A stretch of DNA of 64,000 nt from Clostridiales bacterium (lineage in GTDB: Bacteria; Bacillota; Clostridia; Lachnospirales; Lachnospiraceae): assembly GCA_021204025.1 (NCBI GenBank), contig JAJQAC010000063.1, forward strand, positions 1-64,000, written 5' to 3'. How positions within the stretch are numbered: the first letter of the stretch is position 1; each line of letters starts with the position of its first letter. Below, piece by piece: positions 1 to 64,000 of this stretch. A program made the translations under genes and the position numbers. Below the pieces are notes generated by a model. That model did no database searches and was not told the DNA's origin. It worked only from the letters and a program-made list of their open reading frames with translations.

Positions 1-29
1 GCCTGAATCAAGGCTTTGAGAGGATTTGA

Positions 30-668
30 ATTCAATTCAACTGTCGAAGACCCGGCACGGTATATCGCCGGATCTCGGACGAGTATCTGGATCCGATGTA
101 CTTTGTACCGGAGTCTCTGATTGGCGTACCAGGTATCATGGATGTATATCGGGGAGGCAATGTGGCGCTGGTCAATGCTCCGGGTAATGGTGTTGCTGAC
201 GATAAAGGTATTTACTATTTTGTGCCTCATATGATAAAATACTATCTGGGTGAAGAACCGATCCTGAAAAACGCGCCAACGTATCTGGCTTTTTATGAAG
301 ATGACCGGAAGCTGATTCTGGATCATCTGGAGAGGCTGGTTGTTAAGGATGTGTCGGAGGCAGGCGGATACGGAGTGGTATTCGGCAAAGATATGACGAC
401 GGAGGAACTGGAAAAATGGAGAACCATTATTAAGAATGAACCACGCCGTTTTATCGCGCAGGAAGTAATTGATTTTATCGATCTGGATATTGTTGAGGGA
501 GATCAGATGGTTCCGAGAAAAGCGGATCTGCGCGCGTTTGTTCTCAGTGGTGATACCACAAAGGTCTGGCCAAGCGGTCTGACCCGTTTTTCAAGAAATC
601 CGGATTCGTTTGTAGTAAATTCATCTCAGGGAGGAGGATTTAAAGACACATGGGTATTATCTCGATAG
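30..668 (+). CDS. circularly permuted ATP-grasp protein (DUF404/407 type), C-terminal part; 5' end missing or broken
   Basis: The protein matches the C-terminal half of the circularly permuted type 2 ATP-grasp family, seen in [11 protein letters not shown], the [14 protein letters not shown] stretch, [18 protein letters not shown], the [10 protein letters not shown] loop and the [20 protein letters not shown] end. These are peptide-ligase-like enzymes predicted to form amide bonds with ATP. Family members are about 450-480 residues, but only about 213 codons are present. Homology runs upstream of the first ATG (position 96) to at least position 66, yet the frame closes at a TGA at 27-29, and the other two forward frames also close within the first 20 bases. 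The gene is therefore frameshifted, truncated or mis-assembled at its 5' side. The stop overlaps the start of the alpha-E gene by 19 bases, which points to one operon. Confidence 0.75.
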
Positions 669-1321
669 AAAAAGCAGACCGGCTGTTCTGGCTGGGACGG
701 TATACGGAGCGGGTTTTTACGACTCTGGATGCGTTTTTTAAGTATTTTGACAAGATGCTCGATGAAGACAATTCCGCCTATATTCCATACTGTGAGAAAC
801 TTGCGATTCCTATGATTTACAGTGATATGGATGATTTCATTGACAATTATCTGTTCTCAAAGGACGATCCCAATTCTGTGATCAGCAACCTGATTCGCGC
901 TTATGACAATGGCATAGTGCTTCGCGATGAGCTAAGCAGCATTTCTTTGTCCTACATACAGCTGTCTTTAAATATTATGGAGAATTGTGTTAAGGATCAG
1001 GGCCTGACATATCAGCTTCAGCCGGTTAAGGATTATATCTATGCGTTCTGGGGCTGCCTGGATGATCGCGTGGAGGACGAGGAAGGCCGTAATATTATCA
1101 AGTGTGGCAGGTATCTGGAACGGGTGGATCTGTATATGCGTCTGGGATATAATATCCGTTCGATTCAGAAGGAGTACAGGAAATTCCTTAACCGTCTGCA
1201 GCGCGTGCGGATCGGGTATAATCTCTCTGAGGTAGACAAGCTGGGAGAAATTATTGGTCTTGGAGAAGGCTGGGAGGCCAGAAAACAGGATGCCCTCAAC
1301 GCCCTGTGGAACATACTTTAG
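650..1321 (+). CDS. alpha-E domain-containing protein (DUF403)
   Basis: This 223-residue, mostly helical protein carries the family opening [11 protein letters not shown] near residues 13-23 and a second conserved segment [17 protein letters not shown] around residues 152-168. Alpha-E proteins are known as genomic partners of the circularly permuted ATP-grasp family; their chemistry is unproven, and a role in the same amide-ligation pathway is inferred from linkage. The ATG at 650 overlaps the end of the ATP-grasp gene and follows a GGAGGAGG sequence at 631-638. The length is somewhat shorter than the roughly 300 residues common in proteobacterial homologues. Confidence 0.85.
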
Positions 1322-1351
1322 GGAACATTTTAATAACTGAGGTGATACAAT

Positions 1352-2134
1352 TTGAAACAACTGCATTTCCGGTATGAGATGCAACTGCAACTGAGCGGAG
1401 ACGTAAGGGAACATCATTTTCTGATGCGGTGTAAACCCATGGAAAATGAAAATCAGCATTGCGGCAGTCTTTCTTTCCGTGTGACACCGTCAGATACCAT
1501 CGATGAGGTCGAGGATGGTTTTGGAAACCGCGGTTATGCGGTTACGATCCGGGAACCACATCGCCAAGTGCAGATGAGTGCGGAAGGACTGGTACGCGTG
1601 CGTATGGGAGAGATCCGTGAAGACTGCCATCCCATGTACCGTTTTCCGTCTCTCCATACAATGCCCGAGGATAATATTCGGGCATTTCTTTCGGATGCCC
1701 AAAGGTATTATGGGTCCGAGTTCCGTGACATGGCCGGCTACCGGGCATTGATGGGTTATCTGTATAGCCGGTTTACGTATGAGCCTGGGATCACGACGAC
1801 AAAGACGACAGCGGCGGCGGCACTTGCCGGCGGTCATGGAGTCTGCCAGGATTATGCGCATATTCTAATCAGTTTGATGAGACTGCAGGGAGTACCGGCA
1901 AGATATACGGCGGGCATGATGATTGGCGAGGGCGCGTCACACGCGTGGGTAGAGGTCTGGCATAACGGCGCATGGATTGGTCTGGATCCGACGAATAATC
2001 AGATGGTAGATGATACTTATATCAAGCTGACTCATGGTCGTGATTTTGAGGACGGGACGCTGGACCGGGGATGTTTTCTTGGCTTTGCGAGTCAGAATGA
2101 GATAATACATGTAAAGGTGGAAGAACGATCATGA
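1352..2134 (+). CDS. transglutaminase-like cysteine protease family protein
   Basis: The 260-residue protein has an N-terminal beta-rich region and a transglutaminase-like core. The catalytic triad is visible as Cys in GGHGVCQDYAHI (about residues 161-172), His in GASHAWVEVW and Asp in GLDPTNN. Such proteins cleave or form amide bonds and accompany ATP-grasp/alpha-E pairs in many bacteria, where they may hydrolyse or transfer the ligated product. The start is a TTG at 1352 preceded by GAGGTGA at 1340-1346. The end overlaps the next gene by four bases (ATGA), so translation is probably coupled. Confidence 0.88.
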   Translation: MKQLHFRYEMQLQLSGDVREHHFLMRCKPMENENQHCGSLSFRVTPSDTIDEVEDGFGNRGYAVTIREPHRQVQMSAEGLVRVRMGEIREDCHPMYRFPSLHTMPEDNIRAFLSDAQRYYGSEFRDMAGYRALMGYLYSRFTYEPGITTTKTTAAAALAGGHGVCQDYAHILISLMRLQGVPARYTAGMMIGEGASHAWVEVWHNGAWIGLDPTNNQMVDDTYIKLTHGRDFEDGTLDRGCFLGFASQNEIIHVKVEERS

Positions 2135-3066
2135 TAAAGACGGTGGTATCTGTCGGTCTTGCGGTAGATGAAAGCCTGAGAATTGTAAAAAACGTGATTA
2201 CCCCGGAGACAGTTTCGGGACAGGAAAAGCGGATCTGCATCGTGACTGGCACACACGGCGATGAGTTGGAGGGCCAGTATGTCTGCTATGAGATTAACCG
2301 GATCATCCGGGAGCAGAAGGAACATCTGAAAGGAATCGTGGAAATATATCCGGCATTGAATCCTCTTGGTGTTGATACGATTTCCCGCGGGATTCCGATG
2401 TTTGACCTGGACATGAACCGTATTTTCCCCGGAAATGAGGACGGAGCGGTAGCCGAGCACGTGGCGGCAAAAGTGATTCAGAGCATTGCGGGAGCGGATC
2501 TGTGTATCGATATTCACGCGAGTAATATTTTCCTTCGGGAGATTCCGCAGGCCAGGATTAATATCAACACGGCTGATACACTTCTTCCTTTTGCGAGACA
2601 TCTGAATCTGGATTTTGTGTGGATCCACGCAGCGGCGACTGTTCTGGAATCCACGCTTGCGCACAGTCTGAATTCGATCGGTGTACCGACGGTAGTAGTA
2701 GAGATGGGAGTAGGCATGCGCATAACGGAGGAATATTGCCGTCAGCTGACCGATGGTATTTTCTGTGTCATGAAAGATATGGGAATCTGGGATGGAGAAG
2801 TAATTGTGCCGAAGACTCCGGTGGTCTCCAATGACGGAGAAGTCGGCTTTATCAATGCGAACGCTCCGGGGATTTTTGTGCCGGTGGTAAAGCATACGAG
2901 GATGGTGAAAAAGGGCGAGCTGGTAGGACGTATTCTGAATCCGCTTGACGGAACCGTGATGGAGGAGAACCGCGCTCCTCTCGCGGGTATGGTGTTTACC
3001 CTGCGTGAGTATCCTGTAGTATCCTGCGGGTCGCTGATTGCGAGAATTCTGGGAGGTGGCTTCTGA
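2131..3066 (+). CDS. succinylglutamate desuccinylase/aspartoacylase family zinc hydrolase
   Basis: This 311-residue protein belongs to the AstE/AspA branch of the M14 zinc carboxypeptidase fold. The metal site appears complete: His and Glu in GTHGDE near residue 47, the second His in DIHAS near residue 130, and a catalytic-type Glu in VVVEMG near residue 191. Family members hydrolyse N-acyl amino acids or amide bonds. The C-terminal third carries a beta-barrel-like segment with the GxxxPVVKHTRMVKKGE pattern typical of this group. It overlaps the transglutaminase gene by four bases and the next paralogue by one base, so it is in the same operon. The natural substrate cannot be read from the sequence. 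Confidence 0.85.
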   Translation: MIKTVVSVGLAVDESLRIVKNVITPETVSGQEKRICIVTGTHGDELEGQYVCYEINRIIREQKEHLKGIVEIYPALNPLGVDTISRGIPMFDLDMNRIFPGNEDGAVAEHVAAKVIQSIAGADLCIDIHASNIFLREIPQARININTADTLLPFARHLNLDFVWIHAAATVLESTLAHSLNSIGVPTVVVEMGVGMRITEEYCRQLTDGIFCVMKDMGIWDGEVIVPKTPVVSNDGEVGFINANAPGIFVPVVKHTRMVKKGELVGRILNPLDGTVMEENRAPLAGMVFTLREYPVVSCGSLIARILGGGF

Positions 3067-4001
3067 TGAAAAAAGAATGTATTTATTCTTTAAAGAATTG
3101 CTACCGGGATGATATGAACATCTATGGATACCGTTTCGGAAAAGGAGAAAAATCTGCCTGCATCGTGGGAGCGATGCGTGGCAACGAAGTGCAGCAGCTT
3201 TATATCTGTTCAAAACTGGTGAAAACACTGAAGGAACTGGAAAAAAAAGGAAACATCGTGGCGCATAATGAGATTCTGGTCATTCCGTCGGTTAACCACA
3301 GTTCCATGAATGTCGGCAAACGCTTCTGGGCGACGGATAATACTGATATCAACCGTATGTTCCCGGGATATCATCTCGGGGAGACGACGCAGCGGATCGC
3401 GGATGGTGTTTTTCAGGCAATTAAAGATTACAGTTATGGGATTCATTTCCCAAGTTTTTATATGGAGGGAGAATTTGTCCCTCATGTGAGAATGATGGAC
3501 ACGGGTTTTCAGAACGCAAGTCTGGCGAATCTTTTTGGACTGCCGTATGTGGTGATCCGTAAGCCGAGGCCGTATGATACGACTACGTTGAACTACAACT
3601 GGCAGATCTGGAACAGCAACGCTTTTTCTGTCTATACCAGCAACACGAGCCAGATTGATGAGAAATCTGCCCGTATGACAGTTGCCTTGGTGCTCCGGTT
3701 CCTGACCCGGATGGGGATCCTGCGATATACGAGTCATAGCGGATATATCGCCAGTGTACTGCATGAGGAGGACTTAAACCCGGTAAAAAACGATGCCCCG
3801 GGTATCTACCGCCGTCTGGTGGATCCGGGCGAAGAGGTGCGGCGCGGACAGGTCCTGGCTACGATTACAGATCCGCTGGAAGGAGAGGAGATCAGCCAGG
3901 TGCTTTCGCCAACGGACGGGGTTGTCTTCTTTGCGCACCGTTCTCCTCTGGTAATGGAAGGTACTGTGATTTTTAAAATTATCAGGAGATTGCACGAGTA
4001 G
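3066..4001 (+). CDS. degenerate aspartoacylase-family paralogue (likely metal-site-deficient)
   Basis: This protein has the same length (311 residues) and domain order as its upstream neighbour and is a tandem paralogue. Where the neighbour has GTHGDE, this one reads AMRGNE, so the first zinc His is replaced by Arg. DIHAS becomes GIHFP, and the VVVEMG segment with the catalytic Glu has no counterpart. One His and the HxxE Glu survive. It could be a catalytically inactive partner subunit forming a heteromer with the upstream enzyme, or it could have another activity. The TGATG junction with the upstream gene suggests coupled translation and matched amounts. Confidence 0.78.
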   Translation: MKKECIYSLKNCYRDDMNIYGYRFGKGEKSACIVGAMRGNEVQQLYICSKLVKTLKELEKKGNIVAHNEILVIPSVNHSSMNVGKRFWATDNTDINRMFPGYHLGETTQRIADGVFQAIKDYSYGIHFPSFYMEGEFVPHVRMMDTGFQNASLANLFGLPYVVIRKPRPYDTTTLNYNWQIWNSNAFSVYTSNTSQIDEKSARMTVALVLRFLTRMGILRYTSHSGYIASVLHEEDLNPVKNDAPGIYRRLVDPGEEVRRGQVLATITDPLEGEEISQVLSPTDGVVFFAHRSPLVMEGTVIFKIIRRLHE

Positions 4002-4034
4002 GAACGGAAATTTTATATTCATAAAGTTTGATCG

Positions 4035-4081
4035 TCAGACACAGACAGAAGATGGCAGGGCCATCGATTCGCTGTGTCTGA
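4035..4081 (+). terminator. hairpin terminator after the ATP-grasp operon
   Basis: A 10-bp stem (4035-4044 with 4072-4081) encloses a smaller GATGG/CCATC hairpin and is followed by a short T-containing run. It lies about 30 bases after the last stop codon, which fits the end of the operon. The T tract is weak, so this is a moderate call. Confidence 0.5.
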
Positions 4082-4139
4082 TTTATGTTTGCCTGTGGCT
4101 GTTTTGTAGTTGAGGAATTCTGAAACCATTGATTACGCC

Positions 4140-4168
4140 TTGAATTGTCTGTACAGATTTGATATAAT
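4140..4168 (+). promoter_or_regulatory. sigma-A-type promoter for the class A PBP gene
   Basis: A -35 box TTGAAT (4140-4145) and a perfect -10 box TATAAT (4163-4168) are separated by 17 bases. Transcription would begin near 4175, which rules out the TTG at 4172 as the start codon of the downstream gene. Confidence 0.8.
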
Positions 4169-4216
4169 TTTTTGTTAAGAGTCGAAAAACACTTTTTGGC
4201 GAAAGGAGAACCGTCC

Positions 4217-6946
4217 ATGAATTATGGAAGAGCATCGGTCGAAAATAAGATCAAATCCGTTGACTCTGACAGAAATAAATATGCTTCCGGCATTGTGCTG
4301 CTGGCCTTTAAGATCTGTATGGTATTTTGTCTGATTGTTCTGGCCGCGGTCGCCGCGGTAGTGATCGGCGCCGCAAAAGGGGTGATAGACAACGCTCCTG
4401 AGATTAATGTGGAAAGTATTGTTCCGTCCGGTTATGCCACTACGGTGTATGACTGCGAGGGAAACCTGACAGATACGCTGGTGACTGCCGGTTCCAACCG
4501 CGAGGAAGCTACTTATGATGAATTTCCGGAGGATCTGATTAATGTTTTTGTCGCGATTGAAGATTCCCGTTTCTGGACGCATAACGGTATTGACCTGCGT
4601 TCGATTATCCGTGCGGCTGTTGGCGTGTTAAGCGGAGATTACAGCGGCGGTGGCAGTACGATTACGCAGCAGCTGATCAAAAATAATGTGTTTAATGGAG
4701 GGATGGAAACCAGTTTCGGCGCGAAGCTGGAGAGAAAGCTGCAGGAACAGTATCTTGCGGTGCAGCTGACCAAATCCATGGACCGCAAACAGATTCTGAC
4801 CAATTATCTCAATACCATTAATCTTGGCAATAATACTCTGGGCGTCAAGGTCGCGGCACGGCGGTATTTTAATAAAGAATTATCCGAACTGACATTGTCG
4901 GAATGTGCGGTAATTGCCGGGATTACGCAGAACCCGGCTCATCTCAATCCGATTACCGGCCGTGAGAAGAATGAAGAGAAACGGAAAGTCATTCTGCAGT
5001 ATATGTATGAGCAGGGTTATATTACGAAAGAGGAACAGGAAGAAGCACTGGCGGACGATGTTTATGATCGGATTCAGAATGTGGATTCCGTGTCCAGAGA
5101 AACTTCGACTCCGTACAGTTATTTTACGGACGAACTGACCAGTCAGGTGAAAGAAACCCTGATGGAGGAACTGGGTTATACGGAAACACAGGCGCATAAT
5201 CTGCTTTACAGCGGAGGTCTGAAGATTTACACAACTCAGGATCCGGCCATCCAGGCGATTGTGGATGAGGAAATCAGTGATCCGGATAATTATTCAGCGG
5301 CCCGTTATTCGCTGGAATACCGTCTGTCGGTAACGGACACTCAGGGAGAAACCATACATTATTCAGAAAAAAATATCAGCAGCTGGCATGAAAATGTCCT
5401 GAAGGACAGTTTTGATGGTCTTTATGACAGCCAGGAGGAGGCGCAGGAGGATATCGACGCATATAAGGCGCAGCTTCTGCAGGAGGGGGATGAGATCATC
5501 GGTGAGACGGTTACGATGACGCTCCAGCCACAGGCTTCTTTTGTGATTATGGATCAGAAGACCGGGGAGGTAAAAGCGATCAGCGGCGGAAGAGGGGAAA
5601 AAACCGCCAGCCTGACATTGAACCGGGCGACAAACGCCATGCGTCAGCCAGGATCTACGTTTAAGGTGATTACAGCGTTTGCACCGGCGCTGGATACATG
5701 CAGAGCGACGCTGGGTACGGTCTATTATGATGCGCCTTATACGGTGGGAACAAAAACCTTCAGCAACTGGTACAGTCAGGGATTTTTAGGATATTCCAGT
5801 ATTCGGGACGGTATTGTTTATTCGATGAATATTGTCGCGGTACGCTGCCTGATGGAGACAGTGACACCGCAGCTTGGCGTTGAGTATGCGCGTAATTTCG
5901 GGATTACAACCCTCACGGATACGGATATGAACGCGGCGTTGGCTCTGGGCGGGATCACGGACGGCGTGACGAATCTGGAGCTGACCGGCGCCTATGCTGC
6001 GATCGCAAATGGAGGAGTCTACACAAAGCCGGTATTCTTTACGAAAATTTATGACCATGATGGGAAAATCCTGATTGATAATGAGCCAAAGACGCATCGG
6101 GTATTGAAGGAATCAACGGCATTTCTGTTGACGGACGCGATGAAGGATTCGATGATCAGCAATCACAAATGGGCAAGCAGTGGTTATAATGTCGGTTCGA
6201 CCAGCACGCGGGCGAAACTTTCCGATATGTCCTGTGCGGGGAAAAGCGGTACGACTTCCAATAATAATGATATCTGGTTCGTGGGGTTCACACCGTATTA
6301 TACCGCGGGGATCTGGGGAGGATGTGACAGCAATCAGAAGCTGACCACGCAGAATGGCGGTACTTCGTTTCATAAAGACATCTGGAAGAAAATCATGACT
6401 CGTGTGCATGAGGGACTTTCCGACCCGGGATTTTCTGTTCCGGACAGCGTTACGACAGCAGAGATCTGCCGCAAATCCGGCAAGATCGGTGTGTCAGGTA
6501 TCTGCAGCGCAGATCCGAGGGGGAATGCGATTTACACGGAATATTTCGCGACGGATAATGTGCCGGAGGAAGTCTGTGATAAGCATGTGCGCGTTACCGT
6601 CTGCGCGGAAACCGGGCTGATCCCGGCGGAAGACTGCGAACGTACCACAGCAATCTGTATTGCGATACCATCGGATGCTGAAGGGAGTACCGATGATTCC
6701 GGTTACGCGATACCCTATCGGACATGCTCCGGTCATACCAGTGTCATCCTGAGTCCAAGTGCGGAGGATGGCGAGACAGTGGAGAGAACCGCGCCCGGCG
6801 TCAGTACGACTGGTCCCGGATATGTATCGCCGGGGAGCAGCAGTTCGTCTTCGGGAGGAAGCAGTCGGGAAAGTACACAGGAAAGTTCTGTTGAGAAGCC
6901 GACAGCGGCATCCCGATCGGTAACAACGCCGACAGCGGCACGCTAA
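4217..6946 (+). CDS. class A penicillin-binding protein (PBP1A-type transglycosylase/transpeptidase)
   Basis: This bifunctional enzyme polymerises and cross-links peptidoglycan at the outer face of the membrane. A cytoplasmic N-terminus is followed by one membrane segment at about residues 25-55. The glycosyltransferase domain has EDSRFWTHNGID with its catalytic Glu, and GGGSTITQQL. The transpeptidase domain has the SxxK motif in PGSTFKV, SMN as the SxN motif, and KSGTT as the KTG-type motif. The C-terminus is a Ser/Thr-rich, low-complexity tail. The frame is open back to 4172, but the promoter overlaps that part. ATG 4217, preceded by AAAGGAG at 4202-4208, is the likely start and gives 909 residues. 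Its position next to spore genes does not by itself show a sporulation role. Confidence 0.93.
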   Translation: MNYGRASVENKIKSVDSDRNKYASGIVLLAFKICMVFCLIVLAAVAAVVIGAAKGVIDNAPEINVESIVPSGYATTVYDCEGNLTDTLVTAGSNREEATYDEFPEDLINVFVAIEDSRFWTHNGIDLRSIIRAAVGVLSGDYSGGGSTITQQLIKNNVFNGGMETSFGAKLERKLQEQYLAVQLTKSMDRKQILTNYLNTINLGNNTLGVKVAARRYFNKELSELTLSECAVIAGITQNPAHLNPITGREKNEEKRKVILQYMYEQGYITKEEQEEALADDVYDRIQNVDSVSRETSTPYSYFTDELTSQVKETLMEELGYTETQAHNLLYSGGLKIYTTQDPAIQAIVDEEISDPDNYSAARYSLEYRLSVTDTQGETIHYSEKNISSWHENVLKDSFDGLYDSQEEAQEDIDAYKAQLLQEGDEIIGETVTMTLQPQASFVIMDQKTGEVKAISGGRGEKTASLTLNRATNAMRQPGSTFKVITAFAPALDTCRATLGTVYYDAPYTVGTKTFSNWYSQGFLGYSSIRDGIVYSMNIVAVRCLMETVTPQLGVEYARNFGITTLTDTDMNAALALGGITDGVTNLELTGAYAAIANGGVYTKPVFFTKIYDHDGKILIDNEPKTHRVLKESTAFLLTDAMKDSMISNHKWASSGYNVGSTSTRAKLSDMSCAGKSGTTSNNNDIWFVGFTPYYTAGIWGGCDSNQKLTTQNGGTSFHKDIWKKIMTRVHEGLSDPGFSVPDSVTTAEICRKSGKIGVSGICSADPRGNAIYTEYFATDNVPEEVCDKHVRVTVCAETGLIPAEDCERTTAICIAIPSDAEGSTDDSGYAIPYRTCSGHTSVILSPSAEDGETVERTAPGVSTTGPGYVSPGSSSSSSGGSSRESTQESSVEKPTAASRSVTTPTAAR

Positions 6947-6971
6947 AAGATATTCTGCTACAAAAAAATCC

Positions 6972-7010
6972 ATCACGGACTGCGAAAGGTTTTATGCGGC
7001 AGTCCGTGAT
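6972..7010. terminator. bidirectional terminator between the PBP gene and spoVAE
   Basis: A perfect 12-bp stem, ATCACGGACTGC with its complement at 6999-7010, is flanked by an A run on the left and a T run on the right. It can therefore stop transcripts from the PBP gene (+) and from spoVAE (-), which converge here. Confidence 0.88.
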
Positions 7011-7017
7011 TTTTGGA

Positions 7018-7377
7018 TTATTTTTTCATTTTTGGAGAAAAAACCAACGCTCCAAGATAGCCGAAAATCAGTGCTCCGGCGATTCCTGCGGAAGCGGCGG
7101 TGACCCCGCCCTTAAAGATGCCGAGAAAGCCGTCTTTTCCGATACTTTCTGCAACACCCTTCCACAAAGTGTTTCCAAAGCCAAGCAGTGGGACAGTGGC
7201 GCCGGCTCCGGCCCATTCGCTGAAGGGTTCATAGAGACCGAGCCATCCGAGGATGGTACCGGTAACGACCAGAGTAACCATCACCCGGCCGGGCATCATT
7301 TTGGTTCTGTCAAGAAGTATCTGAACCATCGCGCAGATAAGACCTCCGATGATAAACGCTTTGAAAAGTTCAATCAT
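7018..7377 (-). CDS. spoVAE: stage V sporulation protein AE (SpoVAE)
   Basis: This 119-residue hydrophobic protein of the SpoVAC/SpoVAE membrane family has about three to four membrane segments and conserved PGRVMVTLVVTG and GATVPLLGFG patterns. SpoVA proteins form the inner-membrane channel that moves dipicolinic acid into the forespore and out again at germination. Its start overlaps the end of spoVAD by four bases, so the pair is a two-gene operon. No spoVAC gene precedes spoVAD here, although spoVAC-spoVAD-spoVAE is the common order. Expression late in the forespore (sigma G) is expected from the family, but no clear sigma-G promoter was recognised. Confidence 0.9.
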   Translation of the reverse strand: MIELFKAFIIGGLICAMVQILLDRTKMMPGRVMVTLVVTGTILGWLGLYEPFSEWAGAGATVPLLGFGNTLWKGVAESIGKDGFLGIFKGGVTAASAGIAGALIFGYLGALVFSPKMKK

Positions 7378-8399
7378 GATTGCGTACCTCCCGTTGATTC
7401 CAGGATCACCCCATGACAGATGCCGGGGATATTTTGCCCTTCATTATAACTGATGGTAGAGAGCAGGGCGCCGGTCGGAAGAAAGAGAACCCGCCGCCAA
7501 GTCCCATCGGCAAGATGCGGAAGAATGTAAGAACAGAGTACAAGGGCAGCGCATCCGCATCCACTGCCGCCAGAATGAGTATCCTGCGCATCATTGTCAT
7601 AAATGACGAGGCCACAGTCCGTATGCTTATTCCGGATATCACAACCGTCCGCTGACATAAAATCAAGAAGAATCTGTGTACCGATTTTTCCCAGGTCGCC
7701 GGTAATAATCTGGTCGTACCAGCTTTCATTCACCTGAAAATCTTCGAAATTCTGCCGGATGGTATCCCAGGCGGCGGGAGCCATTGCAGCTCCCATATTC
7801 ATAGAATCCCAGATGCCGGGGTCAATGGCGCGTCCGGTGGTGATGCCGGATATTTTCACTTTACTTTTTCCTCTCGAGCCGGACAGGATCAGTGTTCCAC
7901 AGCCGGTGACCGTCCAGGTGGCAGATGACGGACGCTGGTTCCCGTATCCAAGCGGAAAACGAAATTCTTTTTCTGCGCTGGCATAATGGCTGGAAGCCAG
8001 AACCATGACGCGATCAGCATGTCCGGCGTCAATACACATACTGCCAAGACAGAGTGCTTCAGCGATGCTGGAGCAGGCTCCATAAAGACCGAACATGGGG
8101 ATCCGGAGTCCCGCAGTTCCGAAAGAGGTGGCGATGAGCTGTCCCAGGAGATCTCCGGCAAAGAGATAGCGGATATCGGTACTGCAAAGATCGTTTTTTT
8201 CCAGAGCGAGATTCGCAGTTCGTTTCTGCATTACGCTTTCCGCTTCTTCCCAGGATGGCGCGCCGAATGTGGCGTCCGGCTCGATCTGGTCAATTACGCT
8301 GCCAAGCGGTCCTTCCCCTTCCTTGTTTCCGGCGATGCAGGCCGTTTCCATGAGGTAAGAAGGATGATCAAACCAGAGACTGGCTTTTCCTTTTTGCAT
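7374..8399 (-). CDS. spoVAD: stage V sporulation protein AD (SpoVAD)
   Basis: The 341-residue protein has a thiolase-like fold and the conserved GLYGACSSIAEAL and PLGYGNQRPSSATWTVTG segments. SpoVAD is a soluble dipicolinic-acid-binding subunit of the SpoVA channel in spores. The ATG on the minus strand is preceded by AGGAGGAATTTT, an ideal ribosome binding site. It heads the minus-strand pair with spoVAE and diverges from the yigZ-like gene. Confidence 0.93.
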   Translation of the reverse strand: MQKGKASLWFDHPSYLMETACIAGNKEGEGPLGSVIDQIEPDATFGAPSWEEAESVMQKRTANLALEKNDLCSTDIRYLFAGDLLGQLIATSFGTAGLRIPMFGLYGACSSIAEALCLGSMCIDAGHADRVMVLASSHYASAEKEFRFPLGYGNQRPSSATWTVTGCGTLILSGSRGKSKVKISGITTGRAIDPGIWDSMNMGAAMAPAAWDTIRQNFEDFQVNESWYDQIITGDLGKIGTQILLDFMSADGCDIRNKHTDCGLVIYDNDAQDTHSGGSGCGCAALVLCSYILPHLADGTWRRVLFLPTGALLSTISYNEGQNIPGICHGVILESTGGTQS

Positions 8400-8489
8400 A
8401 AAATTCCTCCTTGATGAATCTATCGTAGCTGTTTTTCATGTTTCCCAGGAAGCGGAAAAATATACGGATCACGAATCCGGACAATCTGT

Positions 8490-8519
8490 TTGACACAGAT
8501 AACAGGGTGCCGATATAAT
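8490..8519 (+). promoter_or_regulatory. sigma-A-type promoter for the yigZ-like gene
   Basis: A perfect TTGACA (8490-8495) and a perfect TATAAT (8514-8519) are 18 bases apart. The transcript would carry a leader of about 115 bases in which CGAAGG near 8536 can pair with CCTTCG near 8582 around a small hairpin, CGAATG-CCTG-CATTCG. Whether this leader has a function cannot be said. Confidence 0.82.
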
Positions 8520-8641
8520 GATGACATCAGGGTCGAAGGGGTATAAACCGAATGCCTGCATTCGTATTTATGACGTCTTGATCCTTCGGGTATCACATGG
8601 TTTTAGTACGGATAGATCAGAAAAAAGAAAGGAAAACTTTC

Positions 8642-9292
8642 ATGGCAGAAAAATATAAAATTCTGTATCAGGGCGGGGAAGACGAAATCATAGAGAAGAA
8701 GTCGCGCTTTATCGCGACAACCCGACCGGTTAAGACAGAGGAGGAAGCGGCTGCTTTTATCGAGGAAATGAGAAAAAAATACTGGGACGCGCGCCATCAC
8801 TGTTCGGCTTACGTGCTCGGACCGAAAGGGCAGACTGCGCGCTGCAGTGATGACGGAGAGCCGGCGCAGACCGCCGGACGTCCGATGCTTGACGTGCTTC
8901 TGGGTTCAGAAGTAAGGGACGCGTGTATTGTGGTAACGAGGTATTTTGGCGGGACACTTCTTGGTACAGGGGGATTAGTGCGCGCTTATTCACAGGCAGC
9001 GGCAAAGGGTCTGGAGGCAAGTGTTGTGCTGGAAAAGATCCCGGGATGCCGTATCCGGATTGAAAGTGATTATACGGATTTTGGCAGAATCCAGTACCTG
9101 GCGGCACAGTCCGGTATCCCGGTTCTGGATACCACTTATACGGATCAGGTGACGCTGGTGTTGCTGGTCCCTGCCTGCAGGAGTGATTTCCTGCAAAAAC
9201 AGATTACGGAAAAAACCAGTGCCCGTGCCCGCGTCATGCCTGTGGGAGAGGTGACGTACGCGATATGGAAAGACGAGATTATTCTTTTTTAA
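8642..9292 (+). CDS. YigZ/IMPACT family protein
   Basis: The 216-residue protein has the N-terminal IMPACT (UPF0029) domain with KKSRFIA, ARHHCSAYVLG, SDDGEPAQTAGRPML and VVTRYFGGTLLGTGGLVRAY. A C-terminal DUF1949-like ferredoxin-fold domain follows. The bacterial family is widely conserved, but its molecular role is unclear; the eukaryotic IMPACT relative modulates Gcn2. The open frame begins at 8597, but ATG 8642 after AAAGAAAGGA is the better start. The gene stands alone between its own promoter and a hairpin-rich spacer. Confidence 0.9.
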   Translation: MAEKYKILYQGGEDEIIEKKSRFIATTRPVKTEEEAAAFIEEMRKKYWDARHHCSAYVLGPKGQTARCSDDGEPAQTAGRPMLDVLLGSEVRDACIVVTRYFGGTLLGTGGLVRAYSQAAAKGLEASVVLEKIPGCRIRIESDYTDFGRIQYLAAQSGIPVLDTTYTDQVTLVLLVPACRSDFLQKQITEKTSARARVMPVGEVTYAIWKDEIILF

Positions 9293-9305
9293 ATGCTCGG
9301 ATGTT

Positions 9306-9457
9306 ACAGGTCACATCCATGCCACGCACTACGCTGCGTGGCATGGACCAAGTACGTAATGGAGCCAAAGCGGCACCCACCTCGTCGTAGACGACTTTAA
9401 ATGTGGGCGCCGCCATTACAGGTCACACGTCAGTTGGCTGACGTGTGACCTGTAATG
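9306..9457 (+). repeat. cluster of three long hairpins between the yigZ-like gene and typA
   Basis: The first inverted repeat has 13-bp perfect arms (9316-9328 and 9335-9347). The second is imperfect, pairing GCGGCACCCAC with GTGGGCGCCGC around 9370-9413, with TCGTC-GTA-GACGA inside. The third has 20-bp perfect arms (9414-9433 and 9438-9457) around a TTGG loop. The 12-mer TTACAGGTCACA occurs before the first hairpin and again at the base of the third. No T tract follows any of them, so they are not ordinary terminators. No reading frame is supported here. Confidence 0.8.
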
Positions 9458-9495
9458 ACCGGATATACCGGCAGAAGGGTCAAGTCAAGAAATAC

Positions 9496-9524
9496 TTGCA
9501 TTCCCAAAAAACTAATGCTATAGT
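9496..9524 (+). promoter_or_regulatory. sigma-A-type promoter for typA
   Basis: TTGCAT (9496-9501) and TATAGT (9519-9524) are 17 bases apart, 45 bases before the typA start codon. Confidence 0.7.
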
Positions 9525-9569
9525 AAACACCGATAATGAAAAACAGGAAAAAAGGAAGTTCGTATTATT

Positions 9570-11411
9570 ATGAGAACAAAAAGAGAAGACGTCCGTAATG
9601 TGGCGATTATCGCTCACGTGGATCATGGTAAAACTACACTGGTCGATGATCTTTTAAAGCAGAGCGGGATATTTCGGGAAAATCAGGAGGTAGCGGAGCG
9701 CGTGATGGATTCCAATGATCTGGAACGGGAACGCGGCATTACCATCCTTTCTAAGAACACCGCTGTATTTTATAAAGGAACGAAAATCAACATTATCGAT
9801 ACCCCGGGTCATGCGGATTTTGGCGGGGAAGTGGAACGCGTGTTAAAGATGGTAAACGGAGTAATCCTTGTAGTGGATGCCTATGAGGGTCCGATGCCTC
9901 AGACAAAATTTGTACTTCAGAAAGCTCTGGAGCTGGATCTCTCGGTTATTGTATGTATTAACAAGGTTGACCGGCCGGAAGCCAGACCGGAGGAAGTGAT
10001 TGATGAGACGCTTGAACTTTTTATGGATCTGGATGCCTCAGATGAACAGCTGGACTGTCCGTTTGTGTTTGCTTCTGCCCGCGCGGGATTTGCCAAGAAA
10101 AACCTGGATGATCCTGAGGTTGACATGACTCCTCTTTTTGAGACGATTATTGAATCCATTCCGGCACCGGAGGGAGATCCGCAGGCAGATACTCAGATGC
10201 TGATCAGTACGATTGATTATAACGAATATATTGGCAGGATCGGGATCGGAAAGATTGAAAACGAAACACTGAAGGTCAATCAGCAGTGCGTAATTGTCAA
10301 TCACCATGATCCGGATAAGCAGCGTCAGGTTAAAATTGGAAAGCTGTATCAGTTTGAGGGATTGAAGCGTGTGGAGGTAACGGAAGCCACGATTGGTGAT
10401 ATCGTCGCAGTGTCCGGTATCACGGATATTCATATCGGCGATACGATTTGCGCGCTGGAAAATCCGCAGTCGATTCCGTTCCAGAAGATCTCAGAGCCGA
10501 CGATTGCGATGAATTTCATGGTAAATGACAGCCCTCTGGCCGGTACGGAAGGAAAGTATGTGACTTCGCGCCATATTCGTGACAGATTATTCCGTGAGTT
10601 AAATACGGATGTCAGTTTGCGAGTGGAGGAGACGGATTCTCCGGATTGTTTTAAAGTATCCGGACGCGGGGAACTTCATCTGTCCGTTCTGATTGAGACG
10701 ATGCGACGGGAGGGATATGAGTTCGCGGTCAGCAAGGCGGAAGTCCTCTACAGGTTTAATGAAAAGAATCAGAAGCAGGAACCGATGGAAATTGCCTATG
10801 TTGATATCCCGGAGGAATTCAGCGGAACCGTGATTCAGAAACTGACGACGCGTAAGGGAGAACTTTTGGGCATGAGTCAGACGAATGGTGGTTATACCCG
10901 GCTTGAATTTTCGATTCCGTCACGCGGGTTGATCGGTTATCGCGGAGAGTTTATGACAGATACCAAGGGAAATGGTATTCTCAATACGATTTTTGACGGC
11001 TATGGGCCATATAAGGGCGACCTGACTTACCGCAAGACCGGATCATTGATTGCTTATGAGAGCGGTGAGACGATCACCTACGGTTTGTTTAATGCTCAGG
11101 AGAGAGGGCTGCTCTTTGTGGGTCCGGGAGAAAAGGTTTATTCCGGTATGGTGATCGGCCAGAATCCGAAAGCAGAAGATATTGAAGTGAATGTCTGTAA
11201 GACTAAGAAGCTGACCAATACGCGGGCATCCAGTTCCGACGAAGCTTTGCGTCTGGTACCGAAAAAACTGATGAGTCTGGAACAGTGTCTGGAATTTATC
11301 GACACGGATGAGCTCCTTGAGGTAACGCCTCAGTCTCTCAGAATCCGGAAAAAGATTCTGGATCCCATGCTGAGAAAACGTGCTTCCTTCCATAAGGCAA
11401 AGGTGGACTGA
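9570..11411 (+). CDS. typA: translational GTPase TypA/BipA
   Basis: This 613-residue ribosome-associated GTPase is related to EF-G and has a role in ribosome assembly and stress adaptation. The G domain shows AHVDHGKTT (about residues 15-23), the switch sequence ERERGIT, DTPGHADFGGEV and NKVDRP. EF-G-like domains follow, and then the TypA-specific C-terminal domain with the RGLIGYRGEFMTDT segment. Length and order match the family. A short AGGAAG ribosome site precedes the ATG. The gene has its own promoter and a strong terminator, so it is a single transcription unit. Confidence 0.96.
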   Translation: MRTKREDVRNVAIIAHVDHGKTTLVDDLLKQSGIFRENQEVAERVMDSNDLERERGITILSKNTAVFYKGTKINIIDTPGHADFGGEVERVLKMVNGVILVVDAYEGPMPQTKFVLQKALELDLSVIVCINKVDRPEARPEEVIDETLELFMDLDASDEQLDCPFVFASARAGFAKKNLDDPEVDMTPLFETIIESIPAPEGDPQADTQMLISTIDYNEYIGRIGIGKIENETLKVNQQCVIVNHHDPDKQRQVKIGKLYQFEGLKRVEVTEATIGDIVAVSGITDIHIGDTICALENPQSIPFQKISEPTIAMNFMVNDSPLAGTEGKYVTSRHIRDRLFRELNTDVSLRVEETDSPDCFKVSGRGELHLSVLIETMRREGYEFAVSKAEVLYRFNEKNQKQEPMEIAYVDIPEEFSGTVIQKLTTRKGELLGMSQTNGGYTRLEFSIPSRGLIGYRGEFMTDTKGNGILNTIFDGYGPYKGDLTYRKTGSLIAYESGETITYGLFNAQERGLLFVGPGEKVYSGMVIGQNPKAEDIEVNVCKTKKLTNTRASSSDEALRLVPKKLMSLEQCLEFIDTDELLEVTPQSLRIRKKILDPMLRKRASFHKAKVD

Positions 11412-11422
11412 TGATCCAAATG

Positions 11423-11470
11423 AAAACGGCAGATTTTGCAGATGAACATCTGTGGGATCTGCCGTTTTTA
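11423..11470 (+). terminator. terminator after typA
   Basis: A 12-bp stem, AAAACGGCAGAT (11423-11434) with 11457-11468, encloses a CAGAT/ATCTG hairpin and ends in a T run, 12 bases after the typA stop codon. The last T residues overlap the first arm of the adjoining repeat. Confidence 0.88.
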
Positions 11471-11655
11471 TTTCATAGGGAAGTGCGTCCTATGAAATAA
11501 AAAGTCTCCGACGGATCGCACTGCGGCGGAGTGGAACTATGTCGCTAAAGCGTCTACGCTCCGCTTCGGTCATTGCTAAACGTGTGCCACTGGCACACAG
11601 CAACCGCCGCAGGCGGAGAATCCTGCTTTGCAGGATTCTTTTTCATTCCATAGGA
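11468..11655 (+). repeat. mosaic repeat copy R1 (modules D, short C, E)
   Basis: Module D (11468-11551) opens with a 12-bp hairpin (11468-11479 with 11489-11500) and continues through the CTCCGACGG and GTCGCTAAAGCG segments. A short module C (about 11553-11606) contains CGCTCCGCTTCGGTCATTGC and a GTGTGCCA/TGGCACAC palindrome. Module E has CCGCC-GCA-GGCGG and a 9-bp hairpin (11618-11626 with 11630-11638) ending in five T residues, which could act as a terminator. Module D is the same as that of copy R2 except for three substitutions in about 84 bases, none of them in the hairpin arms. Confidence 0.85.
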
Positions 11656-11715
11656 CCGTATTTGGCAAAATTTCTTTCAGTTTTACATAAAAAATGTTAT
11701 GTTTTACATCTTCCG

Positions 11716-11744
11716 TTGATCGTTACTCATATTAATTGTATAAT
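11716..11744 (+). promoter_or_regulatory. sigma-A-type promoter upstream of the tandem-OB gene
   Basis: TTGATC (11716-11721) and a perfect TATAAT (11739-11744) are 17 bases apart. The resulting leader would be about 145 bases. Together with the typA terminator and repeat R1, this accounts for most of the 484-base gap; nothing else is recognised in it. Confidence 0.6.
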
Positions 11745-11895
11745 TGCTTTGTTCAAAAAAATTCCGCATATGTTTTTTCAGTATAAATTTGTCGCTATTT
11801 TGTGACAGATTCTCTGTATATCCCGGACTTCCGCGACATAAACATACTACTAGCGTTAAGCAAAAAGAATAATTAATCATGAGGAGAGAAGTACC

Positions 11896-12549
11896 ATGTC
11901 AGAAAAAGTAATTGAAAACAACAGGGTCAGTGTGATTGGAACGGTTGTCTCTGATTTCAGCTTCAGTCATGAGGTGTTTGGAGAAGGGTTTTATGTGGTG
12001 AGCATAGCGGTAAGCCGTCTTAGTGAACAGGCAGATATCATCCCGCTGATGATTTCCGAACGACTGGTTGACGTCAGAAAAGATTATCGGGGAAGCACCA
12101 TAGAGGCGATCGGACAGTTCCGCTCTTATAACCGGCATGAGGGCATCAAAAACCGGCTGGTGCTGTCCGTATTTGTACGTGAGATCCGCTTTATGGAGGA
12201 ATTTACTGACTATACGAAAACCAATCAGATTTTTCTTGATGGTTATATCTGCAAGGTTCCGATTTATCGCAAGACACCGCTGGGAAGAGAAATCGCGGAT
12301 CTTTTACTGGCAGTTAATCGTCCATACGCAAAATCAGATTACATACCCTGCATCGCCTGGGGAAGAAATGCGCGTTACGCTTCCGGATTTGAAGTGGGAA
12401 CCCGAGTCCGTGTATGGGGCAGAGTGCAGAGCCGTGAATATACCAAAAAGCTCAGCGAGACCCAGTGTGAAAAACGTGTGGCGTATGAGGTCTCGATCAG
12501 TAAGATGGAATGCGGGACCGGAGAAGAAGAGATGATCACAGGGATGTGA
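11896..12549 (+). CDS. single-stranded DNA-binding-like protein with two OB-type domains
   Basis: The 217-residue protein contains two SSB/PriB-like OB-fold units. The first is around residues 7-100 (VSVIGTVVSDFSFSHE to VREIRFME). The second is around residues 110-205 (IFLDGYICKVPIYRKTPLGR, PCIAWGRNARY, GTRVRVWGRVQSREY). The second unit is the more SSB-like. The protein lacks the acidic C-terminal tip ending in Phe of canonical SSB; it ends in MITGM. It is a lone gene, not in the rpsF-ssb-rpsR context, so it is probably an accessory SSB family member. The ATG is preceded by GAGGAGAG. Confidence 0.8.
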   Translation: MSEKVIENNRVSVIGTVVSDFSFSHEVFGEGFYVVSIAVSRLSEQADIIPLMISERLVDVRKDYRGSTIEAIGQFRSYNRHEGIKNRLVLSVFVREIRFMEEFTDYTKTNQIFLDGYICKVPIYRKTPLGREIADLLLAVNRPYAKSDYIPCIAWGRNARYASGFEVGTRVRVWGRVQSREYTKKLSETQCEKRVAYEVSISKMECGTGEEEMITGM

Positions 12550-12613
12550 AAATGCCGGCGGTGCCGGTTCGGGAAAATACCAATCCGGGAAAATAAACGG
12601 ATTATTTATGCAG

Positions 12614-12642
12614 AAAATCCTGTCCACAGAGACGGGATTTTT
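12614..12642 (+). terminator. terminator after the tandem-OB gene
   Basis: An 11-bp stem, AAAATCCTGTC (12614-12624) with GACGGGATTTT, contains one T-G wobble, has a six-base loop and a T run. It lies about 65 bases after the stop codon. Confidence 0.8.
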
Positions 12643-12709
12643 CGCGTCAGTATACATGCTTTCATTCGTGATCACATACGAAAGAAGAGGTTAGTGGAAG
12701 GTTCTCTAG

Positions 12710-12738
12710 TTGACTTGCAAAACCCAGTATGTTAAAAT
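12710..12738 (+). promoter_or_regulatory. sigma-A-type promoter for luxS with extended -10
   Basis: TTGACT (12710-12715) and TAAAAT (12733-12738) are 17 bases apart, and a TG dinucleotide at 12730-12731 extends the -10 box. Transcription would start near 12745, which excludes the upstream in-frame TTG at 12710 as the luxS start. Confidence 0.8.
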
Positions 12739-12787
12739 GACCGCGAGACTGCATGAAAATGACCGCAGACATGAGGAGAGTTGCAAA

Positions 12788-13267
12788 ATGGAAAAAATTG
12801 CCAGTTTTACTGTCAATCACTTAAAACTTTTACCGGGTATCTATGTCTCCCGCAGGGATCCGGTCGGGGATCAGGTAGTAACAACTTTTGATATCCGGAT
12901 GACCAGACCGAATTTTGAACCGGTGATGAATACTGCTGAGATTCACACGATCGAGCATCTGGGAGCTACATTTTTAAGAAACCATGTGGATTATCGGGAT
13001 AAAGTTCTGTATTTCGGACCGATGGGCTGCCGGACCGGCTTTTATCTGCTGTTGGCAGGGAACTATGAATCGTATGACATTATTTCACTGATGATTGATA
13101 TGTTCTCTTTTATCCGTGATTATGAGGGTGAAGTACCGGGAGCGCAGGCAAAAGACTGTGGTAATTATCTGGATATGAACCTGAACATGGCAAAGTATCT
13201 GGCTGATAAATATATCAGAGAGGTGCTTCGCTGCATAGATGATTCCCGGCTGAACTATCCGGAATGA
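12788..13267 (+). CDS. luxS: S-ribosylhomocysteine lyase (LuxS)
   Basis: LuxS splits S-ribosylhomocysteine into homocysteine and DPD, the precursor of autoinducer-2, within the activated methyl cycle. The metal-binding HTIEHL motif (about residues 52-57), the catalytic Cys in GPMGCRTGFY and the third ligand Cys in AKDCGNYLDM are all present. The length of 159 residues is typical. ATG 12788 follows GAGGAG (12773-12778) at good spacing. It is transcribed alone from its own promoter. No Pfs nucleosidase gene is adjacent. Confidence 0.96.
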   Translation: MEKIASFTVNHLKLLPGIYVSRRDPVGDQVVTTFDIRMTRPNFEPVMNTAEIHTIEHLGATFLRNHVDYRDKVLYFGPMGCRTGFYLLLAGNYESYDIISLMIDMFSFIRDYEGEVPGAQAKDCGNYLDMNLNMAKYLADKYIREVLRCIDDSRLNYPE

Positions 13268-13402
13268 AGATTGGCAGGAAAGACCTGACAGGAATCCGGC
13301 GATTCCGCGCAGGGCGTTTTCCGAAAGTAACTGAAAAAGGTATCAGAAAGCAAAAGGTATAAGAAAGTATAAGATACAGGGTTCGTTCTCAGGAGGAAAC
13401 TA

Positions 13403-16400
13403 ATGAGTGTAAAAAGAGTATATGTGGAGAAAAAGTCTGCTTTTGCGGTAAAAGCAGGAGAGTTGAGGGAAGAGATTACCAGTTATCTGAATCTGGATTC
13501 CGTGACGGATGTCCGGGTTTTGATTCGTTATGACGTTGAGAATCTGTCAGAGGAAACATATCAGCAGGCGCTTGTTACGATTTTTTCTGAACCGCCGGTT
13601 GACGAGGTGTATGAAGAAGATTTTCCGAAAAAAGCAGGAGATCAGATCTTTTCTGTAGAGTATCTGCCAGGACAGTTTGATCAGAGAGCGGATTCTGCTC
13701 AGCAGTGCTGCAAACTTCTGAATGAGGAAGAAGAACCGATCATCCGGACCGCAACGACCTATGTACTTTCCGGTACGCTGACCGGGGAACAGTTGGCGGC
13801 GGTGAAGTCCTTCTGTATCAATCCAGTAGACTCCCGTGAAGCCGGAGAAGAAAAACCGGTGACGCTGGTGTCGGTGTTTGAGACCCCTGATGATGTTGCG
13901 GTATTTAACGGCTTTTGCGAAATGGACTCTGAGACACTGGCATCGCTCTATGCTTCCTTGGGACTGGCGATGACAATCAAGGATTTTGAACATATTCAGA
14001 ATTATTATAAAACAGAGGAACTCCGGGATCCGACCGTTGCTGAGATCCGCGTGCTGGATACATACTGGTCAGATCATTGCAGACATACCACATTTTCGAC
14101 CGAATTAAAGGAAATAACGATTACAGACGGTTATTACCGTAAGCCGATTGAGGAGGCGTTTCAGCAGTATCTGGCAGATCACCGGGAACTTTATCAGGGC
14201 AGAGACGATAAGTTTGTCTGCCTGATGGATCTGGCCTGTCTGGGTGCGAAGAAGCTGAAAAAGGAAGGAAAGCTGACCGATCAGGAAGAATCGGATGAGA
14301 TTAATGCCTGCAGCATCGTGGTGCCGGTTGAGATCGACGGAAAGACGGAAGAATGGCTGATCAACTTTAAAAATGAGACTCACAATCATCCGACGGAGAT
14401 CGAACCTTTTGGCGGCGCGGCTACTTGCCTGGGCGGGGCCATCCGTGATCCGCTTTCCGGACGGACTTACGTCTATCAGGCAATGCGTGTGACAGGAGCG
14501 GCAGATCCGACAAAGCCGTTGTCAGAGACGCTTCATGGCAAACTTCCTCAGAGAAAACTGGTTACAGGGGCTGCCAATGGATATAGCTCCTATGGCAACC
14601 AGATTGGTCTGGCGACCGGCTATGTAAAAGAAATCTATCACCCGGATTATGTGGCGAAGAGGATGGAAATCGGCGCGGTTATGGGAGCCGCTCCGAGAAA
14701 ACAGGTCAGACGCCTGACTTCCGATCCTGGCGATATTATCGTGCTGCTGGGAGGACGCACCGGGCGTGACGGCGTTGGCGGTGCAACTGGTTCTTCCAAG
14801 GCTCATACGGAAAGCTCGATCGAGGTCTGTGGTGCTGAGGTGCAGAAGGGAAATGCTCCGACTGAGCGCAAACTCCAGCGGCTTTTCCGCCGCCCCGAGG
14901 TGTCCTCAATCATTAAAAAGTGTAATGATTTTGGCGCTGGCGGCGTGTCAGTGGCAATTGGTGAACTGGCTGCTGGTCTTTCTGTTAATCTGGATCTGGT
15001 ACCTAAAAAGTATGCGGGGCTGGACGGTACTGAGCTTGCGATTTCTGAATCTCAGGAACGAATGGCAGTTGTGCTGGATCCCAAAGACGTTGACGCATTC
15101 ATGGCATATGCGGAAGAAGAAAATCTTGAGGCGACCAAAGTCGCCGTGGTTACGGAAAGCCCAAGACTGGTATTGAACTGGCGGGGAAAAACGATCGTAG
15201 ATATCAGCCGCGCGTTTCTCGATACGAACGGCGCGCATCAGGAGACAACCGTTCTTCTGGAGACTCCGGGAAGGGAAGGGAATCCTTTTGTTCGCAATGA
15301 TATACCGGATGTGCGCGCGAAATGGCTGGAAACGCTTTCTGATCTCAATGTATGTTCCCAGAGAGGGCTGGTAGAGCGCTTTGATGGATCGATTGGCGCA
15401 GGTTCTGTCTTTATGCCGTATGGCGGCAGATATCAGTTGACGGAAACGCAGTCCATGGTGGCGAAGCTCCCGGTTCTGGAGGGAAAGACGAATACCGTGA
15501 CGATGATGAGTTATGGATTTGATCCTTACCTGTCGAGCTGGAGTCCTTATCATGGAGCGATCTATGCCGTAACGGATTCCGTGGCGAAAATTGTGGCGGC
15601 AGGCGGAGATTTTGAAAAACTGCATTTTACATTCCAGGAGTTCTTTAAACGTATGACGGACGATCCATCCCGCTGGGGAGCACCGTTTGCCGCGCTGCTG
15701 GGCGCATACCGGGCTCAGCTTGGCTTTGGCATCGGCTCGATCGGTGGTAAGGACAGTATGTCAGGCACCTTCTATGATGAAAAGCATGGGGAGATTAATG
15801 TGCCGCCGACACTGGTATCGTTTGCCGTGGATGTGGCGAATGTTCCGGACATTATTACGCCGGAGCTGAAACATCCAGGCAGTAAGATCATTGTTTTCCG
15901 CATTGACCGGGATGAATATGACCTTCCGGTATTTGATGAGGTTAAAGATGGTTACCGCAGGCTGCATGAGGATATAAAGGCGGGGCGTATTGTATCGGCT
16001 TATGCGGTCGGAGCACATGGCATTGCGGAAGCAGTCAGCAAGATGGCTTTCGGCAACAAACTTGGTATCAGGATTGAGCATAATCTGGATCCGCGGGATT
16101 TCTTTGCGCCAGGCTGGGGCAATATTGTCTGCGAAGTACCGGATGGCAGGGTAGGAGAGCTTGCGGTTACCTATACGGTGATTGGAGAAGTGACGGACAG
16201 AGATGTGTTTGAATATGGTCCGGTTAGTATTCCGGTTAATACCGCGCTTGATGCGTGGGTAAAACCATTGGAACAGGTATTTCCGACTACTTCACGGGTC
16301 GCTCAGACGCAGGTGCCGAATCAGTGCTATCATGCGGAGAGAGTTATCATTTGCAATCATAAGATCGCACAGCCGACTGTTTTTATACCGGTATTCCCTG

Positions 16401-17167
16401 GGACAAACTGTGAGTATGACAGTACGAAAGCATTTGAACGCGCGGGTGCGAAGGTGGTAACGAGAGTATTCCGCAATCTCTCTGCAAACGCGATCCGCGA
16501 GTCAGTTGAGGAGTATCGGGCACAGATTGCAAAGGCACAGATCGTTATGTTTCCGGGAGGTTTTTCAGCGGGTGATGAACCGGAGGGAAGCGCAAAGTTC
16601 TTTACCGCCGTATTCCGTAATGCTCTGATCCGTGAGGAAATTGATAAACTTTTAAATGAGCGTGACGGCCTGATGCTTGGTATCTGCAATGGCTTTCAGG
16701 CGTTGATTAAGCTGGGGCTTGTGCCGGAAGGAAAGATCGTGGAGCAGCGGCCAGATTCGCCGACGCTGGCGATGAATACGATTGGCCGGCATATCTCCCG
16801 CATGGTGTATACAAAGGTAGTGACGGACAAATCCCCATGGCTTGCGGGAGCAGAGTGCGGTGGTGTGTACTGTAATCCGGCGTCTCATGGAGAAGGCCGT
16901 TTTGTTGCTGATAACGAATGGCTGAAAAAACTTTTTGCCAATGGACAGGTTGCGACTCAGTATGTAGATGATCAGGGTATGCCTACAATGGATGAATTCT
17001 GGAATCCGAACGGTTCGTATATGGCCATCGAGGGTATTACGAGCCCGGACGGGAGAATCCTTGGCAAGATGGCTCACTCGGAACGGCGTGGAGATGGTGT
17101 CGCGATCAATATTTACGGGGAACAGGATATGAAGATTTTTGAATCCGGTGTTGCCTATTTTAAATAA
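13403..17167 (+). CDS. purL: phosphoribosylformylglycinamidine synthase, single-chain PurL
   Basis: This 1254-residue enzyme converts FGAR to FGAM in purine synthesis, using ATP and glutamine. It has an N-terminal PurS-like region, then a first AIRS-like domain (SDHCRHTTF, NFKNETHNHPTEIEPFGG) and a second one (GSIGGKDSMSGTF). The C-terminal glutamine amidotransferase domain has the nucleophile Cys in GICNGFQAL and the His in NPASHGEGRF. This is the large fused form, not the separate PurS/PurL/PurQ set of Bacillus. The ATG follows CAGGAGGAA. It is not next to other pur genes, and no purine riboswitch was seen in the 135-base leader region. Confidence 0.96.
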   Translation: MSVKRVYVEKKSAFAVKAGELREEITSYLNLDSVTDVRVLIRYDVENLSEETYQQALVTIFSEPPVDEVYEEDFPKKAGDQIFSVEYLPGQFDQRADSAQQCCKLLNEEEEPIIRTATTYVLSGTLTGEQLAAVKSFCINPVDSREAGEEKPVTLVSVFETPDDVAVFNGFCEMDSETLASLYASLGLAMTIKDFEHIQNYYKTEELRDPTVAEIRVLDTYWSDHCRHTTFSTELKEITITDGYYRKPIEEAFQQYLADHRELYQGRDDKFVCLMDLACLGAKKLKKEGKLTDQEESDEINACSIVVPVEIDGKTEEWLINFKNETHNHPTEIEPFGGAATCLGGAIRDPLSGRTYVYQAMRVTGAADPTKPLSETLHGKLPQRKLVTGAANGYSSYGNQIGLATGYVKEIYHPDYVAKRMEIGAVMGAAPRKQVRRLTSDPGDIIVLLGGRTGRDGVGGATGSSKAHTESSIEVCGAEVQKGNAPTERKLQRLFRRPEVSSIIKKCNDFGAGGVSVAIGELAAGLSVNLDLVPKKYAGLDGTELAISESQERMAVVLDPKDVDAFMAYAEEENLEATKVAVVTESPRLVLNWRGKTIVDISRAFLDTNGAHQETTVLLETPGREGNPFVRNDIPDVRAKWLETLSDLNVCSQRGLVERFDGSIGAGSVFMPYGGRYQLTETQSMVAKLPVLEGKTNTVTMMSYGFDPYLSSWSPYHGAIYAVTDSVAKIVAAGGDFEKLHFTFQEFFKRMTDDPSRWGAPFAALLGAYRAQLGFGIGSIGGKDSMSGTFYDEKHGEINVPPTLVSFAVDVANVPDIITPELKHPGSKIIVFRIDRDEYDLPVFDEVKDGYRRLHEDIKAGRIVSAYAVGAHGIAEAVSKMAFGNKLGIRIEHNLDPRDFFAPGWGNIVCEVPDGRVGELAVTYTVIGEVTDRDVFEYGPVSIPVNTALDAWVKPLEQVFPTTSRVAQTQVPNQCYHAERVIICNHKIAQPTVFIPVFPGTNCEYDSTKAFERAGAKVVTRVFRNLSANAIRESVEEYRAQIAKAQIVMFPGGFSAGDEPEGSAKFFTAVFRNALIREEIDKLLNERDGLMLGICNGFQALIKLGLVPEGKIVEQRPDSPTLAMNTIGRHISRMVYTKVVTDKSPWLAGAECGGVYCNPASHGEGRFVADNEWLKKLFANGQVATQYVDDQGMPTMDEFWNPNGSYMAIEGITSPDGRILGKMAHSERRGDGVAINIYGEQDMKIFESGVAYFK

Positions 17168-17257
17168 TGTACCTTATCGGAATTAAAAAAATTCGATAAA
17201 AAGTGCAGATTTTGCGTATAAAAGAAACCAGGAGACAAGGAAGCGAGATACAGAGAC

Positions 17258-18580
17258 ATGAAAAAAGTTGTAAAATTCGGCGGGAGCTCTCTCGCCAACG
17301 CCAGGCAGTTTAAGAAAGTGGGAGAGATTATCCGGGCGGATAAGAGCAGAAAATATGTAATTCCGTCCGCGCCGGGTAAGAGAAACGGCAAGGATACCAA
17401 GGTTACCGATCTTTTATATCAGTGCTATGACGCGGCTTCGACCGGAGCCTCTTATAAGAAAATCCTGAATCAGATCAAGGAGCGTTATGACGATATTATC
17501 GATGGATTAAAACTCAATCTGAATCTGGATCATGAATTTGCGACAATTGAAGAAAATTTTGTCAAAGGAATCGGAAGAGATTATGCGGCTTCGCGCGGAG
17601 AATATCTGAATGGGATTGTTATGGCGGAATATCTGGGATTTCCGTTTATCGATGCAGCAGAAGTGATTTTCTTTGATGAAGAGGGGAACTTTCTGGCAAA
17701 GGAGACAAATGAGGAATTGTCTGAGCGGCTGAAAACAGTTGATACAGCGGTGATCCCCGGTTTTTATGGTTCTGTCTATCATAATGGCATGGTGCGCACC
17801 TTTTCCCGTGGTGGTTCAGATATCACTGGTTCGATCGTAGCGCGCGCGATTCACGCGGATCTCTATGAGAACTGGACAGATGTTTCCGGTTTCCTGGTTG
17901 CGGATCCACGTATTGTTGAGAATCCTGCGGTGATCGAGACGATCACCTATAAGGAACTGCGTGAACTGGCGTATATGGGAGCCAGTGTTCTGCATGAGGA
18001 TGCGATTTTCCCGGTAAGGAGCGAGGGCATTCCGATCAATATCCGCAATACCAACAAGCCTGAGGATAAAGGAACTCTGATTGTTGAGAGCACGTGCCGC
18101 AAGCCGAGATTTCTTGTCACGGGGATTGCGGGCAAGAAGGGATTTTGTGTTGTCAATATCGAGAAGGCGATGATGAACTCTGAGATCGGATTTGGAAGGA
18201 AGGTTCTCGCTGTTTTCGAAAAGTATGGTATTTCCTTTGAACATATGCCTTCCGGCGTAGATACGATGTCGATTGTACTTCATCAGTCAGAATTTGAGGA
18301 TTATGAGCAGTCTGTCGTAGCGGGCATTCACCGCGCGGTATCGCCGGACAGCGTAGAACTGGAATCTGATCTGGCACTGATCGCAGTAGTGGGACGAGGC
18401 ATGAAAGCTAACAGAGGGATTGCCGGGCGGCTGTTTGCGGCTCTTGGCCATGCCAGAGTGAATGTAAAGATGATCGACCAGGGTTCCAGTGAGCTGAATA
18501 TCATTGTCGGGGTAAAGAATGAAGATTTTGAGACCGCAATCAGGGCAATTTACGATATCTTTATTAATACAGAAGTATAA
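17258..18580 (+). CDS. lysC: aspartate kinase
   Basis: Aspartate kinase phosphorylates aspartate at the head of the lysine, threonine, methionine and diaminopimelate pathways. The N-terminal kinase domain begins VVKFGGSSLANARQF (about residues 3-17) and includes TFSRGGSDITGS. Two ACT domains lie in the last 130 residues and probably carry feedback control. The length of 440 residues is normal for the monofunctional enzyme. No lysine riboswitch fits in the 90-base upstream gap. The 3' end overlaps the reading frame of the next lipoprotein gene. Confidence 0.93.
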   Translation: MKKVVKFGGSSLANARQFKKVGEIIRADKSRKYVIPSAPGKRNGKDTKVTDLLYQCYDAASTGASYKKILNQIKERYDDIIDGLKLNLNLDHEFATIEENFVKGIGRDYAASRGEYLNGIVMAEYLGFPFIDAAEVIFFDEEGNFLAKETNEELSERLKTVDTAVIPGFYGSVYHNGMVRTFSRGGSDITGSIVARAIHADLYENWTDVSGFLVADPRIVENPAVIETITYKELRELAYMGASVLHEDAIFPVRSEGIPINIRNTNKPEDKGTLIVESTCRKPRFLVTGIAGKKGFCVVNIEKAMMNSEIGFGRKVLAVFEKYGISFEHMPSGVDTMSIVLHQSEFEDYEQSVVAGIHRAVSPDSVELESDLALIAVVGRGMKANRGIAGRLFAALGHARVNVKMIDQGSSELNIIVGVKNEDFETAIRAIYDIFINTEV

Positions 18581-20546
18581 GAAAAAAATAATCAGGCTGT
18601 TATTCCGGATGATGATGCTTCTTCCTGTTTTTCTGTTATCCGGATGCGAAGGGCCGTCTACGGCAGTTCTTCCGGGGAATACGAACAGCACGCTTTCAGA
18701 TATGTCGGAATTGTCGCTGGAAATAAAGGATGCCAATCCCTATTTCCTGAGAGAAATGATCGAGCGTCTGTCAGTTGTGGCGGATGATTCGGATGAAATC
18801 GAGCGGAAAGAAGCAGACGCCGGGCAATACCTGAGGGATTTTCTGACCGGATACGGATATGAGGTGTCCGGTCAGAAAGATATAGTAGAGGCGGTGCGAT
18901 TTGCGGAAGGTCCGGAAGCAGATATTATTTTGCTTGTTGCCAATTATGGCGGGACGGTGGCTGGTACAGGCGCTTATGACAATGCCTCCGGAGCGGCAGC
19001 GCTTTTGGAAACAGCGAGACTTCTGGCGGAGTTTTCTACTGACACGGAAGTCCGTTTTGTATTTTTGCCGGGAAGCAGAAGTGATCTGGATCCGGTTCGC
19101 AGCTATCTGGGAAACCTGGAGATTGATGATTCTTCAAGACTGCTGGGTGCTGTTCAGGTCGCCCCTTTGGGAAGAAACGCCGCCAGGAAAAATGTTCTTT
19201 CCACTTCCGATGGGAAACCGACATTTCTTGCGGAGCAGATTAACAGGATCTGCGAGGCTGCTTATGGAGAGGGAATTCCCTGCCTCCCGCACGAACAGAC
19301 GATTCAGAATGTGCTGTTGCGCAACCGGATTCCAACTGTAGTTTATCAGGGAAGTTTTCAGGCCGCGGAACAGGGGACGGTTCTTGATCGTCCGTCATTG
19401 ATTTCGTACGATTTTCTTGCGGATTCGGTTGACGTATTGAGCCATACCCTTGCGTCGTTGATGGATATTGATACGCCGTCAATGCAGGCAAAGGCGCATT
19501 TTTATAATGATATCCGGGATGATGCTTATGTTCAGAAAGCGCTGGCTGTGCTGCCGTTTGGAAAGAATGTAGAGGCGCTGGAAGCGGTGACCGGACAGCT
19601 GGGAATATTGAATGTGGTAAATACGGATAATGACGGCAGGGAGATTTTATGCTATCGTTATCCGATGAAGTGGTTTGGCGTGGATCAGATTATTGATACG
19701 GATTATTATTTTACGGATGGTCAGCTGACCAGTGTGATGCTTCGGGCAGACAGCGCCGGTATCGAATATGAGGAGGCGGTTGAGCGGATTGATTCTGTAT
19801 ATGGAGAATATACGGGATTCAGTAACAGTCCATCCGGGAAAATCTGCGAATGGGTGGTTCCCGGGAAGCGGCTCAGAATCGTATTGACACCAAATCATGA
19901 TGGGTTTGACCTTACATTTACTGAGTATGATACTCCGAAACATCTGTATACTGCGGATACTTTGGGTGCGAGTCGGCTGGAAGAGCTTTTTGAGCGGTTT
20001 GTGCCGGAGTCTGCGAGAGAATATATCCGTCTGGTCTGTTATTCGGATGGATATGGAAAAACAAAAGGTTATCTGGAGCAGGAGGAAAAAGCGGACGATG
20101 CGGAGGAGATGACCCAGGGACAGAAAACAGCAGGAAACTATGTGATCGGTCTGGATCTGGAAGACGCTTTGAATGACGGGAGTGGATGGAGAGATTTTTA
20201 CGGGACTGTTGATATTTTAATGAGACTTTATGGAGAATACCTGAAAGGTCAGACGACAGAGCCATATTATCAGGATTTTGAGAAACGGTTTGGAATTGCA
20301 GAAGGATCTGCGATGGAAGGCAGTCCGCAGACAGACGGTGGGCTCACCGGGAATGACTGGATAACTGACGAAGAGGAATCCGGGAAAGGAGAGGCGGATG
20401 TTCCGGATTTTGCAGAAAGTTTTTGTTTGTTTGTGATGGCTGAAAAACCGGAAGAGAATCTTGGCGAATGGGGAGACCGTGTCCGTTTCTTTTATGAATA
20501 CGAGGAACTGACAGAGTACAGAAATCAGGTGCGGGAAGGCATGTAG
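18519..20546 (+). CDS. lipoprotein with a degenerate M28-type peptidase domain
   Basis: The frame opens at ATG 18519 inside lysC. An ATG triplet at 18609-18617 is an alternative start but would leave almost no basic n-region. A KKK-containing stretch leads into a hydrophobic segment and the lipobox LLSGC (Cys 43), so the product should be membrane-anchored outside the cell. An M28-like core follows with GAYDNASGAAALLE, in which the bridging Asp survives. The usual HYD zinc motif reads NYG here, and the catalytic EE pair is replaced in LPGSRSDL. A C-terminal region of about 300 residues is unrecognised. Peptidase activity is doubtful, and a binding or structural role is possible. Confidence 0.72.
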   Translation: MKILRPQSGQFTISLLIQKYKKKIIRLLFRMMMLLPVFLLSGCEGPSTAVLPGNTNSTLSDMSELSLEIKDANPYFLREMIERLSVVADDSDEIERKEADAGQYLRDFLTGYGYEVSGQKDIVEAVRFAEGPEADIILLVANYGGTVAGTGAYDNASGAAALLETARLLAEFSTDTEVRFVFLPGSRSDLDPVRSYLGNLEIDDSSRLLGAVQVAPLGRNAARKNVLSTSDGKPTFLAEQINRICEAAYGEGIPCLPHEQTIQNVLLRNRIPTVVYQGSFQAAEQGTVLDRPSLISYDFLADSVDVLSHTLASLMDIDTPSMQAKAHFYNDIRDDAYVQKALAVLPFGKNVEALEAVTGQLGILNVVNTDNDGREILCYRYPMKWFGVDQIIDTDYYFTDGQLTSVMLRADSAGIEYEEAVERIDSVYGEYTGFSNSPSGKICEWVVPGKRLRIVLTPNHDGFDLTFTEYDTPKHLYTADTLGASRLEELFERFVPESAREYIRLVCYSDGYGKTKGYLEQEEKADDAEEMTQGQKTAGNYVIGLDLEDALNDGSGWRDFYGTVDILMRLYGEYLKGQTTEPYYQDFEKRFGIAEGSAMEGSPQTDGGLTGNDWITDEEESGKGEADVPDFAESFCLFVMAEKPEENLGEWGDRVRFFYEYEELTEYRNQVREGM

Positions 20547-20555
20547 GAGGTCAGA

Positions 20556-21788
20556 ATGAAAAAAGTGATTGTCATCGGTTGTGGGGCCGCGGGCATGATG
20601 GCAGCCATAGCCGCCGCAGAGGCAGGACATCAGGTCTGGATCTATGAAAAGAATGAAAAGGCCGGTAAAAAACTTTTTATCACGGGAAAAGGCCGCTGCA
20701 ATGTGACGAATGCCTGTGATACGGAAGACCTTTTTCGACATATTATTCACAATCCGAAGTTTTTGTACAGTGGATTTTATCATTTTACCAATTTTGACAT
20801 GATGGATTTTCTGAACCGGAACCATTGCCCGGTAAAGATCGAGCGCGGAGAGCGGGTGTTTCCTGTCTCAGATAAATCATCAGATATCATTCATGCACTT
20901 GTGGCAAGATTAAAGAAACTGAAAGTGGAAATCTGTCTGAATGAAGAAGTTGACGGGCTGGTAATTGAGAATCAGTGCATCCGTGGGATTATTCTGAGAA
21001 AAGGAACGAAGCAGGTCAAAGCAGATGCGGTGATTGTCGCGACAGGCGGTTTGTCGTATCCATCGACAGGTTCGACCGGAGACGGCTATCGCTTTGCAAA
21101 AGCGGCCGGACATTCGGTTACGGAGCTTACGCCGGCACTTGTTCCGCTGCAGGCAGAGGAATCAGAGGTCCGTGAGCTGATGGGATTGTCTCTGCGCAAC
21201 GTTCGTGTAAGGATTTTCAGAGATCATCAACTCTTATACGATGAATTCGGGGAGATGCTTTTTACTCATTTCGGCGTGAGCGGGCCGGTTATCCTGTCAG
21301 CTTCCAGTCTGATTGCTTCTCAGTTACGGAAAAGCAGGCTGACGTTGTCGATCGACTGTAAACCGGCGCTTAGTGAGGAACAGCTGGATGCGCGCATCTT
21401 ACGGGATTTTGAAGAGGTAAAGAACCGTCAGTTTAAAAATTCACTGAGTCATCTGCTTCCATCCAGGATGATCCCTGTAGTGGTAGACCGTAGCGGAATC
21501 GATCCGGAAAAAAAGGTGAATGAAATTTCTAGAGAGGAGCGCCGAAGACTGGCGCAGATCATCAAGGATTTCCGGATGACGCTCACGGGTATGCGGGGAT
21601 ATTCAGAGGCGATTGTCACACAGGGTGGTGTGTCCGTGCGGGAAATCAATCCATCTACGATGGAATCAAAGCTGGTTAACAATCTCTACTTTGCGGGAGA
21701 GGTTCTGGACCTGGATGCAGTGACCGGCGGATTCAATCTGCAGATTGCCTGGTCGACCGGACATCTGGCGGGGAGTTCCATTGAGTAA
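20556..21788 (+). CDS. NAD(P)/FAD-dependent oxidoreductase, HI0933/BaiN family
   Basis: The 410-residue flavoprotein starts with the dinucleotide fold VIVIGCGAAGMMAAIAAAEAG and contains GKGRCNVTNA, ATGGLSYPSTGSTGDG and the C-terminal AGEVLDLDAVTGGFNLQ motif. The family includes BaiN, reported to reduce bile-acid intermediates in Clostridium scindens, but most members are uncharacterised housekeeping flavoproteins, so a bile-acid role should not be assumed. The start lies nine bases after the lipoprotein gene, with AGGAGG overlapping that gene's stop codon. Confidence 0.9.
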   Translation: MKKVIVIGCGAAGMMAAIAAAEAGHQVWIYEKNEKAGKKLFITGKGRCNVTNACDTEDLFRHIIHNPKFLYSGFYHFTNFDMMDFLNRNHCPVKIERGERVFPVSDKSSDIIHALVARLKKLKVEICLNEEVDGLVIENQCIRGIILRKGTKQVKADAVIVATGGLSYPSTGSTGDGYRFAKAAGHSVTELTPALVPLQAEESEVRELMGLSLRNVRVRIFRDHQLLYDEFGEMLFTHFGVSGPVILSASSLIASQLRKSRLTLSIDCKPALSEEQLDARILRDFEEVKNRQFKNSLSHLLPSRMIPVVVDRSGIDPEKKVNEISREERRRLAQIIKDFRMTLTGMRGYSEAIVTQGGVSVREINPSTMESKLVNNLYFAGEVLDLDAVTGGFNLQIAWSTGHLAGSSIE

Positions 21789-21858
21789 GTGAATGATGAA
21801 AGATCAAGGCGAATCTGGCTGCAGGTCGATGGACTGTGAGAACGGGAGATGAGATGAT

Positions 21859-22179
21859 GTGAATACATTCGATAAAATATACGAAGTAGTGAAACAGATA
21901 CCCAGAGGCACGGTGGCTTCTTATGGACAGATTGCTTCTCTGGCGGGTAATCGTCGCTGGTCCCGGGTGGTCGGTTATGCTCTGCATGTGAATCCGGATT
22001 CGGAGCATATTCCCTGCTACCGTGTAGTCACAAAGGATGGGAAAGTATCGAGTGCGTTTGCCTTTGGCGGAGGCAATGAACAGATCCGGCTGCTGCGGGA
22101 GGATGGGATAGAGGTGTCCGATGACGGCGTGGTAGATATGGGGAGATATCAATGGGATACGCCCTGGATTTACGGGTGA
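21859..22179 (+). CDS. MGMT family (alkyltransferase-like) protein
   Basis: This 106-residue protein is the DNA-binding and active-site domain of O6-alkylguanine-DNA alkyltransferase without the N-terminal domain. The helix-turn-helix region includes GTVASYGQIASLAG. The active-site motif, normally PCHRV, reads PCYRV: the acceptor Cys is kept but the neighbouring His is Tyr. It may recognise alkylated bases and flag them for repair, or still transfer alkyl groups weakly. The start is GTG 21859. It follows the BaiN-like gene by 70 bases. Confidence 0.82.
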   Translation: MNTFDKIYEVVKQIPRGTVASYGQIASLAGNRRWSRVVGYALHVNPDSEHIPCYRVVTKDGKVSSAFAFGGGNEQIRLLREDGIEVSDDGVVDMGRYQWDTPWIYG

Positions 22180-22277
22180 AGTCAGCATAGAGAGTGTCTG
22201 ACCATGTGAAAATGCGAATGGAGATGAATCGTACCTGGTTAACAGATAAAAACAATCGACAGGAGAGATCGTAGATT

Positions 22278-22958
22278 ATGAAAAGATTTAATATCGCAAT
22301 TGATGGCCCGGCGGGAGCCGGGAAAAGTACGATTGCAAAATTGGTGGCAAAGAAGACAGGATTTATTTATGTGGATACCGGAGCGATGTACCGGGCAATT
22401 GCGCTTTTTATGCTGGAGCATGAGATCGCTCCCGGTGATGAACAGGCGGTCTCACAGGCCGTAAAAGAAGTAAAAATTACACTGTGTTATGAAGATGGGA
22501 TTCAGCAGGTGATCTGTAATGGGGAAAATGTCTCAGGAAGGATACGGACGGAGGAGGTCGGAAACGCGGCGTCTGCGGTAAGCGCCTATCCGGCGACCCG
22601 TGGTCATCTGCTGGCACTTCAGCGGGAACTGGCGGCAAGCCAGAACGTGATTATGGACGGAAGGGATATTGGTACCTGTATCCTTCCGGACGCAGATGTG
22701 AAGATATATCTGACAGCATCGACAGGTGTTCGTGCGCTACGTCGCTGTAAAGAACTGACTGACAAAGGAATTATGTGTAATTTGGAGGAAATTGAGCAAG
22801 ATATCAGGGAGAGGGACGAGCGGGATCAGAACCGGGCGGTTTCTCCTCTCCGGCAGGCAGAAGACGCACTGTTGATTGATAGTTCTGATCTCACAGTGAA
22901 TCAGGTGATCGATAAAATTTTGCAGGCGGCAGCTTCCAGAGGATTACAGATACCGTGA
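22278..22958 (+). CDS. cmk: cytidylate kinase
   Basis: Cytidylate kinase phosphorylates CMP and dCMP. The P-loop GPAGAGKST (about residues 10-18), YVDTGAMYRA, MDGRDIGT and a C-terminal RDERDQNR region are all present. At 226 residues the length is typical. It heads the conserved Firmicute order cmk-ispH-S1. AGGAGAG upstream serves as the ribosome site. Confidence 0.95.
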   Translation: MKRFNIAIDGPAGAGKSTIAKLVAKKTGFIYVDTGAMYRAIALFMLEHEIAPGDEQAVSQAVKEVKITLCYEDGIQQVICNGENVSGRIRTEEVGNAASAVSAYPATRGHLLALQRELAASQNVIMDGRDIGTCILPDADVKIYLTASTGVRALRRCKELTDKGIMCNLEEIEQDIRERDERDQNRAVSPLRQAEDALLIDSSDLTVNQVIDKILQAAASRGLQIP

Positions 22959-22984
22959 CAGGTTATTGTTGAACAGCATGGGAA

Positions 22985-23848
22985 ATGGAGAAAATGATGG
23001 AAGTAATACTCGCAAAAAATGCCGGTTTCTGCTTTGGCGTACAGCGCGCAGTGGATCAGGTGTATGAACAGATTGCAAAGTCAGAGAAAAGAGTTTATAC
23101 CTATGGCCCGATTGTTCATAATGACGAAGTGGTTGATGATCTGAAACAGAAAGGCGTAGAAGTGATCTCTTCTCCTGAGGAACTGAAAGATCTGCATGAG
23201 GTAGTCGTTATCATCCGGGCACACGGAGTCGGTAGGGAGGTTTATAATCTGCTTAACCGCGAAGGAATTATTCTGATCGACGCAACATGTCCGTTTGTCA
23301 AAAAGATTCACCGGATTGTGCAGGAACAGCAAAAGCTCGGCCGCCGTGTGATCATAGCGGGGAACGCCAGGCATCCGGAAGTCCAGGGAATCTGTTCCTG
23401 GGGAGGCGGAAAGGTGACCGTGGTTGAGAATCTTTCAGACGTGGATCAGATGACGATTGCAGACGGTGAAAAACTGAGCCTTGTGGCACAGACGACATTT
23501 AATTACAATAAATTTCAAGAATTAGTTGAAAAAATTGCAAAAAAGGGTTATGATATAAACGTTATAAATACGATTTGCAATGCAACACAGGAACGGCAAG
23601 TGGAAGCCAAGCGGATTGCTTCTTCAGTAGATGTGATGCTTGTCATTGGGGGCAGACACAGCTCGAATTCTCAGAAGCTATATGAAATATGCCAAAGGGA
23701 ATGTAAGAATACTTATTTTATCCAGACACCCGGCGATTTTAATCCTGAATGTGTGAATTCTGTGCGCAGCGTAGGTATTACAGCAGGGGCTTCGACCCCG
23801 AAACAAATTATCGAGGAGGTTCATACTAGTGTCAGAATTAAGTTTTGA
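22985..23848 (+). CDS. ispH: 4-hydroxy-3-methylbut-2-enyl diphosphate reductase (IspH/LytB)
   Basis: IspH carries out the last step of the non-mevalonate isoprenoid pathway with a [4Fe-4S] cluster. The three cluster Cys are visible in NAGFCFGV, DATCPFVKK and NTICNAT. The product is 287 residues from ATG 22985, or 283 from ATG 22997, which is better placed after GGAG (22987-22990) and gives the common MEVILAKNAGF start. The 3' end overlaps the S1-domain gene by 20 bases in a different frame. In several clostridia these two proteins are fused, so the overlap keeps them tightly coupled. ispG and dxr, from the same pathway, are also in the window. Confidence 0.95.
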   Translation: MEKMMEVILAKNAGFCFGVQRAVDQVYEQIAKSEKRVYTYGPIVHNDEVVDDLKQKGVEVISSPEELKDLHEVVVIIRAHGVGREVYNLLNREGIILIDATCPFVKKIHRIVQEQQKLGRRVIIAGNARHPEVQGICSWGGGKVTVVENLSDVDQMTIADGEKLSLVAQTTFNYNKFQELVEKIAKKGYDINVINTICNATQERQVEAKRIASSVDVMLVIGGRHSSNSQKLYEICQRECKNTYFIQTPGDFNPECVNSVRSVGITAGASTPKQIIEEVHTSVRIKF

Positions 23849-24953
23849 GCAGATGTTAGAGGAGTCATTGAAGACAATACGTACAGGAGAGATCGTCACT
23901 GGTAAAGTAATCGATGTTAAAGATGATGAGATTGTCTTGAATATAGGCTATAAGTCGGATGGAATTATTCCGAAGCATGAGTATACCAATGATTCCAGCG
24001 TTGATTTAAAGAGTGTGGTACATGTCGGTGATGAGATGGAAGCGAAGGTTGTGAAAGTGAATGACGGAGAAGGTCAGGTAGCTCTTTCTTATAAGAGACT
24101 AGCAGCAGATAAGGGAAATAAGAGACTGGAAGAGGCTTTTAATAATAAAGAAGTCCTTACGGCAAAGGTTACGCAGGTTCTGGATGGCGGTTTAAGCGTA
24201 GTAATTGAGGAGTCGAGAATTTTTATTCCGGCAAGTCTTGTATCGGATACTTACGAAAGAGATCTGAATAAATATGCCGGTCAGGAAATTGAATTTGTTA
24301 TCACAGAGTTCAATCCAAAGAGAAGAAGAGTGATTGGTGATCGTAAGCAGCTGATGATTGCTCGTAAGGCAGAAATGCAGAAAGCGTTATTTGAGCGGAT
24401 TCAGGTGGGTGACCGGGTTGAGGGTACTGTAAAGAATGTAACAGATTTTGGTGCTTTTGTTGACCTGGGCGGAGCTGACGGACTTCTTCACATTTCTGAG
24501 ATGTCCTGGGGGCGTGTTGAGAATCCGAAAAAGATTTTCCACAGCGGAGATAAGCTGACAACCCTGATTAAGGATATCAACGGAGAGAAGATCGCTCTGA
24601 GTCTGAAGTTCCCGGAGGAGAATCCCTGGACAACCGCTGCTGATAAATATGCGGTTGGTAATATTGTAACCGGAAGAGTTGCAAGAATGACAGATTTTGG
24701 CGCATTTATCGAGCTGGAGCCGGGCGTGGATGCTCTGCTGCATGTTTCTCAGATTGCGAGGGAGCATGTGGATAAACCGGCTGATGTATTAAAGATCGGT
24801 CAGGAGATTGAAGCCAAAGTGGTAGATTTCAACGGAGAGGACAGAAAGATCAGTCTTAGTATTAAGGCATTGCTTGTATCAGCGCAGAGACAGCCTGTAG
24901 ATCCGGATATTGTGGATGTTGACATTGAAGCTGTCGCTAAAGCAACCGAATAA
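23829..24953 (+). CDS. S1 RNA-binding domain protein (30S ribosomal protein S1-like)
   Basis: The 374-residue protein holds four S1 OB-fold repeats. They start near residues 18 (GEIVTGKVIDV), 102 (KEVLTAKVTQV), 188 (GDRVEGTVKNVTDFGAFVDL) and 273 (GNIVTGRVARMTDFGAFIEL). The last two are closest to the consensus. Four repeats is the short Firmicute form; proteobacterial S1 has six. It probably binds mRNA and aids translation, though Firmicute forms are not always firmly ribosome-bound. The start is GTG 23829 inside the ispH end, with GAGGAGGT at 23813-23820. Confidence 0.9.
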   Translation: MSELSFEQMLEESLKTIRTGEIVTGKVIDVKDDEIVLNIGYKSDGIIPKHEYTNDSSVDLKSVVHVGDEMEAKVVKVNDGEGQVALSYKRLAADKGNKRLEEAFNNKEVLTAKVTQVLDGGLSVVIEESRIFIPASLVSDTYERDLNKYAGQEIEFVITEFNPKRRRVIGDRKQLMIARKAEMQKALFERIQVGDRVEGTVKNVTDFGAFVDLGGADGLLHISEMSWGRVENPKKIFHSGDKLTTLIKDINGEKIALSLKFPEENPWTTAADKYAVGNIVTGRVARMTDFGAFIELEPGVDALLHVSQIAREHVDKPADVLKIGQEIEAKVVDFNGEDRKISLSIKALLVSAQRQPVDPDIVDVDIEAVAKATE

Positions 24954-24995
24954 TTGATTCCCGGTTGTGTGAAATACTGAATAAAGAAAAAATTT

Positions 24996-25060
24996 AAGGG
25001 TATACTTCGAACGGACTGTAACAGCAGGTACTGTAATGGTAAGGAAAGGAGTGTACCCTT
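24996..25060 (+). promoter_or_regulatory. stem-loop overlapping the ribosome site of the SASP gene
   Basis: An 11-base arm (24996-25006) pairs with 25050-25060 with one mismatch, and the right arm touches the AAGGAAAGGAG ribosome site (25041-25051) of the SASP gene. It may limit translation or serve as an end signal for the S1 transcript, but it lacks a T tract. No cobalamin riboswitch features (B12 box) were found in this gap. Confidence 0.4.
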
Positions 25061-25063
25061 ATT

Positions 25064-25282
25064 ATGTCAAAAAAAGAAACGATCGGATTTGATCCCGATA
25101 ATCGGAAGCCGGATGATCAGCTTAAGCTTGAGATCGCAAGTGAACTTGGGCTTGCCGACAAGGTAAAAAAGGGAGGCTGGAGATCGCTGACGGCCAAAGA
25201 GAGCGGACGAATCGGAGGACTGATGGCACGCAGAAAAAGAAACGGCGATGGTTCTGCGATACAGGGAAAACAGAACGGATGA
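25064..25282 (+). CDS. alpha/beta-type small acid-soluble spore protein
   Basis: The 72-residue basic protein carries the two family signatures. The first is KLEIASELGLADK around residues 21-33, which includes the germination protease-type site region. The second is SLTAKESGRIGGLMARRK near residues 41-58. SASPs coat and protect spore DNA and are degraded at germination. The gene has an excellent ribosome site (AAGGAAAGGAG). It lies between the S1 gene and the cobalamin operon and is probably transcribed alone in the forespore, although no sigma-G promoter was identified with confidence. Confidence 0.85.
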   Translation: MSKKETIGFDPDNRKPDDQLKLEIASELGLADKVKKGGWRSLTAKESGRIGGLMARRKRNGDGSAIQGKQNG

Positions 25283-25325
25283 TTGGTAATCCGAAAGAAG
25301 AGTAACCCGAGGACAAAGAGAGAGG

Positions 25326-26561
25326 ATGACAAAGATGATCAGGCACAATCTGCGCAACGGATATACGACAGGAAGCTGCGCAGCGGCAGCGGCAAAGGCT
25401 GCGGTACTCTTTCTGATTACAGGGAAAAAACCGGACCAGGTGACGCTGGATCTGCCGGGGGGAGAAAGCGGCACCTGGATTCCGGTGCCTGTATCGGATG
25501 ATAATAAAGTTTTCGGGGAAACGCGAATGGGCAGCTGTTCCTTCCGTGTACAAAAAGATGCCGGTGACGATCCGGATGTAACAAACGGATCCTGGATATA
25601 TGTGCGGGCCGCATTGTTGTCAAAGGAAGAGTTAGCTGCTCGTTTGCGTTATGGAAAAGGTTATCTGGTCAGTGCAGAGCCAACGGTTTACCTGGATGGC
25701 GGATGTGGCATTGGACTGGTAACCCGTGAGGGTTTATCCTGTCCGCCGGGTCATTATGCTTTTAACCCTGTTCCCAGAGAGATGATTGGCGGTGCGGTAG
25801 AGAAGGTATGCAGGGACGCCGGATACCGGGAACCGTTGCTGATAACCGTGGCGATACCGGGCGGTGAGAAACTGGCAAAAAAAACTTTTAATCCCAGACT
25901 CGGTATTACTGGTGGTCTTTCTGTTCTCGGTACGACAGGAATTGTCCGGCCGATGAGCGAAGAAGCACTCCAGGATACGATCTGTCTGGAACTTCATATG
26001 AATTCATTGGCAGGGAAGACGCTGATTATGATGACACCCGGCAATTATGGAGAGACTTTCCTAGAGGAACAGATGAAACTTCCGGCGGGGAAAGCAGTCG
26101 TGTGCAGCAATTTTGTGGGTGACTCTGCAGCAATGGCAGCGAAAGAAGGGATCCGGAGAATCCTTTTTGTCGGCCATATCGGAAAACTGATTAAGGTTGC
26201 CGCCGGGATGAAAAATACTCATTCACGTTATGGAGACTGCCGCATGGAAACGATTGTCAGGATACTTTCACAGGTTTTGGGCGGCATATCTTCGCAGCTG
26301 AGGGAAGCGATTACGGCTTGCGGCACGACAGATGAAGCATTAAAAATTCTGATGGGTATTGAGGGCAATCCCGCTCAGTTAGTGATGAATGAGACCGCAA
26401 GAGCAGTAAAGGCGCAGATGGAAGCGTGGTCAGGAGAAAAAGTGTCGGTAGAAGTTGTTGTCTTTTCTTCGGCGTTAAATCTGATTGGCTGTACGGAATT
26501 TGCGGAAGAGTATGGAGATCAGATACGGAACGAAGATGAAAAACTTTTTATAAGAGGTTGA
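25326..26561 (+). CDS. cbiD: cobalt-precorrin-5B C1-methyltransferase (CbiD)
   Basis: CbiD methylates C1 of the corrin ring in the anaerobic cobalamin pathway. The diagnostic N-terminal LRNGYTTGSCAAAAAKAA (residues 7-24), the ARLRYGKG and GITGGLSVLGTTGIVRPMS segments, and FVGHIGKLIKVAAGMKNTHS are present. The length of 411 residues is somewhat above the usual 370-380. ATG 25335 is an alternative start. It is the first clear gene of the cobalamin operon, only 43 bases after the SASP stop. cbiG follows after seven bases. Confidence 0.94.
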   Translation: MTKMIRHNLRNGYTTGSCAAAAAKAAVLFLITGKKPDQVTLDLPGGESGTWIPVPVSDDNKVFGETRMGSCSFRVQKDAGDDPDVTNGSWIYVRAALLSKEELAARLRYGKGYLVSAEPTVYLDGGCGIGLVTREGLSCPPGHYAFNPVPREMIGGAVEKVCRDAGYREPLLITVAIPGGEKLAKKTFNPRLGITGGLSVLGTTGIVRPMSEEALQDTICLELHMNSLAGKTLIMMTPGNYGETFLEEQMKLPAGKAVVCSNFVGDSAAMAAKEGIRRILFVGHIGKLIKVAAGMKNTHSRYGDCRMETIVRILSQVLGGISSQLREAITACGTTDEALKILMGIEGNPAQLVMNETARAVKAQMEAWSGEKVSVEVVVFSSALNLIGCTEFAEEYGDQIRNEDEKLFIRG

Positions 26562-26568
26562 GGTCGGA

Positions 26569-27720
26569 ATGAAACTGACAGTGATCGCATTCAGCAGGGA
26601 CGGAGCCATGCTTTGTCGTATGCTTTGTAAAAAATTAAATCAGTTTCCGGATACCTGCGAAGGTTATATTTCCGCCGGATATGAGAAGAAATCCGAAGAG
26701 GAAGCGGGAATTTTCTGCCTCAGGGAACCGGTCGCGGAGTGGACAGAGAGAATGTTTACAAAGAAGGACGGACTGATTTTTATCGGGGCGTGCGGGATTG
26801 CGGTTCGATTAATTGCACCTTGTCTTCGTGACAAATACAGCGATCCCGCTGTTGTTGTGATGGATGATGCGGGACGTCATGTAATCTCTTTACTGTCAGG
26901 CCACATTGGCAAAGCCAACGAGCTGACGAGACGGATTGCCGATGTAACAGGAGCGGAACCGGTGATTACCACAGCTTCGGATGTACATGGGATCCAGGCG
27001 GTTGATGAATGGGCGGCAGAACTTGGCCTGAAGATATCGGATCGCGAACTTGCCAGAAAAACAGCGGCGGCTGTCCTGGATGGCCGGCAGGTGGGTTTTT
27101 TTGAAGATCCTGTCTGCCAGGGATATTGCCGGTCCGCAGCAGCACGGACAGGATGCAGGAAGCGTCCGGATGGCTGCGAAGATGGGTTCCGGGAAGAGAG
27201 AACTGTGGTTATTTCCCCATACAGAAGTCATTGCCTGAAAGGTGAAGTCCTGCACCTGGTACCAGGATGCCTGATGGTAGGTATCGGCTGTAAAAAGGGG
27301 GTGGCCGGAGAGGCGATTGGCTTACAGATACAGAATGTGCTGAAATGTTATAATCTGGATCAGAGGGCGATAGCGTGTCTGGCCAGTATTGACAGGAAAA
27401 GCGGAGAGAGAGGACTGATCGCTGTGGCAGAGGCCTGGGGAGTGCCTTTGATTACATTTCCTGCCTCTGTACTGGATCAGATACCGGGTGATTTCCCGGA
27501 ATCCGGGTTTGTCAGAGAGATTACCGGAGTGGGGAATGTCTGTGAGCGCGCTGCCTGTGCGGCGGGAAGACTGAGGGAATACAGGACAGGAATTCTGCAA
27601 AAACTCCCTGATGGATGGGAAAAACATAAGGTTCAGTTACTGACAACGAAATATGCGGGAAATGGTGTGACAGTGGCGATAGCAGTACCGGTTTATCAGG
27701 AGCATGAGGATGATACATAA
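26569..27720 (+). CDS. cbiG: cobalt-precorrin-5A hydrolase (CbiG)
   Basis: CbiG opens the delta-lactone ring of cobalt-precorrin-5A and releases acetaldehyde. The 383-residue protein has the N-terminal domain with FIGACGIAVRLIAP and DDAGRHVISLLSGHIGKANE, a variable linker, and the C-terminal domain with VGIGCKKG and the SIDRKSGERGL region. The linker near residues 165-215 is Cys- and Arg-rich and not conserved. Its end overlaps the cbiJ-cbiE gene by 17 bases. Confidence 0.94.
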   Translation: MKLTVIAFSRDGAMLCRMLCKKLNQFPDTCEGYISAGYEKKSEEEAGIFCLREPVAEWTERMFTKKDGLIFIGACGIAVRLIAPCLRDKYSDPAVVVMDDAGRHVISLLSGHIGKANELTRRIADVTGAEPVITTASDVHGIQAVDEWAAELGLKISDRELARKTAAAVLDGRQVGFFEDPVCQGYCRSAAARTGCRKRPDGCEDGFREERTVVISPYRSHCLKGEVLHLVPGCLMVGIGCKKGVAGEAIGLQIQNVLKCYNLDQRAIACLASIDRKSGERGLIAVAEAWGVPLITFPASVLDQIPGDFPESGFVREITGVGNVCERAACAAGRLREYRTGILQKLPDGWEKHKVQLLTTKYAGNGVTVAIAVPVYQEHEDDT

Positions 27721-29152
27721 GATTGTGATTTTTGGTGGAACGTCCGAGGGACGCGAACTTGCGGAATGGTCGGCGGATCAGGGATTTTCCACAGTTGTAA
27801 GCGTAGCGACCCCGTACGGCAGACAGGTGGTTGCGGACAGGCCAAATCTGGTCATCCGCGTGGGACGGCTGGACAGGGAGCATATGAAAGAGTTACTGCT
27901 GATGGAAATCCCGGATCTGATTGTTGATGCGACACATCCTCATGCGGTTGAGGTAACGCAGACCATCCGCCAGGCGGCCGCAGATTGTGGATTGCCTTGT
28001 ATACGTGTAATCAGGGAAGAATTTCCTGTTGATCCAGAGTCGTGTGGGGAAGAAAATGTCCTGAGGGTGCCTTCGGTTCATGAGGCGGTACAGATTTTGG
28101 GACAGGAGAATGGAGCTGTATTTGTGACAACAGGGAGCAAGGAACTGAGGGAATTTACCCGATATCCCGGATTGAAAGAAAGAATTTTTGCAAGAGTGCT
28201 CCCGGACAGCCGTGTTTTGGCAGATTGTGAGGAACTGGGAATCCGAGGAAAACATCTGATAGCCATGCAGGGTCCGTTTTCCACAGAGATCAATCTTGCG
28301 ATGCTTCGTATGACCAATGCGAAATGGATGGTAACAAAGGAATCCGGTATCAACGGAGGTTTTTATGAGAAGATTGAGGCGGCCAGACAATGTGATGTGA
28401 GGACAATTGTGATCGAAAGATCGGAACATGAAAAGGGACTTACGGTTGCGGAGCTGAAATCCAGAATTCTCTGGCTTGCAGGTAAGAGCAGGCATTTATC
28501 ACGAAGGGTATCTTTGATCGGAATGGGGATGGGCGGTGGACAACAGCTGACCTTAGAAGCTCAGAAAGCCCTTCTGTCGTCAGAAGTTATTTTTGGAGCT
28601 CCGAGGATGCTCAGGGATATCGCGTCTTATGTGCCGGGCAGACTGATGATTCCTTTTTATAAGGGAAAAGATATTTTTGATTATCTGGAAGAACATCCGC
28701 AGAGATATACGGCAAGTGTTGTTTATTCGGGAGATACCGGATATCACAGTGGTTGTTCCGGCTTTTTGAGAGAGTTTCCGAAGCGGGGAGGCAATTATTC
28801 GGTTTGCGTATTTCCCGGTATCTCGACTTTTTCCTGCCTGTGCGCGAGATTTCAGATCAGAGGAGAGACAGTTTTTGCAGCCAGTATCCATGGACAGGAA
28901 GAGGATATTGTTTCGTTATTAAGAAATTACGGGAGAGTGTTTCTTCTGCTGGACAGGACTCATACGATCAGCAGTGTTTGCCGGGAGTTGTCGGAAGCCG
29001 GATACGGAAGGACTCAGATTTTTGCGGGGATCCGGCTGGGGTATCCGGATGAGCAGCTGATTCGGGACAGAGCGGACAGGCTTACTCAGGAGGAATCGGA
29101 TCCGTTGGCAGCCATGATCATGGAGAGAGAGGACATAATCGATGCGGGATGA
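27704..29152 (+). CDS. fused precorrin-6A reductase (CbiJ/CobK) and precorrin-6B/7 C5-methyltransferase (CbiE)
   Basis: This 482-residue fusion joins two pathway steps. Residues 1 to about 255 are CbiJ, with an IFGGTSEGRELAE nucleotide-binding start, DATHPHAVEVT, GSKEL and VTKESGINGGF. From about residue 265, CbiE begins with SLIGMGMGGGQQLT and continues through the tetrapyrrole-methyltransferase pattern with VYSGDTGYHSG and FPGISTFS. It reduces the macrocycle and then methylates C5. The gene overlaps cbiG by 17 bases and cbiT by 11. Placing cbiE directly before cbiT recreates the CbiE-CbiT pair that acts as the single protein CobL in aerobic organisms. Confidence 0.92.
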   Translation: MRMIHKIVIFGGTSEGRELAEWSADQGFSTVVSVATPYGRQVVADRPNLVIRVGRLDREHMKELLLMEIPDLIVDATHPHAVEVTQTIRQAAADCGLPCIRVIREEFPVDPESCGEENVLRVPSVHEAVQILGQENGAVFVTTGSKELREFTRYPGLKERIFARVLPDSRVLADCEELGIRGKHLIAMQGPFSTEINLAMLRMTNAKWMVTKESGINGGFYEKIEAARQCDVRTIVIERSEHEKGLTVAELKSRILWLAGKSRHLSRRVSLIGMGMGGGQQLTLEAQKALLSSEVIFGAPRMLRDIASYVPGRLMIPFYKGKDIFDYLEEHPQRYTASVVYSGDTGYHSGCSGFLREFPKRGGNYSVCVFPGISTFSCLCARFQIRGETVFAASIHGQEEDIVSLLRNYGRVFLLLDRTHTISSVCRELSEAGYGRTQIFAGIRLGYPDEQLIRDRADRLTQEESDPLAAMIMEREDIIDAG

Positions 29153-29720
29153 TGATTTTATCCGGGGTAATATCCCGATGACAAAGAGTGAGATCCGGGC
29201 AATATCGCTGTCAAAGCTGTTATGGAAAAAGAATCTTATTGTTTATGATATCGGCGCAGGGACTGGTTCGGTATCTGTGGAAGCGGCTCTGGCCGTTCCC
29301 GCAGGCCGGGTCTTTGCTTTTGAATATCGGGAGGAAGGATGCAATCTGATCCGACGGAACGCGAAGAAATTTGGGGTTGGCAACATTACCGTGGTCCGGG
29401 GCATGGCGCCGGAAACTTTTCAGGGTCTGCCTGTGCCGGATTGCGCGTTGATCGGAGGGAGCGGCGGTTTCCTGGAAGAGATTATGGATCGGCTGTTTGT
29501 TATGAACCCTGAGATCCGGTTGGTGTTGAATATTATTTCGCTAGAGACACTTGCACGGGCAGTTTCTTATTTTGAAAATCGAGGGCTGGAGGCGGAGATT
29601 GTCAGCGTTACGGTGGCGAAGGCAGAGAAAGCCGGGAAATATCACCTGATGAAAGGGCAAAATCCGGTTTATGTGATCAGTGTCGGAGGAACAGGTCAGT
29701 TTCATGTTGACAGAAGATAA
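29142..29720 (+). CDS. cbiT: precorrin-6B C15-methyltransferase, decarboxylating (CbiT)
   Basis: CbiT methylates C15 and decarboxylates the C12 acetate side chain. The 192-residue class I SAM methyltransferase has the family start DDDFIRGNIPMTKSEIRA, the SAM loop YDIGAGTGSVSVEAA near residues 35-50 and IGGSGG near residue 107. It overlaps both neighbours, which indicates translational coupling along the operon. Confidence 0.93.
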   Translation: MRDDDFIRGNIPMTKSEIRAISLSKLLWKKNLIVYDIGAGTGSVSVEAALAVPAGRVFAFEYREEGCNLIRRNAKKFGVGNITVVRGMAPETFQGLPVPDCALIGGSGGFLEEIMDRLFVMNPEIRLVLNIISLETLARAVSYFENRGLEAEIVSVTVAKAEKAGKYHLMKGQNPVYVISVGGTGQFHVDRR

Positions 29721-31185
29721 TGAAAAAGATATGATGACAAGGAAATGCGACAGGGTATCGGTACCAAGGATTCTTTTTGCTTCGCCGGCAAGTGGAAGCG
29801 GGAAGACGCTGATTACCTGCGGTTTTCTGGAAATTCTGAAACGGCGGGGAATGTCGGCAGTTTCTTTTAAATGCGGACCGGATTATATCGATCCGCTGTT
29901 TCATCAATATGTGCTTGGAATACCCGGATATAATCTGGACAGTTTTTTCCTTGGACGTGATGAGATTCACAGGTTATTTCTGGATAAATTTTTTTTGCCG
30001 GATTCCGGAAAATTATCCGGAAAGGATTCCGGAAAATTATCCGGAAAGGATTCCGGAACTCCCTTTGCTTCGAAAAGAGTGACAGGAAATATCCGGCAGA
30101 CCGTGGATAACCGCATAGCGGTAATCGAAGGTGTTATGGGATATTATGATGGTATCGCGGGAACTACTGTTACAGCAAGTTCCTATGAAATTGCCACGTT
30201 TACGGAGAGTCCGGTCATACTGGTTGTTAACGGAAAGGGTGCCAGTCTGTCTCTGGCAGCATTAATCAAGGGCTTTTTGGAGTATCGGACAGACAGCCGG
30301 ATCCGTGGAGTGATTTTTAACCGCACATCTGCTGCTATGGAAAAACGTCTGCGACCGGTCATTGAGGAACTGGGCGTGAAAGTATTTGGTTCTGTACCGG
30401 AATGTGCTCCGGCGAGTCTGGAGAGCCGTCATCTGGGACTCACGCTTCCTGACGAACAGGAACGGCTTCGCGAGAGAATTGACGCATTTGCGGATATACT
30501 GGAAGACAGTCTTGATATCGATGGGATGTTGAGTCTGTCGTTCACAGATACCGCCTTTGCTGACCGTGATGTTCGATATTCATATGGAAACAGTGGGGCG
30601 CGGGCAAAGCAGAAAGGCAGGATTGCAGTTGCGCGGGATGAGGCATTCTGCTTTTATTATCAGGATAATCTGGATTGCTTACAGAAATTGGGATATGAAC
30701 TGATCTTTTTCAGCCCGCTCTATGACAGGCAGATTCCGGACGGGGTCCGGGCGATTTTGCTGGGTGGAGGTTATCCGGAACGTTATGCGGAACCTCTTTC
30801 GCGCAATAGTGAGATGCTTTGCGCCATACGTGAGGCGTTTGGCAGGATTAAGATCCTTGCGGAGTGCGGGGGATTTCTTTATCTGCATCAGACATTGCAG
30901 GGCATGGATGGTAAGGTTTATCCGATGACGGGATGTCTAGATGCCGGCGGGTACCAAACGGAGAAGTTGTCACGTTTCGGATATATTCAGTTATCATGCG
31001 GCCTCCGGGCTCACGAGTTTCATTACTGGGAAAGTACGGCTCCGGGCGAAAACTTTGTAGCAGAGAAGCCGCTTTCGAAACGCAGCTGGAGATGTATGTA
31101 TTATACAGATACATTGCTGGCCGGTTTTCCTCATCTGTATTATCGGTCAAAGCCGGAGTTTATTGAAAATTTTCTGAAGGGATAG
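29704..31185 (+). CDS. cbiA: cobyrinate a,c-diamide synthase (CbiA/CobB)
   Basis: CbiA amidates the a and c carboxylates of the corrin with ATP and glutamine. An N-terminal dethiobiotin-synthetase-like ATPase domain has ASPASGSGKTLITCGF, KCGPDYIDP and EGVMGYYDG. A C-terminal class I amidotransferase domain has the nucleophile Cys in LAECGGFLYL and the His in HEFHYWES. ATG 29704 is chosen, with GGAGGA at 29685-29690; GTG 29680 and ATG 29731 are possible. An inserted low-complexity stretch, two copies of DSGKLSGK and a partial third, lies near residue 100 and is absent from typical homologues. Confidence 0.92.
   Translation: MLTEDNEKDMMTRKCDRVSVPRILFASPASGSGKTLITCGFLEILKRRGMSAVSFKCGPDYIDPLFHQYVLGIPGYNLDSFFLGRDEIHRLFLDKFFLPDSGKLSGKDSGKLSGKDSGTPFASKRVTGNIRQTVDNRIAVIEGVMGYYDGIAGTTVTASSYEIATFTESPVILVVNGKGASLSLAALIKGFLEYRTDSRIRGVIFNRTSAAMEKRLRPVIEELGVKVFGSVPECAPASLESRHLGLTLPDEQERLRERIDAFADILEDSLDIDGMLSLSFTDTAFADRDVRYSYGNSGARAKQKGRIAVARDEAFCFYYQDNLDCLQKLGYELIFFSPLYDRQIPDGVRAILLGGGYPERYAEPLSRNSEMLCAIREAFGRIKILAECGGFLYLHQTLQGMDGKVYPMTGCLDAGGYQTEKLSRFGYIQLSCGLRAHEFHYWESTAPGENFVAEKPLSKRSWRCMYYTDTLLAGFPHLYYRSKPEFIENFLKG
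30001..30057 (+). repeat. in-frame 24-bp tandem repeat inside cbiA
   Basis: Two identical 24-bp units (30001-30024 and 30025-30048) and nine bases of a third occur back to back, encoding DSGKLSGK twice and then DSG. Each unit contains TCCGGA twice. Because the unit is a multiple of three, gain or loss of a copy would leave the protein in frame. Confidence 0.95.
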
Positions 31186-31186
31186 A

Positions 31187-31714
31187 ATGGAAATGCTTCA
31201 TCTGATTACAGGAGGCAGTGCGAGTGGAAAATCAGAATATGCGGAATCCCGGGTAGTCGAGTCAGGACAGCGTGAACGCTATTATATTGCCTGCATGCGA
31301 CCTTATGGAGAAGAAGGAAGAGAACGGGTGCGAAAACACCGTGCCATGCGTGAAGGAAAAGGCTTTATAACAATTGAGTGTTATGATCATTTGTCCTCTC
31401 TGCGTTTTGCCGGAGAAAGGACAGGAAGGGCGATCCTGCTGGAGTGTATGTCTAACCTGACTGCCAACGAGCAGTTTGGGGCAGGCGGTACAGATGAAGA
31501 GATTATAAACAGGATCGTAAAAGGGGCGGCATCTCTTTGCAGTCAGGCGGAAAATGTATGGATTGTAACGAATGAGGTGTTTTCCGATGGGGTGCAGTAC
31601 GATGCTGAAACGATGCGTTATCTGCGTCTTCTGGGTATGGTTAATCAGAAACTGGCGGAAATCGCCGATCACATCACAGAGGTTGTTTATGGGATTGCAG
31701 TGACAATCCGGTAA
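31187..31714 (+). CDS. cobU: adenosylcobinamide kinase / adenosylcobinamide-phosphate guanylyltransferase (CobU)
   Basis: CobU phosphorylates adenosylcobinamide and then adds GMP to prepare the nucleotide loop. The 175-residue protein has the P-loop GGSASGKSEYAE (about residues 9-20), KHRAMREGKGF with the guanylylation-type His region, LLECMSNLTANE and the TNEVFSDGVQYD segment near the C-terminus. The gene begins one base after the cbiA stop codon. A shorter CobU-like gene lies three genes downstream. Confidence 0.9.
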   Translation: MEMLHLITGGSASGKSEYAESRVVESGQRERYYIACMRPYGEEGRERVRKHRAMREGKGFITIECYDHLSSLRFAGERTGRAILLECMSNLTANEQFGAGGTDEEIINRIVKGAASLCSQAENVWIVTNEVFSDGVQYDAETMRYLRLLGMVNQKLAEIADHITEVVYGIAVTIR

Positions 31715-31788
31715 TCCGATAAGAAGATTTTCAGAGCTTTGGATAAGCGATGAAAGAAATAGATACTGGTAAAATGAGGAGAATCGTC

Positions 31789-32772
31789 ATGAGAGAAATT
31801 TCGATCAGGGACATTCCTGGTTTTCAGATCGGACAGGAAGAAGATCGGGAAGGGGCAACCGGATGTACGGTTATTTTATGTGGAACCGGGGCGACCGCGG
31901 GACTGGATGTACGAGGCGGAGGACCTGCGTCGCGGGAGACAGAACTTTTAAAACCAGTGGCAGCTGCTCAGGCAATCCATGCGGTTGTTCTGGGAGGCGG
32001 CAGTGCGTTCGGTCTGGATGCCGCAGGTGGTGTGATGCGATATCTGGAGGAACGGGGAATTGGTTTTGATGTCGGAGTGACAAAGGTACCGCTGGTCTGC
32101 CAGTCAGATATCTTTGATCTGGGAATTGGCAGTGCCCATGTCCGTCCGGATGCAGAGATGGCTTATCGTGCCTGCGTAAATGCAGAAAAGGGAAATTATC
32201 GTAATGGTAATTACGGCGCAGGGACAGGGGCGACCGTGGGTAAAGTATGTGGAGGCGCATTCGCGATGAAATCAGGTATCGGAAGCTATGCGGTTCAGAA
32301 CGGTGATCTGATGGTGGGCGCAGTTGTTGTAGTAAATGCATTGGGCGATGTCTATGACTGGAAAGACGGAAAAAAGGCAGCCGGGGTGCTAAAAGAAGAC
32401 AAAAAAAGTTTCCGGGATGCATGTAAAGTGATGTATGAGAGAAATCAGCCGGGAGGAAACCGTTTTGTAGAGAATACGACAATCGGGGCCGTCATCACCA
32501 ATGCGGAGTTTAACAAAACGCAGCTTTGCAGGATCGCGTCTTTGGCGCACAATGGTCTTGCCCGTGCCATACGTCCGGTTCATACATCTGCAGACGGAGA
32601 CAGTATCTATGCGTTATCTACAGGTGGGTGCCAGGCAGATGCAGATATGGTCGGTACGCTGGCGGCAGAGGTGATGGCGGAGGCAATTTTAGTCGCTGTT
32701 AAAAGCGCGGATGCCGCCTACGGATTTCCCTCCTGGAAAAATTTACAGGAAAATATCATTCAAAGCGTATGA
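31789..32772 (+). CDS. P1 family peptidase (DmpA/S58-type aminopeptidase)
   Basis: The 327-residue protein is an Ntn-hydrolase-like member of the DmpA/L-aminopeptidase-D-esterase family. It shows GCTVILCGTGATAGLDVRGGGPASRET, HAVVLGGGSAFGLDAAGGVM and, at the expected autocleavage point, a GAVITNAEFNKTQ segment. Such enzymes mature by self-cleavage and remove N-terminal residues from small peptides. ATG 31789 after GAGGAG (31776-31781) is the likely start; the frame is open from 31750. It sits inside the cobalamin operon and overlaps cobS by four bases, although no step of the known pathway needs a peptidase. Confidence 0.88.
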   Translation: MREISIRDIPGFQIGQEEDREGATGCTVILCGTGATAGLDVRGGGPASRETELLKPVAAAQAIHAVVLGGGSAFGLDAAGGVMRYLEERGIGFDVGVTKVPLVCQSDIFDLGIGSAHVRPDAEMAYRACVNAEKGNYRNGNYGAGTGATVGKVCGGAFAMKSGIGSYAVQNGDLMVGAVVVVNALGDVYDWKDGKKAAGVLKEDKKSFRDACKVMYERNQPGGNRFVENTTIGAVITNAEFNKTQLCRIASLAHNGLARAIRPVHTSADGDSIYALSTGGCQADADMVGTLAAEVMAEAILVAVKSADAAYGFPSWKNLQENIIQSV

Positions 32773-33563
32773 TGAGACAGGATGAGCAGAGAAAGAAAAA
32801 CAGAATCCGGTTGTTGGACAGTTTCCGGATTGCGTTTTCTATGTATTCAAAAATTCCGGTTCCGCAGACCGAATGGACAGAGGATGGAATGCGGTATGCC
32901 ATGTGCTTCTTTCCGGGCGTAGGGGTCGTGCTGGGATTTGCTGCCGTATGTTTTCATCTGCTATCGGTTTTGCTCGGATTCGGAGTGGTCGCGGATGCGT
33001 GTCTGGGAACGGTATTGCCGCTCCTTGTCACAGGAGGGATTCATATGGATGGTTTCCTGGATACTGTGGACGCGCTGTGTTCGTGGCAGGATCGGGAAAG
33101 GAAGCTGGCAATCATGAAGGATCCTCATACAGGAGCTTTCGCTGTTGTTGGGTGCAGTGTTTATCTGCTTTGTTATGCAGCAGCGTACAGTGAACTCGGA
33201 GCGGGAGCTTTTCCGGCGATTGCGGGAATCCATGTGGGAACCAGAGCACTCAGCGGATGGGCGGTTGCAGCTTTCCCGAAGGCAAAAAAAGAAGGGCTTG
33301 TCAGTACCTTTGCCGGACAGGCGGACATACGCACGGTAAAGATTTCCATGGTGTTATGGGGGTTGGCGGCGACGGGATATATGGTGGTAACCGCAGGTCC
33401 TTTGACGGCAGCCGCGATTTGCCTGACTGGACTTTTATGCCTTGCAGGCTATCACCGGATGGCGGTAAGGGAGTTTGGAGGAGTAACCGGAGATCTGGCG
33501 GGTTTTTTTCTGCAGATCTGTGAATTGATTATGATAGTTGTGCTGGCTTTCCTGGCTTCATAG
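32769..33563 (+). CDS. cobS: adenosylcobinamide-GDP ribazoletransferase (cobalamin synthase CobS)
   Basis: CobS joins adenosylcobinamide-GDP to alpha-ribazole at the membrane to complete the nucleotide loop. The 264-residue integral membrane protein has about six hydrophobic segments, the conserved FRIAFSMYSKIPVPQTEW start and the metal-binding loop GGIHMDGFLDTVDAL with its Asp cluster. It overlaps the P1 peptidase gene by four bases. cobT, needed to make alpha-ribazole phosphate, is not in the window. Confidence 0.93.
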   Translation: MMRQDEQRKKNRIRLLDSFRIAFSMYSKIPVPQTEWTEDGMRYAMCFFPGVGVVLGFAAVCFHLLSVLLGFGVVADACLGTVLPLLVTGGIHMDGFLDTVDALCSWQDRERKLAIMKDPHTGAFAVVGCSVYLLCYAAAYSELGAGAFPAIAGIHVGTRALSGWAVAAFPKAKKEGLVSTFAGQADIRTVKISMVLWGLAATGYMVVTAGPLTAAAICLTGLLCLAGYHRMAVREFGGVTGDLAGFFLQICELIMIVVLAFLAS

Positions 33564-33607
33564 GGAAGCAGAAAGGGATTTTACAGACAAACAGGAAGGT
33601 GTCTGAG

Positions 33608-34000
33608 ATGATTTTGGTGATCGGAGGAGTAAGTCAGGGAAAGGAACGGTTCGCCAGAGAACTTCTTTGCGCGGGTGATGAAAAAAATTATGAAAAAAAG
33701 ATGGCACGCGGTGGACGCGATCTTCCGGAAGCAGTATTTCAGAAGCCGTATGTGTCGGGATATCATGAGATGATTCGTGATCTGTTAAAAGAAGGGAAGG
33801 ATCCGGACAGATTTACCCGAAAGCTGATTCAGGCAGAGCCTGAACTGATTATTATGGATGAGGTTGGCAGCGGGATCGTGCCGATCTCCCGCGATGAGCG
33901 TGAGTATCGGGAAGCCGTGGGCAGGGCGGGACAGCTGCTGGCGGCGCATGCGACGCAGGTTTACCGGGTCATATGTGGGATCGGTATCCGTATTAAATGA
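33608..34000 (+). CDS. short second CobU-like protein
   Basis: This 130-residue protein resembles CobU at both ends but is shorter than the 175-residue CobU upstream. The N-terminus has a P-loop-like VIGGVSQGKERFA, and the C-terminus has the characteristic DEVGSGIVPISRDEREYREAVGRAGQ region, here closer to the CobU consensus than in the upstream copy. The central region with the guanylylated His is missing or reduced. It may be a specialised half-enzyme, a partner of the first CobU, or a decaying duplicate. ATG 33608 after AGGAAGGTG is preferred to GTG 33599. Confidence 0.72.
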   Translation: MILVIGGVSQGKERFARELLCAGDEKNYEKKMARGGRDLPEAVFQKPYVSGYHEMIRDLLKEGKDPDRFTRKLIQAEPELIIMDEVGSGIVPISRDEREYREAVGRAGQLLAAHATQVYRVICGIGIRIK

Positions 34001-34018
34001 GCGGACAGAGGAGTACGT

Positions 34019-34999
34019 ATGATATATGAAATGACGGCGGCAATCTGGATGGGATTTGTGATGGACCTGATCGTGGGTGATCCGCAGGGATGGCCGCATC
34101 TGGTGCGCCTGATCGGCTGGATGATTCAAAAACTCGAAATCATACTGAGAAAGCATTTCCCCGGAACAAAGGCGGGACAACTTGCGGCGGGAAGAGAAAT
34201 CGTGATCCTGGTGCTGATGGCGACTGCTATTGGCGGTGTCGGACTTTTGCGGATATCAGACAGGATTCACCCGCTGATTTGTTTTATCGTATCGGTATTT
34301 TTATGCTGGCAGGTGCTTGCGGCAAAGTCTCTCTATGTGGAAAGTGGTAAGGTATGGCAGATGTTTCAGCAGTCGGATATGGAGGGCGCGCGCGCTGCGG
34401 TATCCATGATTGTCGGGAGGGACACGGATTGTCTGGATCAGGCGGGAATTATCCGGGCGGCAATTGAGACGGTCGCTGAGAATGCTTCCGACGGTGTTGT
34501 GGCTCCGCTTTTTTATCTTTTTTTGCTGGGTCCGCTCGGGGGGATTCTGTATAAGGCGGTTAATACGATGGATTCCATGATCGGTTATCAAAATGAGACA
34601 TACCGTTACTTTGGCAGAGCAGCAGCAAAAACGGATGATCTGTTAAACTGGATTCCTTCGCGGCTGTCCGCTCTTTTGATGATCCTGGCTGCCTGGCTTT
34701 TACCTGGGTACGACGGTGCGGCTGCCTGGCGGATCTGGAGGCGCGACCGGCATAACCATCAGAGTCCGAATTCTGCACAGACGGAAGCAGCCTGCGCCGG
34801 GGCGCTGCATCTGATGCTGGCAGGAGATGCCTGGTATTTTGGAGAACTTCATCACAAACCAACGATTGGAGATCCCGACAGAGAAGCAAAAGCAGATGAT
34901 ATCAGGAAAGCGGGCAGATTGATGCTTATGACGGCATTTCTGGCGCTGATTTTTTTCACTGCGTCATCGGTGATTCTGAGGGGAGGCGTTAAGATATGA
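34019..34999 (+). CDS. cbiB: adenosylcobinamide-phosphate synthase (CbiB)
   Basis: CbiB attaches (R)-1-amino-2-propanol phosphate to adenosylcobyric acid in the membrane. The 326-residue protein has several membrane segments, the N-terminal DLIVGDPQGWPHLVRLIGW motif, ENASDGVVAPLFY and NTMDSMIGYQNE. The family is also called CobD in Pseudomonas naming. It ends with a four-base overlap with the aminotransferase-like gene, which supplies its aminopropanol phosphate substrate. Confidence 0.93.
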   Translation: MIYEMTAAIWMGFVMDLIVGDPQGWPHLVRLIGWMIQKLEIILRKHFPGTKAGQLAAGREIVILVLMATAIGGVGLLRISDRIHPLICFIVSVFLCWQVLAAKSLYVESGKVWQMFQQSDMEGARAAVSMIVGRDTDCLDQAGIIRAAIETVAENASDGVVAPLFYLFLLGPLGGILYKAVNTMDSMIGYQNETYRYFGRAAAKTDDLLNWIPSRLSALLMILAAWLLPGYDGAAAWRIWRRDRHNHQSPNSAQTEAACAGALHLMLAGDAWYFGELHHKPTIGDPDREAKADDIRKAGRLMLMTAFLALIFFTASSVILRGGVKI

Positions 35000-36057
35000 C
35001 GGCTGTTCGACACGGCGGAGACATTTACCGTAATCAGGTTCGGCTGGATTATTCCGTGAACTGCAATCCGCTTGGTATGCCGGATCCGGTAAAGGAGGCT
35101 TTGTGTTGTTCTGTAGAGTCATGGGCTGCTTACCCCGATATGTATTGCGATGAACTTCGAGAAAAACTGGCGGAAAAACTCGCAGTTAAAAAAGAATGGA
35201 TTTTATGCGGCAATGGAGCTGCCGGATTGATCTATGATCTGGCGGCAGCGTTACGTCCGCAAAAGGCAAGGCTGCCGGTCCCATCGTTTACCGAGTATGA
35301 AGCGGCACTTCAGGGCACAGGATGCGCGGTATTTTATGAAAAGACGCGGAAAGAAGAGGGCTTCAGGCTGGATATAGAGGCATACCGGAAGAATATTTCG
35401 GAAGATACCGATCTGGTATTTGTGTGTAATCCTAATAATCCAAACGGATCTGCGGTAAATGCACAGGAGGTGCGGGAGTTAGCTGATACATGTCGGGAAA
35501 AAGGTGCGATACTTCTGGTTGACGAATGTTTTGCGGAATTGACCGGGGAACCCCAGCGCTACAGTGTAGTATCGGCGTGTGAAAAAAATCCGAATCTTGT
35601 GGTTCTGCGGGCGTTTACCAAGACGTTTGCGATGGCAGGTCTGCGCCTGGGATATCTGGTTACTTCAGACAGAAATCTGCTGAAAGAGATACAAAGACAG
35701 CGACAGCCGTGGAATGTGTCCGTCCCCGCGCAGATCGCCGGAGTAGCGGCATTGTCTGATGGGTCTGAGAATTATCTGAAAGAGTCACGCGAACTGATCA
35801 CGCAGGAGCGGAAATATCTGACAGAGAGACTTGCCGCGATGGGATTTACCGTTTTCCCATCGGCGGCCAATTATCTGATGTTTGAAAGTTCGATGCCGGA
35901 TCTTTATGAAAAATGTCTGAATTACGGACTGCTGATTCGTAACTGCTCGGATTATCTGGGCCTGACAGAAGGTTATTATAGGATCAGCGTTCGTACACGA
36001 AGGGAAAATGATGAGATGCTCGATATTTTCAGAAAGATCCTGACGGCTCATCCCTGA
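34996..36057 (+). CDS. cobD: threonine-phosphate decarboxylase-like class II aminotransferase (CobD)
   Basis: The 353-residue PLP enzyme of the HisC-like fold has VFVCNPNNPNGS, LLVDECFAELTG and the PLP-Lys region FTKTFAMAGLRLGYL. In this operon it most probably decarboxylates threonine phosphate to aminopropanol phosphate for CbiB. The sequence alone does not exclude a histidinol-phosphate aminotransferase, but the HGGDIYR start and the context favour CobD. It is the last gene of the cobalamin operon, and its 3' end overlaps the convergent CYTH gene by 10 bases. Confidence 0.88.
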   Translation: MTAVRHGGDIYRNQVRLDYSVNCNPLGMPDPVKEALCCSVESWAAYPDMYCDELREKLAEKLAVKKEWILCGNGAAGLIYDLAAALRPQKARLPVPSFTEYEAALQGTGCAVFYEKTRKEEGFRLDIEAYRKNISEDTDLVFVCNPNNPNGSAVNAQEVRELADTCREKGAILLVDECFAELTGEPQRYSVVSACEKNPNLVVLRAFTKTFAMAGLRLGYLVTSDRNLLKEIQRQRQPWNVSVPAQIAGVAALSDGSENYLKESRELITQERKYLTERLAAMGFTVFPSAANYLMFESSMPDLYEKCLNYGLLIRNCSDYLGLTEGYYRISVRTRRENDEMLDIFRKILTAHP

Positions 36058-36494
36058 CTCAGTCTGCTGTTCTGGTATTCTCCGGTGAAGGTTACATCCC
36101 TGCCGAACCAATGTGGAGGAGTGAAGGACAGCGCCATTTCTTTAGAAGGAAATTCTACTTCAGCGAGTATCAGACCGGTGTAGTTCCCTGAGAAAACATC
36201 CAGTTCGATGGTAAGTCCGGAGTTTTCGAGAGGAATCAGATATCTCTTTTTGGTGAGAATCCGGCCGTCTGCCTTGGCAAGCAGATGGATGTAAGCCTCT
36301 TTTGTGAGAGGAAGATTAGCTTCTTCGCGCGTGAGGAGTCCGCTGGATTTGTAGGTCAGATAGTAGTCGTTATCGGAGCGGCGGATCCGTACAACCGGGG
36401 AGATGCAAAGATAAGCCTGTTCGATTTCGTGACAGGGAAAATTCTGATAGTCAGCGGGTGGTGTGTCAATGAGATATTTTCGTTCAATTTCCAT
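36048..36494 (-). CDS. CYTH domain protein (triphosphate tunnel metalloenzyme family)
   Basis: The 148-residue protein starts with the family motif EIERKYL (ExExK), and its alternating charged strands (VRIRRSDNDYYLTYKS, ILTKKRYLIPL, IELDVFSG, LAEVEFPS) fit the CYTH beta-tunnel. Members hydrolyse triphosphates or, in some cases, make cAMP or thiamine triphosphate-related compounds. The actual substrate is unknown. The minus-strand ATG at 36494 follows GAGGT, a better site than the upstream in-frame ATG at 36515. It runs against cobD and diverges from tig, with repeat R2 in its upstream region. Confidence 0.87.
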   Translation of the reverse strand: MEIERKYLIDTPPADYQNFPCHEIEQAYLCISPVVRIRRSDNDYYLTYKSSGLLTREEANLPLTKEAYIHLLAKADGRILTKKRYLIPLENSGLTIELDVFSGNYTGLILAEVEFPSKEMALSFTPPHWFGRDVTFTGEYQNSRLSQG

Positions 36495-36524
36495 AAGTTG
36501 TTTACCTCGTATCATTATCGTTTT

Positions 36525-36655
36525 TTATTTCATAGGAAAGCGCGTCCTATGAAATAAAAAGTCTCCGACGGATCGCACTGCGGCGGAGTGGAATTATGTC
36601 GCTAAAGCGACTCGCCGCAGGCGGAGAATCCTGCTTTGCAGGATTCTTTTTCATA
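36525..36655 (+). repeat. mosaic repeat copy R2 (modules D and E)
   Basis: Module D (36525-36609) repeats that of R1, with a 12-bp hairpin (36525-36536 with 36546-36557). It is joined directly to module E, which has a 9-bp hairpin (36626-36634 with 36638-36646) and a T run; module C is absent. It lies between two divergent genes (CYTH and tig), where a terminator in the + direction would serve no evident upstream gene. R2 and the tig promoter fill this 373-base gap; an A/T-rich stretch lies between them. Confidence 0.85.
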
Positions 36656-36794
36656 ATAACCCGGATTACGAAAAAGGAAAAGAGAAAACCGGATTTTTTT
36701 GAAAAAACATATCTCCGACACAAAAAAACCTGCAAAAAGTCACAAAAAACGTTGATAAACATGAAAAAAGGTACTGGTAATTGCAAATAAACTA

Positions 36795-36803
36795 TGTTAT
36801 AAT
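36795..36803 (+). promoter_or_regulatory. extended -10 promoter for tig
   Basis: TGT followed by a perfect TATAAT (36798-36803) forms an extended -10 element. No good -35 hexamer lies 16-18 bases upstream. Transcription would start near 36810, about 58 bases before tig. Confidence 0.65.
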
Positions 36804-36867
36804 AAGCATTTGAAGTGTGGCGTCTTGCCGTGACAGCCATACATTAATTTAGGAGGAACCCCATATT

Positions 36868-38154
36868 ATGAGTTTACAAGTCGAAAAATTAGAAAAAAAC
36901 ATGGCAAAACTGACCGTGGAAGTATCGGCAGAGCAGTTCGAAGAAGCTCTTAAAACTTCCTATATCAAAAATAAAAACAGATTTAGTGTACCAGGATTTC
37001 GTAAGGGCAAAGTTCCTCAGTCATTGGTGGAAAAAATGTACGGCGAAGAAGTCCTGTATGAGGACGCAATTAATGAAGCTTTAAATCGTACGTATTCAGA
37101 TGCTGCGGAAGAGAGCGGACTTGAGATTGTTTCCCGGCCGGAGATCGATGTGACGCAGGTTAAGAAGGGACAGCCGATGATTTATACGGCTACAGTAGCC
37201 GTGAAGCCTGAGGTTACACTGGGCGAATATAAGGGCATTGAGGTGGAGAGAGCAAAGCCGGAAGTGACAGATGCTGATATCGAAGCTGAGATCAAAAAAG
37301 CGCAGGATCAGAATTCACGGCTGATAGCGGTAGAGGATCGTCCGGTTGCGGATGGTGATCAGACGGTAATTGATTTTGCCGGCTCCGTTGACGGAACCGC
37401 TTTTGAAGGCGGCACGGCGGAAGATTATCCTCTGACGATCGGTTCGCATTCCTTTATCGAAGGCTTCGAAGAGCAGATCATAGGCATGAGCCTGAATGAG
37501 GAGAAGGATATTGAGGTAACCTTCCCGGAAAATTATCACGCAGCGGATCTGGCGGGTAAACCTGCAGTATTTAAGGTAAAGGTGAAAGAAATCAAAGTGA
37601 AGGAACTTCCGGAAGTGGACGATGAGTTCGCCAGCGAGGTTTCTGATTTTGAAACGCTGGATGAATATAAGGCGGATTTGCGTGAGAAACTGGAAAAGAC
37701 GAAACAGGCCCAGGCCACAGCTGAAAATGAGAATAATGTCGTTGCAAAGGTAGTAGAGAACGCTTCCATGGATATTCCGGAGGCGATGATTGATCTGCAG
37801 GTGGACAATATGATTGATGACTATGCAGCCAATATGCGTCGGCAGGGGTTGAGTCTGGAGCAGTATTTCCAGTTTACCGGTATGACGATGGAACAGCTGC
37901 GGGATGAGGTTCGTCCGGAAGCGCAGCAGAGGATCCGTACCCGTCTGGTACTGGAAGCGGTAGTCGCGGCGGAAAAGATTGAGGCTTCCGATGAGTCGGT
38001 TGAGGAAGAACTGAAAAAGATGGCCGAGCGCTATAAGATGGAGCCGGATCAGGTAAAAGAGTCCATGGGAGATCGTGGCATCGAGAGAATGAAGGAAGAT
38101 CTGGCGATCCAGGAAGCAGTTGATTTCCTGGTAGCGGAAGCAAAGCTGGTTTAA
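36868..38154 (+). CDS. tig: trigger factor (ribosome-associated prolyl isomerase and chaperone)
   Basis: Trigger factor binds at the ribosome exit and helps nascent chains fold. The 428-residue protein has the N-terminal ribosome-binding signature VPGFRKGKVP (about residues 43-52), a central FKBP-like domain (GDQTVIDFAGSVDGTAFEGG) and a helical C-terminal arm domain. The ribosome site AGGAGGAA is strong. It precedes clpP, clpX and lon, a widely conserved protein-quality cluster. No CIRCE or CtsR operator was seen upstream. Confidence 0.96.
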   Translation: MSLQVEKLEKNMAKLTVEVSAEQFEEALKTSYIKNKNRFSVPGFRKGKVPQSLVEKMYGEEVLYEDAINEALNRTYSDAAEESGLEIVSRPEIDVTQVKKGQPMIYTATVAVKPEVTLGEYKGIEVERAKPEVTDADIEAEIKKAQDQNSRLIAVEDRPVADGDQTVIDFAGSVDGTAFEGGTAEDYPLTIGSHSFIEGFEEQIIGMSLNEEKDIEVTFPENYHAADLAGKPAVFKVKVKEIKVKELPEVDDEFASEVSDFETLDEYKADLREKLEKTKQAQATAENENNVVAKVVENASMDIPEAMIDLQVDNMIDDYAANMRRQGLSLEQYFQFTGMTMEQLRDEVRPEAQQRIRTRLVLEAVVAAEKIEASDESVEEELKKMAERYKMEPDQVKESMGDRGIERMKEDLAIQEAVDFLVAEAKLV

Positions 38155-38172
38155 TGCGCAAAAGGGCGTACA

Positions 38173-38203
38173 GGGGGAGTCCCGCAGGCGGAACTCCCTT
38201 TTT
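38173..38203 (+). terminator. terminator or attenuator between tig and clpP
   Basis: GGGAGT (38175-38180) pairs with ACTCCC (38193-38198), and the stem extends inward with one bulge. Five T residues follow at once. Because it sits inside the tig-clpP spacer, it may only partly stop transcription. Confidence 0.7.
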
Positions 38204-38232
38204 ACCATCATAAGATTTATGGAGGTTTTAAA

Positions 38233-38814
38233 ATGAGTCTGGTACCTTATGTAATTGAATCTACCAGCAGAGGCGAGAGATCCTATGATATTTATTCCCG
38301 CCTGCTGAAAGAACGGATTATTTTTCTTGGCGAGGAAGTCAATGATGTCACAGCAAGCCTGATCGTGGCTCAGCTCCTTTTCCTGGAGTCAGAGGATCCA
38401 GGTAAGGATATTAATCTCTATATCAACAGTCCGGGCGGCTCTGTGACAGCAGGCATGGCAATCTATGATACCATGAATTACATTAAGTGTGATGTCTCAA
38501 CGGTCTGCATTGGCATGGCTGCCAGTATGGGCGCGTTTCTGCTGGCCGGCGGTGCGAAGGGCAAACGTTTTGCTTTGCCGAATGCGGAAGTTATGATCCA
38601 TCAGCCTTCCGGCGGCGCCCAGGGACAGGCAACGGAGATCCAGATCGTGGCGGAGAAAATTTTACAGACGAAGAAAAAACTGAATGAAATTCTCGCGGCA
38701 AATACCGGGCAGCCGTATGAGGTGATCTGCCGGGATACGGAGCGTGATCATTATATGACTGCTGAGGAGGCAAAAGAGTATGGCTTGATTGATCAGGTGA
38801 TTTCGAGTCATTAG
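38233..38814 (+). CDS. clpP: ATP-dependent Clp protease proteolytic subunit
   Basis: ClpP forms the tetradecameric serine protease chamber that works with ClpX. The 193-residue protein shows the start [32 protein letters not shown], the catalytic Ser in [11 protein letters not shown] and the catalytic His in [17 protein letters not shown] provides the ribosome site. clpX begins 19 bases downstream, so the two subunits are produced together. Confidence 0.97.
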
Positions 38815-38833
38815 AAAGGACTGAGGTGTTGAT

Positions 38834-40135
38834 ATGCCGAATAGAATTGACGAAAAAGTCAGATGCTCTTTCTGTGGGAAAAGCCAGGATCAGGTCAGGA
38901 AACTGATTTCCGGGATGAGTAAGGTATATATCTGCGATGAATGTGTGGAGTTATGCGGAGAGATCCTGGAAGAGGATGAGGATGAAGGAGAATCTTCGAT
39001 TCCGGATCTGAACGGAATTAATCTGCTTAAGCCAAAGGAAATCAAAAGTTTTCTCGACGAGTATGTGATTGGACAGGATATGGCGAAGAAGGCGCTTTCC
39101 GTAGCGGTGTACAATCATTATAAGCGTATTACGTCGATGAGAGACATGGATGTTGAGGTGCAGAAAAGTAATATTCTGATGCTGGGACCGACTGGTTCCG
39201 GTAAGACCTATCTTGCGCAGACACTTGCCAGGGTTTTAAATGTACCGTTTGCGATTGCCGATGCAACCGCGCTTACAGAGGCCGGATATGTCGGTGAAGA
39301 TGTAGAAAATATTCTGCTGAAGCTGATTCAGGCAGCCGAATATGACATCAGTCGTGCGGAATATGGCATTATCTATATCGATGAAATTGATAAAATTACC
39401 AAGAAATCCGAAAATGTCTCTATTACGCGAGACGTATCCGGAGAGGGGGTACAGCAGGCTCTTCTGAAGATTCTGGAGGGGACGCTGGCAAGCGTGCCAC
39501 CTCAGGGCGGTAGAAAGCATCCTCATCAGGAATTACTTCAGATTGATACGACCAATATTCTGTTTATCTGTGGCGGTGCTTTTGATGGTCTGGAAAAGAT
39601 TATCGAACGGCGTCTCAGCACTGGTTCGATCGGATTTAATGCAGAGATTGTGGATCGGAACCACACAGATATTGATGAGCTTTTAAAACAGGTTGAGCCT
39701 CAGGATCTGGTCAAATTCGGACTGATTCCAGAGTTTATCGGCCGCGTACCGGTGACGGTATCGCTGAATTCGCTGGATGAAAATGCACTGATGCGGATTC
39801 TGACAGAGCCAAAGAATGCTTTAACCAAACAGTATCAGAAATTATTTGAGATCGACGATGTCAAACTGGATTTCACCCCGGAGGCGTTGCGGGAAGTTGC
39901 TCATCAGGCGGTGGAGCGCAAGACCGGTGCGAGAGGACTCCGGTCAATACTGGAAGACGTTATGATGGATTTGATGTATGAGATTCCGTCGGATAATACG
40001 ATCGGCATGTGTACAGTCTCCCGGGATGCCGTATTAAAGAAGTGTCCTCCGGATTTAATCTATCGTGATCAGACTGTGCCAAAGAAATCCTTTGTACAGC
40101 GATTTAAGAAAGAAAAGACGGGTGAGATTGCGTAA
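38834..40135 (+). CDS. clpX: ATP-dependent Clp protease ATP-binding subunit ClpX
   Basis: ClpX unfolds substrates and feeds them to ClpP. The N-terminal zinc domain has four Cys in CSFCGKS and ICDECVELC. The AAA+ domain has Walker A GPTGSGKT (about residues 114-121), Walker [11 protein letters not shown] and the substrate-handling GYVGEDVEN and IGF loops. The length of 433 residues is typical. A strong terminator follows the stop codon immediately. Confidence 0.97.
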
Positions 40136-40169
40136 AACAAAATGGGAGCGTTCTGCTCCCTTTTGTTTT
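40134..40169 (+). terminator. terminator after clpX
   Basis: A long stem pairs AAAACAAAATGGGAGC with GCTCCCTTTTGTTTT, with one bulged T, around a five-base loop. The T-rich right arm follows the GC core directly, as in a canonical intrinsic terminator. The left arm overlaps the clpX stop codon. Confidence 0.92.
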
Positions 40170-40171
40170 AT

Positions 40172-40430
40172 GCGCAGGGCCGGGTAAGGAATTTTTGCGG
40201 CTGATGCCGCACCCGGCCCGCGCGGCGAGTATGAGGCGAAAAAGCTGCCTCCTACTCGATCGCACGGGCGGGTATGGAAATTTTGCAGCTGACGCTGCAT
40301 CCGGTCTACGCTCCGCTTCGGTCGTTGCTAAACGGTTCTGTGTGCCGGTGGCACACGTTAAGAACCGACTGAAACGAAGTGTAGATGCCACTGGCACACA
40401 GCAACCGCGCGGCGGGTAGGACGCGAAAAT
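40172..40430 (+). repeat. mosaic repeat copy R3 (modules A, B, A', C, partial B)
   Basis: Module A (40177-40219) is a GGGCCGGGT/ACCCGGCCC stem with GCGGC-TGAT-GCCGC inside. Module B (40226-40258) is a CGAGTA/TACTCG hairpin with a GAAAAA-containing loop. Module A' (40265-40303) repeats A with GCAGC-TGAC-GCTGC inside. Module C (about 40309-40407) is a three-part hairpin: 40311-40322 with 40368-40379, 40333-40339 with 40361-40367, and 40340-40346 with 40350-40356. A truncated B-like piece ends the element. With the clpX terminator it fills the 332-base gap before lon, where no separate promoter was recognised. Confidence 0.88.
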
Positions 40431-40467
40431 AAGATTTGGAAGACGAATGATACAAGGAGGGAAAAGG

Positions 40468-42777
40468 ATGGAGGATACGATTTTGATGCTGCCGGTTATC
40501 GCTCTGCGCGGACTGACAGTACTCCCGGGAATGACAGTCAATTTTGATATCAGCAGGGAAAAATCGATCAATGCGGTGGAAAAGGCAATGGTGACGGATC
40601 AGAAGGTATTTCTGGTCACACAGCATGATCCGAATGAAGCAGAACCGGATCAGGACCAGCTTTTTCAATATGGGACGATCTCCCGGATCCGGCAGCTTGT
40701 GAAAATGCCCGGAAATATTGTCCGCGTGATGACGGAAGGACTTGCCCGCGCACAACTGCTTAATCTGAATACAGAGGGAGATTTGCTGACGGGTGAAGTG
40801 CTGGAACGAAAGCCGGAAAATAATACAGATCTGGTTGTCGCGGAGGCAATGACGCGCATCCTGAAAGAGCAGATCGAATCCTTTGGAAAGCTGCATCCGA
40901 AATTTGCCAGAGAAGTAATGAAAGGGCTGCTGGGTATCCGGGGTCTTGAAAGACTGATGCTGGAGACCGCTTCTCAGATCCCATGGGATTATACGGTGCG
41001 GCAGAATTATCTGGAGCAGGAAATCTTTACCGGCTGCTATGAGGTGTTGGTTTCGAGTCTGATCAATGAGATTGAGGTATCCAAGATACGCAGAGAATTT
41101 CAGGAAAAGGTAAAGCAGAGTGTTGATAAAAATCAGAAAGATTATATCCTCCGGGAACAGATGAAGGTGATCCGGGAAGAGCTGGGAGATGACGGGGAAT
41201 CAGAAGCAGAGGAGTTTGAACGGAAGGTTCGTGCGCTGAAGGCAGATAAAGAGGTAAAGGAAAAACTCTTCAAGGATATCGATCATCTGAAATCCATGCA
41301 GAGTATGAGTCAGGAAGCAAATGTACTGCGTACTTACCTCGAAACTCTTCTGGAACTTCCCTGGAACAGGGTATCCCGTGATGATAATGATATCCATCAT
41401 GCGGAGCAGATTTTAAACGAAGATCATTACGGACTTGAAAAAGTAAAGGAACGTGTACTGGAATATCTGGCTGTGCGTGTTCTGGCAAAGAAGAACAATG
41501 GGGCAATTCTGTGCCTGGTGGGACCGCCAGGTACCGGTAAGACGTCGATTGGCCGTTCGATTGCCCGTGCGCTGAATAAAAAATACGTTCGCATCAGCCT
41601 GGGAGGTATCCGTGATGAGGCTGAGATACGCGGCCACAGGAAGACTTATATCGGTGCGATGCCGGGACGTCTGGTAGAGGGACTGCGACAGGCCGGAGTC
41701 TCAAATCCTCTGATGTTGCTGGATGAGATCGATAAAGTAAGCTCAGACTATAAAGGCGATACTTCATCCGCTCTCCTTGAAGTGCTTGATGGAGAGCAGA
41801 ATGTGAAGTTTCGGGATCATTATGTGGAACTTCCGGTAAATCTGTCAAACGTAATGTTTATCGCAACCGCGAATACGACGGAGACGATACCCCGCCCTCT
41901 TTTAGACCGGATGGAGATCATCGAGGTCAACAGCTATACCGAAAATGAAAAGTTTCATATTGCCAGGGATTTCCTGCTGCCCAAGCAGTTAGAAAAACAT
42001 GGGATACATCCCGGACAGCTGACGATCACGGATAAAGCACTGCGCAAAATCATCCATAACTATACGAGAGAAGCGGGTGTGCGCAACCTGGAACGCAGGA
42101 TCAGTGATATCTGCCGGAAATCAGCCAGAAAAATTCTTGAAGATAAAAAGACAACGGTGCGAGTTACGGAAGCCGGTCTGGAAAAATATCTGGGAAAAGA
42201 AAGGATTTCTTTTGAAAACGCGAATGAGGAAGATCAGGTTGGTATTGTGCGCGGACTCGCCTGGACCAGCGTGGGAGGCGATACGCTGGAGATTGAAGTA
42301 AACTGCATGCCGGGGAAGGGCGAACTGAAGATGACCGGTCAGATGGGTGATGTGATGAAGGAATCTGCGATGATTGCGCTTACCTTTGTTCGTTCCGTTT
42401 GTCCGGAATATGGTGTGGACGAGGATTATTTTGAGAAACATGATCTCCATCTGCATATTCCGGAAGGAGCGGTTCCCAAGGACGGTCCGTCTGCCGGTAT
42501 TACGATGGCGACGGCGATGCTCTCAGCGGTAACCGGGAAAAAAGTATCGGCAAAGGTCGCGATGACCGGAGAGATCACACTGCGTGGCCGTGTACTTCCG
42601 ATCGGTGGTTTAAAGGAAAAGATTCTTGCCGCCAAAATGGCCGGGATAAAAACGGTTCTTGTGCCGGACAAAAACCGTCCGGATATCGCGGAACTTTCCA
42701 AAGAGATTACAGGCGGACTGAAAATCACATATGTGATGACAATGAGTGATGTTTTGAAAGAGGCACTAATTTTATGA
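40468..42777 (+). CDS. lon: ATP-dependent protease Lon (LonA type)
   Basis: Lon degrades misfolded and regulatory proteins. The 769-residue protein has the N-terminal LON substrate domain (LPVIALRGLTVLPGM), an AAA+ domain with Walker A GPPGTGKTS and ISLGGIRDEAEIRGHRKTYIG, and the protease domain with the catalytic Ser in PKDGPSAGITM and the Lys in GGLKEKILAAKMAG. ATG 40468 follows AAGGAGGG (40454-40461) at ideal spacing, so the in-frame ATG at 40447 is not favoured. The promoter should lie within repeat R3. It overlaps engB by four bases. Confidence 0.96.
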   Translation: MEDTILMLPVIALRGLTVLPGMTVNFDISREKSINAVEKAMVTDQKVFLVTQHDPNEAEPDQDQLFQYGTISRIRQLVKMPGNIVRVMTEGLARAQLLNLNTEGDLLTGEVLERKPENNTDLVVAEAMTRILKEQIESFGKLHPKFAREVMKGLLGIRGLERLMLETASQIPWDYTVRQNYLEQEIFTGCYEVLVSSLINEIEVSKIRREFQEKVKQSVDKNQKDYILREQMKVIREELGDDGESEAEEFERKVRALKADKEVKEKLFKDIDHLKSMQSMSQEANVLRTYLETLLELPWNRVSRDDNDIHHAEQILNEDHYGLEKVKERVLEYLAVRVLAKKNNGAILCLVGPPGTGKTSIGRSIARALNKKYVRISLGGIRDEAEIRGHRKTYIGAMPGRLVEGLRQAGVSNPLMLLDEIDKVSSDYKGDTSSALLEVLDGEQNVKFRDHYVELPVNLSNVMFIATANTTETIPRPLLDRMEIIEVNSYTENEKFHIARDFLLPKQLEKHGIHPGQLTITDKALRKIIHNYTREAGVRNLERRISDICRKSARKILEDKKTTVRVTEAGLEKYLGKERISFENANEEDQVGIVRGLAWTSVGGDTLEIEVNCMPGKGELKMTGQMGDVMKESAMIALTFVRSVCPEYGVDEDYFEKHDLHLHIPEGAVPKDGPSAGITMATAMLSAVTGKKVSAKVAMTGEITLRGRVLPIGGLKEKILAAKMAGIKTVLVPDKNRPDIAELSKEITGGLKITYVMTMSDVLKEALIL

Positions 42778-43379
42778 TTATAAAAAAAGCAGAGCTTGAG
42801 ACAGTCTGCGGCGTAACCAGCCGGTTTCCGGATCATGATCAGCCGGAGATTGCTTTTGCGGGCAAATCCAATGTCGGCAAATCGTCGCTGATCAATGCGT
42901 TGATGAACCGGAAGTCGCTGGCACGCACTTCCGGTCAGCCGGGTAAGACGCAGACCGTTAATTTTTATCATATCAATGACGCAGTTTATTTTGTGGATCT
43001 GCCCGGTTATGGTTATGCACGGGCAAGCGAGGAGGTAAAAGCACAGTGGGGGCGTATGATCGAACGTTATCTGAAAAATGCTCCGATGTTAAAATGTGTA
43101 TTTCTTCTGGTCGATATCCGGCATGAGGCATCCGAAAACGATCGTCTGATGTATCAGTGGATTTTGTCAAACGGTTACCATCCGGTGATTATCGCGACCA
43201 AGGTCGATAAGCTGAAACGGAGCCAGATCGCCAAACAGGTCAGACTGGTACGGGAATCCATCGGACTGGAAAAAGAGGGAATCCTGTTTCCATTTTCGGC
43301 TCTGACGAAACAGGGAAGGGAAGAAATCTGGCAGTATGTAGAAAATATTCTGGCAGATTCTGGTCAATCAGACAGATAG
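42774..43379 (+). CDS. engB: ribosome biogenesis GTP-binding protein EngB/YsxC
   Basis: EngB is a small GTPase needed for assembly of the large ribosomal subunit. The 201-residue protein has the P-loop GKSNVGKSSLINAL (about residues 30-43), the G2 segment TSGQPGKTQT, G3 DLPGYGYA and G4 TKVDKL. Its position directly behind lon with a four-base overlap is conserved in Firmicutes. Confidence 0.95.
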   Translation: MIIKKAELETVCGVTSRFPDHDQPEIAFAGKSNVGKSSLINALMNRKSLARTSGQPGKTQTVNFYHINDAVYFVDLPGYGYARASEEVKAQWGRMIERYLKNAPMLKCVFLLVDIRHEASENDRLMYQWILSNGYHPVIIATKVDKLKRSQIAKQVRLVRESIGLEKEGILFPFSALTKQGREEIWQYVENILADSGQSDR

Positions 43380-43469
43380 ACACAGTTTTCTCCCGAAAGG
43401 GACACAAAAAGATCACATAATTCTGTTATTTTAAACGGAGAAATAACCATTAGCGTGAGGGGGATTGTG

Positions 43470-44561
43470 ATGCAGGGAAAAGTTGCGGCTGTGATGGCGG
43501 CTGTTACCGCAGTCTCGGCAATCATGCCGATCCAGGTTTATGCCGCTTCCAATAATCAGGATTATCGGCGGCGGGTGGTCGGAATTGCCGGTATTATATT
43601 AAATACCAGTACGGAGATGAGCCGGACGGTAACCAGGGCGGAATTTGCCAATTACCTTGTAAAAGCTTCTACTTATCGGGATTATCTGCCGGTGTCCGGC
43701 AAGGTAGCTGTTTATAATGATGTACCCAGTACCCATGAATATGCGTCAAGTATCCGGATCGCGGCAAAGGAAAACTGGTTAAACGGTTATCTTGGCGGAC
43801 TTTTTAAACCGGATCAGGCGATTACATTAAAGGAAGCCTCCAGAGGAATTATGGCTCTTCTGGGCTATGAAGACAGTGATTTTGAGGGTGACATCGTCGG
43901 TTCCCGGATGTCATTATTTTATGAGCTGGAGCTGAATGAGGACCTGGACCGGCAGCCGACAGAAGTGCTGACCAAGGATGACTGTGTGAATCTTTTTTAT
44001 AACCTGCTGAAAACGGAAATGAAGACCGGGACGGTCTATGGGACCGTACTCGGCTGTACGGTAAACAGCGACGGTGAGATCAATCCGATGGGACTGGCGG
44101 ATACGAACCTGTCCGGACCGAAGCTGATCGAAAAGGGTGGTGTTCTTGGCAATTATATCCCATTCAATGTGCAGGAAGCCAGTATTTTTGTCAATGGCGA
44201 TGCGTCAAGTTATACGGCGCTGCGCTCTTACGTCCAGAGCAATTATGTGGTTGTCTATTATAATCAGACGGCAAGAACGATCTGGGCTTATATTGCGGAT
44301 GAGGATGTCCAGACCGGCCGCTGCGCGATCCGCGGCACGATAGAAAATATTTATTACAGTTCAACGGAGGTCATGACACCGTCGTATGTCGTCCTTTCCG
44401 GAGACAGTGAGGAGTATCAGCTCGACAGTACGGAGATGCAGTTTGCGTTTTCCGTATATGGATCGCTGCGTGTCGGGGATATTGTGACACTGATCTGTGA
44501 AAAGACTGTTGATTCTAATGATAACGCAACATACTCGATTGTTGACTACATAGCAGATTAA
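43470..44561 (+). CDS. secreted S-layer-homology (SLH) domain protein
   Basis: The 363-residue protein starts with a signal peptide (MQGKVAAVMAAVTAVSAIMP, with cleavage likely after the VYAA region). One or two SLH-like repeats follow: VTRAEFANYLVKAS with its downstream part, and ENWLNGYLGGLFKPDQAIT with LKEASRGIMALLGY. These usually bind secondary cell-wall polymers. The C-terminal half is unrecognised and beta-rich. GAGGGGG upstream supports ATG 43470; GTG 43455 would lie on that site. It heads a run with an HlyD-type adaptor and an ABC transporter, which suggests a joint cell-envelope export function. Confidence 0.8.
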   Translation: MQGKVAAVMAAVTAVSAIMPIQVYAASNNQDYRRRVVGIAGIILNTSTEMSRTVTRAEFANYLVKASTYRDYLPVSGKVAVYNDVPSTHEYASSIRIAAKENWLNGYLGGLFKPDQAITLKEASRGIMALLGYEDSDFEGDIVGSRMSLFYELELNEDLDRQPTEVLTKDDCVNLFYNLLKTEMKTGTVYGTVLGCTVNSDGEINPMGLADTNLSGPKLIEKGGVLGNYIPFNVQEASIFVNGDASSYTALRSYVQSNYVVVYYNQTARTIWAYIADEDVQTGRCAIRGTIENIYYSSTEVMTPSYVVLSGDSEEYQLDSTEMQFAFSVYGSLRVGDIVTLICEKTVDSNDNATYSIVDYIAD

Positions 44562-44575
44562 ACAGGAGAATGATT

Positions 44576-46327
44576 ATGGGTGAAAATGAAAAACAGCAGA
44601 GTGCGGACAATGCGCCGGAAACTGCAGGAGAAAAGAAAAAAGGCCTGTTTCATCTGCCAGAACTGCCAAAGCGTGATAAAAGCAAAAAGAAGAGGAGGAA
44701 AAAGAGTGGCGTCAGGGATATTGTGATACGCATAGTCGTCCTGCTGGTGATTTTGGGAGCCGCTTTTTACGCTTATCGGAGGTATACAGCTTCCAAAGCG
44801 GTGAGCGCGGTGTCTTCCGAGCAGCGGACGACGACGGTTACCAGAGGTACTCTTACTTCTGAACTGAGTTCCTCCGGGACGATTTCCCCCAAAGATACCT
44901 ACACCATCACTTCGCGGGCGGACGGCGAGGTGATCTGGGCCGATTTTGAGGAAGGCGATCAGGTGGAAAAGGATCAGGTCCTTTATCAGATCGATGTATC
45001 CTCCATGGAGTCTGAGATGAAATCAGCGACCAATTCGCTGACACGGGCGACAAACAGTTACAATGATGCAGTAGAAGATTATAACCAGGCGTTGATTGAT
45101 TACAGCGGTAATACTTACAAGTCCACCCGCACCGGGTTTATCAAGGATCTGTTGATTGAAGTCGGCGATAAGGTAGGAAGCAATACGGAAGTGGCTGAGA
45201 TTTACAACGATCAGACCATGAAAATCCGGGTTCCTTTCTTAAACTGGGAGGCAGAGTCGATCGGCGTGGGAGCAGGAGCGACCCTGATTCTGGAAGATAC
45301 CGAAGAAGAACTTACGGGGACAGTGACTGCGGTCGCCAATATGGATGAGGTACTGGCGGGAGGACGGATGGTCCGTTATGTTACGATTGAAGTAGCGAAT
45401 CCGGGCGGCCTGTCGACCAGTCATCAGGCAGTTGCGATTATCGGTGATATGGTCTGCACGGAACAGGCTTATTTCGAACCGATTACGGATACGACCATGA
45501 AGGCGGAGCTTACTTCTAATGTCGAGGTCGCTCAGATGCTGGTAAATGAAGGCGATTATGTGACGGTTGGTACGCCGATTTTCCTGATGGATACAGACGA
45601 CGCGGAGGACCTGATCCAGAGTTATAAGGATCAGGTGGATTCCGCTGAGACGCAGATGGAATCCGCGCAGAGCAGTCTGGATTCCAAGCAGGAAACCTAT
45701 GATAATTATACGATTACGGCGCCGATCTCCGGACAGGTGATTACCAAGAGCGTTAAGGTTGGAGACAATATTAACAATAGTAATTCGACGACGACGCTGG
45801 CGACGATCTATGACCTCAGTGAACTGACCTTCGAGATGTCGATCGATGAACTGGATGTCCGCAGTGTACAGGTCGGACAGCTGGTAGAGGTCACAGCGGA
45901 TGCGCTGGACGGCGTGCAGATGACCGGACATGTGACGAATATCAGTCTTGAGAGCAGTCAGTCTAACGGCGTTACCAATTATCCGGTGACGGTTACGATG
46001 GATGAGGTGGGAGATCTGCTTCCGGGCATGAACGTGGACGGTGTGATTATTCTGGATGAGGCCGAAGATGTTTTGATGATTCCGGTGGATTCTCTGATGA
46101 GAGGAAATCTTGTCTATGTAAAGGATGATACGGTAACTGAGGCTCAGGGACTGGTGCCGGCGGGATTCCGTGCGGTGCAGGTATCGACAGGGCTTACCAG
46201 TACGGATTATGTGGAAATCACGGACGGTCTTTCTGAGGGCGACGAAATCTATGTGGACGAATCCTCCAGTACGACAACCACATTCCAGATGGGCGGAATG
46301 GGTAATATGGGCGGCGGCAGACCATAA
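44576..46327 (+). CDS. HlyD/MacA-type efflux adaptor protein
   Basis: This 583-residue membrane-fusion-type protein has a basic, cytoplasmic N-terminus, one membrane segment near residues 42-65 (IVVLLVILGAAFYAY) and a biotinyl-lipoyl-like region (DGEVIWADFEEGDQVEKDQVL). Coiled-coil stretches lie near residues 145-180 and again near 350-385, where ITAPISGQVITKSVKVGD is the second lipoyl half. The C-terminus ends in a Gly/Met-rich tail. ATG 44576 has AGGAG seven bases upstream. With the next two genes it forms a MacAB-like exporter. Two lipoyl-type halves and a second pass of coiled coil make it larger than simple MacA. Confidence 0.88.
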   Translation: MGENEKQQSADNAPETAGEKKKGLFHLPELPKRDKSKKKRRKKSGVRDIVIRIVVLLVILGAAFYAYRRYTASKAVSAVSSEQRTTTVTRGTLTSELSSSGTISPKDTYTITSRADGEVIWADFEEGDQVEKDQVLYQIDVSSMESEMKSATNSLTRATNSYNDAVEDYNQALIDYSGNTYKSTRTGFIKDLLIEVGDKVGSNTEVAEIYNDQTMKIRVPFLNWEAESIGVGAGATLILEDTEEELTGTVTAVANMDEVLAGGRMVRYVTIEVANPGGLSTSHQAVAIIGDMVCTEQAYFEPITDTTMKAELTSNVEVAQMLVNEGDYVTVGTPIFLMDTDDAEDLIQSYKDQVDSAETQMESAQSSLDSKQETYDNYTITAPISGQVITKSVKVGDNINNSNSTTTLATIYDLSELTFEMSIDELDVRSVQVGQLVEVTADALDGVQMTGHVTNISLESSQSNGVTNYPVTVTMDEVGDLLPGMNVDGVIILDEAEDVLMIPVDSLMRGNLVYVKDDTVTEAQGLVPAGFRAVQVSTGLTSTDYVEITDGLSEGDEIYVDESSSTTTTFQMGGMGNMGGGRP

Positions 46328-46363
46328 GCGCTTAGTCCGGAAAGAAAAACAGGGGGAAGAACT

Positions 46364-47074
46364 GTGGAAGATAATGTGCTCATTGAATTACATGATATAT
46401 ACAAGATCTATCAGATGGGCGATGAAGAAGTCCGTGCCAACGATGGGATCAACCTGAAAATCTCAAGGGGTGAATTTGTCGCTATCGTCGGAAAATCCGG
46501 AAGCGGGAAATCAACACTGATGAATATCATCGGCGCGCTGGATGTGCCGACTTCCGGAAGTTATCTTCTGGGCGGCGAGGATGTTGATACGATGACGGAT
46601 GACCAGCTGGCTGATATCCGGAATCGCATGATCGGATTTATCTTCCAGCAGTATAATCTGCTTCCGAAATCAAACCTGCTGGAGAATGTCGAACTTCCGC
46701 TGCTTTACGCAAAGGTACCGAAAGACGAACGGAGGGAGCGGGCGCTGAATTCTCTGGAGAGGGTCGGGCTGGCAGATGTGTGGAGGAAGTACCCGAGGCA
46801 GCTTTCCGGCGGCCAGCAGCAGCGTGTTTCCATTGCCAGAGCACTGGCGGGAGATCCGTCCCTGATCCTGGCGGATGAGCCGACCGGTGCGCTGGATTCC
46901 AAAACAAGCCGAGAGGTGTTAAACTTTTTAAAACAGTTAAATGAAGAGGGCAACACCATTGTCATGATTACTCATGACAGTTCGATTGCCCTGGAAGCAA
47001 AGCGTGTGGTCCGCATCCATGACGGTAAGATCAATTTTGACGGAGATGTAAAAGATTATGCTGCAATCCTTTAA
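46364..47074 (+). CDS. ABC transporter ATP-binding protein (MacB/LolD type)
   Basis: The 236-residue ATPase has Walker [10 protein letters not shown] (about residues 43-51), the Q-loop FQQYNLLP, the signature [15 protein letters not shown], Walker [13 protein letters not shown] and the H-loop MITHDSS. The sequence is of the MacB/FtsE class that powers mechanotransmission rather than ordinary import. The start is GTG 46364 after AGGGGGAAG. It overlaps the permease gene by 17 bases. Confidence 0.94.
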
Positions 47075-48239
47075 GCTGGCAATAAAAAGTATCTGGAGCA
47101 ATAAGATGCGGTCCTTTCTGACCATGCTGGGCATCATTATCGGTGTGGCGTCGGTTATCATTCTGGTAAGTATTGTAAATGCTTACATGTCTTATATGAC
47201 GGAGAGTTTCGCCAGTATGGGAACCAATCAGATCACGGTAAACCTGATCAATCTGTCGTCCCGTTCCGTCAGTGTTGATGAAATGTACGAGTTCTTTGAT
47301 GAGAATACAGACGCTTTTGACCATATGACTCCGATGGTGAGTTTAAGCGCATCCGTAAAGAATGGAAATGACACGATGGATGCGACGTCGGTAACCGGAG
47401 TGAGCGAGGATTATCTGAAGATCAAGGATTATGAGCTTGCGGTCGGCAGAAATATTCAATATGCGGATATCAGCGGTCGCAGTAAGGTCTGCGTGATCGG
47501 CGCCTATGTGGCAAAGACGATTTTCGGAAGTGAAGAGGAAGCTCTGAGCGATACGGTTAAGATCAATGGATATGCTTTTACCGTTGTAGGCGTAGTCAGC
47601 CAGCAGGATGATGACGAGGATCTGGATGACGGGGGAACAGATGACTTTATCTGGATTCCCTATACGACGGCATCCAAGATGGCGAGAAACGCCAGTATCA
47701 GCAATTACACGTTTACCATTCGTGAGATCTCGGAAGCAAGCGAGGATAAGGAGCTGATTGAAGATTTCCTTTATACCAAATTTAAAAATGAGGATCTGTA
47801 CACGGTTACCGCGATGAGCGAGATGCTGGATTCCCTGAACAGCATGATCGCAATGGTATCGGCGGGGCTCGGCGGTATTGCCGGTATCTCTCTTCTGGTA
47901 GCCGGTGTGGGCGTTATGAATATCATGCTGGTATCGGTTACCGAGCGTACGAGGGAGATCGGCATTCGTAAGGCTTTGGGAGCCAAACGGAGCGTAATCA
48001 TGCAGCAGTTTGTCATCGAAGCGGCGGTGACCAGTTCCATCGGCGGCCTGATCGGAATCGGACTTGGGAGTCTGGCGACGAATCTGGTCGGACAGCTTGC
48101 GGGTCTGGAGGCGACACCGACGCCGGCGGCGGTGATTGTTTCCTTCAGTGTTTCCGTTGGTATTGGGCTTTTCTTTGGATATATGCCGGCGAGCAAGGCG
48201 TCGAAGTTAAATCCGATTGACGCGCTGCGAAGCGAGTAA
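47058..48239 (+). CDS. MacB-type ABC transporter permease
   Basis: The 393-residue protein has the MacB/FtsX layout: a first membrane helix near residues 17-40 (LTMLGIIIGVASVIILVSIV), a large extracytoplasmic domain, then three helices beginning near residue 270 with the VTERTREIGIRKALGAKRS loop and ending in PASKASKLNPIDALRSE. With the ATPase and the HlyD-like adaptor it should move a peptide, lipid or antibiotic outward, or transmit force to the envelope. The substrate is unknown. Confidence 0.93.
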   Translation: MLQSFKLAIKSIWSNKMRSFLTMLGIIIGVASVIILVSIVNAYMSYMTESFASMGTNQITVNLINLSSRSVSVDEMYEFFDENTDAFDHMTPMVSLSASVKNGNDTMDATSVTGVSEDYLKIKDYELAVGRNIQYADISGRSKVCVIGAYVAKTIFGSEEEALSDTVKINGYAFTVVGVVSQQDDDEDLDDGGTDDFIWIPYTTASKMARNASISNYTFTIREISEASEDKELIEDFLYTKFKNEDLYTVTAMSEMLDSLNSMIAMVSAGLGGIAGISLLVAGVGVMNIMLVSVTERTREIGIRKALGAKRSVIMQQFVIEAAVTSSIGGLIGIGLGSLATNLVGQLAGLEATPTPAAVIVSFSVSVGIGLFFGYMPASKASKLNPIDALRSE

Positions 48240-48275
48240 ACAAAAAACAGAATCCTGTAATCGATCAGTAAAATC

Positions 48276-48325
48276 AAAGAGCTGCGGCACGATCCGGTAT
48301 GCGTGCCTGTGGCTCTTTTCTTTTC
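48276..48325 (+). terminator. terminator after the MacB-type operon
   Basis: AAAGAGC plus GGCACG (48276-48291, with a short bulge) pairs with 48302-48318 and runs into a T-rich stretch. It lies about 35 bases after the permease stop codon. Confidence 0.8.
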
Positions 48326-48476
48326 CCTGCCATACAGAAGTGTTTCTTCTTTTTTTACTTGATTTTATGTATAATGATGATAAGATGATGATGCGGGAAC
48401 CAAAAGATTATGAGGTCAAATACTTTTGATTCCAACATCATAAGATCAGGAATATGGCTGCGGGGGTAAGGATAAG

Positions 48477-49487
48477 ATGAAAATTGTAGATATGCATTGT
48501 GATACCATCTCGGAGATCTATCATCGACACAGAGAGGGCAGGGACTGTTCACTTCTGAAAAATGATCTTCATATTGATCTGGAAAGAATGGAAAAGGGAG
48601 ATTATCTCCTGCAGAATTTTGCGTTGTTTACACGCCTGAGAGATACGGATCGTCCGTTTGAGTATGCGATGAAGCTGGCAGATACATTTTTTACAGAGAT
48701 GGAGCCGTTAAAGACCCGGATCGGAGTTGTGACGGACTGGGCCGGGATAGAGAAGAACCGTGAACTTGGCCGGATCAGCGCGCTGCTGACAGTGGAGGAA
48801 GGCGGGGTTTGCCAGGGCAATCTGGAATTCTTGCGGATCTTTTACCATCTCGGTGTCCGTATGATGACCCTTACCTGGAATTTCCCCAATGAACTCGGAT
48901 ATCCCAACCTCCAGATACCGGATCCGGATCATCCGGAGGGGAAACCACGGATGGCTGTGGATACAGAGCATGGGCTGACAGAAAAGGGAATTGATTTTGT
49001 CCGTGCGATGGAGGAGATGGGGATGATTATCGACATCTCACACTTAAATGACGCGGGAATATGGGATGTTTTCCGCTATACCAGAAAGCCGTTTGTAGCC
49101 AGTCATTCCAACGCGCGTGCGCTTGCCGGCCACCCGCGTAATCTGACGGATGAGATGATCCGCGCTCTGGCAAACCGGGGAGGTGTGGCGGGAATTAATT
49201 TCAGCGCCGCGTTTTTGAAAAATCAGGAAGCGGACGGCAGGATACCGACATACAGCCGGATGACGGATATGGTTCGTCATATGAAGCATATGAAACAGGT
49301 AGGCGGTATGGACTGTATCGGCCTGGGATCAGATTTTGACGGTATCAGCAGTACGTTGGAAATGGGCGGCTGTGAGGGTATGCCGCTTCTTGCGGATGAG
49401 ATGAGCCGGCAGGGCTTTACGGATGGAGAAATTGAAAAGGTATTTTCCCAGAATGTGCTCAGGGTTTACCGTGAACTGCTGTCATAG
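48477..49487 (+). CDS. membrane dipeptidase family (M19) zinc dipeptidase
   Basis: The 336-residue amidohydrolase-fold protein opens with the metal-binding HxD motif in VDMHCDT (about residues 4-10). It continues with the bridging Glu in LLTVEEGG, the later His residues in IIDISHLN and VASHSNARAL, and the Asp in GLGSDFDGI. The family hydrolyses dipeptides, including those with D-residues. A TATAAT box at 48370-48375 is a possible -10 element, but its -35 box is weak. It is a lone gene after the exporter terminator. Confidence 0.93.
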   Translation: MKIVDMHCDTISEIYHRHREGRDCSLLKNDLHIDLERMEKGDYLLQNFALFTRLRDTDRPFEYAMKLADTFFTEMEPLKTRIGVVTDWAGIEKNRELGRISALLTVEEGGVCQGNLEFLRIFYHLGVRMMTLTWNFPNELGYPNLQIPDPDHPEGKPRMAVDTEHGLTEKGIDFVRAMEEMGMIIDISHLNDAGIWDVFRYTRKPFVASHSNARALAGHPRNLTDEMIRALANRGGVAGINFSAAFLKNQEADGRIPTYSRMTDMVRHMKHMKQVGGMDCIGLGSDFDGISSTLEMGGCEGMPLLADEMSRQGFTDGEIEKVFSQNVLRVYRELLS

Positions 49488-49550
49488 GACTTTACGAATC
49501 AATCAGATAACAGGATATACTCTGCGTTTCTGATATCAGTGAGAGGAAAG

Positions 49551-50282
49551 ATGGCAGATATGAACAATAACAGTAAGACAGAGGTTCTCTGTACAGACAT
49601 TTCCGGGATTTTTTATCCCTTAGGGAAAACAGAAACCGGAATCGGGCATCCGGATACGAGAACGAAGGCATTGCCAGGATGCCTGTCGTCGGCGCGGCAG
49701 GAAAAGATCCGGGCTCTGAAGGATGAAAAAGCACGGCAGCAGTCCCTTGCGGCGGGATTGCTGCTTGATTATGGCCTGCGAAAGCGGGGCTGGCGTGAAA
49801 AGGAGGTCAGAATCGGGACAGGAAAGAACGGAAAGCCGTATTTTCCGGATATCCCGGAACTCTTTTTTAATCTGTCACACTCAGAAAACCGAATCCTTGC
49901 GGTGTTTTCTGACCGGCCGGTCGGCTGTGATATTCAGATAGTGAAAACCGGCAGTTCTCGGATCGCCGATCGTTTTTTTACGAAAGAAGAGGCAGCGTTT
50001 GTCCGGGGAGGTGACTGTGACCATCAGGATGAGATGTTTACAGAATTGTGGGTGCTCAAGGAAAGCTATCTGAAAATGACGGGAGAGGGGATGAGCCGGG
50101 AATTACAGAGCTTTTGTGTGCTTGACGACAGGCGTCCGTCTGAAGCCGTTTTCCGTGTTTATGATCTCGGAAAGTATAAAGCGGCTGTATGCATACAGAC
50201 CGGGGCTGTGGAGGATGAAGCGGAGATGATCCTGCCTGATCTTTGTTTTTGTCCTTTTCAAAATCTGTTCGATGTGGTATGA
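49551..50282 (+). CDS. 4'-phosphopantetheinyl transferase, Sfp type
   Basis: This enzyme would transfer phosphopantetheine from CoA to carrier proteins. The 243-residue length with two half-domains fits the Sfp/EntD class. The Mg-binding motif is seen as GCDIQ near residue 125 and the second as ELWVLKESYLKMTG near residues 165-178, along with KNGKPYF and LFFNLSHSE. ATG 49551 lies after GAGAGGA; GTG 49539 is less likely. No polyketide or peptide synthetase genes are visible nearby, so its carrier protein is encoded elsewhere. Confidence 0.9.
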   Translation: MADMNNNSKTEVLCTDISGIFYPLGKTETGIGHPDTRTKALPGCLSSARQEKIRALKDEKARQQSLAAGLLLDYGLRKRGWREKEVRIGTGKNGKPYFPDIPELFFNLSHSENRILAVFSDRPVGCDIQIVKTGSSRIADRFFTKEEAAFVRGGDCDHQDEMFTELWVLKESYLKMTGEGMSRELQSFCVLDDRRPSEAVFRVYDLGKYKAAVCIQTGAVEDEAEMILPDLCFCPFQNLFDVV

Positions 50283-50314
50283 TAGGCAGAGAATCAGAGC
50301 AGGAGAACAGAGGA

Positions 50315-51019
50315 ATGGACAGAAGACGAGTTTTTTTAAAATTGAGCGGTGAAGCTCTTGCCGGTCCGAAGAAAACCGGTTTTGACGAAGCTACGGTAAA
50401 GGAAGTGGCACGTCAGGTAAAGATTTCGGTTGACGCAGGGGTAGAGGTTGGTATTGTGATCGGAGGCGGCAATTTCTGGAGAGGGCGTACAAGCGACGCA
50501 ATCGACCGTACCAAAGCGGATCAGATCGGAATGCTGGCGACGGTAATGAATTGTATTTATGTATCAGAAATTTTCCGGAACGCAGGCATGAAAACGCAGA
50601 TTCTGACTCCGTTTGCCTGTGGATCCATGACACAGCTGTTTTCCAAGGACCTGGCAAATCAGTATTTTGCAGAGGGAATGGTCGTGTTTTTTGCAGGGGG
50701 TACCGGTCATCCGTATTTTTCAACAGATACGGGGATCACACTGCGGGCGATCGAAATGGAGGCTGACTGTATCCTGCTGGCAAAGTCCATTGATGGGGTG
50801 TATGACAGGGATCCGGCGGTTTATCCGGATGCAAAACGATATGATACGATCAGCATTCAGGAAGTGATTGATCAGAAACTGGCAGTTGTTGATCTGACAG
50901 CATCCATCATGTGTATGGAACATAAGATGCCGATGGCGGTTTTTGACCTGAATGAGAAGGACAGTATTGCGAATGCGATGCAGGGAAAAGTGAACGGCAC
51001 GATTGTGACCGTAGAATAA
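50315..51019 (+). CDS. pyrH: UMP kinase
   Basis: PyrH converts UMP to UDP. The 234-residue amino-acid-kinase-fold protein has FLKLSGEAL near the start, IVIGGGNFWRGR, the STDTGITLRAIEMEAD segment and an SIDGVYDRDP loop. ATG 50315 is preceded by AGGAG (50301-50305); the frame is open further upstream into the PPTase gene, but that part is not family sequence. It begins the pyrH-frr-uppS-cdsA-dxr-rseP-ispG-polC order common in Firmicutes. Confidence 0.96.
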   Translation: MDRRRVFLKLSGEALAGPKKTGFDEATVKEVARQVKISVDAGVEVGIVIGGGNFWRGRTSDAIDRTKADQIGMLATVMNCIYVSEIFRNAGMKTQILTPFACGSMTQLFSKDLANQYFAEGMVVFFAGGTGHPYFSTDTGITLRAIEMEADCILLAKSIDGVYDRDPAVYPDAKRYDTISIQEVIDQKLAVVDLTASIMCMEHKMPMAVFDLNEKDSIANAMQGKVNGTIVTVE

Positions 51020-51035
51020 CAGGAGGAAATAACTT

Positions 51036-51590
51036 ATGGCGGCAGATCTGAAGGTATATGAGGACAAGATGAATAAAACTCTGGAAGTGCTGATGAGCGA
51101 TTACGGTACGATTCGCGCGGGCCGCGCGAATCCGCATCTTCTGGACAAGATCCGCGTGGATTATTATGGTACGCCGACTCCGATCCAGCAGGTGGGTAAT
51201 ATCAGCATCCCGGAGGCCAGGGTGATGGTGATCCAGCCCTGGGAAAAGAGTATGCTGAAAGCGGTAGAAAAGGCGATTATGACCTCAGAGCTGGGGGTTC
51301 ATCCGACAAATGACGGAAGCGTGATCCGTCTGGTATTTCCGGAACTGACGGAAGAGCGTCGTAAGAGTATATCGAAGGATGTCAAAAAGAAAGGTGATAA
51401 CGCCAAGGTTGCATTAAGAAACATCCGTCGCGACGCGAATGATTCCTTCAAGAAGATGGAAAAGGCCGGGGAGATGTCTGAGGACGAGCGTAAGGACGCG
51501 GAGACAAAAATGCAGAAGGTTACTGATAAGATGACTGCTAAGGTCGATGAGGCAGTGGAAAAGAAGACAAAGGAGATTATGACTGTTTAA
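51036..51590 (+). CDS. frr: ribosome recycling factor
   Basis: Frr splits the post-termination ribosome together with EF-G. The 184-residue protein has the family pattern GTIRAGRANPHLLD near residues 25-38, YYGTPTPIQQVGNIS, VIQPWEKSML and the helical RKSISKDVKKKGDNAKVALRN region. It lies 16 bases after pyrH with an AGGAGGAA site. Confidence 0.97.
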   Translation: MAADLKVYEDKMNKTLEVLMSDYGTIRAGRANPHLLDKIRVDYYGTPTPIQQVGNISIPEARVMVIQPWEKSMLKAVEKAIMTSELGVHPTNDGSVIRLVFPELTEERRKSISKDVKKKGDNAKVALRNIRRDANDSFKKMEKAGEMSEDERKDAETKMQKVTDKMTAKVDEAVEKKTKEIMTV

Positions 51591-51638
51591 CGGGCAGCCT
51601 GGGAATGTGGCAGGTCCTGTAGTGATCCGGAGTACGAA

Positions 51639-51680
51639 AAGGGTGGGGCGGTGGATTTGCATCCCGTCTCACCCTTCCTT
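51639..51680 (+). terminator. possible terminator after frr
   Basis: AAGGGTG (51639-51645) pairs with CACCCTT (51670-51676), with a mostly paired but bulged interior, and is followed by CCTTGT. The T tract is poor, so this is tentative. Confidence 0.4.
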
Positions 51681-51683
51681 GTA

Positions 51684-51792
51684 TGCACAGGGCCGGGTAA
51701 GGAATTTTGCGGCATTCGCCGCACCCGGCCCGCGAGACGGGCAGGAGGCGAAAAAGCCTCCTCCTACTCGATTACACGGGTGGACAGGGAAG
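51684..51792 (+). repeat. mosaic repeat copy R4 (modules A, B and the start of A)
   Basis: Module A (51690-51731) repeats R3 module A with the same GGGCCGGGT/ACCCGGCCC stem and GCGGC-ATTC-GCCGC inside. Module B (51733-51770) has an AGGAGGC-GAAAAA-GCCTCCT hairpin. The beginning of another A-like unit (ACACGGGTGGACAGGGAA) follows and is then cut off. It lies between frr and uppS in an otherwise co-directional gene run. Confidence 0.85.
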
Positions 51793-51845
51793 TTCATACT
51801 TTCTGATCCATAGGCAAACTGCCAGAACGAATTCAGGAGGATATA

Positions 51846-52583
51846 ATGAAAGATATGGGAGAAAATCTGGAGGGTCTGGTAATTCCGAAGCATGTGGCCC
51901 TGATTCTTGACGGCAACGGGAGATGGGCGAAGAAACGCGGACTTCCGCGCACGATGGGACACCGGGAGGGATGTGTGACCGTAGAAAAAACAGTAGAAAT
52001 CGCCGCCCGGCTGGGAATCGGATATCTGACGGTATATGCTTTCTCAACGGAGAACTGGAAACGCTCCGCGGAGGAAGTGGGCGCCCTGATGCAGCTGTTT
52101 CGTTATTATATGGTCCGCCTGTTAAAGGTTGCCTCTCAGAACAATGTCCGTGTCCGTATGATTGGTGATCGAACCCGTTTTGATGAGGATATTATCGACG
52201 GGATTAACCGTCTGGAGTCGGAGACGAAAGAGAACACGGGCCTGACCTTTGTGATTGCGGTAAATTACGGGGGCCGGGATGATATCCGGCGCGCGGTCAT
52301 AAGGATGGCGGGTGAAGCAGCTGAGGGCGTTCTGATACCGGAGGAGATTACAGAGGAGACTGTGGCTGCTCATCTGGATACTGCCGGAATGCCGGACCCG
52401 GATCTGTTGATCCGGACAAGCGGAGAACTTCGCCTGTCCAATTTTCTTCTGTGGCAGCTTGCGTATACGGAAATTTATGTAACTGACTGTCTGTGGCCTG
52501 ATTTTGACCGGGAAGAAATGATTCGCGCGATTCAGGCATATAATAAACGGGACCGCAGATATGGCGGAGTAAAGACCCGGTAA
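51846..52583 (+). CDS. uppS: isoprenyl transferase (undecaprenyl diphosphate synthase)
   Basis: UppS makes the C55 lipid carrier for wall synthesis by adding isopentenyl units to farnesyl diphosphate. The 245-residue protein has LILDGNGRWAKKRG with the catalytic Asp (about residues 18-31), YAFSTENWKR and the C-terminal LIRTSGELRLSNFLLWQ. AGGAGGATATA gives the ribosome site. cdsA follows at once. Confidence 0.96.
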   Translation: MKDMGENLEGLVIPKHVALILDGNGRWAKKRGLPRTMGHREGCVTVEKTVEIAARLGIGYLTVYAFSTENWKRSAEEVGALMQLFRYYMVRLLKVASQNNVRVRMIGDRTRFDEDIIDGINRLESETKENTGLTFVIAVNYGGRDDIRRAVIRMAGEAAEGVLIPEEITEETVAAHLDTAGMPDPDLLIRTSGELRLSNFLLWQLAYTEIYVTDCLWPDFDREEMIRAIQAYNKRDRRYGGVKTR

Positions 52584-52606
52584 GAATGGCAAAGGAGGAT
52601 GTTTTG

Positions 52607-53407
52607 ATGTTTACAAAGCGTCTGCTCAGCGGGATTGTACTGGTAATATGCGCCATTGTGTTTGTCTATCAGGGCAGTTTTCCGTTGTTTGCCGTGACGA
52701 TGGCACTTGCTCTGATCGGGCAGTTTGAATTGTACCGGGCTCTGAAACTGGAAAAGACGCCTTTCTGCTGGATTGGTTATCTGACTTCCGTGGCTTATTA
52801 TGTTCTTCTCTGGTTTGACTGTGAGTATCTGATTGTGCTTCTGGTAATCGCTGCATTGATGCTGCTGATGACAGTCTATGTGGTGACTTTCCCCGAATAT
52901 GGCACAGAACAGGTGACGGAATCTTTTTTTGGAATATTTTATACGGCTGTCATGCTTTCTTATCCGTATCAGGTTCGGATGATGCCGGATGGGAAATATC
53001 TGGTATGGATGATTTTTCTGGCGTCATGGGGATCGGATACGTTCGCGTATTGTGTCGGACGGCTTTTTGGCCGACATAAGATGGCTCCGATTCTGAGTCC
53101 TAAAAAAACGGTGGAAGGAGCTGTTGGCGGTGTGGCGGGAGCCGCGCTGCTGGCTGTCATTTATGTATCGGTCTTTGGCAGCAGGATGATTGATGTGGCA
53201 TATCCACAGTTTACCTGTACGGCAGCCTGCGCGATTGCGGCGGTCATCTCGCAGATCGGAGACCTTGCCGCTTCTGCGATCAAGAGAAATCATGATATTA
53301 AGGATTATGGCAATCTGATTCCCGGTCATGGAGGGGTGCTGGATCGTTTTGACAGCATGCTGTTTACGGCGCCGGCGATTTATTTTGCGATTTTATTTCT
53401 GAGATAA
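52607..53407 (+). CDS. cdsA: phosphatidate cytidylyltransferase
   Basis: CdsA makes CDP-diacylglycerol for phospholipid synthesis. The 266-residue integral membrane protein has about seven to eight hydrophobic segments and the C-terminal signature SAIKRNHDIKDYGNLIPGHG followed by GVLDRFDS. SPKKTVEGAVGG is also present. ATG 52607 follows AAGGAGG (52592-52598), which is better than the in-frame ATG 52586. Confidence 0.95.
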   Translation: MFTKRLLSGIVLVICAIVFVYQGSFPLFAVTMALALIGQFELYRALKLEKTPFCWIGYLTSVAYYVLLWFDCEYLIVLLVIAALMLLMTVYVVTFPEYGTEQVTESFFGIFYTAVMLSYPYQVRMMPDGKYLVWMIFLASWGSDTFAYCVGRLFGRHKMAPILSPKKTVEGAVGGVAGAALLAVIYVSVFGSRMIDVAYPQFTCTAACAIAAVISQIGDLAASAIKRNHDIKDYGNLIPGHGGVLDRFDSMLFTAPAIYFAILFLR

Positions 53408-53426
53408 CACGGGAAGGAAATTTTAT

Positions 53427-54578
53427 ATGAAGAAAATTGCGATTCTTGGTTCCACAGGTTCCATCGGGACCCAGACGCTTACGGTAGTAGAAAATAACAG
53501 GGACATTCAGGTCACGGCGCTTGCCGCGGGCAGTAATATCCGGCTTCTGGAAGGACAGATCCGGAAGTTTCATCCGGATATCGCATGTGTTTATGATGAA
53601 GAGCGGGCGCGTGAGTTAAAGATAGCCGTCGCAGATCTTCCGGTGAAAATCACGTCTGGCATGGATGGCCTGATTGAGACGGCTGCCGGGTCGGAAGCGG
53701 AAGTCGTCGTCACGGCGGTAGTGGGTATGATCGGTATCCGTCCCACAATTGCGGCGATGAAAGCGGGAAAGGATATCGCGCTGGCCAATAAAGAGACACT
53801 GGTGACAGCGGGACATCTGATCATGCCGCTGGCAGAGAAGTGTGGTGTTCGCATTTTGCCGGTAGACAGCGAGCACAGTGCGATTTTCCAATGTCAGAAA
53901 GGGGAAGCTCATAATCGGATTCAGCGGATTCTGCTGACCGCTTCCGGCGGACCGTTTCGTGGATTTACGAGAGAACAGCTCGCCGGTATCCGGCCGGAGG
54001 ACGCGCTGAAACATCCCAACTGGAGTATGGGGAAAAAGGTGACGATTGATTCTTCGACCATGGTGAATAAGGGCCTGGAAGTCATGGAGGCGAGATGGCT
54101 CTTTGATGTCGCGATCGACCAGATCGAGGTAGTGATTCAGCCGCAGAGTGTAATTCATTCGATGGTTGAGTTTGAGGACGGAGCGATGATCGCACAGCTC
54201 GGCACACCGGACATGAAGCTGCCGATTCAATATGCTCTGTATTATCCGGAGAGGCGGTTCCTTCCGGGAGATCGACTGGATTTTGCAAAATTACGGACGA
54301 TTACTTTTGAGGCTCCGGATCTGAATACGTTCCATGGGCTTAAACTCGCCCTGCGTGCGGGAAAACGTGGCGGGACATTGCCGACGGTGTTTAACGCGGC
54401 AAATGAATATGCGGTTGCGCGGTTTCTGGATGGCAGGATTTCTTATCTGACGATTACCGATATGATCGAGATGGCGATGGATCATCATGTGGTATCGGAT
54501 GACCCGACTGTGGAACAGATTCTCGACGCGGAACGCGAGACCTATGAATTGATAGAAAGCAGGTGGGGGGATTGTTAA
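53427..54578 (+). CDS. dxr: 1-deoxy-D-xylulose 5-phosphate reductoisomerase
   Basis: Dxr makes methylerythritol phosphate, the committed step of the non-mevalonate pathway. The 383-residue protein starts with the NADPH fold IAILGSTGSIGTQTL. It has ANKETLV, the metal/substrate segment PVDSEHSAIFQ, SGGPFRG, and HPNWSMGKKVTIDSSTMVNKG written here in two parts (HPNWSMGKK and TIDSSTMVNKG). Its end overlaps rseP by 16 bases. Confidence 0.96.
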   Translation: MKKIAILGSTGSIGTQTLTVVENNRDIQVTALAAGSNIRLLEGQIRKFHPDIACVYDEERARELKIAVADLPVKITSGMDGLIETAAGSEAEVVVTAVVGMIGIRPTIAAMKAGKDIALANKETLVTAGHLIMPLAEKCGVRILPVDSEHSAIFQCQKGEAHNRIQRILLTASGGPFRGFTREQLAGIRPEDALKHPNWSMGKKVTIDSSTMVNKGLEVMEARWLFDVAIDQIEVVIQPQSVIHSMVEFEDGAMIAQLGTPDMKLPIQYALYYPERRFLPGDRLDFAKLRTITFEAPDLNTFHGLKLALRAGKRGGTLPTVFNAANEYAVARFLDGRISYLTITDMIEMAMDHHVVSDDPTVEQILDAERETYELIESRWGDC

Positions 54579-55642
54579 ATATCCTCGCGGCGGTTTTTAT
54601 TTTTGGATTGATTATCCTGATTCATGAGTTTGGACATTTCCTGTTTGCGAAACTGAACGGGATCGGGGTCATTGAGTTTTCGATCGGTATGGGACCGCGT
54701 GTTGTCAGTTTTGTGAGGGGAGAAACCAGATATTCGTTTAAGATTCTTCCTTTTGGCGGTTCCTGTATGATGGTGGGCGAGGACGGCGACAGTCAGGATG
54801 AAAAATCGTTCAATAGTAAGCCGGTGACCGGTCGGATCTCTGTGATTGCCGCGGGCCCCGGCTTTAATTTCCTGCTGGCGTTTCTGGCGGCTATGGTTAT
54901 CGTGGCGATGATCGGGCATGACGGTACGGTGCTGACCGATGTCATGGATGGTTATCCAGCTGCGAAAGCAGGACTCACCGCCGGAGATAAAATTATAAAA
55001 ATCAACACCCGAAGAGTTTCTGCCCATCGGGATGTATCCCTGTATCTGCTGACGCATCCGGGGGAAGAGGTTCTTATCACTTATGAGCGTCCTCCGGGAG
55101 GAGACTGGGAAAAGGGTGGAGCCAGTGAAAAACGCTCGGTGAGCATTACGCCGGTTTATGATGAAGAGTACCAGACATACATGTTGGGGGTTGTGTTTGG
55201 AGGATATGAAAAGACATCCGGGCTGGGGGAATTCTTAAGCGCCAGTCTGTATGAAGTGAAGTATTGTGTTGTGTCTACATTTGACAGCTTTGGGATGCTG
55301 TTTCGCCGGCAGATCCGCGCGGATGAAGCAGTGGCAGGACCGGTGCAGATTGTCAGTATGGTAGGAGAGACTGTGGGAGAAAGTCGTAAGTCCGGACCGT
55401 CGGCAATGGTATTTGTTGTTGCAAACTGGATCCTGCTGCTCTCGGCGAGTCTTGGCATCATGAATCTGCTTCCTTTCCCGGCCCTGGATGGCGGGCGGCT
55501 TTTATTCCTGTTGATCGAGTTGATCCGCGGAAAGCCGATCGACCCGGAAAAAGAGGGATTTGTTCATATGGTGGGGATGTGTTTTCTGATGTTTCTGATG
55601 GTTGTGGTACTGTTCCATGATATCTGGCGGCTGCTGTTGTGA
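54563..55642 (+). CDS. rseP: site-2 protease RseP (intramembrane zinc metalloprotease)
   Basis: RseP cleaves membrane-anchored substrates such as anti-sigma factors within the bilayer. The 359-residue protein has HEFGH in LIHEFGHFLFAKLNG (about residues 20-34), a central PDZ domain around residues 120-190 (GYPAAKAGLTAGDKIIKIN) and the second active-site segment FPALDGGRLLFLL near the C-terminus. There are three to four membrane segments. The start is GTG 54563, or TTG 54572 directly behind the AGGTGGGGGG purine run. It overlaps dxr. Confidence 0.94.
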   Translation: MGGLLNILAAVFIFGLIILIHEFGHFLFAKLNGIGVIEFSIGMGPRVVSFVRGETRYSFKILPFGGSCMMVGEDGDSQDEKSFNSKPVTGRISVIAAGPGFNFLLAFLAAMVIVAMIGHDGTVLTDVMDGYPAAKAGLTAGDKIIKINTRRVSAHRDVSLYLLTHPGEEVLITYERPPGGDWEKGGASEKRSVSITPVYDEEYQTYMLGVVFGGYEKTSGLGEFLSASLYEVKYCVVSTFDSFGMLFRRQIRADEAVAGPVQIVSMVGETVGESRKSGPSAMVFVVANWILLLSASLGIMNLLPFPALDGGRLLFLLIELIRGKPIDPEKEGFVHMVGMCFLMFLMVVVLFHDIWRLLL

Positions 55643-55775
55643 AACCTGGTAAGGCGTAGTGCGGAAGGTTCGTCTCAGAGAGGAAGGAATATCCTCTGAG
55701 AACCGTCAGAATATGAATCAGGCAGATTTGAAGTATCAGGTAAGGATAGGAAAGAGAAAGCTGAGGTTACAGACT

Positions 55776-56855
55776 ATGAGCAGAATGGTTACAAGGGAGG
55801 TTTCGATCGGGAATCGGGTGATCGGAGGAGATCATCCGATCCTGATTCAGTCGATGTGCAATACCAGGACGGAGGATACGCAGGCAACGATTGCGCAGAT
55901 TCTCAGGCTGGAACAGGCGGGTTGTGATATCATCCGTGTGGCGGTGCCTACGATGGAAGCAGCGGATAGTATCCGCAGTATAAAAAAAAGGATTCATATT
56001 CCGCTGGTGGCGGATATTCATTTTGATTATCGGCTGGCAATTGCCGCGATCGAGTGCGGGGCGGATAAGATCCGCATTAATCCGGGTAATATTGGGTCAG
56101 AGGAACGGGTGAAAGCGGTTGTTGATACGGCCAGAAATTACGGTGTGCCGATCCGCGTTGGAGTGAACAGCGGTTCGCTGGAGAAACCACTGATCGCAAA
56201 GTATGGCTCCGTAACGGCGGAAGGACTTGTAGAAAGCGCGCTGGCGCAGGTAGCGTTGATCGAGAGACTGGGTTATGACAGGCTGGTGATCAGTATCAAG
56301 TCATCGGATGTTATGATGTGTGTGAAAGCACATGAGCTGATCAGCAAACAGACGACTTATCCGCTGCATGTCGGTATCACAGAAGCGGGAACGCTTACAT
56401 CCGGGAATATTAAATCGGCAGTAGGGCTGGGTATTATCCTGAACGAGGGAATCGGAGATACGATCCGGGTCTCTCTGACAGGAGATCCGATCGAAGAAGT
56501 AAAATCAGCGAAACAGATTCTCCGCACGCTGGGATTGCGCAGGGGAGGCGTAGAGGTGGTTTCCTGTCCGACCTGCGGGAGAACGAGGATTGACCTGATT
56601 GGCCTGGCAAATCAGGTGGAAAATATGGTTACGGAATTTGACGATCTGGATTTGAAGGTCGCAGTGATGGGCTGCGCAGTCAATGGACCGGGAGAAGCAA
56701 GAGAAGCGGATATCGGTATTGCCGGAGGTGTCGGCGAAGGACTTCTGATCGCGCATGGCGAAGTGATCCGCAAGGTCGCGGAAGATCATCTGCTGGAAGC
56801 GCTGCACGATGAACTGGTCCGGATTGCCGCAAAGAGGAAGCAGGAGAGATCATAG
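55776..56855 (+). CDS. ispG: 4-hydroxy-3-methylbut-2-enyl diphosphate synthase (flavodoxin/ferredoxin) IspG
   Basis: IspG makes HMBPP with a [4Fe-4S] cluster; IspH then reduces it. The 359-residue protein has IGGDHPILIQSMCNTRT, RVAVPTM, VADIHFDYRLA, VGVNSGSLE and the cluster Cys in VSCPTCGRTRIDL and MGCAVNGPGEA. The frame is open from 55659, but ATG 55776, with GAGGT at 55763-55767, matches the family start. It abuts polC with no gap. Confidence 0.95.
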   Translation: MSRMVTREVSIGNRVIGGDHPILIQSMCNTRTEDTQATIAQILRLEQAGCDIIRVAVPTMEAADSIRSIKKRIHIPLVADIHFDYRLAIAAIECGADKIRINPGNIGSEERVKAVVDTARNYGVPIRVGVNSGSLEKPLIAKYGSVTAEGLVESALAQVALIERLGYDRLVISIKSSDVMMCVKAHELISKQTTYPLHVGITEAGTLTSGNIKSAVGLGIILNEGIGDTIRVSLTGDPIEEVKSAKQILRTLGLRRGGVEVVSCPTCGRTRIDLIGLANQVENMVTEFDDLDLKVAVMGCAVNGPGEAREADIGIAGGVGEGLLIAHGEVIRKVAEDHLLEALHDELVRIAAKRKQERS

Positions 56856-59800
56856 ATGAAGGCGTTTTTGGAGGTGTTTCCGGGATTACATATGACAGAG
56901 GAGATGGAAGGACTCTTAAAGCTGGTTGAGGTGGATCGTGTGACCATGACCAGCGACCGGAGTCTGATCCGTGTGTATATAGTATCCCCGCGCCTGATTC
57001 ATAAAAAGAATATCGTTTCGGTAGAAAACGGGATCCGGGACCAGCTTTTCCCGGGGAAGTCTGTCACTGTGAAAATATTTGAGAAATATCGCCTTTCCAC
57101 GCAGTATAATCCGGAAAAACTTTTAAGGGTGTATCGGGACAGCCTTTTATATGAATTAAAGAATTACAGTATTGTTGAGTATAATATGTTCCGGAAAGCG
57201 GATATTACATTTCCCAGACCGGACCTCCTCCATATGACAGTAGAAAATACGATGGTAAACCGGGAAAAGACCGGAGAATTGCAGCGGATTCTGGAAAAGG
57301 TATTTCATGAGAGATGTGGTTTGCCGACGAACGTGGAGCTTGAATATATCGATCCGCAGGATCGTTCCAAACGAGAGGATCGGTTCCATGCGGAAATTGC
57401 GGAGTACCTCTCTGCGCATGCAGACGCGGGGAATAGCAGCAGCGCGCAGATGGTTCAGCCCTCCCGGGAAAAGAAACCGTCCGGAAAGCGTGAGATCGTA
57501 AAACAGGAGGGAATCAGGCGGGATGCGTCGAAAAAGAAATCCTGGAGCGATGGTAATTACCGAAGTTCGGATCACCCGGATGTCCTTTACGGAAGAAATT
57601 TTGATGATGACTTTATCGAGATTGAAAAGATTGAAGGCGAGATGGGCGAGGTTACCGTGCGCGGACAGATCCTGAGTAAGGACAGCCGTGTGACCAGATC
57701 GGGTAAGACCATTTTTATTTTCCCAATCACGGACTTTACCGATACCATTACCGTAAAGGTGTTTGCCAATGAGGAAAACGTGGAGGCTCTGGACGCGGCG
57801 ATTCAGACGGGTTCCTTTATCCGCCTGAAAGGAAATACGACGATTGACCGTTTTGACGGAGAGCTTACGATCGGTTCGGTCAGAGGGATCAAAAAATGCG
57901 AGGATTTTCGTCTGAAGCGGACGGATCAGAGTCCGGTGAAGCGGGTGGAACTGCATTGTCATACGAAAATGAGCGATATGGACGGCGTTTCCGAAGTAAA
58001 AGATATTATCAGACAGGCAAAAGCCTGGGGAATGCCGGCGATCGCGATTACCGATCATGGCTGTGTCCAGGCGTTTCCGGATGCTTTCCATACGCTGGAC
58101 AAAGGGGATGATTTTAAGATCATCTATGGCGTCGAAGGGTATCTGGTGGATGATGTCAGAGAACTCGTGGAGAATCCGCAGGGACAGACTTTTCAGGATC
58201 CCTTTGTGGTTTTTGATATTGAGACGACCGGCTTCAGCCCGGAAAAAAATAAGATTATCGAAATCGGAGCTGTGCGGATCGAACGGGGAGAGATCACGGA
58301 ACGTTTCAGTACATTTGTCAATCCCTGTGAACCGATTCCCTATGAGATCGAACAGTTGACGGGTATTAATGACAATATGGTGCTGTCGGCGGATATCATT
58401 GATAATATATTGTCGGAGTTTCTGCGCTTTTGTGAGGGATGCGCGATCGTTGCTCATAATGCTTCGTTTGATGTGAGTTTTATTCAGTTTCAGGCAAAAC
58501 GGCTGGGACTGGCATTCTCGCCGACGGTTCTTGATACTGTGGAGATCGCGAGACAGCTTCTGCCAAATCTGAACCGTTATAAGCTGGATACGGTTGCGAA
58601 GGCTCTGGATGTCTCTCTGGAGAATCATCACCGCGCGGTGGATGACGCGGAGGCAACCGCGCATATTTTTTTAAAGTTTGTAAAAATGCTTCAGGAGCGG
58701 GAAATTGAGGATCTTAAGGGATTAAACGCGATCAGCCGATTGTCAGCGGAGGCGATTAAAAAAATGCCGACGTGGCATGTCATTATTCTGGCTAAAAATG
58801 AGATCGGTCGGGTGAATCTGTACCGACTGGTTTCGTGGTCCCATATTGATTATTTTTCAAAGAGACCCAGAATCCCCAAAAGTCTGTTGGACGAATATCG
58901 GGAGGGACTGCTGATCGGCTCTGCGTGCGAGGCGGGCGAACTATTTCAGGCGCTGCTGCGTGGCCAGCCGGAGGAAACGCTGTTAAAGATTGCTGACTTT
59001 TATGATTACCTTGAGATCCAGCCTCTGGGAAATAATGCGTTTATGCTACGAAATGAGAAAAGCACGGTTAAGACCTGGGAGGATCTGAAGGAATGTAACC
59101 GCAGAATACTGGCGCTGGGAGACGCTCTGGGGAAGCCTGTCTGCGCGACCTGCGACGTGCATTTTCTAAATCCGGAGGATGAGGTTTACCGCCGGATTGT
59201 CATGGCAGGGCAGGGATTTTCAGACGCTGACGAGCAGGCACCGCTCTTTCTGCGGACGACGGAGGAAATGCTGAAAGAATTTGACTATCTGGGGCCGGAT
59301 CGCGCGCAGGAGGTTGTGACCACCAATACGCGCCGGATCTGCGATATGTGTGAGACTATTGCGCCCGTCCGCCCGGACAAGAGTCCGCCTGTGATCGCGG
59401 ATTCGGATGAAACTCTGCGGAAAATCTGTTATGACCGCGCCTATGAGATCTACGGAGAAGAATTGCCGGAGATCGTTGTTGACCGTCTGGAGCGGGAACT
59501 GCATTCGATTATATCCAACGGCTTTGCCGTGATGTATATCATTGCTCAGAAATTAGTGTGGAAATCAAACGAGGACGGCTATCTGGTCGGTTCGCGTGGA
59601 TCTGTCGGCTCTTCTTTTGTTGCTTATCTGGCGGGGATTACGGAGGTCAATTCTCTGAGTCCACATTATCTGTGCCCAGAATGTCATTATTATGACTTTG
59701 ATTCGGAAGAGGTAAAGAAATACAGCGGTATGGCGGGCTGCGATATGCCGGACAAGATCTGTCCGCGCTGTGGCAGCAAACTTACCAAACAGGGATTCGA

Positions 59801-61295
59801 TATCCCGTTTGAGACCTTTCTTGGCTTTAAAGGAGATAAGGAGCCGGATATCGACCTGAATTTTTCCGGTGAGTACCAGAGTAAAGCCCATGATTATACG
59901 GAAGTGATCTTTGGTAAGGGTCAGACCTTCCGGGCGGGTACAATCGGCACGCTTGCGGATAAGACGGCTTTCGGTATGGTAAAACATTATTATGAAGATC
60001 GTGGAGTCCATAAGCGCGGCTGTGAGATTGACCGGATTGTGAAAGGCTGTGTCGGTATCCGGCGTACGACCGGACAGCATCCTGGCGGTATCGTCGTGCT
60101 GCCAATCGGTGAAGAAATTTATTCTTTCACTCCTGTCCAGCGTCCGGCAAATGATATGACGACCAAGACCGTGACGACTCATTTTGATTATCATGCGATT
60201 GATCATAACCTGCTCAAGCTGGATATACTGGGGCACGATGATCCGACCATGATCCGCATGCTGCAGGATCTGACCGGGATCGACCCGGTACGGAATATTC
60301 CCCTGGATTCTCCGGAGGTGATGTCCCTTTTCCAGAATACATCAGCTCTCGGTATCACGCCGGATGACATCGGCGGATGTCAGCTGGGCGCTCTCGGTAT
60401 TCCTGAATTTGGCACGGATTTCGCGATGCAAATGCTGATGGACGCGAAGCCAAAATATTTCTCTGATCTTGTGCGGATTGCCGGACTTGCCCACGGCACG
60501 GACGTATGGCTGGGTAACGCCAAGGACCTGATCCTCAGCGGACAGGCGACGATTCAGACCGCGATCTGCTGCCGTGATGATATCATGGTTTATCTGATCC
60601 AGATGGGATTAGAGGAGGGACTTTCCTTTACGATCATGGAAAGTGTCCGCAAGGGAAAAGGGTTAAAACCGGAGTGGATTGAAGAGATGAAGGCGCACGA
60701 TGTTCCGCAGTGGTATATTGATTCCTGCCTCAAGATTAAATATATGTTCCCCAAGGCACATGCGGCCGCGTATGTCATGATGGCATGGCGGGTCGCCTAT
60801 TGTAAAGTATTTCACCCGTTAGCTTATTACGCGGCATTTTTCAGTATCCGCGCGAGCGGTTTTTCCTATGAGCTGATGTGCCAGGGACGGGACAAGCTGG
60901 AATACCACCTTGCAGACTATAAAAAGAGAGCGAACGAGCTGTCCAAAGCAGAGCAGGATACATTGCGTGACATGCGGATTGCGCAGGAGATGTATGCGAG
61001 AGGATTTGAATTTACGCCTATCGATCTGTACCGGGCTGATGCAACCCGTTTCCAGATTATAGACGGAAAGCTGATGCCATCCTTTACCAGCATCGCCGGG
61101 ATGGGACAAAAAGCCGCCGAGTCTCTTCAGGACGCCGCGATGGACGGCCCCTTCCTCTCACGTGAAGATCTGAGAACCCGGGGCAAAGTCAGCAAGACCA
61201 TGTGCGACCTGATGGGAGACATGGGTCTCCTCGGCGACCTGCCCGAAGAAAACCAGCTCTCCCTGTTTGATTTCGCCCTGCCGCCGGCAGGGTGA
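56856..61295 (+). CDS. polC: DNA polymerase III alpha subunit, PolC type (Gram-positive)
   Basis: PolC is the main replicative polymerase of low-GC Gram-positives. The 1479-residue protein has an N-terminal region, an OB domain near residues 255-350 (GEVTVRGQILS), a PHP domain (VELHCHTKMSDMDGVSE) split by a DEDDh 3'-5' exonuclease (VFDIETTGFSPEKNKI to HHRAVDDAEA), and a zinc-finger-like CPECHYYDFD/CPRCGS segment. The catalytic Asp cluster is in EPDIDLNFSGEYQ, followed by the helix-hairpin-helix region. The length matches the family. It starts directly after the ispG stop. A GC-rich CCCTGCC-GCC-GGCAGGG hairpin spans the stop codon. Confidence 0.97.
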   Translation: MKAFLEVFPGLHMTEEMEGLLKLVEVDRVTMTSDRSLIRVYIVSPRLIHKKNIVSVENGIRDQLFPGKSVTVKIFEKYRLSTQYNPEKLLRVYRDSLLYELKNYSIVEYNMFRKADITFPRPDLLHMTVENTMVNREKTGELQRILEKVFHERCGLPTNVELEYIDPQDRSKREDRFHAEIAEYLSAHADAGNSSSAQMVQPSREKKPSGKREIVKQEGIRRDASKKKSWSDGNYRSSDHPDVLYGRNFDDDFIEIEKIEGEMGEVTVRGQILSKDSRVTRSGKTIFIFPITDFTDTITVKVFANEENVEALDAAIQTGSFIRLKGNTTIDRFDGELTIGSVRGIKKCEDFRLKRTDQSPVKRVELHCHTKMSDMDGVSEVKDIIRQAKAWGMPAIAITDHGCVQAFPDAFHTLDKGDDFKIIYGVEGYLVDDVRELVENPQGQTFQDPFVVFDIETTGFSPEKNKIIEIGAVRIERGEITERFSTFVNPCEPIPYEIEQLTGINDNMVLSADIIDNILSEFLRFCEGCAIVAHNASFDVSFIQFQAKRLGLAFSPTVLDTVEIARQLLPNLNRYKLDTVAKALDVSLENHHRAVDDAEATAHIFLKFVKMLQEREIEDLKGLNAISRLSAEAIKKMPTWHVIILAKNEIGRVNLYRLVSWSHIDYFSKRPRIPKSLLDEYREGLLIGSACEAGELFQALLRGQPEETLLKIADFYDYLEIQPLGNNAFMLRNEKSTVKTWEDLKECNRRILALGDALGKPVCATCDVHFLNPEDEVYRRIVMAGQGFSDADEQAPLFLRTTEEMLKEFDYLGPDRAQEVVTTNTRRICDMCETIAPVRPDKSPPVIADSDETLRKICYDRAYEIYGEELPEIVVDRLERELHSIISNGFAVMYIIAQKLVWKSNEDGYLVGSRGSVGSSFVAYLAGITEVNSLSPHYLCPECHYYDFDSEEVKKYSGMAGCDMPDKICPRCGSKLTKQGFDIPFETFLGFKGDKEPDIDLNFSGEYQSKAHDYTEVIFGKGQTFRAGTIGTLADKTAFGMVKHYYEDRGVHKRGCEIDRIVKGCVGIRRTTGQHPGGIVVLPIGEEIYSFTPVQRPANDMTTKTVTTHFDYHAIDHNLLKLDILGHDDPTMIRMLQDLTGIDPVRNIPLDSPEVMSLFQNTSALGITPDDIGGCQLGALGIPEFGTDFAMQMLMDAKPKYFSDLVRIAGLAHGTDVWLGNAKDLILSGQATIQTAICCRDDIMVYLIQMGLEEGLSFTIMESVRKGKGLKPEWIEEMKAHDVPQWYIDSCLKIKYMFPKAHAAAYVMMAWRVAYCKVFHPLAYYAAFFSIRASGFSYELMCQGRDKLEYHLADYKKRANELSKAEQDTLRDMRIAQEMYARGFEFTPIDLYRADATRFQIIDGKLMPSFTSIAGMGQKAAESLQDAAMDGPFLSREDLRTRGKVSKTMCDLMGDMGLLGDLPEENQLSLFDFALPPAG

Positions 61296-61365
61296 TAGGG
61301 GCGTGCATGTTACTAATCACTAAAGAAATCTTTATAATTAACACATGAGTTGTGCCAATAAAGTA

Positions 61366-61503
61366 GTCCCTGAGAGTTCAGCATATCCGCAGAGGACATT
61401 TTTCACGTCGGCACTTAGCGAGCAGTTTTTTGCGAGCTTAGTACCGCTACGTGAAAACCTAAGTGCGAACGGTCCTCGGAGGATATGCTGAACTCTCAGG
61501 GAC
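61366..61503 (+). repeat. 138-bp element: perfect 23-bp inverted repeat with interleaved inner arms
   Basis: The outer arms 61366-61388 and 61481-61503 are perfectly complementary over 23 bp. GAGGAC (61392-61397) and GTCCTC (61472-61477) continue the stem after a small internal loop. Inside, TTTTCACGT (61400-61408) pairs with 61449-61457, and GCACTTAG (61411-61418) pairs with 61459-61466. These two pairs interleave, so both can form only as a pseudoknot or alternate as two states. No T tract follows, and no frame is supported. The element lies after polC and before the tRNA promoter. Confidence 0.88.
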
Positions 61504-61510
61504 GGGTGGC

Positions 61511-61558
61511 TTGTCAAGAAAAATTCTTTAAAAAATATTTTTAAATTTTTCTTGACAA
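61511..61558 (+). repeat. 15-bp inverted repeat overlapping the -35 box of the tRNA promoter
   Basis: TTGTCAAGAAAAATT (61511-61525) and its exact complement (61544-61558) flank an A/T-rich centre. The right arm contains the TTGACA -35 hexamer. It could be an operator, a cruciform, or a terminator-like end for upstream transcripts. Confidence 0.75.
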
Positions 61559-61580
61559 TTAAAACAATTCATAGTATACT
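61552..61580 (+). promoter_or_regulatory. strong sigma-A promoter for the tRNA cluster
   Basis: A perfect TTGACA (61552-61557) and TATACT (61575-61580) are 17 bases apart, 15 bases before the first tRNA. This is the closest match to the consensus in the window, as expected for stable RNA. Confidence 0.88.
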
Positions 61581-61595
61581 TTCATCGTTCGACAT

Positions 61596-61669
61596 CGAGG
61601 TGTGGCTCAGTTTGGTAGAGCGCTGCGTTCGGGACGCAGAGGTCGCAAGTTCAAATCTTGTCGCCTCGA
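61596..61669 (+). tRNA. tRNA-Pro (anticodon CGG)
   Basis: The 74-base gene folds with acceptor arms CGAGGTG (61596-61602) and CGCCTCG, a D arm with GGCTCAG...TTGGTAGAG, the anticodon arm CTGCG-TTCGGGA-CGCAG and the T arm with GTTCAAATC. The loop gives anticodon CGG. No CCA end is encoded. Confidence 0.93.
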
Positions 61670-61696
61670 TTGCTTAAAAAGCATACAGAATGACAT

Positions 61697-61768
61697 GGCC
61701 TTGTGGTCAAGCGGTTAAGACGACGCCCTCTCACGGCGTAATCCCGGGTTCGATTCCCGGCAAGGTCA
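61697..61768 (+). tRNA. tRNA-Glu (anticodon CTC)
   Basis: The 72-base gene has acceptor arms GGCCTTG (61697-61703) and CAAGGTC, the anticodon arm ACGCC-CTCTCAC-GGCGT with anticodon CTC, and the T arm CCGGGTTCGATTCCCGG. The usual Glu isoacceptor with TTC must be elsewhere. No CCA end is encoded. Confidence 0.93.
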
Positions 61769-61807
61769 TTATAAGATGCTTTGGATGCGAGTCCAAAGCA
61801 TTTTATT

Positions 61808-61880
61808 GCTTCCATAGCGCAGTTGGTAGCGCACTTCACTCGTAATGAAGGGGTTGCCAGTTCGAGTCTGGCTGGAAGCT
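61808..61880 (+). tRNA. tRNA-Thr (anticodon CGT)
   Basis: The 73-base gene has acceptor arms GCTTCCA (61808-61814) and TGGAAGC, a D arm with AGCGCAGTTGGTAGCGC, the anticodon arm CTTCA-CTCGTAA-TGAAG with anticodon CGT, and the T arm with GTTCGAGTC. No CCA end is encoded. A terminator follows 11 bases later. Confidence 0.93.
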
Positions 61881-61890
61881 GATGATAGGA

Positions 61891-61916
61891 ACCCCGCATT
61901 GAATGCGGGGTTTTTT
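61891..61916 (+). terminator. terminator after the tRNA cluster
   Basis: An 8-bp GC-rich stem, CCCCGCAT (61892-61899) with ATGCGGGG (61903-61910), has a three-base loop and is followed by six T residues. Confidence 0.95.
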
Positions 61917-61920
61917 GTAT

Positions 61921-62140
61921 GTGCACACGGGCGTATGTGGAAATTTTGCAGCTGACGCTGCATCCGGTCTGCGCTCCGCTTCGGTCGTTGCTAAGCGGTC
62001 CTGTGTGCCAGTGGCACACGTCAAGGACCGACCGAAACGGAGTGTAGATGCCACTGGCACACAGCAACCGGTGCAGCGAGTATGAGGCGAAAAAGCCGCC
62101 TCCTACTCGATTGCAGGGCCGGACAGGGAATATTGTGGCT
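61921..62140 (+). repeat. mosaic repeat copy R5 (modules A', C, B and the start of A)
   Basis: Module A' (about 61929-61967) has GCAGC-TGAC-GCTGC inside. Module C (about 61973-62070) has three nested stems: 61974-61985 with 62031-62042, 61996-62002 with 62024-62030, and 62003-62009 with 62013-62019. Module B (62077-62109) is the CGAGTA/TACTCG hairpin with a GAAAAA loop. The start of another A-like unit (GGGCCGGACAGGGAA) closes the copy. It fills the gap between the tRNA terminator and the topoisomerase gene, in which no separate promoter was recognised. Confidence 0.88.
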
Positions 62141-62181
62141 GGCAGGGGAGTTTCCCGCCGATGGAAACAAGGAGGAAAGGA

Positions 62182-64000
62182 ATGGCAAAATCACAGTACA
62201 ATGCGGACAGTATTACCGTGCTGGAGGGTCTGGAGGCCGTCCGCAGGCGTCCTGGCATGTATATCGGAAGTATCGGAACCAAAGGTCTGAACCATTTGAT
62301 CTATGAAATTGTAGATAACGCGGTAGATGAGCATCTGGCCGGCTATTGCAACACCATATTTGTAACTTTGGAAAAAGACGGCTCCTGCACCGTGCGCGAT
62401 AATGGCCGTGGAATCCCGGTTGAGATGCACAAAAAAGGCGTCTCCGCGGAACGTGTCGTATTTACGACGCTTCACGCCGGCGGAAAGTTTGACAATGAAG
62501 CATACAAAACCAGCGGCGGACTGCACGGAGTGGGTTCCTCTGTTGTGAATGCGCTTTCCGCAAATCTGACTGTCAATGTCAGCAAAAACGGCTTGATTTA
62601 TCATGACGCCTACGAACGCGGGACCGCTGTGGTTAATCTGGAAAAGGGACTGCTGCCAGTGACCGGGCGTACAAAAGAAACCGGCACAGAGATCAATTTT
62701 CTGCCGGACGCAGAAATCTTTGAACATATCCGTTTTCGCGCAGACTGGCTGAAGAGCCGTCTGCATGAGACGGCCTATTTAAATCCGGGCCTGACGATTT
62801 TTTATGAAAACCAACGGGAAGGGGAAGAAGAAAAAGTAACCTTCCACGAGTCCGATGGAATCGTAGCCTATGTAAAAGAACTGAATACCGGAAAATCAGT
62901 GATTCATGAGCCGATTTATTTCAAAGGAGAGTCAGAGCGGATTGAGGTGGAAGCCGCGATTCAGTTTGTTGACACCTTTGAAGAAAATGTCCTGGGATTC
63001 TGCAATAACATCTTCACGCAGGAGGGCGGCACTCATCTGGTAGGATTTAAAACCCGTTTTACCCAGCTGATCAACGCGTATGCGAAAGAACTTGGCGTAT
63101 TAAAGGAAAAGGATCCGAATTTTACCGGAGCGGATACACGAAACGGTATGACTGCGGTCATTGCTGTGCGGCATCCGGATCCGATCTTTGAGGGACAGAC
63201 CAAGACAAAACTGGCGAGTGCGGACGCGTCTAAGGCAGTTTCCACGATTGCCGGGGATATGCTTCAGCATTATTTTGACCGTAATCTGGAGGTCTTAAAA
63301 GGAATCATCGCCTGTGCGGAAAAATCCGCAAAGATCCGCAAAGCGGAAGAAAAAGCAAAAACCAATATGCTGACAAAGTCAAAATTTTCTTTTGACAGCA
63401 ACGGGAAACTGGCAAACTGCGAGAGTCGCGACGCTTCTAAGTGTGAGATCTTTATCGTTGAGGGTGATTCTGCCGGAGGTTCGGCGAAAACAGCGCGAAA
63501 TCGTATGTATCAGGCGATTCTTCCGATCCGCGGCAAGATCCTCAATGTCGAGAAGGCGTCGATGGATAAGGTACTGGCGAACGCGGAGATCAAAACCATG
63601 ATCAACGCGTTTGGATGTGGGTTTTCCGAGGGTTACGGCAATGATTTTGACATTTCCAGGCTGAGGTATGATAAGATCATACTGATGACGGATGCCGATG
63701 TGGACGGCAGCCATATCGATACCCTGCTGCTGACTTTTTTTTACCGTTTTATGCCGGAACTGATTCATGACGGTCATGTATACCTGGCGATGCCCCCGCT
63801 ATATAAGGCAGTTCCTTCCCGCGGACAGGAGGTTTATCTGTATGATGACCGGGAACTGGAGCGCTACCGGAAAACTCATAAAGGAGAATTTCATCTGCAG
63901 CGTTATAAAGGTCTTGGCGAGATGGATCCGGAACAGCTTTGGGAGACGACATTAGATCCGGAACGACGTATCCTCAAACGGGTCGAGATTGAGGATGGAC
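62182..64000 (+). CDS. type IIA topoisomerase subunit B (ParE/GyrB-like), 3' end beyond the window
   Basis: This subunit provides the ATPase and TOPRIM parts of gyrase or topoisomerase IV. The GHKL ATPase domain has EIVDNAVDEHLAG, DNGRGIPVEMH and GGLHGVGSSVVNALS. The transducer domain has the QTKTKL Lys region, and the TOPRIM domain has VEGDSAGGSAKTARNR and TDADVDGSHI. The start ATG 62182 follows AAGGAGGAAAGGA. The frame is open to the last base (606 complete codons), so the gene runs off the window. Absence of recF/dnaN neighbours suggests topoisomerase IV (parE, with parC next) rather than the main gyrB, but the sequence does not decide. Confidence 0.93.
   Translation, partial: MAKSQYNADSITVLEGLEAVRRRPGMYIGSIGTKGLNHLIYEIVDNAVDEHLAGYCNTIFVTLEKDGSCTVRDNGRGIPVEMHKKGVSAERVVFTTLHAGGKFDNEAYKTSGGLHGVGSSVVNALSANLTVNVSKNGLIYHDAYERGTAVVNLEKGLLPVTGRTKETGTEINFLPDAEIFEHIRFRADWLKSRLHETAYLNPGLTIFYENQREGEEEKVTFHESDGIVAYVKELNTGKSVIHEPIYFKGESERIEVEAAIQFVDTFEENVLGFCNNIFTQEGGTHLVGFKTRFTQLINAYAKELGVLKEKDPNFTGADTRNGMTAVIAVRHPDPIFEGQTKTKLASADASKAVSTIAGDMLQHYFDRNLEVLKGIIACAEKSAKIRKAEEKAKTNMLTKSKFSFDSNGKLANCESRDASKCEIFIVEGDSAGGSAKTARNRMYQAILPIRGKILNVEKASMDKVLANAEIKTMINAFGCGFSEGYGNDFDISRLRYDKIILMTDADVDGSHIDTLLLTFFYRFMPELIHDGHVYLAMPPLYKAVPSRGQEVYLYDDRELERYRKTHKGEFHLQRYKGLGEMDPEQLWETTLDPERRILKRVEIEDG

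Follow-up and report, generated by a model that had tools for sequence, protein, structure and literature searches.

Repeat families inserted at intrinsic terminators of a Lachnospiraceae genome and their possible relation to group IIC introns

Background

Five places between genes in the window, i.e. the whole stretch of 64,000 nucleotides of Lachnospiraceae DNA that was analysed, carry related hairpin-rich repeats (R1 to R5). The initial annotation regarded them as a mosaic of hairpin modules and proposed either a non-autonomous mobile element with modular recombination or a structured RNA leader family. What kind of element are these repeats, what determines their position and how did the mosaic arise?

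Two families of hairpin repeats

All five copies were confirmed, each on the + strand, and the sharing of modules among them far exceeds chance. R1 and R2 have 88 nt in common at 95% identity and 42 nt at 100%, R3 and R5 168 nt at 90%, and R3 and R4 108 nt at 82%. They are members of two interspersed families, family I (R3, R4, R5) and family II (R1, R2). The family I unit consists of hairpin A followed by hairpin B and measures 87-88 nt, or more when it includes module C. It starts with C[AG]CA[GC]GG and ends in CCTACTCGAT or a close variant; the tail of its RNA reads CCTACTCGAU. Family II is built of hairpins D and E, the latter being a terminator-like hairpin of its own, 3´ of which other elements have landed. 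Module C is common to both families.

R1 (11465..11643) lies between typA and a gene for a single-stranded-DNA-binding-like protein. It has the order D-C-E, with the D hairpin at 11465-11504, C at about 11552-11604 and the E hairpin plus T-tract at 11605-11643 (module limits by eye), and is followed by a remnant of the start of a next D module, TTTTTCATTCCATAGGA (11639..11655), recognized by eye from other D arms. R2 (36522..36651), a D-E copy, stands between an unnamed minus-strand ORF and tig. R3, between clpX and lon, comprises an 88-nt A-B unit ending in CCTACTCGAT (40173..40260) and an older A'-C-B unit truncated in B (40261..40430). R4, between frr and uppS, comprises an 87-nt A-B unit, its newest (51686..51772), and an older family I remnant (51773..51792). 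R5, between a tRNA-Thr gene and a gene for a gyrase- or topoisomerase IV-like subunit B, comprises an A'-C-B unit ending in CCTACTCGAT (61924..62111) and an older family I remnant, the start of A (62112..62140). The modules described initially are real, while their order is simpler than had been described, namely units plus older remnants. Among the neighbour genes, tig, lon and uppS were retained; the former tandem-OB gene and topoisomerase B are now described as above.

All five copies fold more stably than their dinucleotide shuffles (z = -6.6, -7.2, -6.8, -5.6 and -6.7 for R1 to R5), and for each copy 0 of 200 shuffles folded as well. The hairpins of both families covary strongly, with two-sided changes in 10 of 26 pairs in family I and 40 of 44 in family II; 0 of 500 shuffles were as good in either case.

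Genome-wide search, advised in the initial annotation, revealed that the modules recur well outside the window, at about 94 places so far in the 3.04-Mb genome, both families taken together. Repeat-depth analysis of 304 kb of this genome yielded 93 repeat regions, 84 of the R1-R5 kind (among them C85:23437 and C85:23610, which could be parts of a single array interrupted by N) and 9 other repeats; model searches added 10 places to the 84. No repeat copy in the window reached an Rfam gathering score, and matches of R3 and R1 at a permissive threshold stayed far below it. R3, the sole query, had no match in a phage or plasmid collection, and a phage or plasmid origin was rejected. In searches of the open-licence PMC literature, neither these repeats nor a core-less satellite of a group II intron turned up.

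Judging from sequence matches, presence across the genus is patchy. R3 is matched at E<=0.001 in 9 of 24 genomes (own included); among the matches listed, only those in G000, G006 and G019 cover A-B, and the others fall in module C. Within the bacterial family, family II is matched in 62 of 150 sampled genomes and family I is found in 14 genera (vs 136 without it). A class-wide survey of family II, with 14 candidates scored per genome, gave matches at E<=1e-7 in 7 of 245 genomes, 5 belonging to the own family and 2 to other families with weak matches.

Two further readings were considered and rejected. An autonomous family II element, carrying a gene between its D and its E, finds no support in the spacing of 263 D matches, many of them reverse-strand palindrome matches: E follows within 120 nt in 123, at 121-300 nt in 20, at 301-4000 nt in 3 and not at all in 117 (a count of spacings). 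As for a composite transposon bounded by the two copies on contig C31, the translations read between them point to an EamA-like transporter ORF and a serine-acetyltransferase-like ORF, with no transposase seen.

Insertion at intrinsic terminators

The initial annotation had missed the terminator directly 5´ of most copies. A hairpin plus T-tract precedes R1 (11423..11469, 3´ of typA, from sequence, terminator test and gene), R3 (40134..40169, 3´ of clpX, from terminator test and gene) and R5 (61890..61916, 3´ of the tRNA-Thr gene), all on the + strand. Upstream of R4, downstream of frr, a terminator-like hairpin was found by eye (51638..51680, + strand); its T-tract is interrupted (TTCCTTG), and it is uncounted in the terminator test, which needs TTT. 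R2 has a T-run alone, and some other family II copies lack an upstream hairpin as well.

The test requires a hairpin of dG<=-12 (or -8) directly before a T-run. At dG<=-12 it is passed by 33/38 family I copies, 25/40 family II copies of the own genome (including 5 palindrome matches on the wrong strand) and 48/61 named family II copies, compared with 9/114, 13/120 and 17/183 shuffled controls and 22/152, 27/158 and 40/244 other T-runs, respectively. At -8 the counts are 37/38, 28/40 and 52/61 for the copies, 35/114, 31/120 and 43/183 for shuffled controls and 42/152, 54/158 and 85/244 for other T-runs. The junction between T-tract and first unit reads ATG, with A in 40, T in 42 and G in 42 of 43 first units of the own genome, and in 25, 30 and 30 of 30 in the sister genome G006. 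Both families sit directly 3´ of intrinsic terminators, in one orientation and with a fixed 5´ junction.

For some copies, the terminator upstream of the insertion belongs to a T-box and a gene follows downstream (Rfam detects the T-box in L142, L149 and L157). With the motif upstream of 1/84 own and 3/67 named copies, there is no sign of a T-box preference. Terminators, including some T-box terminators, are insertion sites common to unrelated elements.

Serial insertion

At the same terminators, the sister genome can be empty or carry a remnant or the other family. Of 17 two-sided sites, read by eye, 7 are occupied by the same family and 2 by the other; a remnant is left at 3, 3 are without any element, and 2 are unclear; at the R2 site, G006 has no intact element. 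The R4 unit is a precise insertion (TTGTATG^TACACGGG vs TTATATG^CACACGGG in G006) without target duplication, and a remnant like that at R4 is the sole element at the G006 site. Another precise insertion, at C5:5116, lies inside a decayed D arm, with a 2-nt AT ambiguity at the junction. Clean insertions without loss of flank are these two and the intron described below, each in front of an older repeat copy or remnant. The family I insertion at C27:120832 is unclean: about 80 nt that G006 has at this site are missing.

Such filled, empty and differently filled orthologous sites, together with the R4 insertion, bear out the proposal of a non-autonomous mobile element. Most of what had been ascribed to modular recombination can instead be ascribed to serial insertion at a single junction; exceptions are the occurrence of C in both families and a D-C-B chimera at C46:53978. 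The mosaic is largely the product of new units entering just 3´ of the T-tract, before older, decaying units. Family I arrays therefore gain units next to the terminator, while the opposite end decays. Nearest-neighbour similarity shows a weak difference in the same direction (median 0.955 for 55 first units vs 0.924 for 8 later units, one-sided p=0.047). Even without an intron link, two covarying families that target terminators and nest serially would usefully correct interpretations of such repeats as mosaics.

Family I and the group IIC intron

One group IIC intron was detected in the genome, as two contig pieces: compared with the 1907-nt intron of a relative, C23 matches positions 1-1234 and C77 positions 1239-1907, with 4 nt missing between them. 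Its junction, T-tract-ATG^, is the same as that of family I. On the left, the intron abuts a family II copy at its E hairpin and T-tract (GGATTCTTTTTTATG); on the right, a family I unit follows directly 3´, its start being CGCAGGGCCGGG.

Among 606,054 positions, the last 16 nt of the intron, with up to 2 mismatches, are matched 39 times inside family I and a single time elsewhere; at 3 and 4 mismatches they are equally common outside (10 and 36) and inside (10 and 28). The best BLAST match of each window copy to the intron is this tail (E 3e-4 for R5, 0.007 for R4, 0.005 for R3). CCTACTCGAT is the intron end in 10 of 26 loci examined, including those of the genus members G005, G007, G009, G010 and G013, which have none or one weak R3 match, and 5 of the 15 intron-like ends listed differ from it (e.g. 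CCTACTCGAC). Intron domains V-VI and the adjacent A-B unit have a similar fold outline, and hairpin B resembles group IIC domain VI.

The site recognized by group IIC introns consists of a terminator stem-loop plus IBS1 (PMC7161350, PMC10190682). Family I shares with these introns the target (stem-loop and T-tract 5´ of the insertion), the DVI-like 3´ hairpin and the intron-type 3´ end; family II shares the target only, and no tail common to it and the intron was found. Unlike the introns, family I lacks the GUGYG 5´ end and has no recognized domain V or catalytic core, the window repeats giving no Rfam intron match; nor has it a reverse transcriptase, its units being too short to code for one. 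Their similarity is confined to the 3´ end, the 5´ ends being GTGCG in the intron and C[AG]CA[GC]GG in family I. At the putative branch position, at least 19 of 81 unit ends (12 commonest end sequences) have G instead of A, and the consensus structure pairs this position. No EBS1 was identified, nor a clear IBS1-EBS1 pairing or covariation. Splicing of family I, for want of a recognizable domain V or ribozyme core, could only occur in trans; we know of no precedent for trans-splicing of such a core-less RNA.

Discussion

R1-R5 represent two non-autonomous families inserting at terminators, and we consider it probable that family I is a satellite of group IIC introns which resembles a SINE and lacks a ribozyme. 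It shares the 3´ tail and the target with its presumed partner and lacks the partner's machinery. In eukaryotic SINE-LINE pairs, too, the non-autonomous element has only its 3´ tail and target in common with the autonomous retroelement. Family I differs in being bacterial and in its putative partner, a particle of ribozyme and reverse transcriptase, which would act in trans. The group IIC ribonucleoprotein might act in trans on family I RNA, reverse-splicing it by its intron-like tail and copying it; this particle is known to recognize a terminator stem-loop together with a short T-rich sequence. Family II uses the same kind of target, and its E terminators might offer further landing sites to both families. 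We would give about even chances to the more specific proposal that family I is a bacterial SINE of about 87 nt, inserted by the intron particle through its DVI tail and stacking at terminators, with family II terminators serving as new sites. If this is true, group II introns, from which LINEs and the spliceosome are presumed to descend, have SINE-like parasites in bacteria, and a class of repeats found behind terminators across a bacterial family is explained.

It is rather unlikely that another factor brings both families to terminators and that family I obtained its tail by recombination or convergence, with no mobilization by the intron implied. Such an origin would agree with family II, which targets terminators without an intron tail, and with several family I genomes in which introns are absent or undetected. 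For example, G006 (draft, 95% complete) is rich in family I and gave no GIIM match, and RVT_1 has no match in 6 of 14 genera with family I, with no association between the two (8/14 vs 81/136, p=1). However, tail, DVI-like fold, target and exact junction would then all coincide with those of the intron by other means.

Less likely still, both families could be MITE- or REP-like DNA elements moved by a Y1 transposase (IS200/IS605 or RAYT), which recognizes hairpins and T-rich sites and makes no duplication. The repeats are built of hairpins, keep one orientation with respect to a T-rich site and show no duplication at R4; an IS200-like copy immediately follows, on the 3´ side, an E hairpin with its T-tract, and Y1_Tnp is weakly commoner in genomes with family II (43/62 vs 45/88, p=0.029). 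For family I the trend is opposite (5/14 vs 83/136, p=0.09). The RAYT-type partner suggested initially did not emerge from the Y1_Tnp search: in the own genome this search matched one IS200-like element, present in two copies, both interrupted, and 19/62 family II genomes are without a match, including G034, G090 and G171 with 21, 12 and 11 scored copies. No Y1 gene flanked by repeats was found, one interrupted IS200-like copy having a family II copy on one side, and by eye it shares no end sequence with the repeats. T-tracts flank family II at either side; terminal inverted repeats were judged absent by eye.

That R1-R5 are cis-acting structured leaders or 3´ UTR elements with a host function, as strong covariation and the copies between T-box terminator and gene might suggest, is very improbable: the downstream gene, located with a crude ORF caller, is codirectional in 54/77 own copies (15/21 in the window background) and opposite in 23/77 own and 25/61 named copies, an unconstrained orientation that argues against a leader RNA consistently upstream of and codirectional with its gene; presence, family and unit number vary at the same terminator between sister species; and copies decay, e.g. 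the degenerate G006 counterpart of C70:5280 and a lone E at C15:66355.

Terminator-inserting families with an intron-like tail in one of them also compare with known bacterial repeats. The Streptococcus elements BOX (boxA-boxBn-boxC), RUP and SPRITE are likewise modular, hairpin-rich, non-coding interspersed repeats whose families nest, and SPRITE resembles a terminator (PMC3049150, PMC10969869). Compared by description rather than sequence, BOX differs from our repeats in the T-tract site, growth at the terminator end and the group II intron tail of family I. REPs and BIMEs with their RAYT are interspersed hairpin mosaics as well; here, the site and orientation are fixed by a terminator, and nothing RAYT-like was found beyond the interrupted IS200-like copies. 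The repeat units described here are also longer than REPs, for which 20-40 bp are given (PMC3733652).

Two families of repeats

The repeat copies R1-R5 described in the initial annotation are genuine and belong to a far larger set. They have relatives at about 94 places (a lower bound) in the genome holding the window (G000; 3.04 Mb, 91 contigs), so the modules recur outside the window. Comparing 304 kb of this genome's DNA with itself revealed 93 repeat regions; 84 are of the R1-R5 kind and 9 of other kinds. Covariance-model searches added a further 10 places. Searches of the same genome with R3 and R1 returned at least 53 and at least 61 matches, respectively, with the best 40 candidates scored per search.

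R1-R5 and their genomic relatives are two families. Family I (R3, R4, R5) consists of tandem units, each composed of hairpin A followed by hairpin B. Family II (R1, R2) has the order hairpin D, middle stem, E, module E being a hairpin with T-tract that resembles an intrinsic terminator. Module C is common to both; it occupies the gap between A and B in family I and the gap between middle stem and E in family II. A D-C-B chimera at C46:53978 (own-genome contig:position) links the two families, thus some module exchange occurred.

In both families the structure is supported by covariation. Two-sided changes were found in 10 of 26 pairs of family I (30 own-genome units), with 29 covarying cells where shuffling gave 6.3 on average. 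For family II (85 matches, 80 named loci searched) they affect 40 of 44 pairs, with 341 cells against 75 in shuffled data, in an alignment biased toward the structure because it was fitted to the model. None of 500 shuffles was as good in either family.

The tandem array of family I units at C85:23437-23775 borders on a stretch of N and may therefore exceed its assembled length. A subtype of family II recognized by eye (C10:44770, C48:14928, C72:77113) carries an inverted half of C on its 5´ side and a direct half on its 3´ side, which, judged from the sequence, could form a long-range stem.

Position behind terminators

On reading of the sequences, most copies start directly 3´ of a terminator. 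A test for hairpins of dG <= -12 abutting the T-run, with shuffled upstream sequence and unrelated T-runs of the same loci as controls, confirmed this. Such a hairpin precedes 33/38 family I copies (5 of 43, R4 included, were left out for having no TTT near the start), 25/40 own family II copies (2 of 42 without T-run left out; the 40 include 5 palindrome matches on the wrong strand, which should not count) and 48/61 named family II copies. The last set started from 67 of the 85 matches, after manual removal of 18 that were mostly weak or truncated; 4 without T-run and 2 too close to a contig end were then left out. Controls gave 8-11% (shuffled) and 14-17% (unrelated T-runs). Relaxing the cut-off to -8 raises the counts to 37/38, 28/40 and 52/61 and the controls to 23-31% and 28-35%. 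R2 deviates from this pattern, as only a T-run lies upstream of it.

According to a crude ORF caller, the upstream gene is codirectional for 66/82 own and 44/58 named copies; the downstream gene has the same orientation for 54 own copies and the opposite for 23 (named 36/25), and 4/84 own and 12/67 named copies lie inside a called ORF. Because upstream genes are mostly codirectional and downstream orientation of own copies stays near the window background (15 same, 6 opposite), we conclude that the elements trail terminators and do not lead genes; this speaks against the suggestion of a structured RNA leader family. At three loci from other genera (L142, L149, L157) a family I or II element is situated between a T-box terminator (Rfam T-box) and the next gene. 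Family II at T-box loci therefore puts a second terminator-like hairpin within an amino-acid-responsive leader.

Insertion history

We searched 893 kb of the sister genome G006 (Lon protein identity 94%) for the flanks of the 84 own regions, and 17 sites matched on both sides. By reading, the same family occupies the terminator in both genomes at 7 of them, frequently in different units. At 2 sites, C50:4578 and C52:956, G006 has the other family; a further 3 have just a remnant and 3 no element, and 2 are ambiguous. The cleanest insertion is R4. G006 reads ...CCTTATATG^CACACGGGAGGATAAG, and the window reads ...CCTTGTATG, an 87-nt unit (51686-51772), then TACACGGGTGGACAGGG. A whole unit has therefore entered behind the terminator and ahead of an old remnant, and neither loss nor duplication is visible relative to G006. 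The array 'A-B-A'-C-partial B', initially taken for a mosaic, can thus be read as a newer unit ahead of an older one; of the mosaic claim, some module exchange stands. The site at C27:120832 is not clean, as about 80 nt of G006 are absent next to the insertion.

Four adjacent family pairs were found automatically, the C46 chimera included, all in the order II then I. At C5:5116 a family I unit inserted into the T-tract of a T-box terminator, ahead of a decayed D arm; this order, I then II (remnant), is also compatible with insertion at a terminator.

A group IIC intron at the same site

The only own-genome match to reverse transcriptase is at the end of contig C23 and the only one to the maturase domain at the start of C77. 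Rfam classifies the C23 piece as group II intron (D1-D4-3) and the C77 piece as a group II domain V region. They cover positions 1-1234 and 1239-1907, respectively, of a relative's 1907-nt intron and hence very probably derive from a single intron, each piece being one half. On the left, this intron is bordered by a family II copy with its E hairpin and T-tract (...GGATTCTTTTTTATG), on the right by a complete family I unit (CGCAGGGCCGGGTAAGG...). Excision in silico restores the junction typical of family I, TTTTTTATG|CGCAGGGCC, so that intron and family I share one site, exact to the base.

They also share a 3´ tail. The searched pattern ends the intron at 15 of 26 loci, 10 times as CCTACTCGAT and 5 times as a variant. 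The former include genus members G005, G007, G009, G010 and G013, each with zero or one weak R3 match. Among complete family I unit ends of G000 and G006, CCTACTCGAT accounts for 50/81 and CCTGCTCGAT for 13/81. Allowing up to 2 mismatches, we found the final 16 nt of the own intron 39 times within family I and a single time outside it (606,054 positions); with 3 mismatches, 10 hits lie inside and 10 outside family I, with 4, 28 and 36. Predicted folds of intron DV-DVI and the adjacent family I unit are similar in outline (long hairpin, then hairpin interrupted near its base and two-nt AU tail); that of the R4 unit differs slightly at the base. No similarity above background was found between intron and family I outside the 3´ end.

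Possible mechanism of mobilization

The target of group IIC introns is a terminator-like stem-loop with short IBS1, and their integration proceeds by reverse splicing coupled to cDNA synthesis (PMC7161350, PMC10190682). Family I resembles these introns in target, polarity, absence of duplication and a 3´ end such as the pathway expects, but has no ribozyme. In the simplest account, family I RNA would stand in for the 3´ end of the intron itself within the particle, much as SINE RNAs exploit LINE proteins. We consider the chances about even that family I is a satellite of group IIC introns. Against this, reverse transcriptase is present in 8/14 family I genera and 81/136 others (p=1), a maturase-domain search gave no match in G006, and family I units do not always retain the branch-point A. 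Past mobilization with later loss of the intron would fit the missing co-occurrence. If mobilization in trans is true, family I represents a new category of element. We are highly confident that the repeats are real, structured, mobile and terminator-targeted; they are novel in detail and, by kind, non-autonomous interspersed elements.

Distribution and neighboring elements

Family II is much wider in distribution than family I: covariance models (E<=1e-5, strict filters) detected them in at least 62 and at least 14, respectively, of 150 Lachnospiraceae genomes, sampled one per genus. Outside the family, weak family II matches occurred in 2 genomes (245 genomes of the class sampled). Among the matches listed in a pattern scan of named genomes are Eubacterium sp. 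An11, Diplocloster, Lacrimispora, Eisenbergiella, Roseburia, Anaerostipes and Hungatella. The presence of family II shows weak associations with Y1 transposases (p=0.029) and with reverse transcriptases (p=0.043), both of which could be an effect of genome size.

The E hairpin and T-tract of family II have received family I (C10, C52, C89), an IS200-like element (C14) and the intron (C23). The IS200-like element, at locus L080:1098-1240, directly follows the T-tract of the E hairpin on its 3´ side; it and the copy on C55 are identical over 534 nt, each interrupted.

The window harbors other repeats as well. One at 61360-61505, with long inverted arms (61366-61411/61458-61503), is located just upstream of a tRNA cluster and has relatives at C29:6675, C70:6896 and C85:22151, and beside the element at C51:124669. 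Short palindromic repeats (TTACAGGTCACA...) at 9303-9370 and 9416-9455 are unrelated to R1-R5 and have apparent relatives at C37:2608 and C61:33855.
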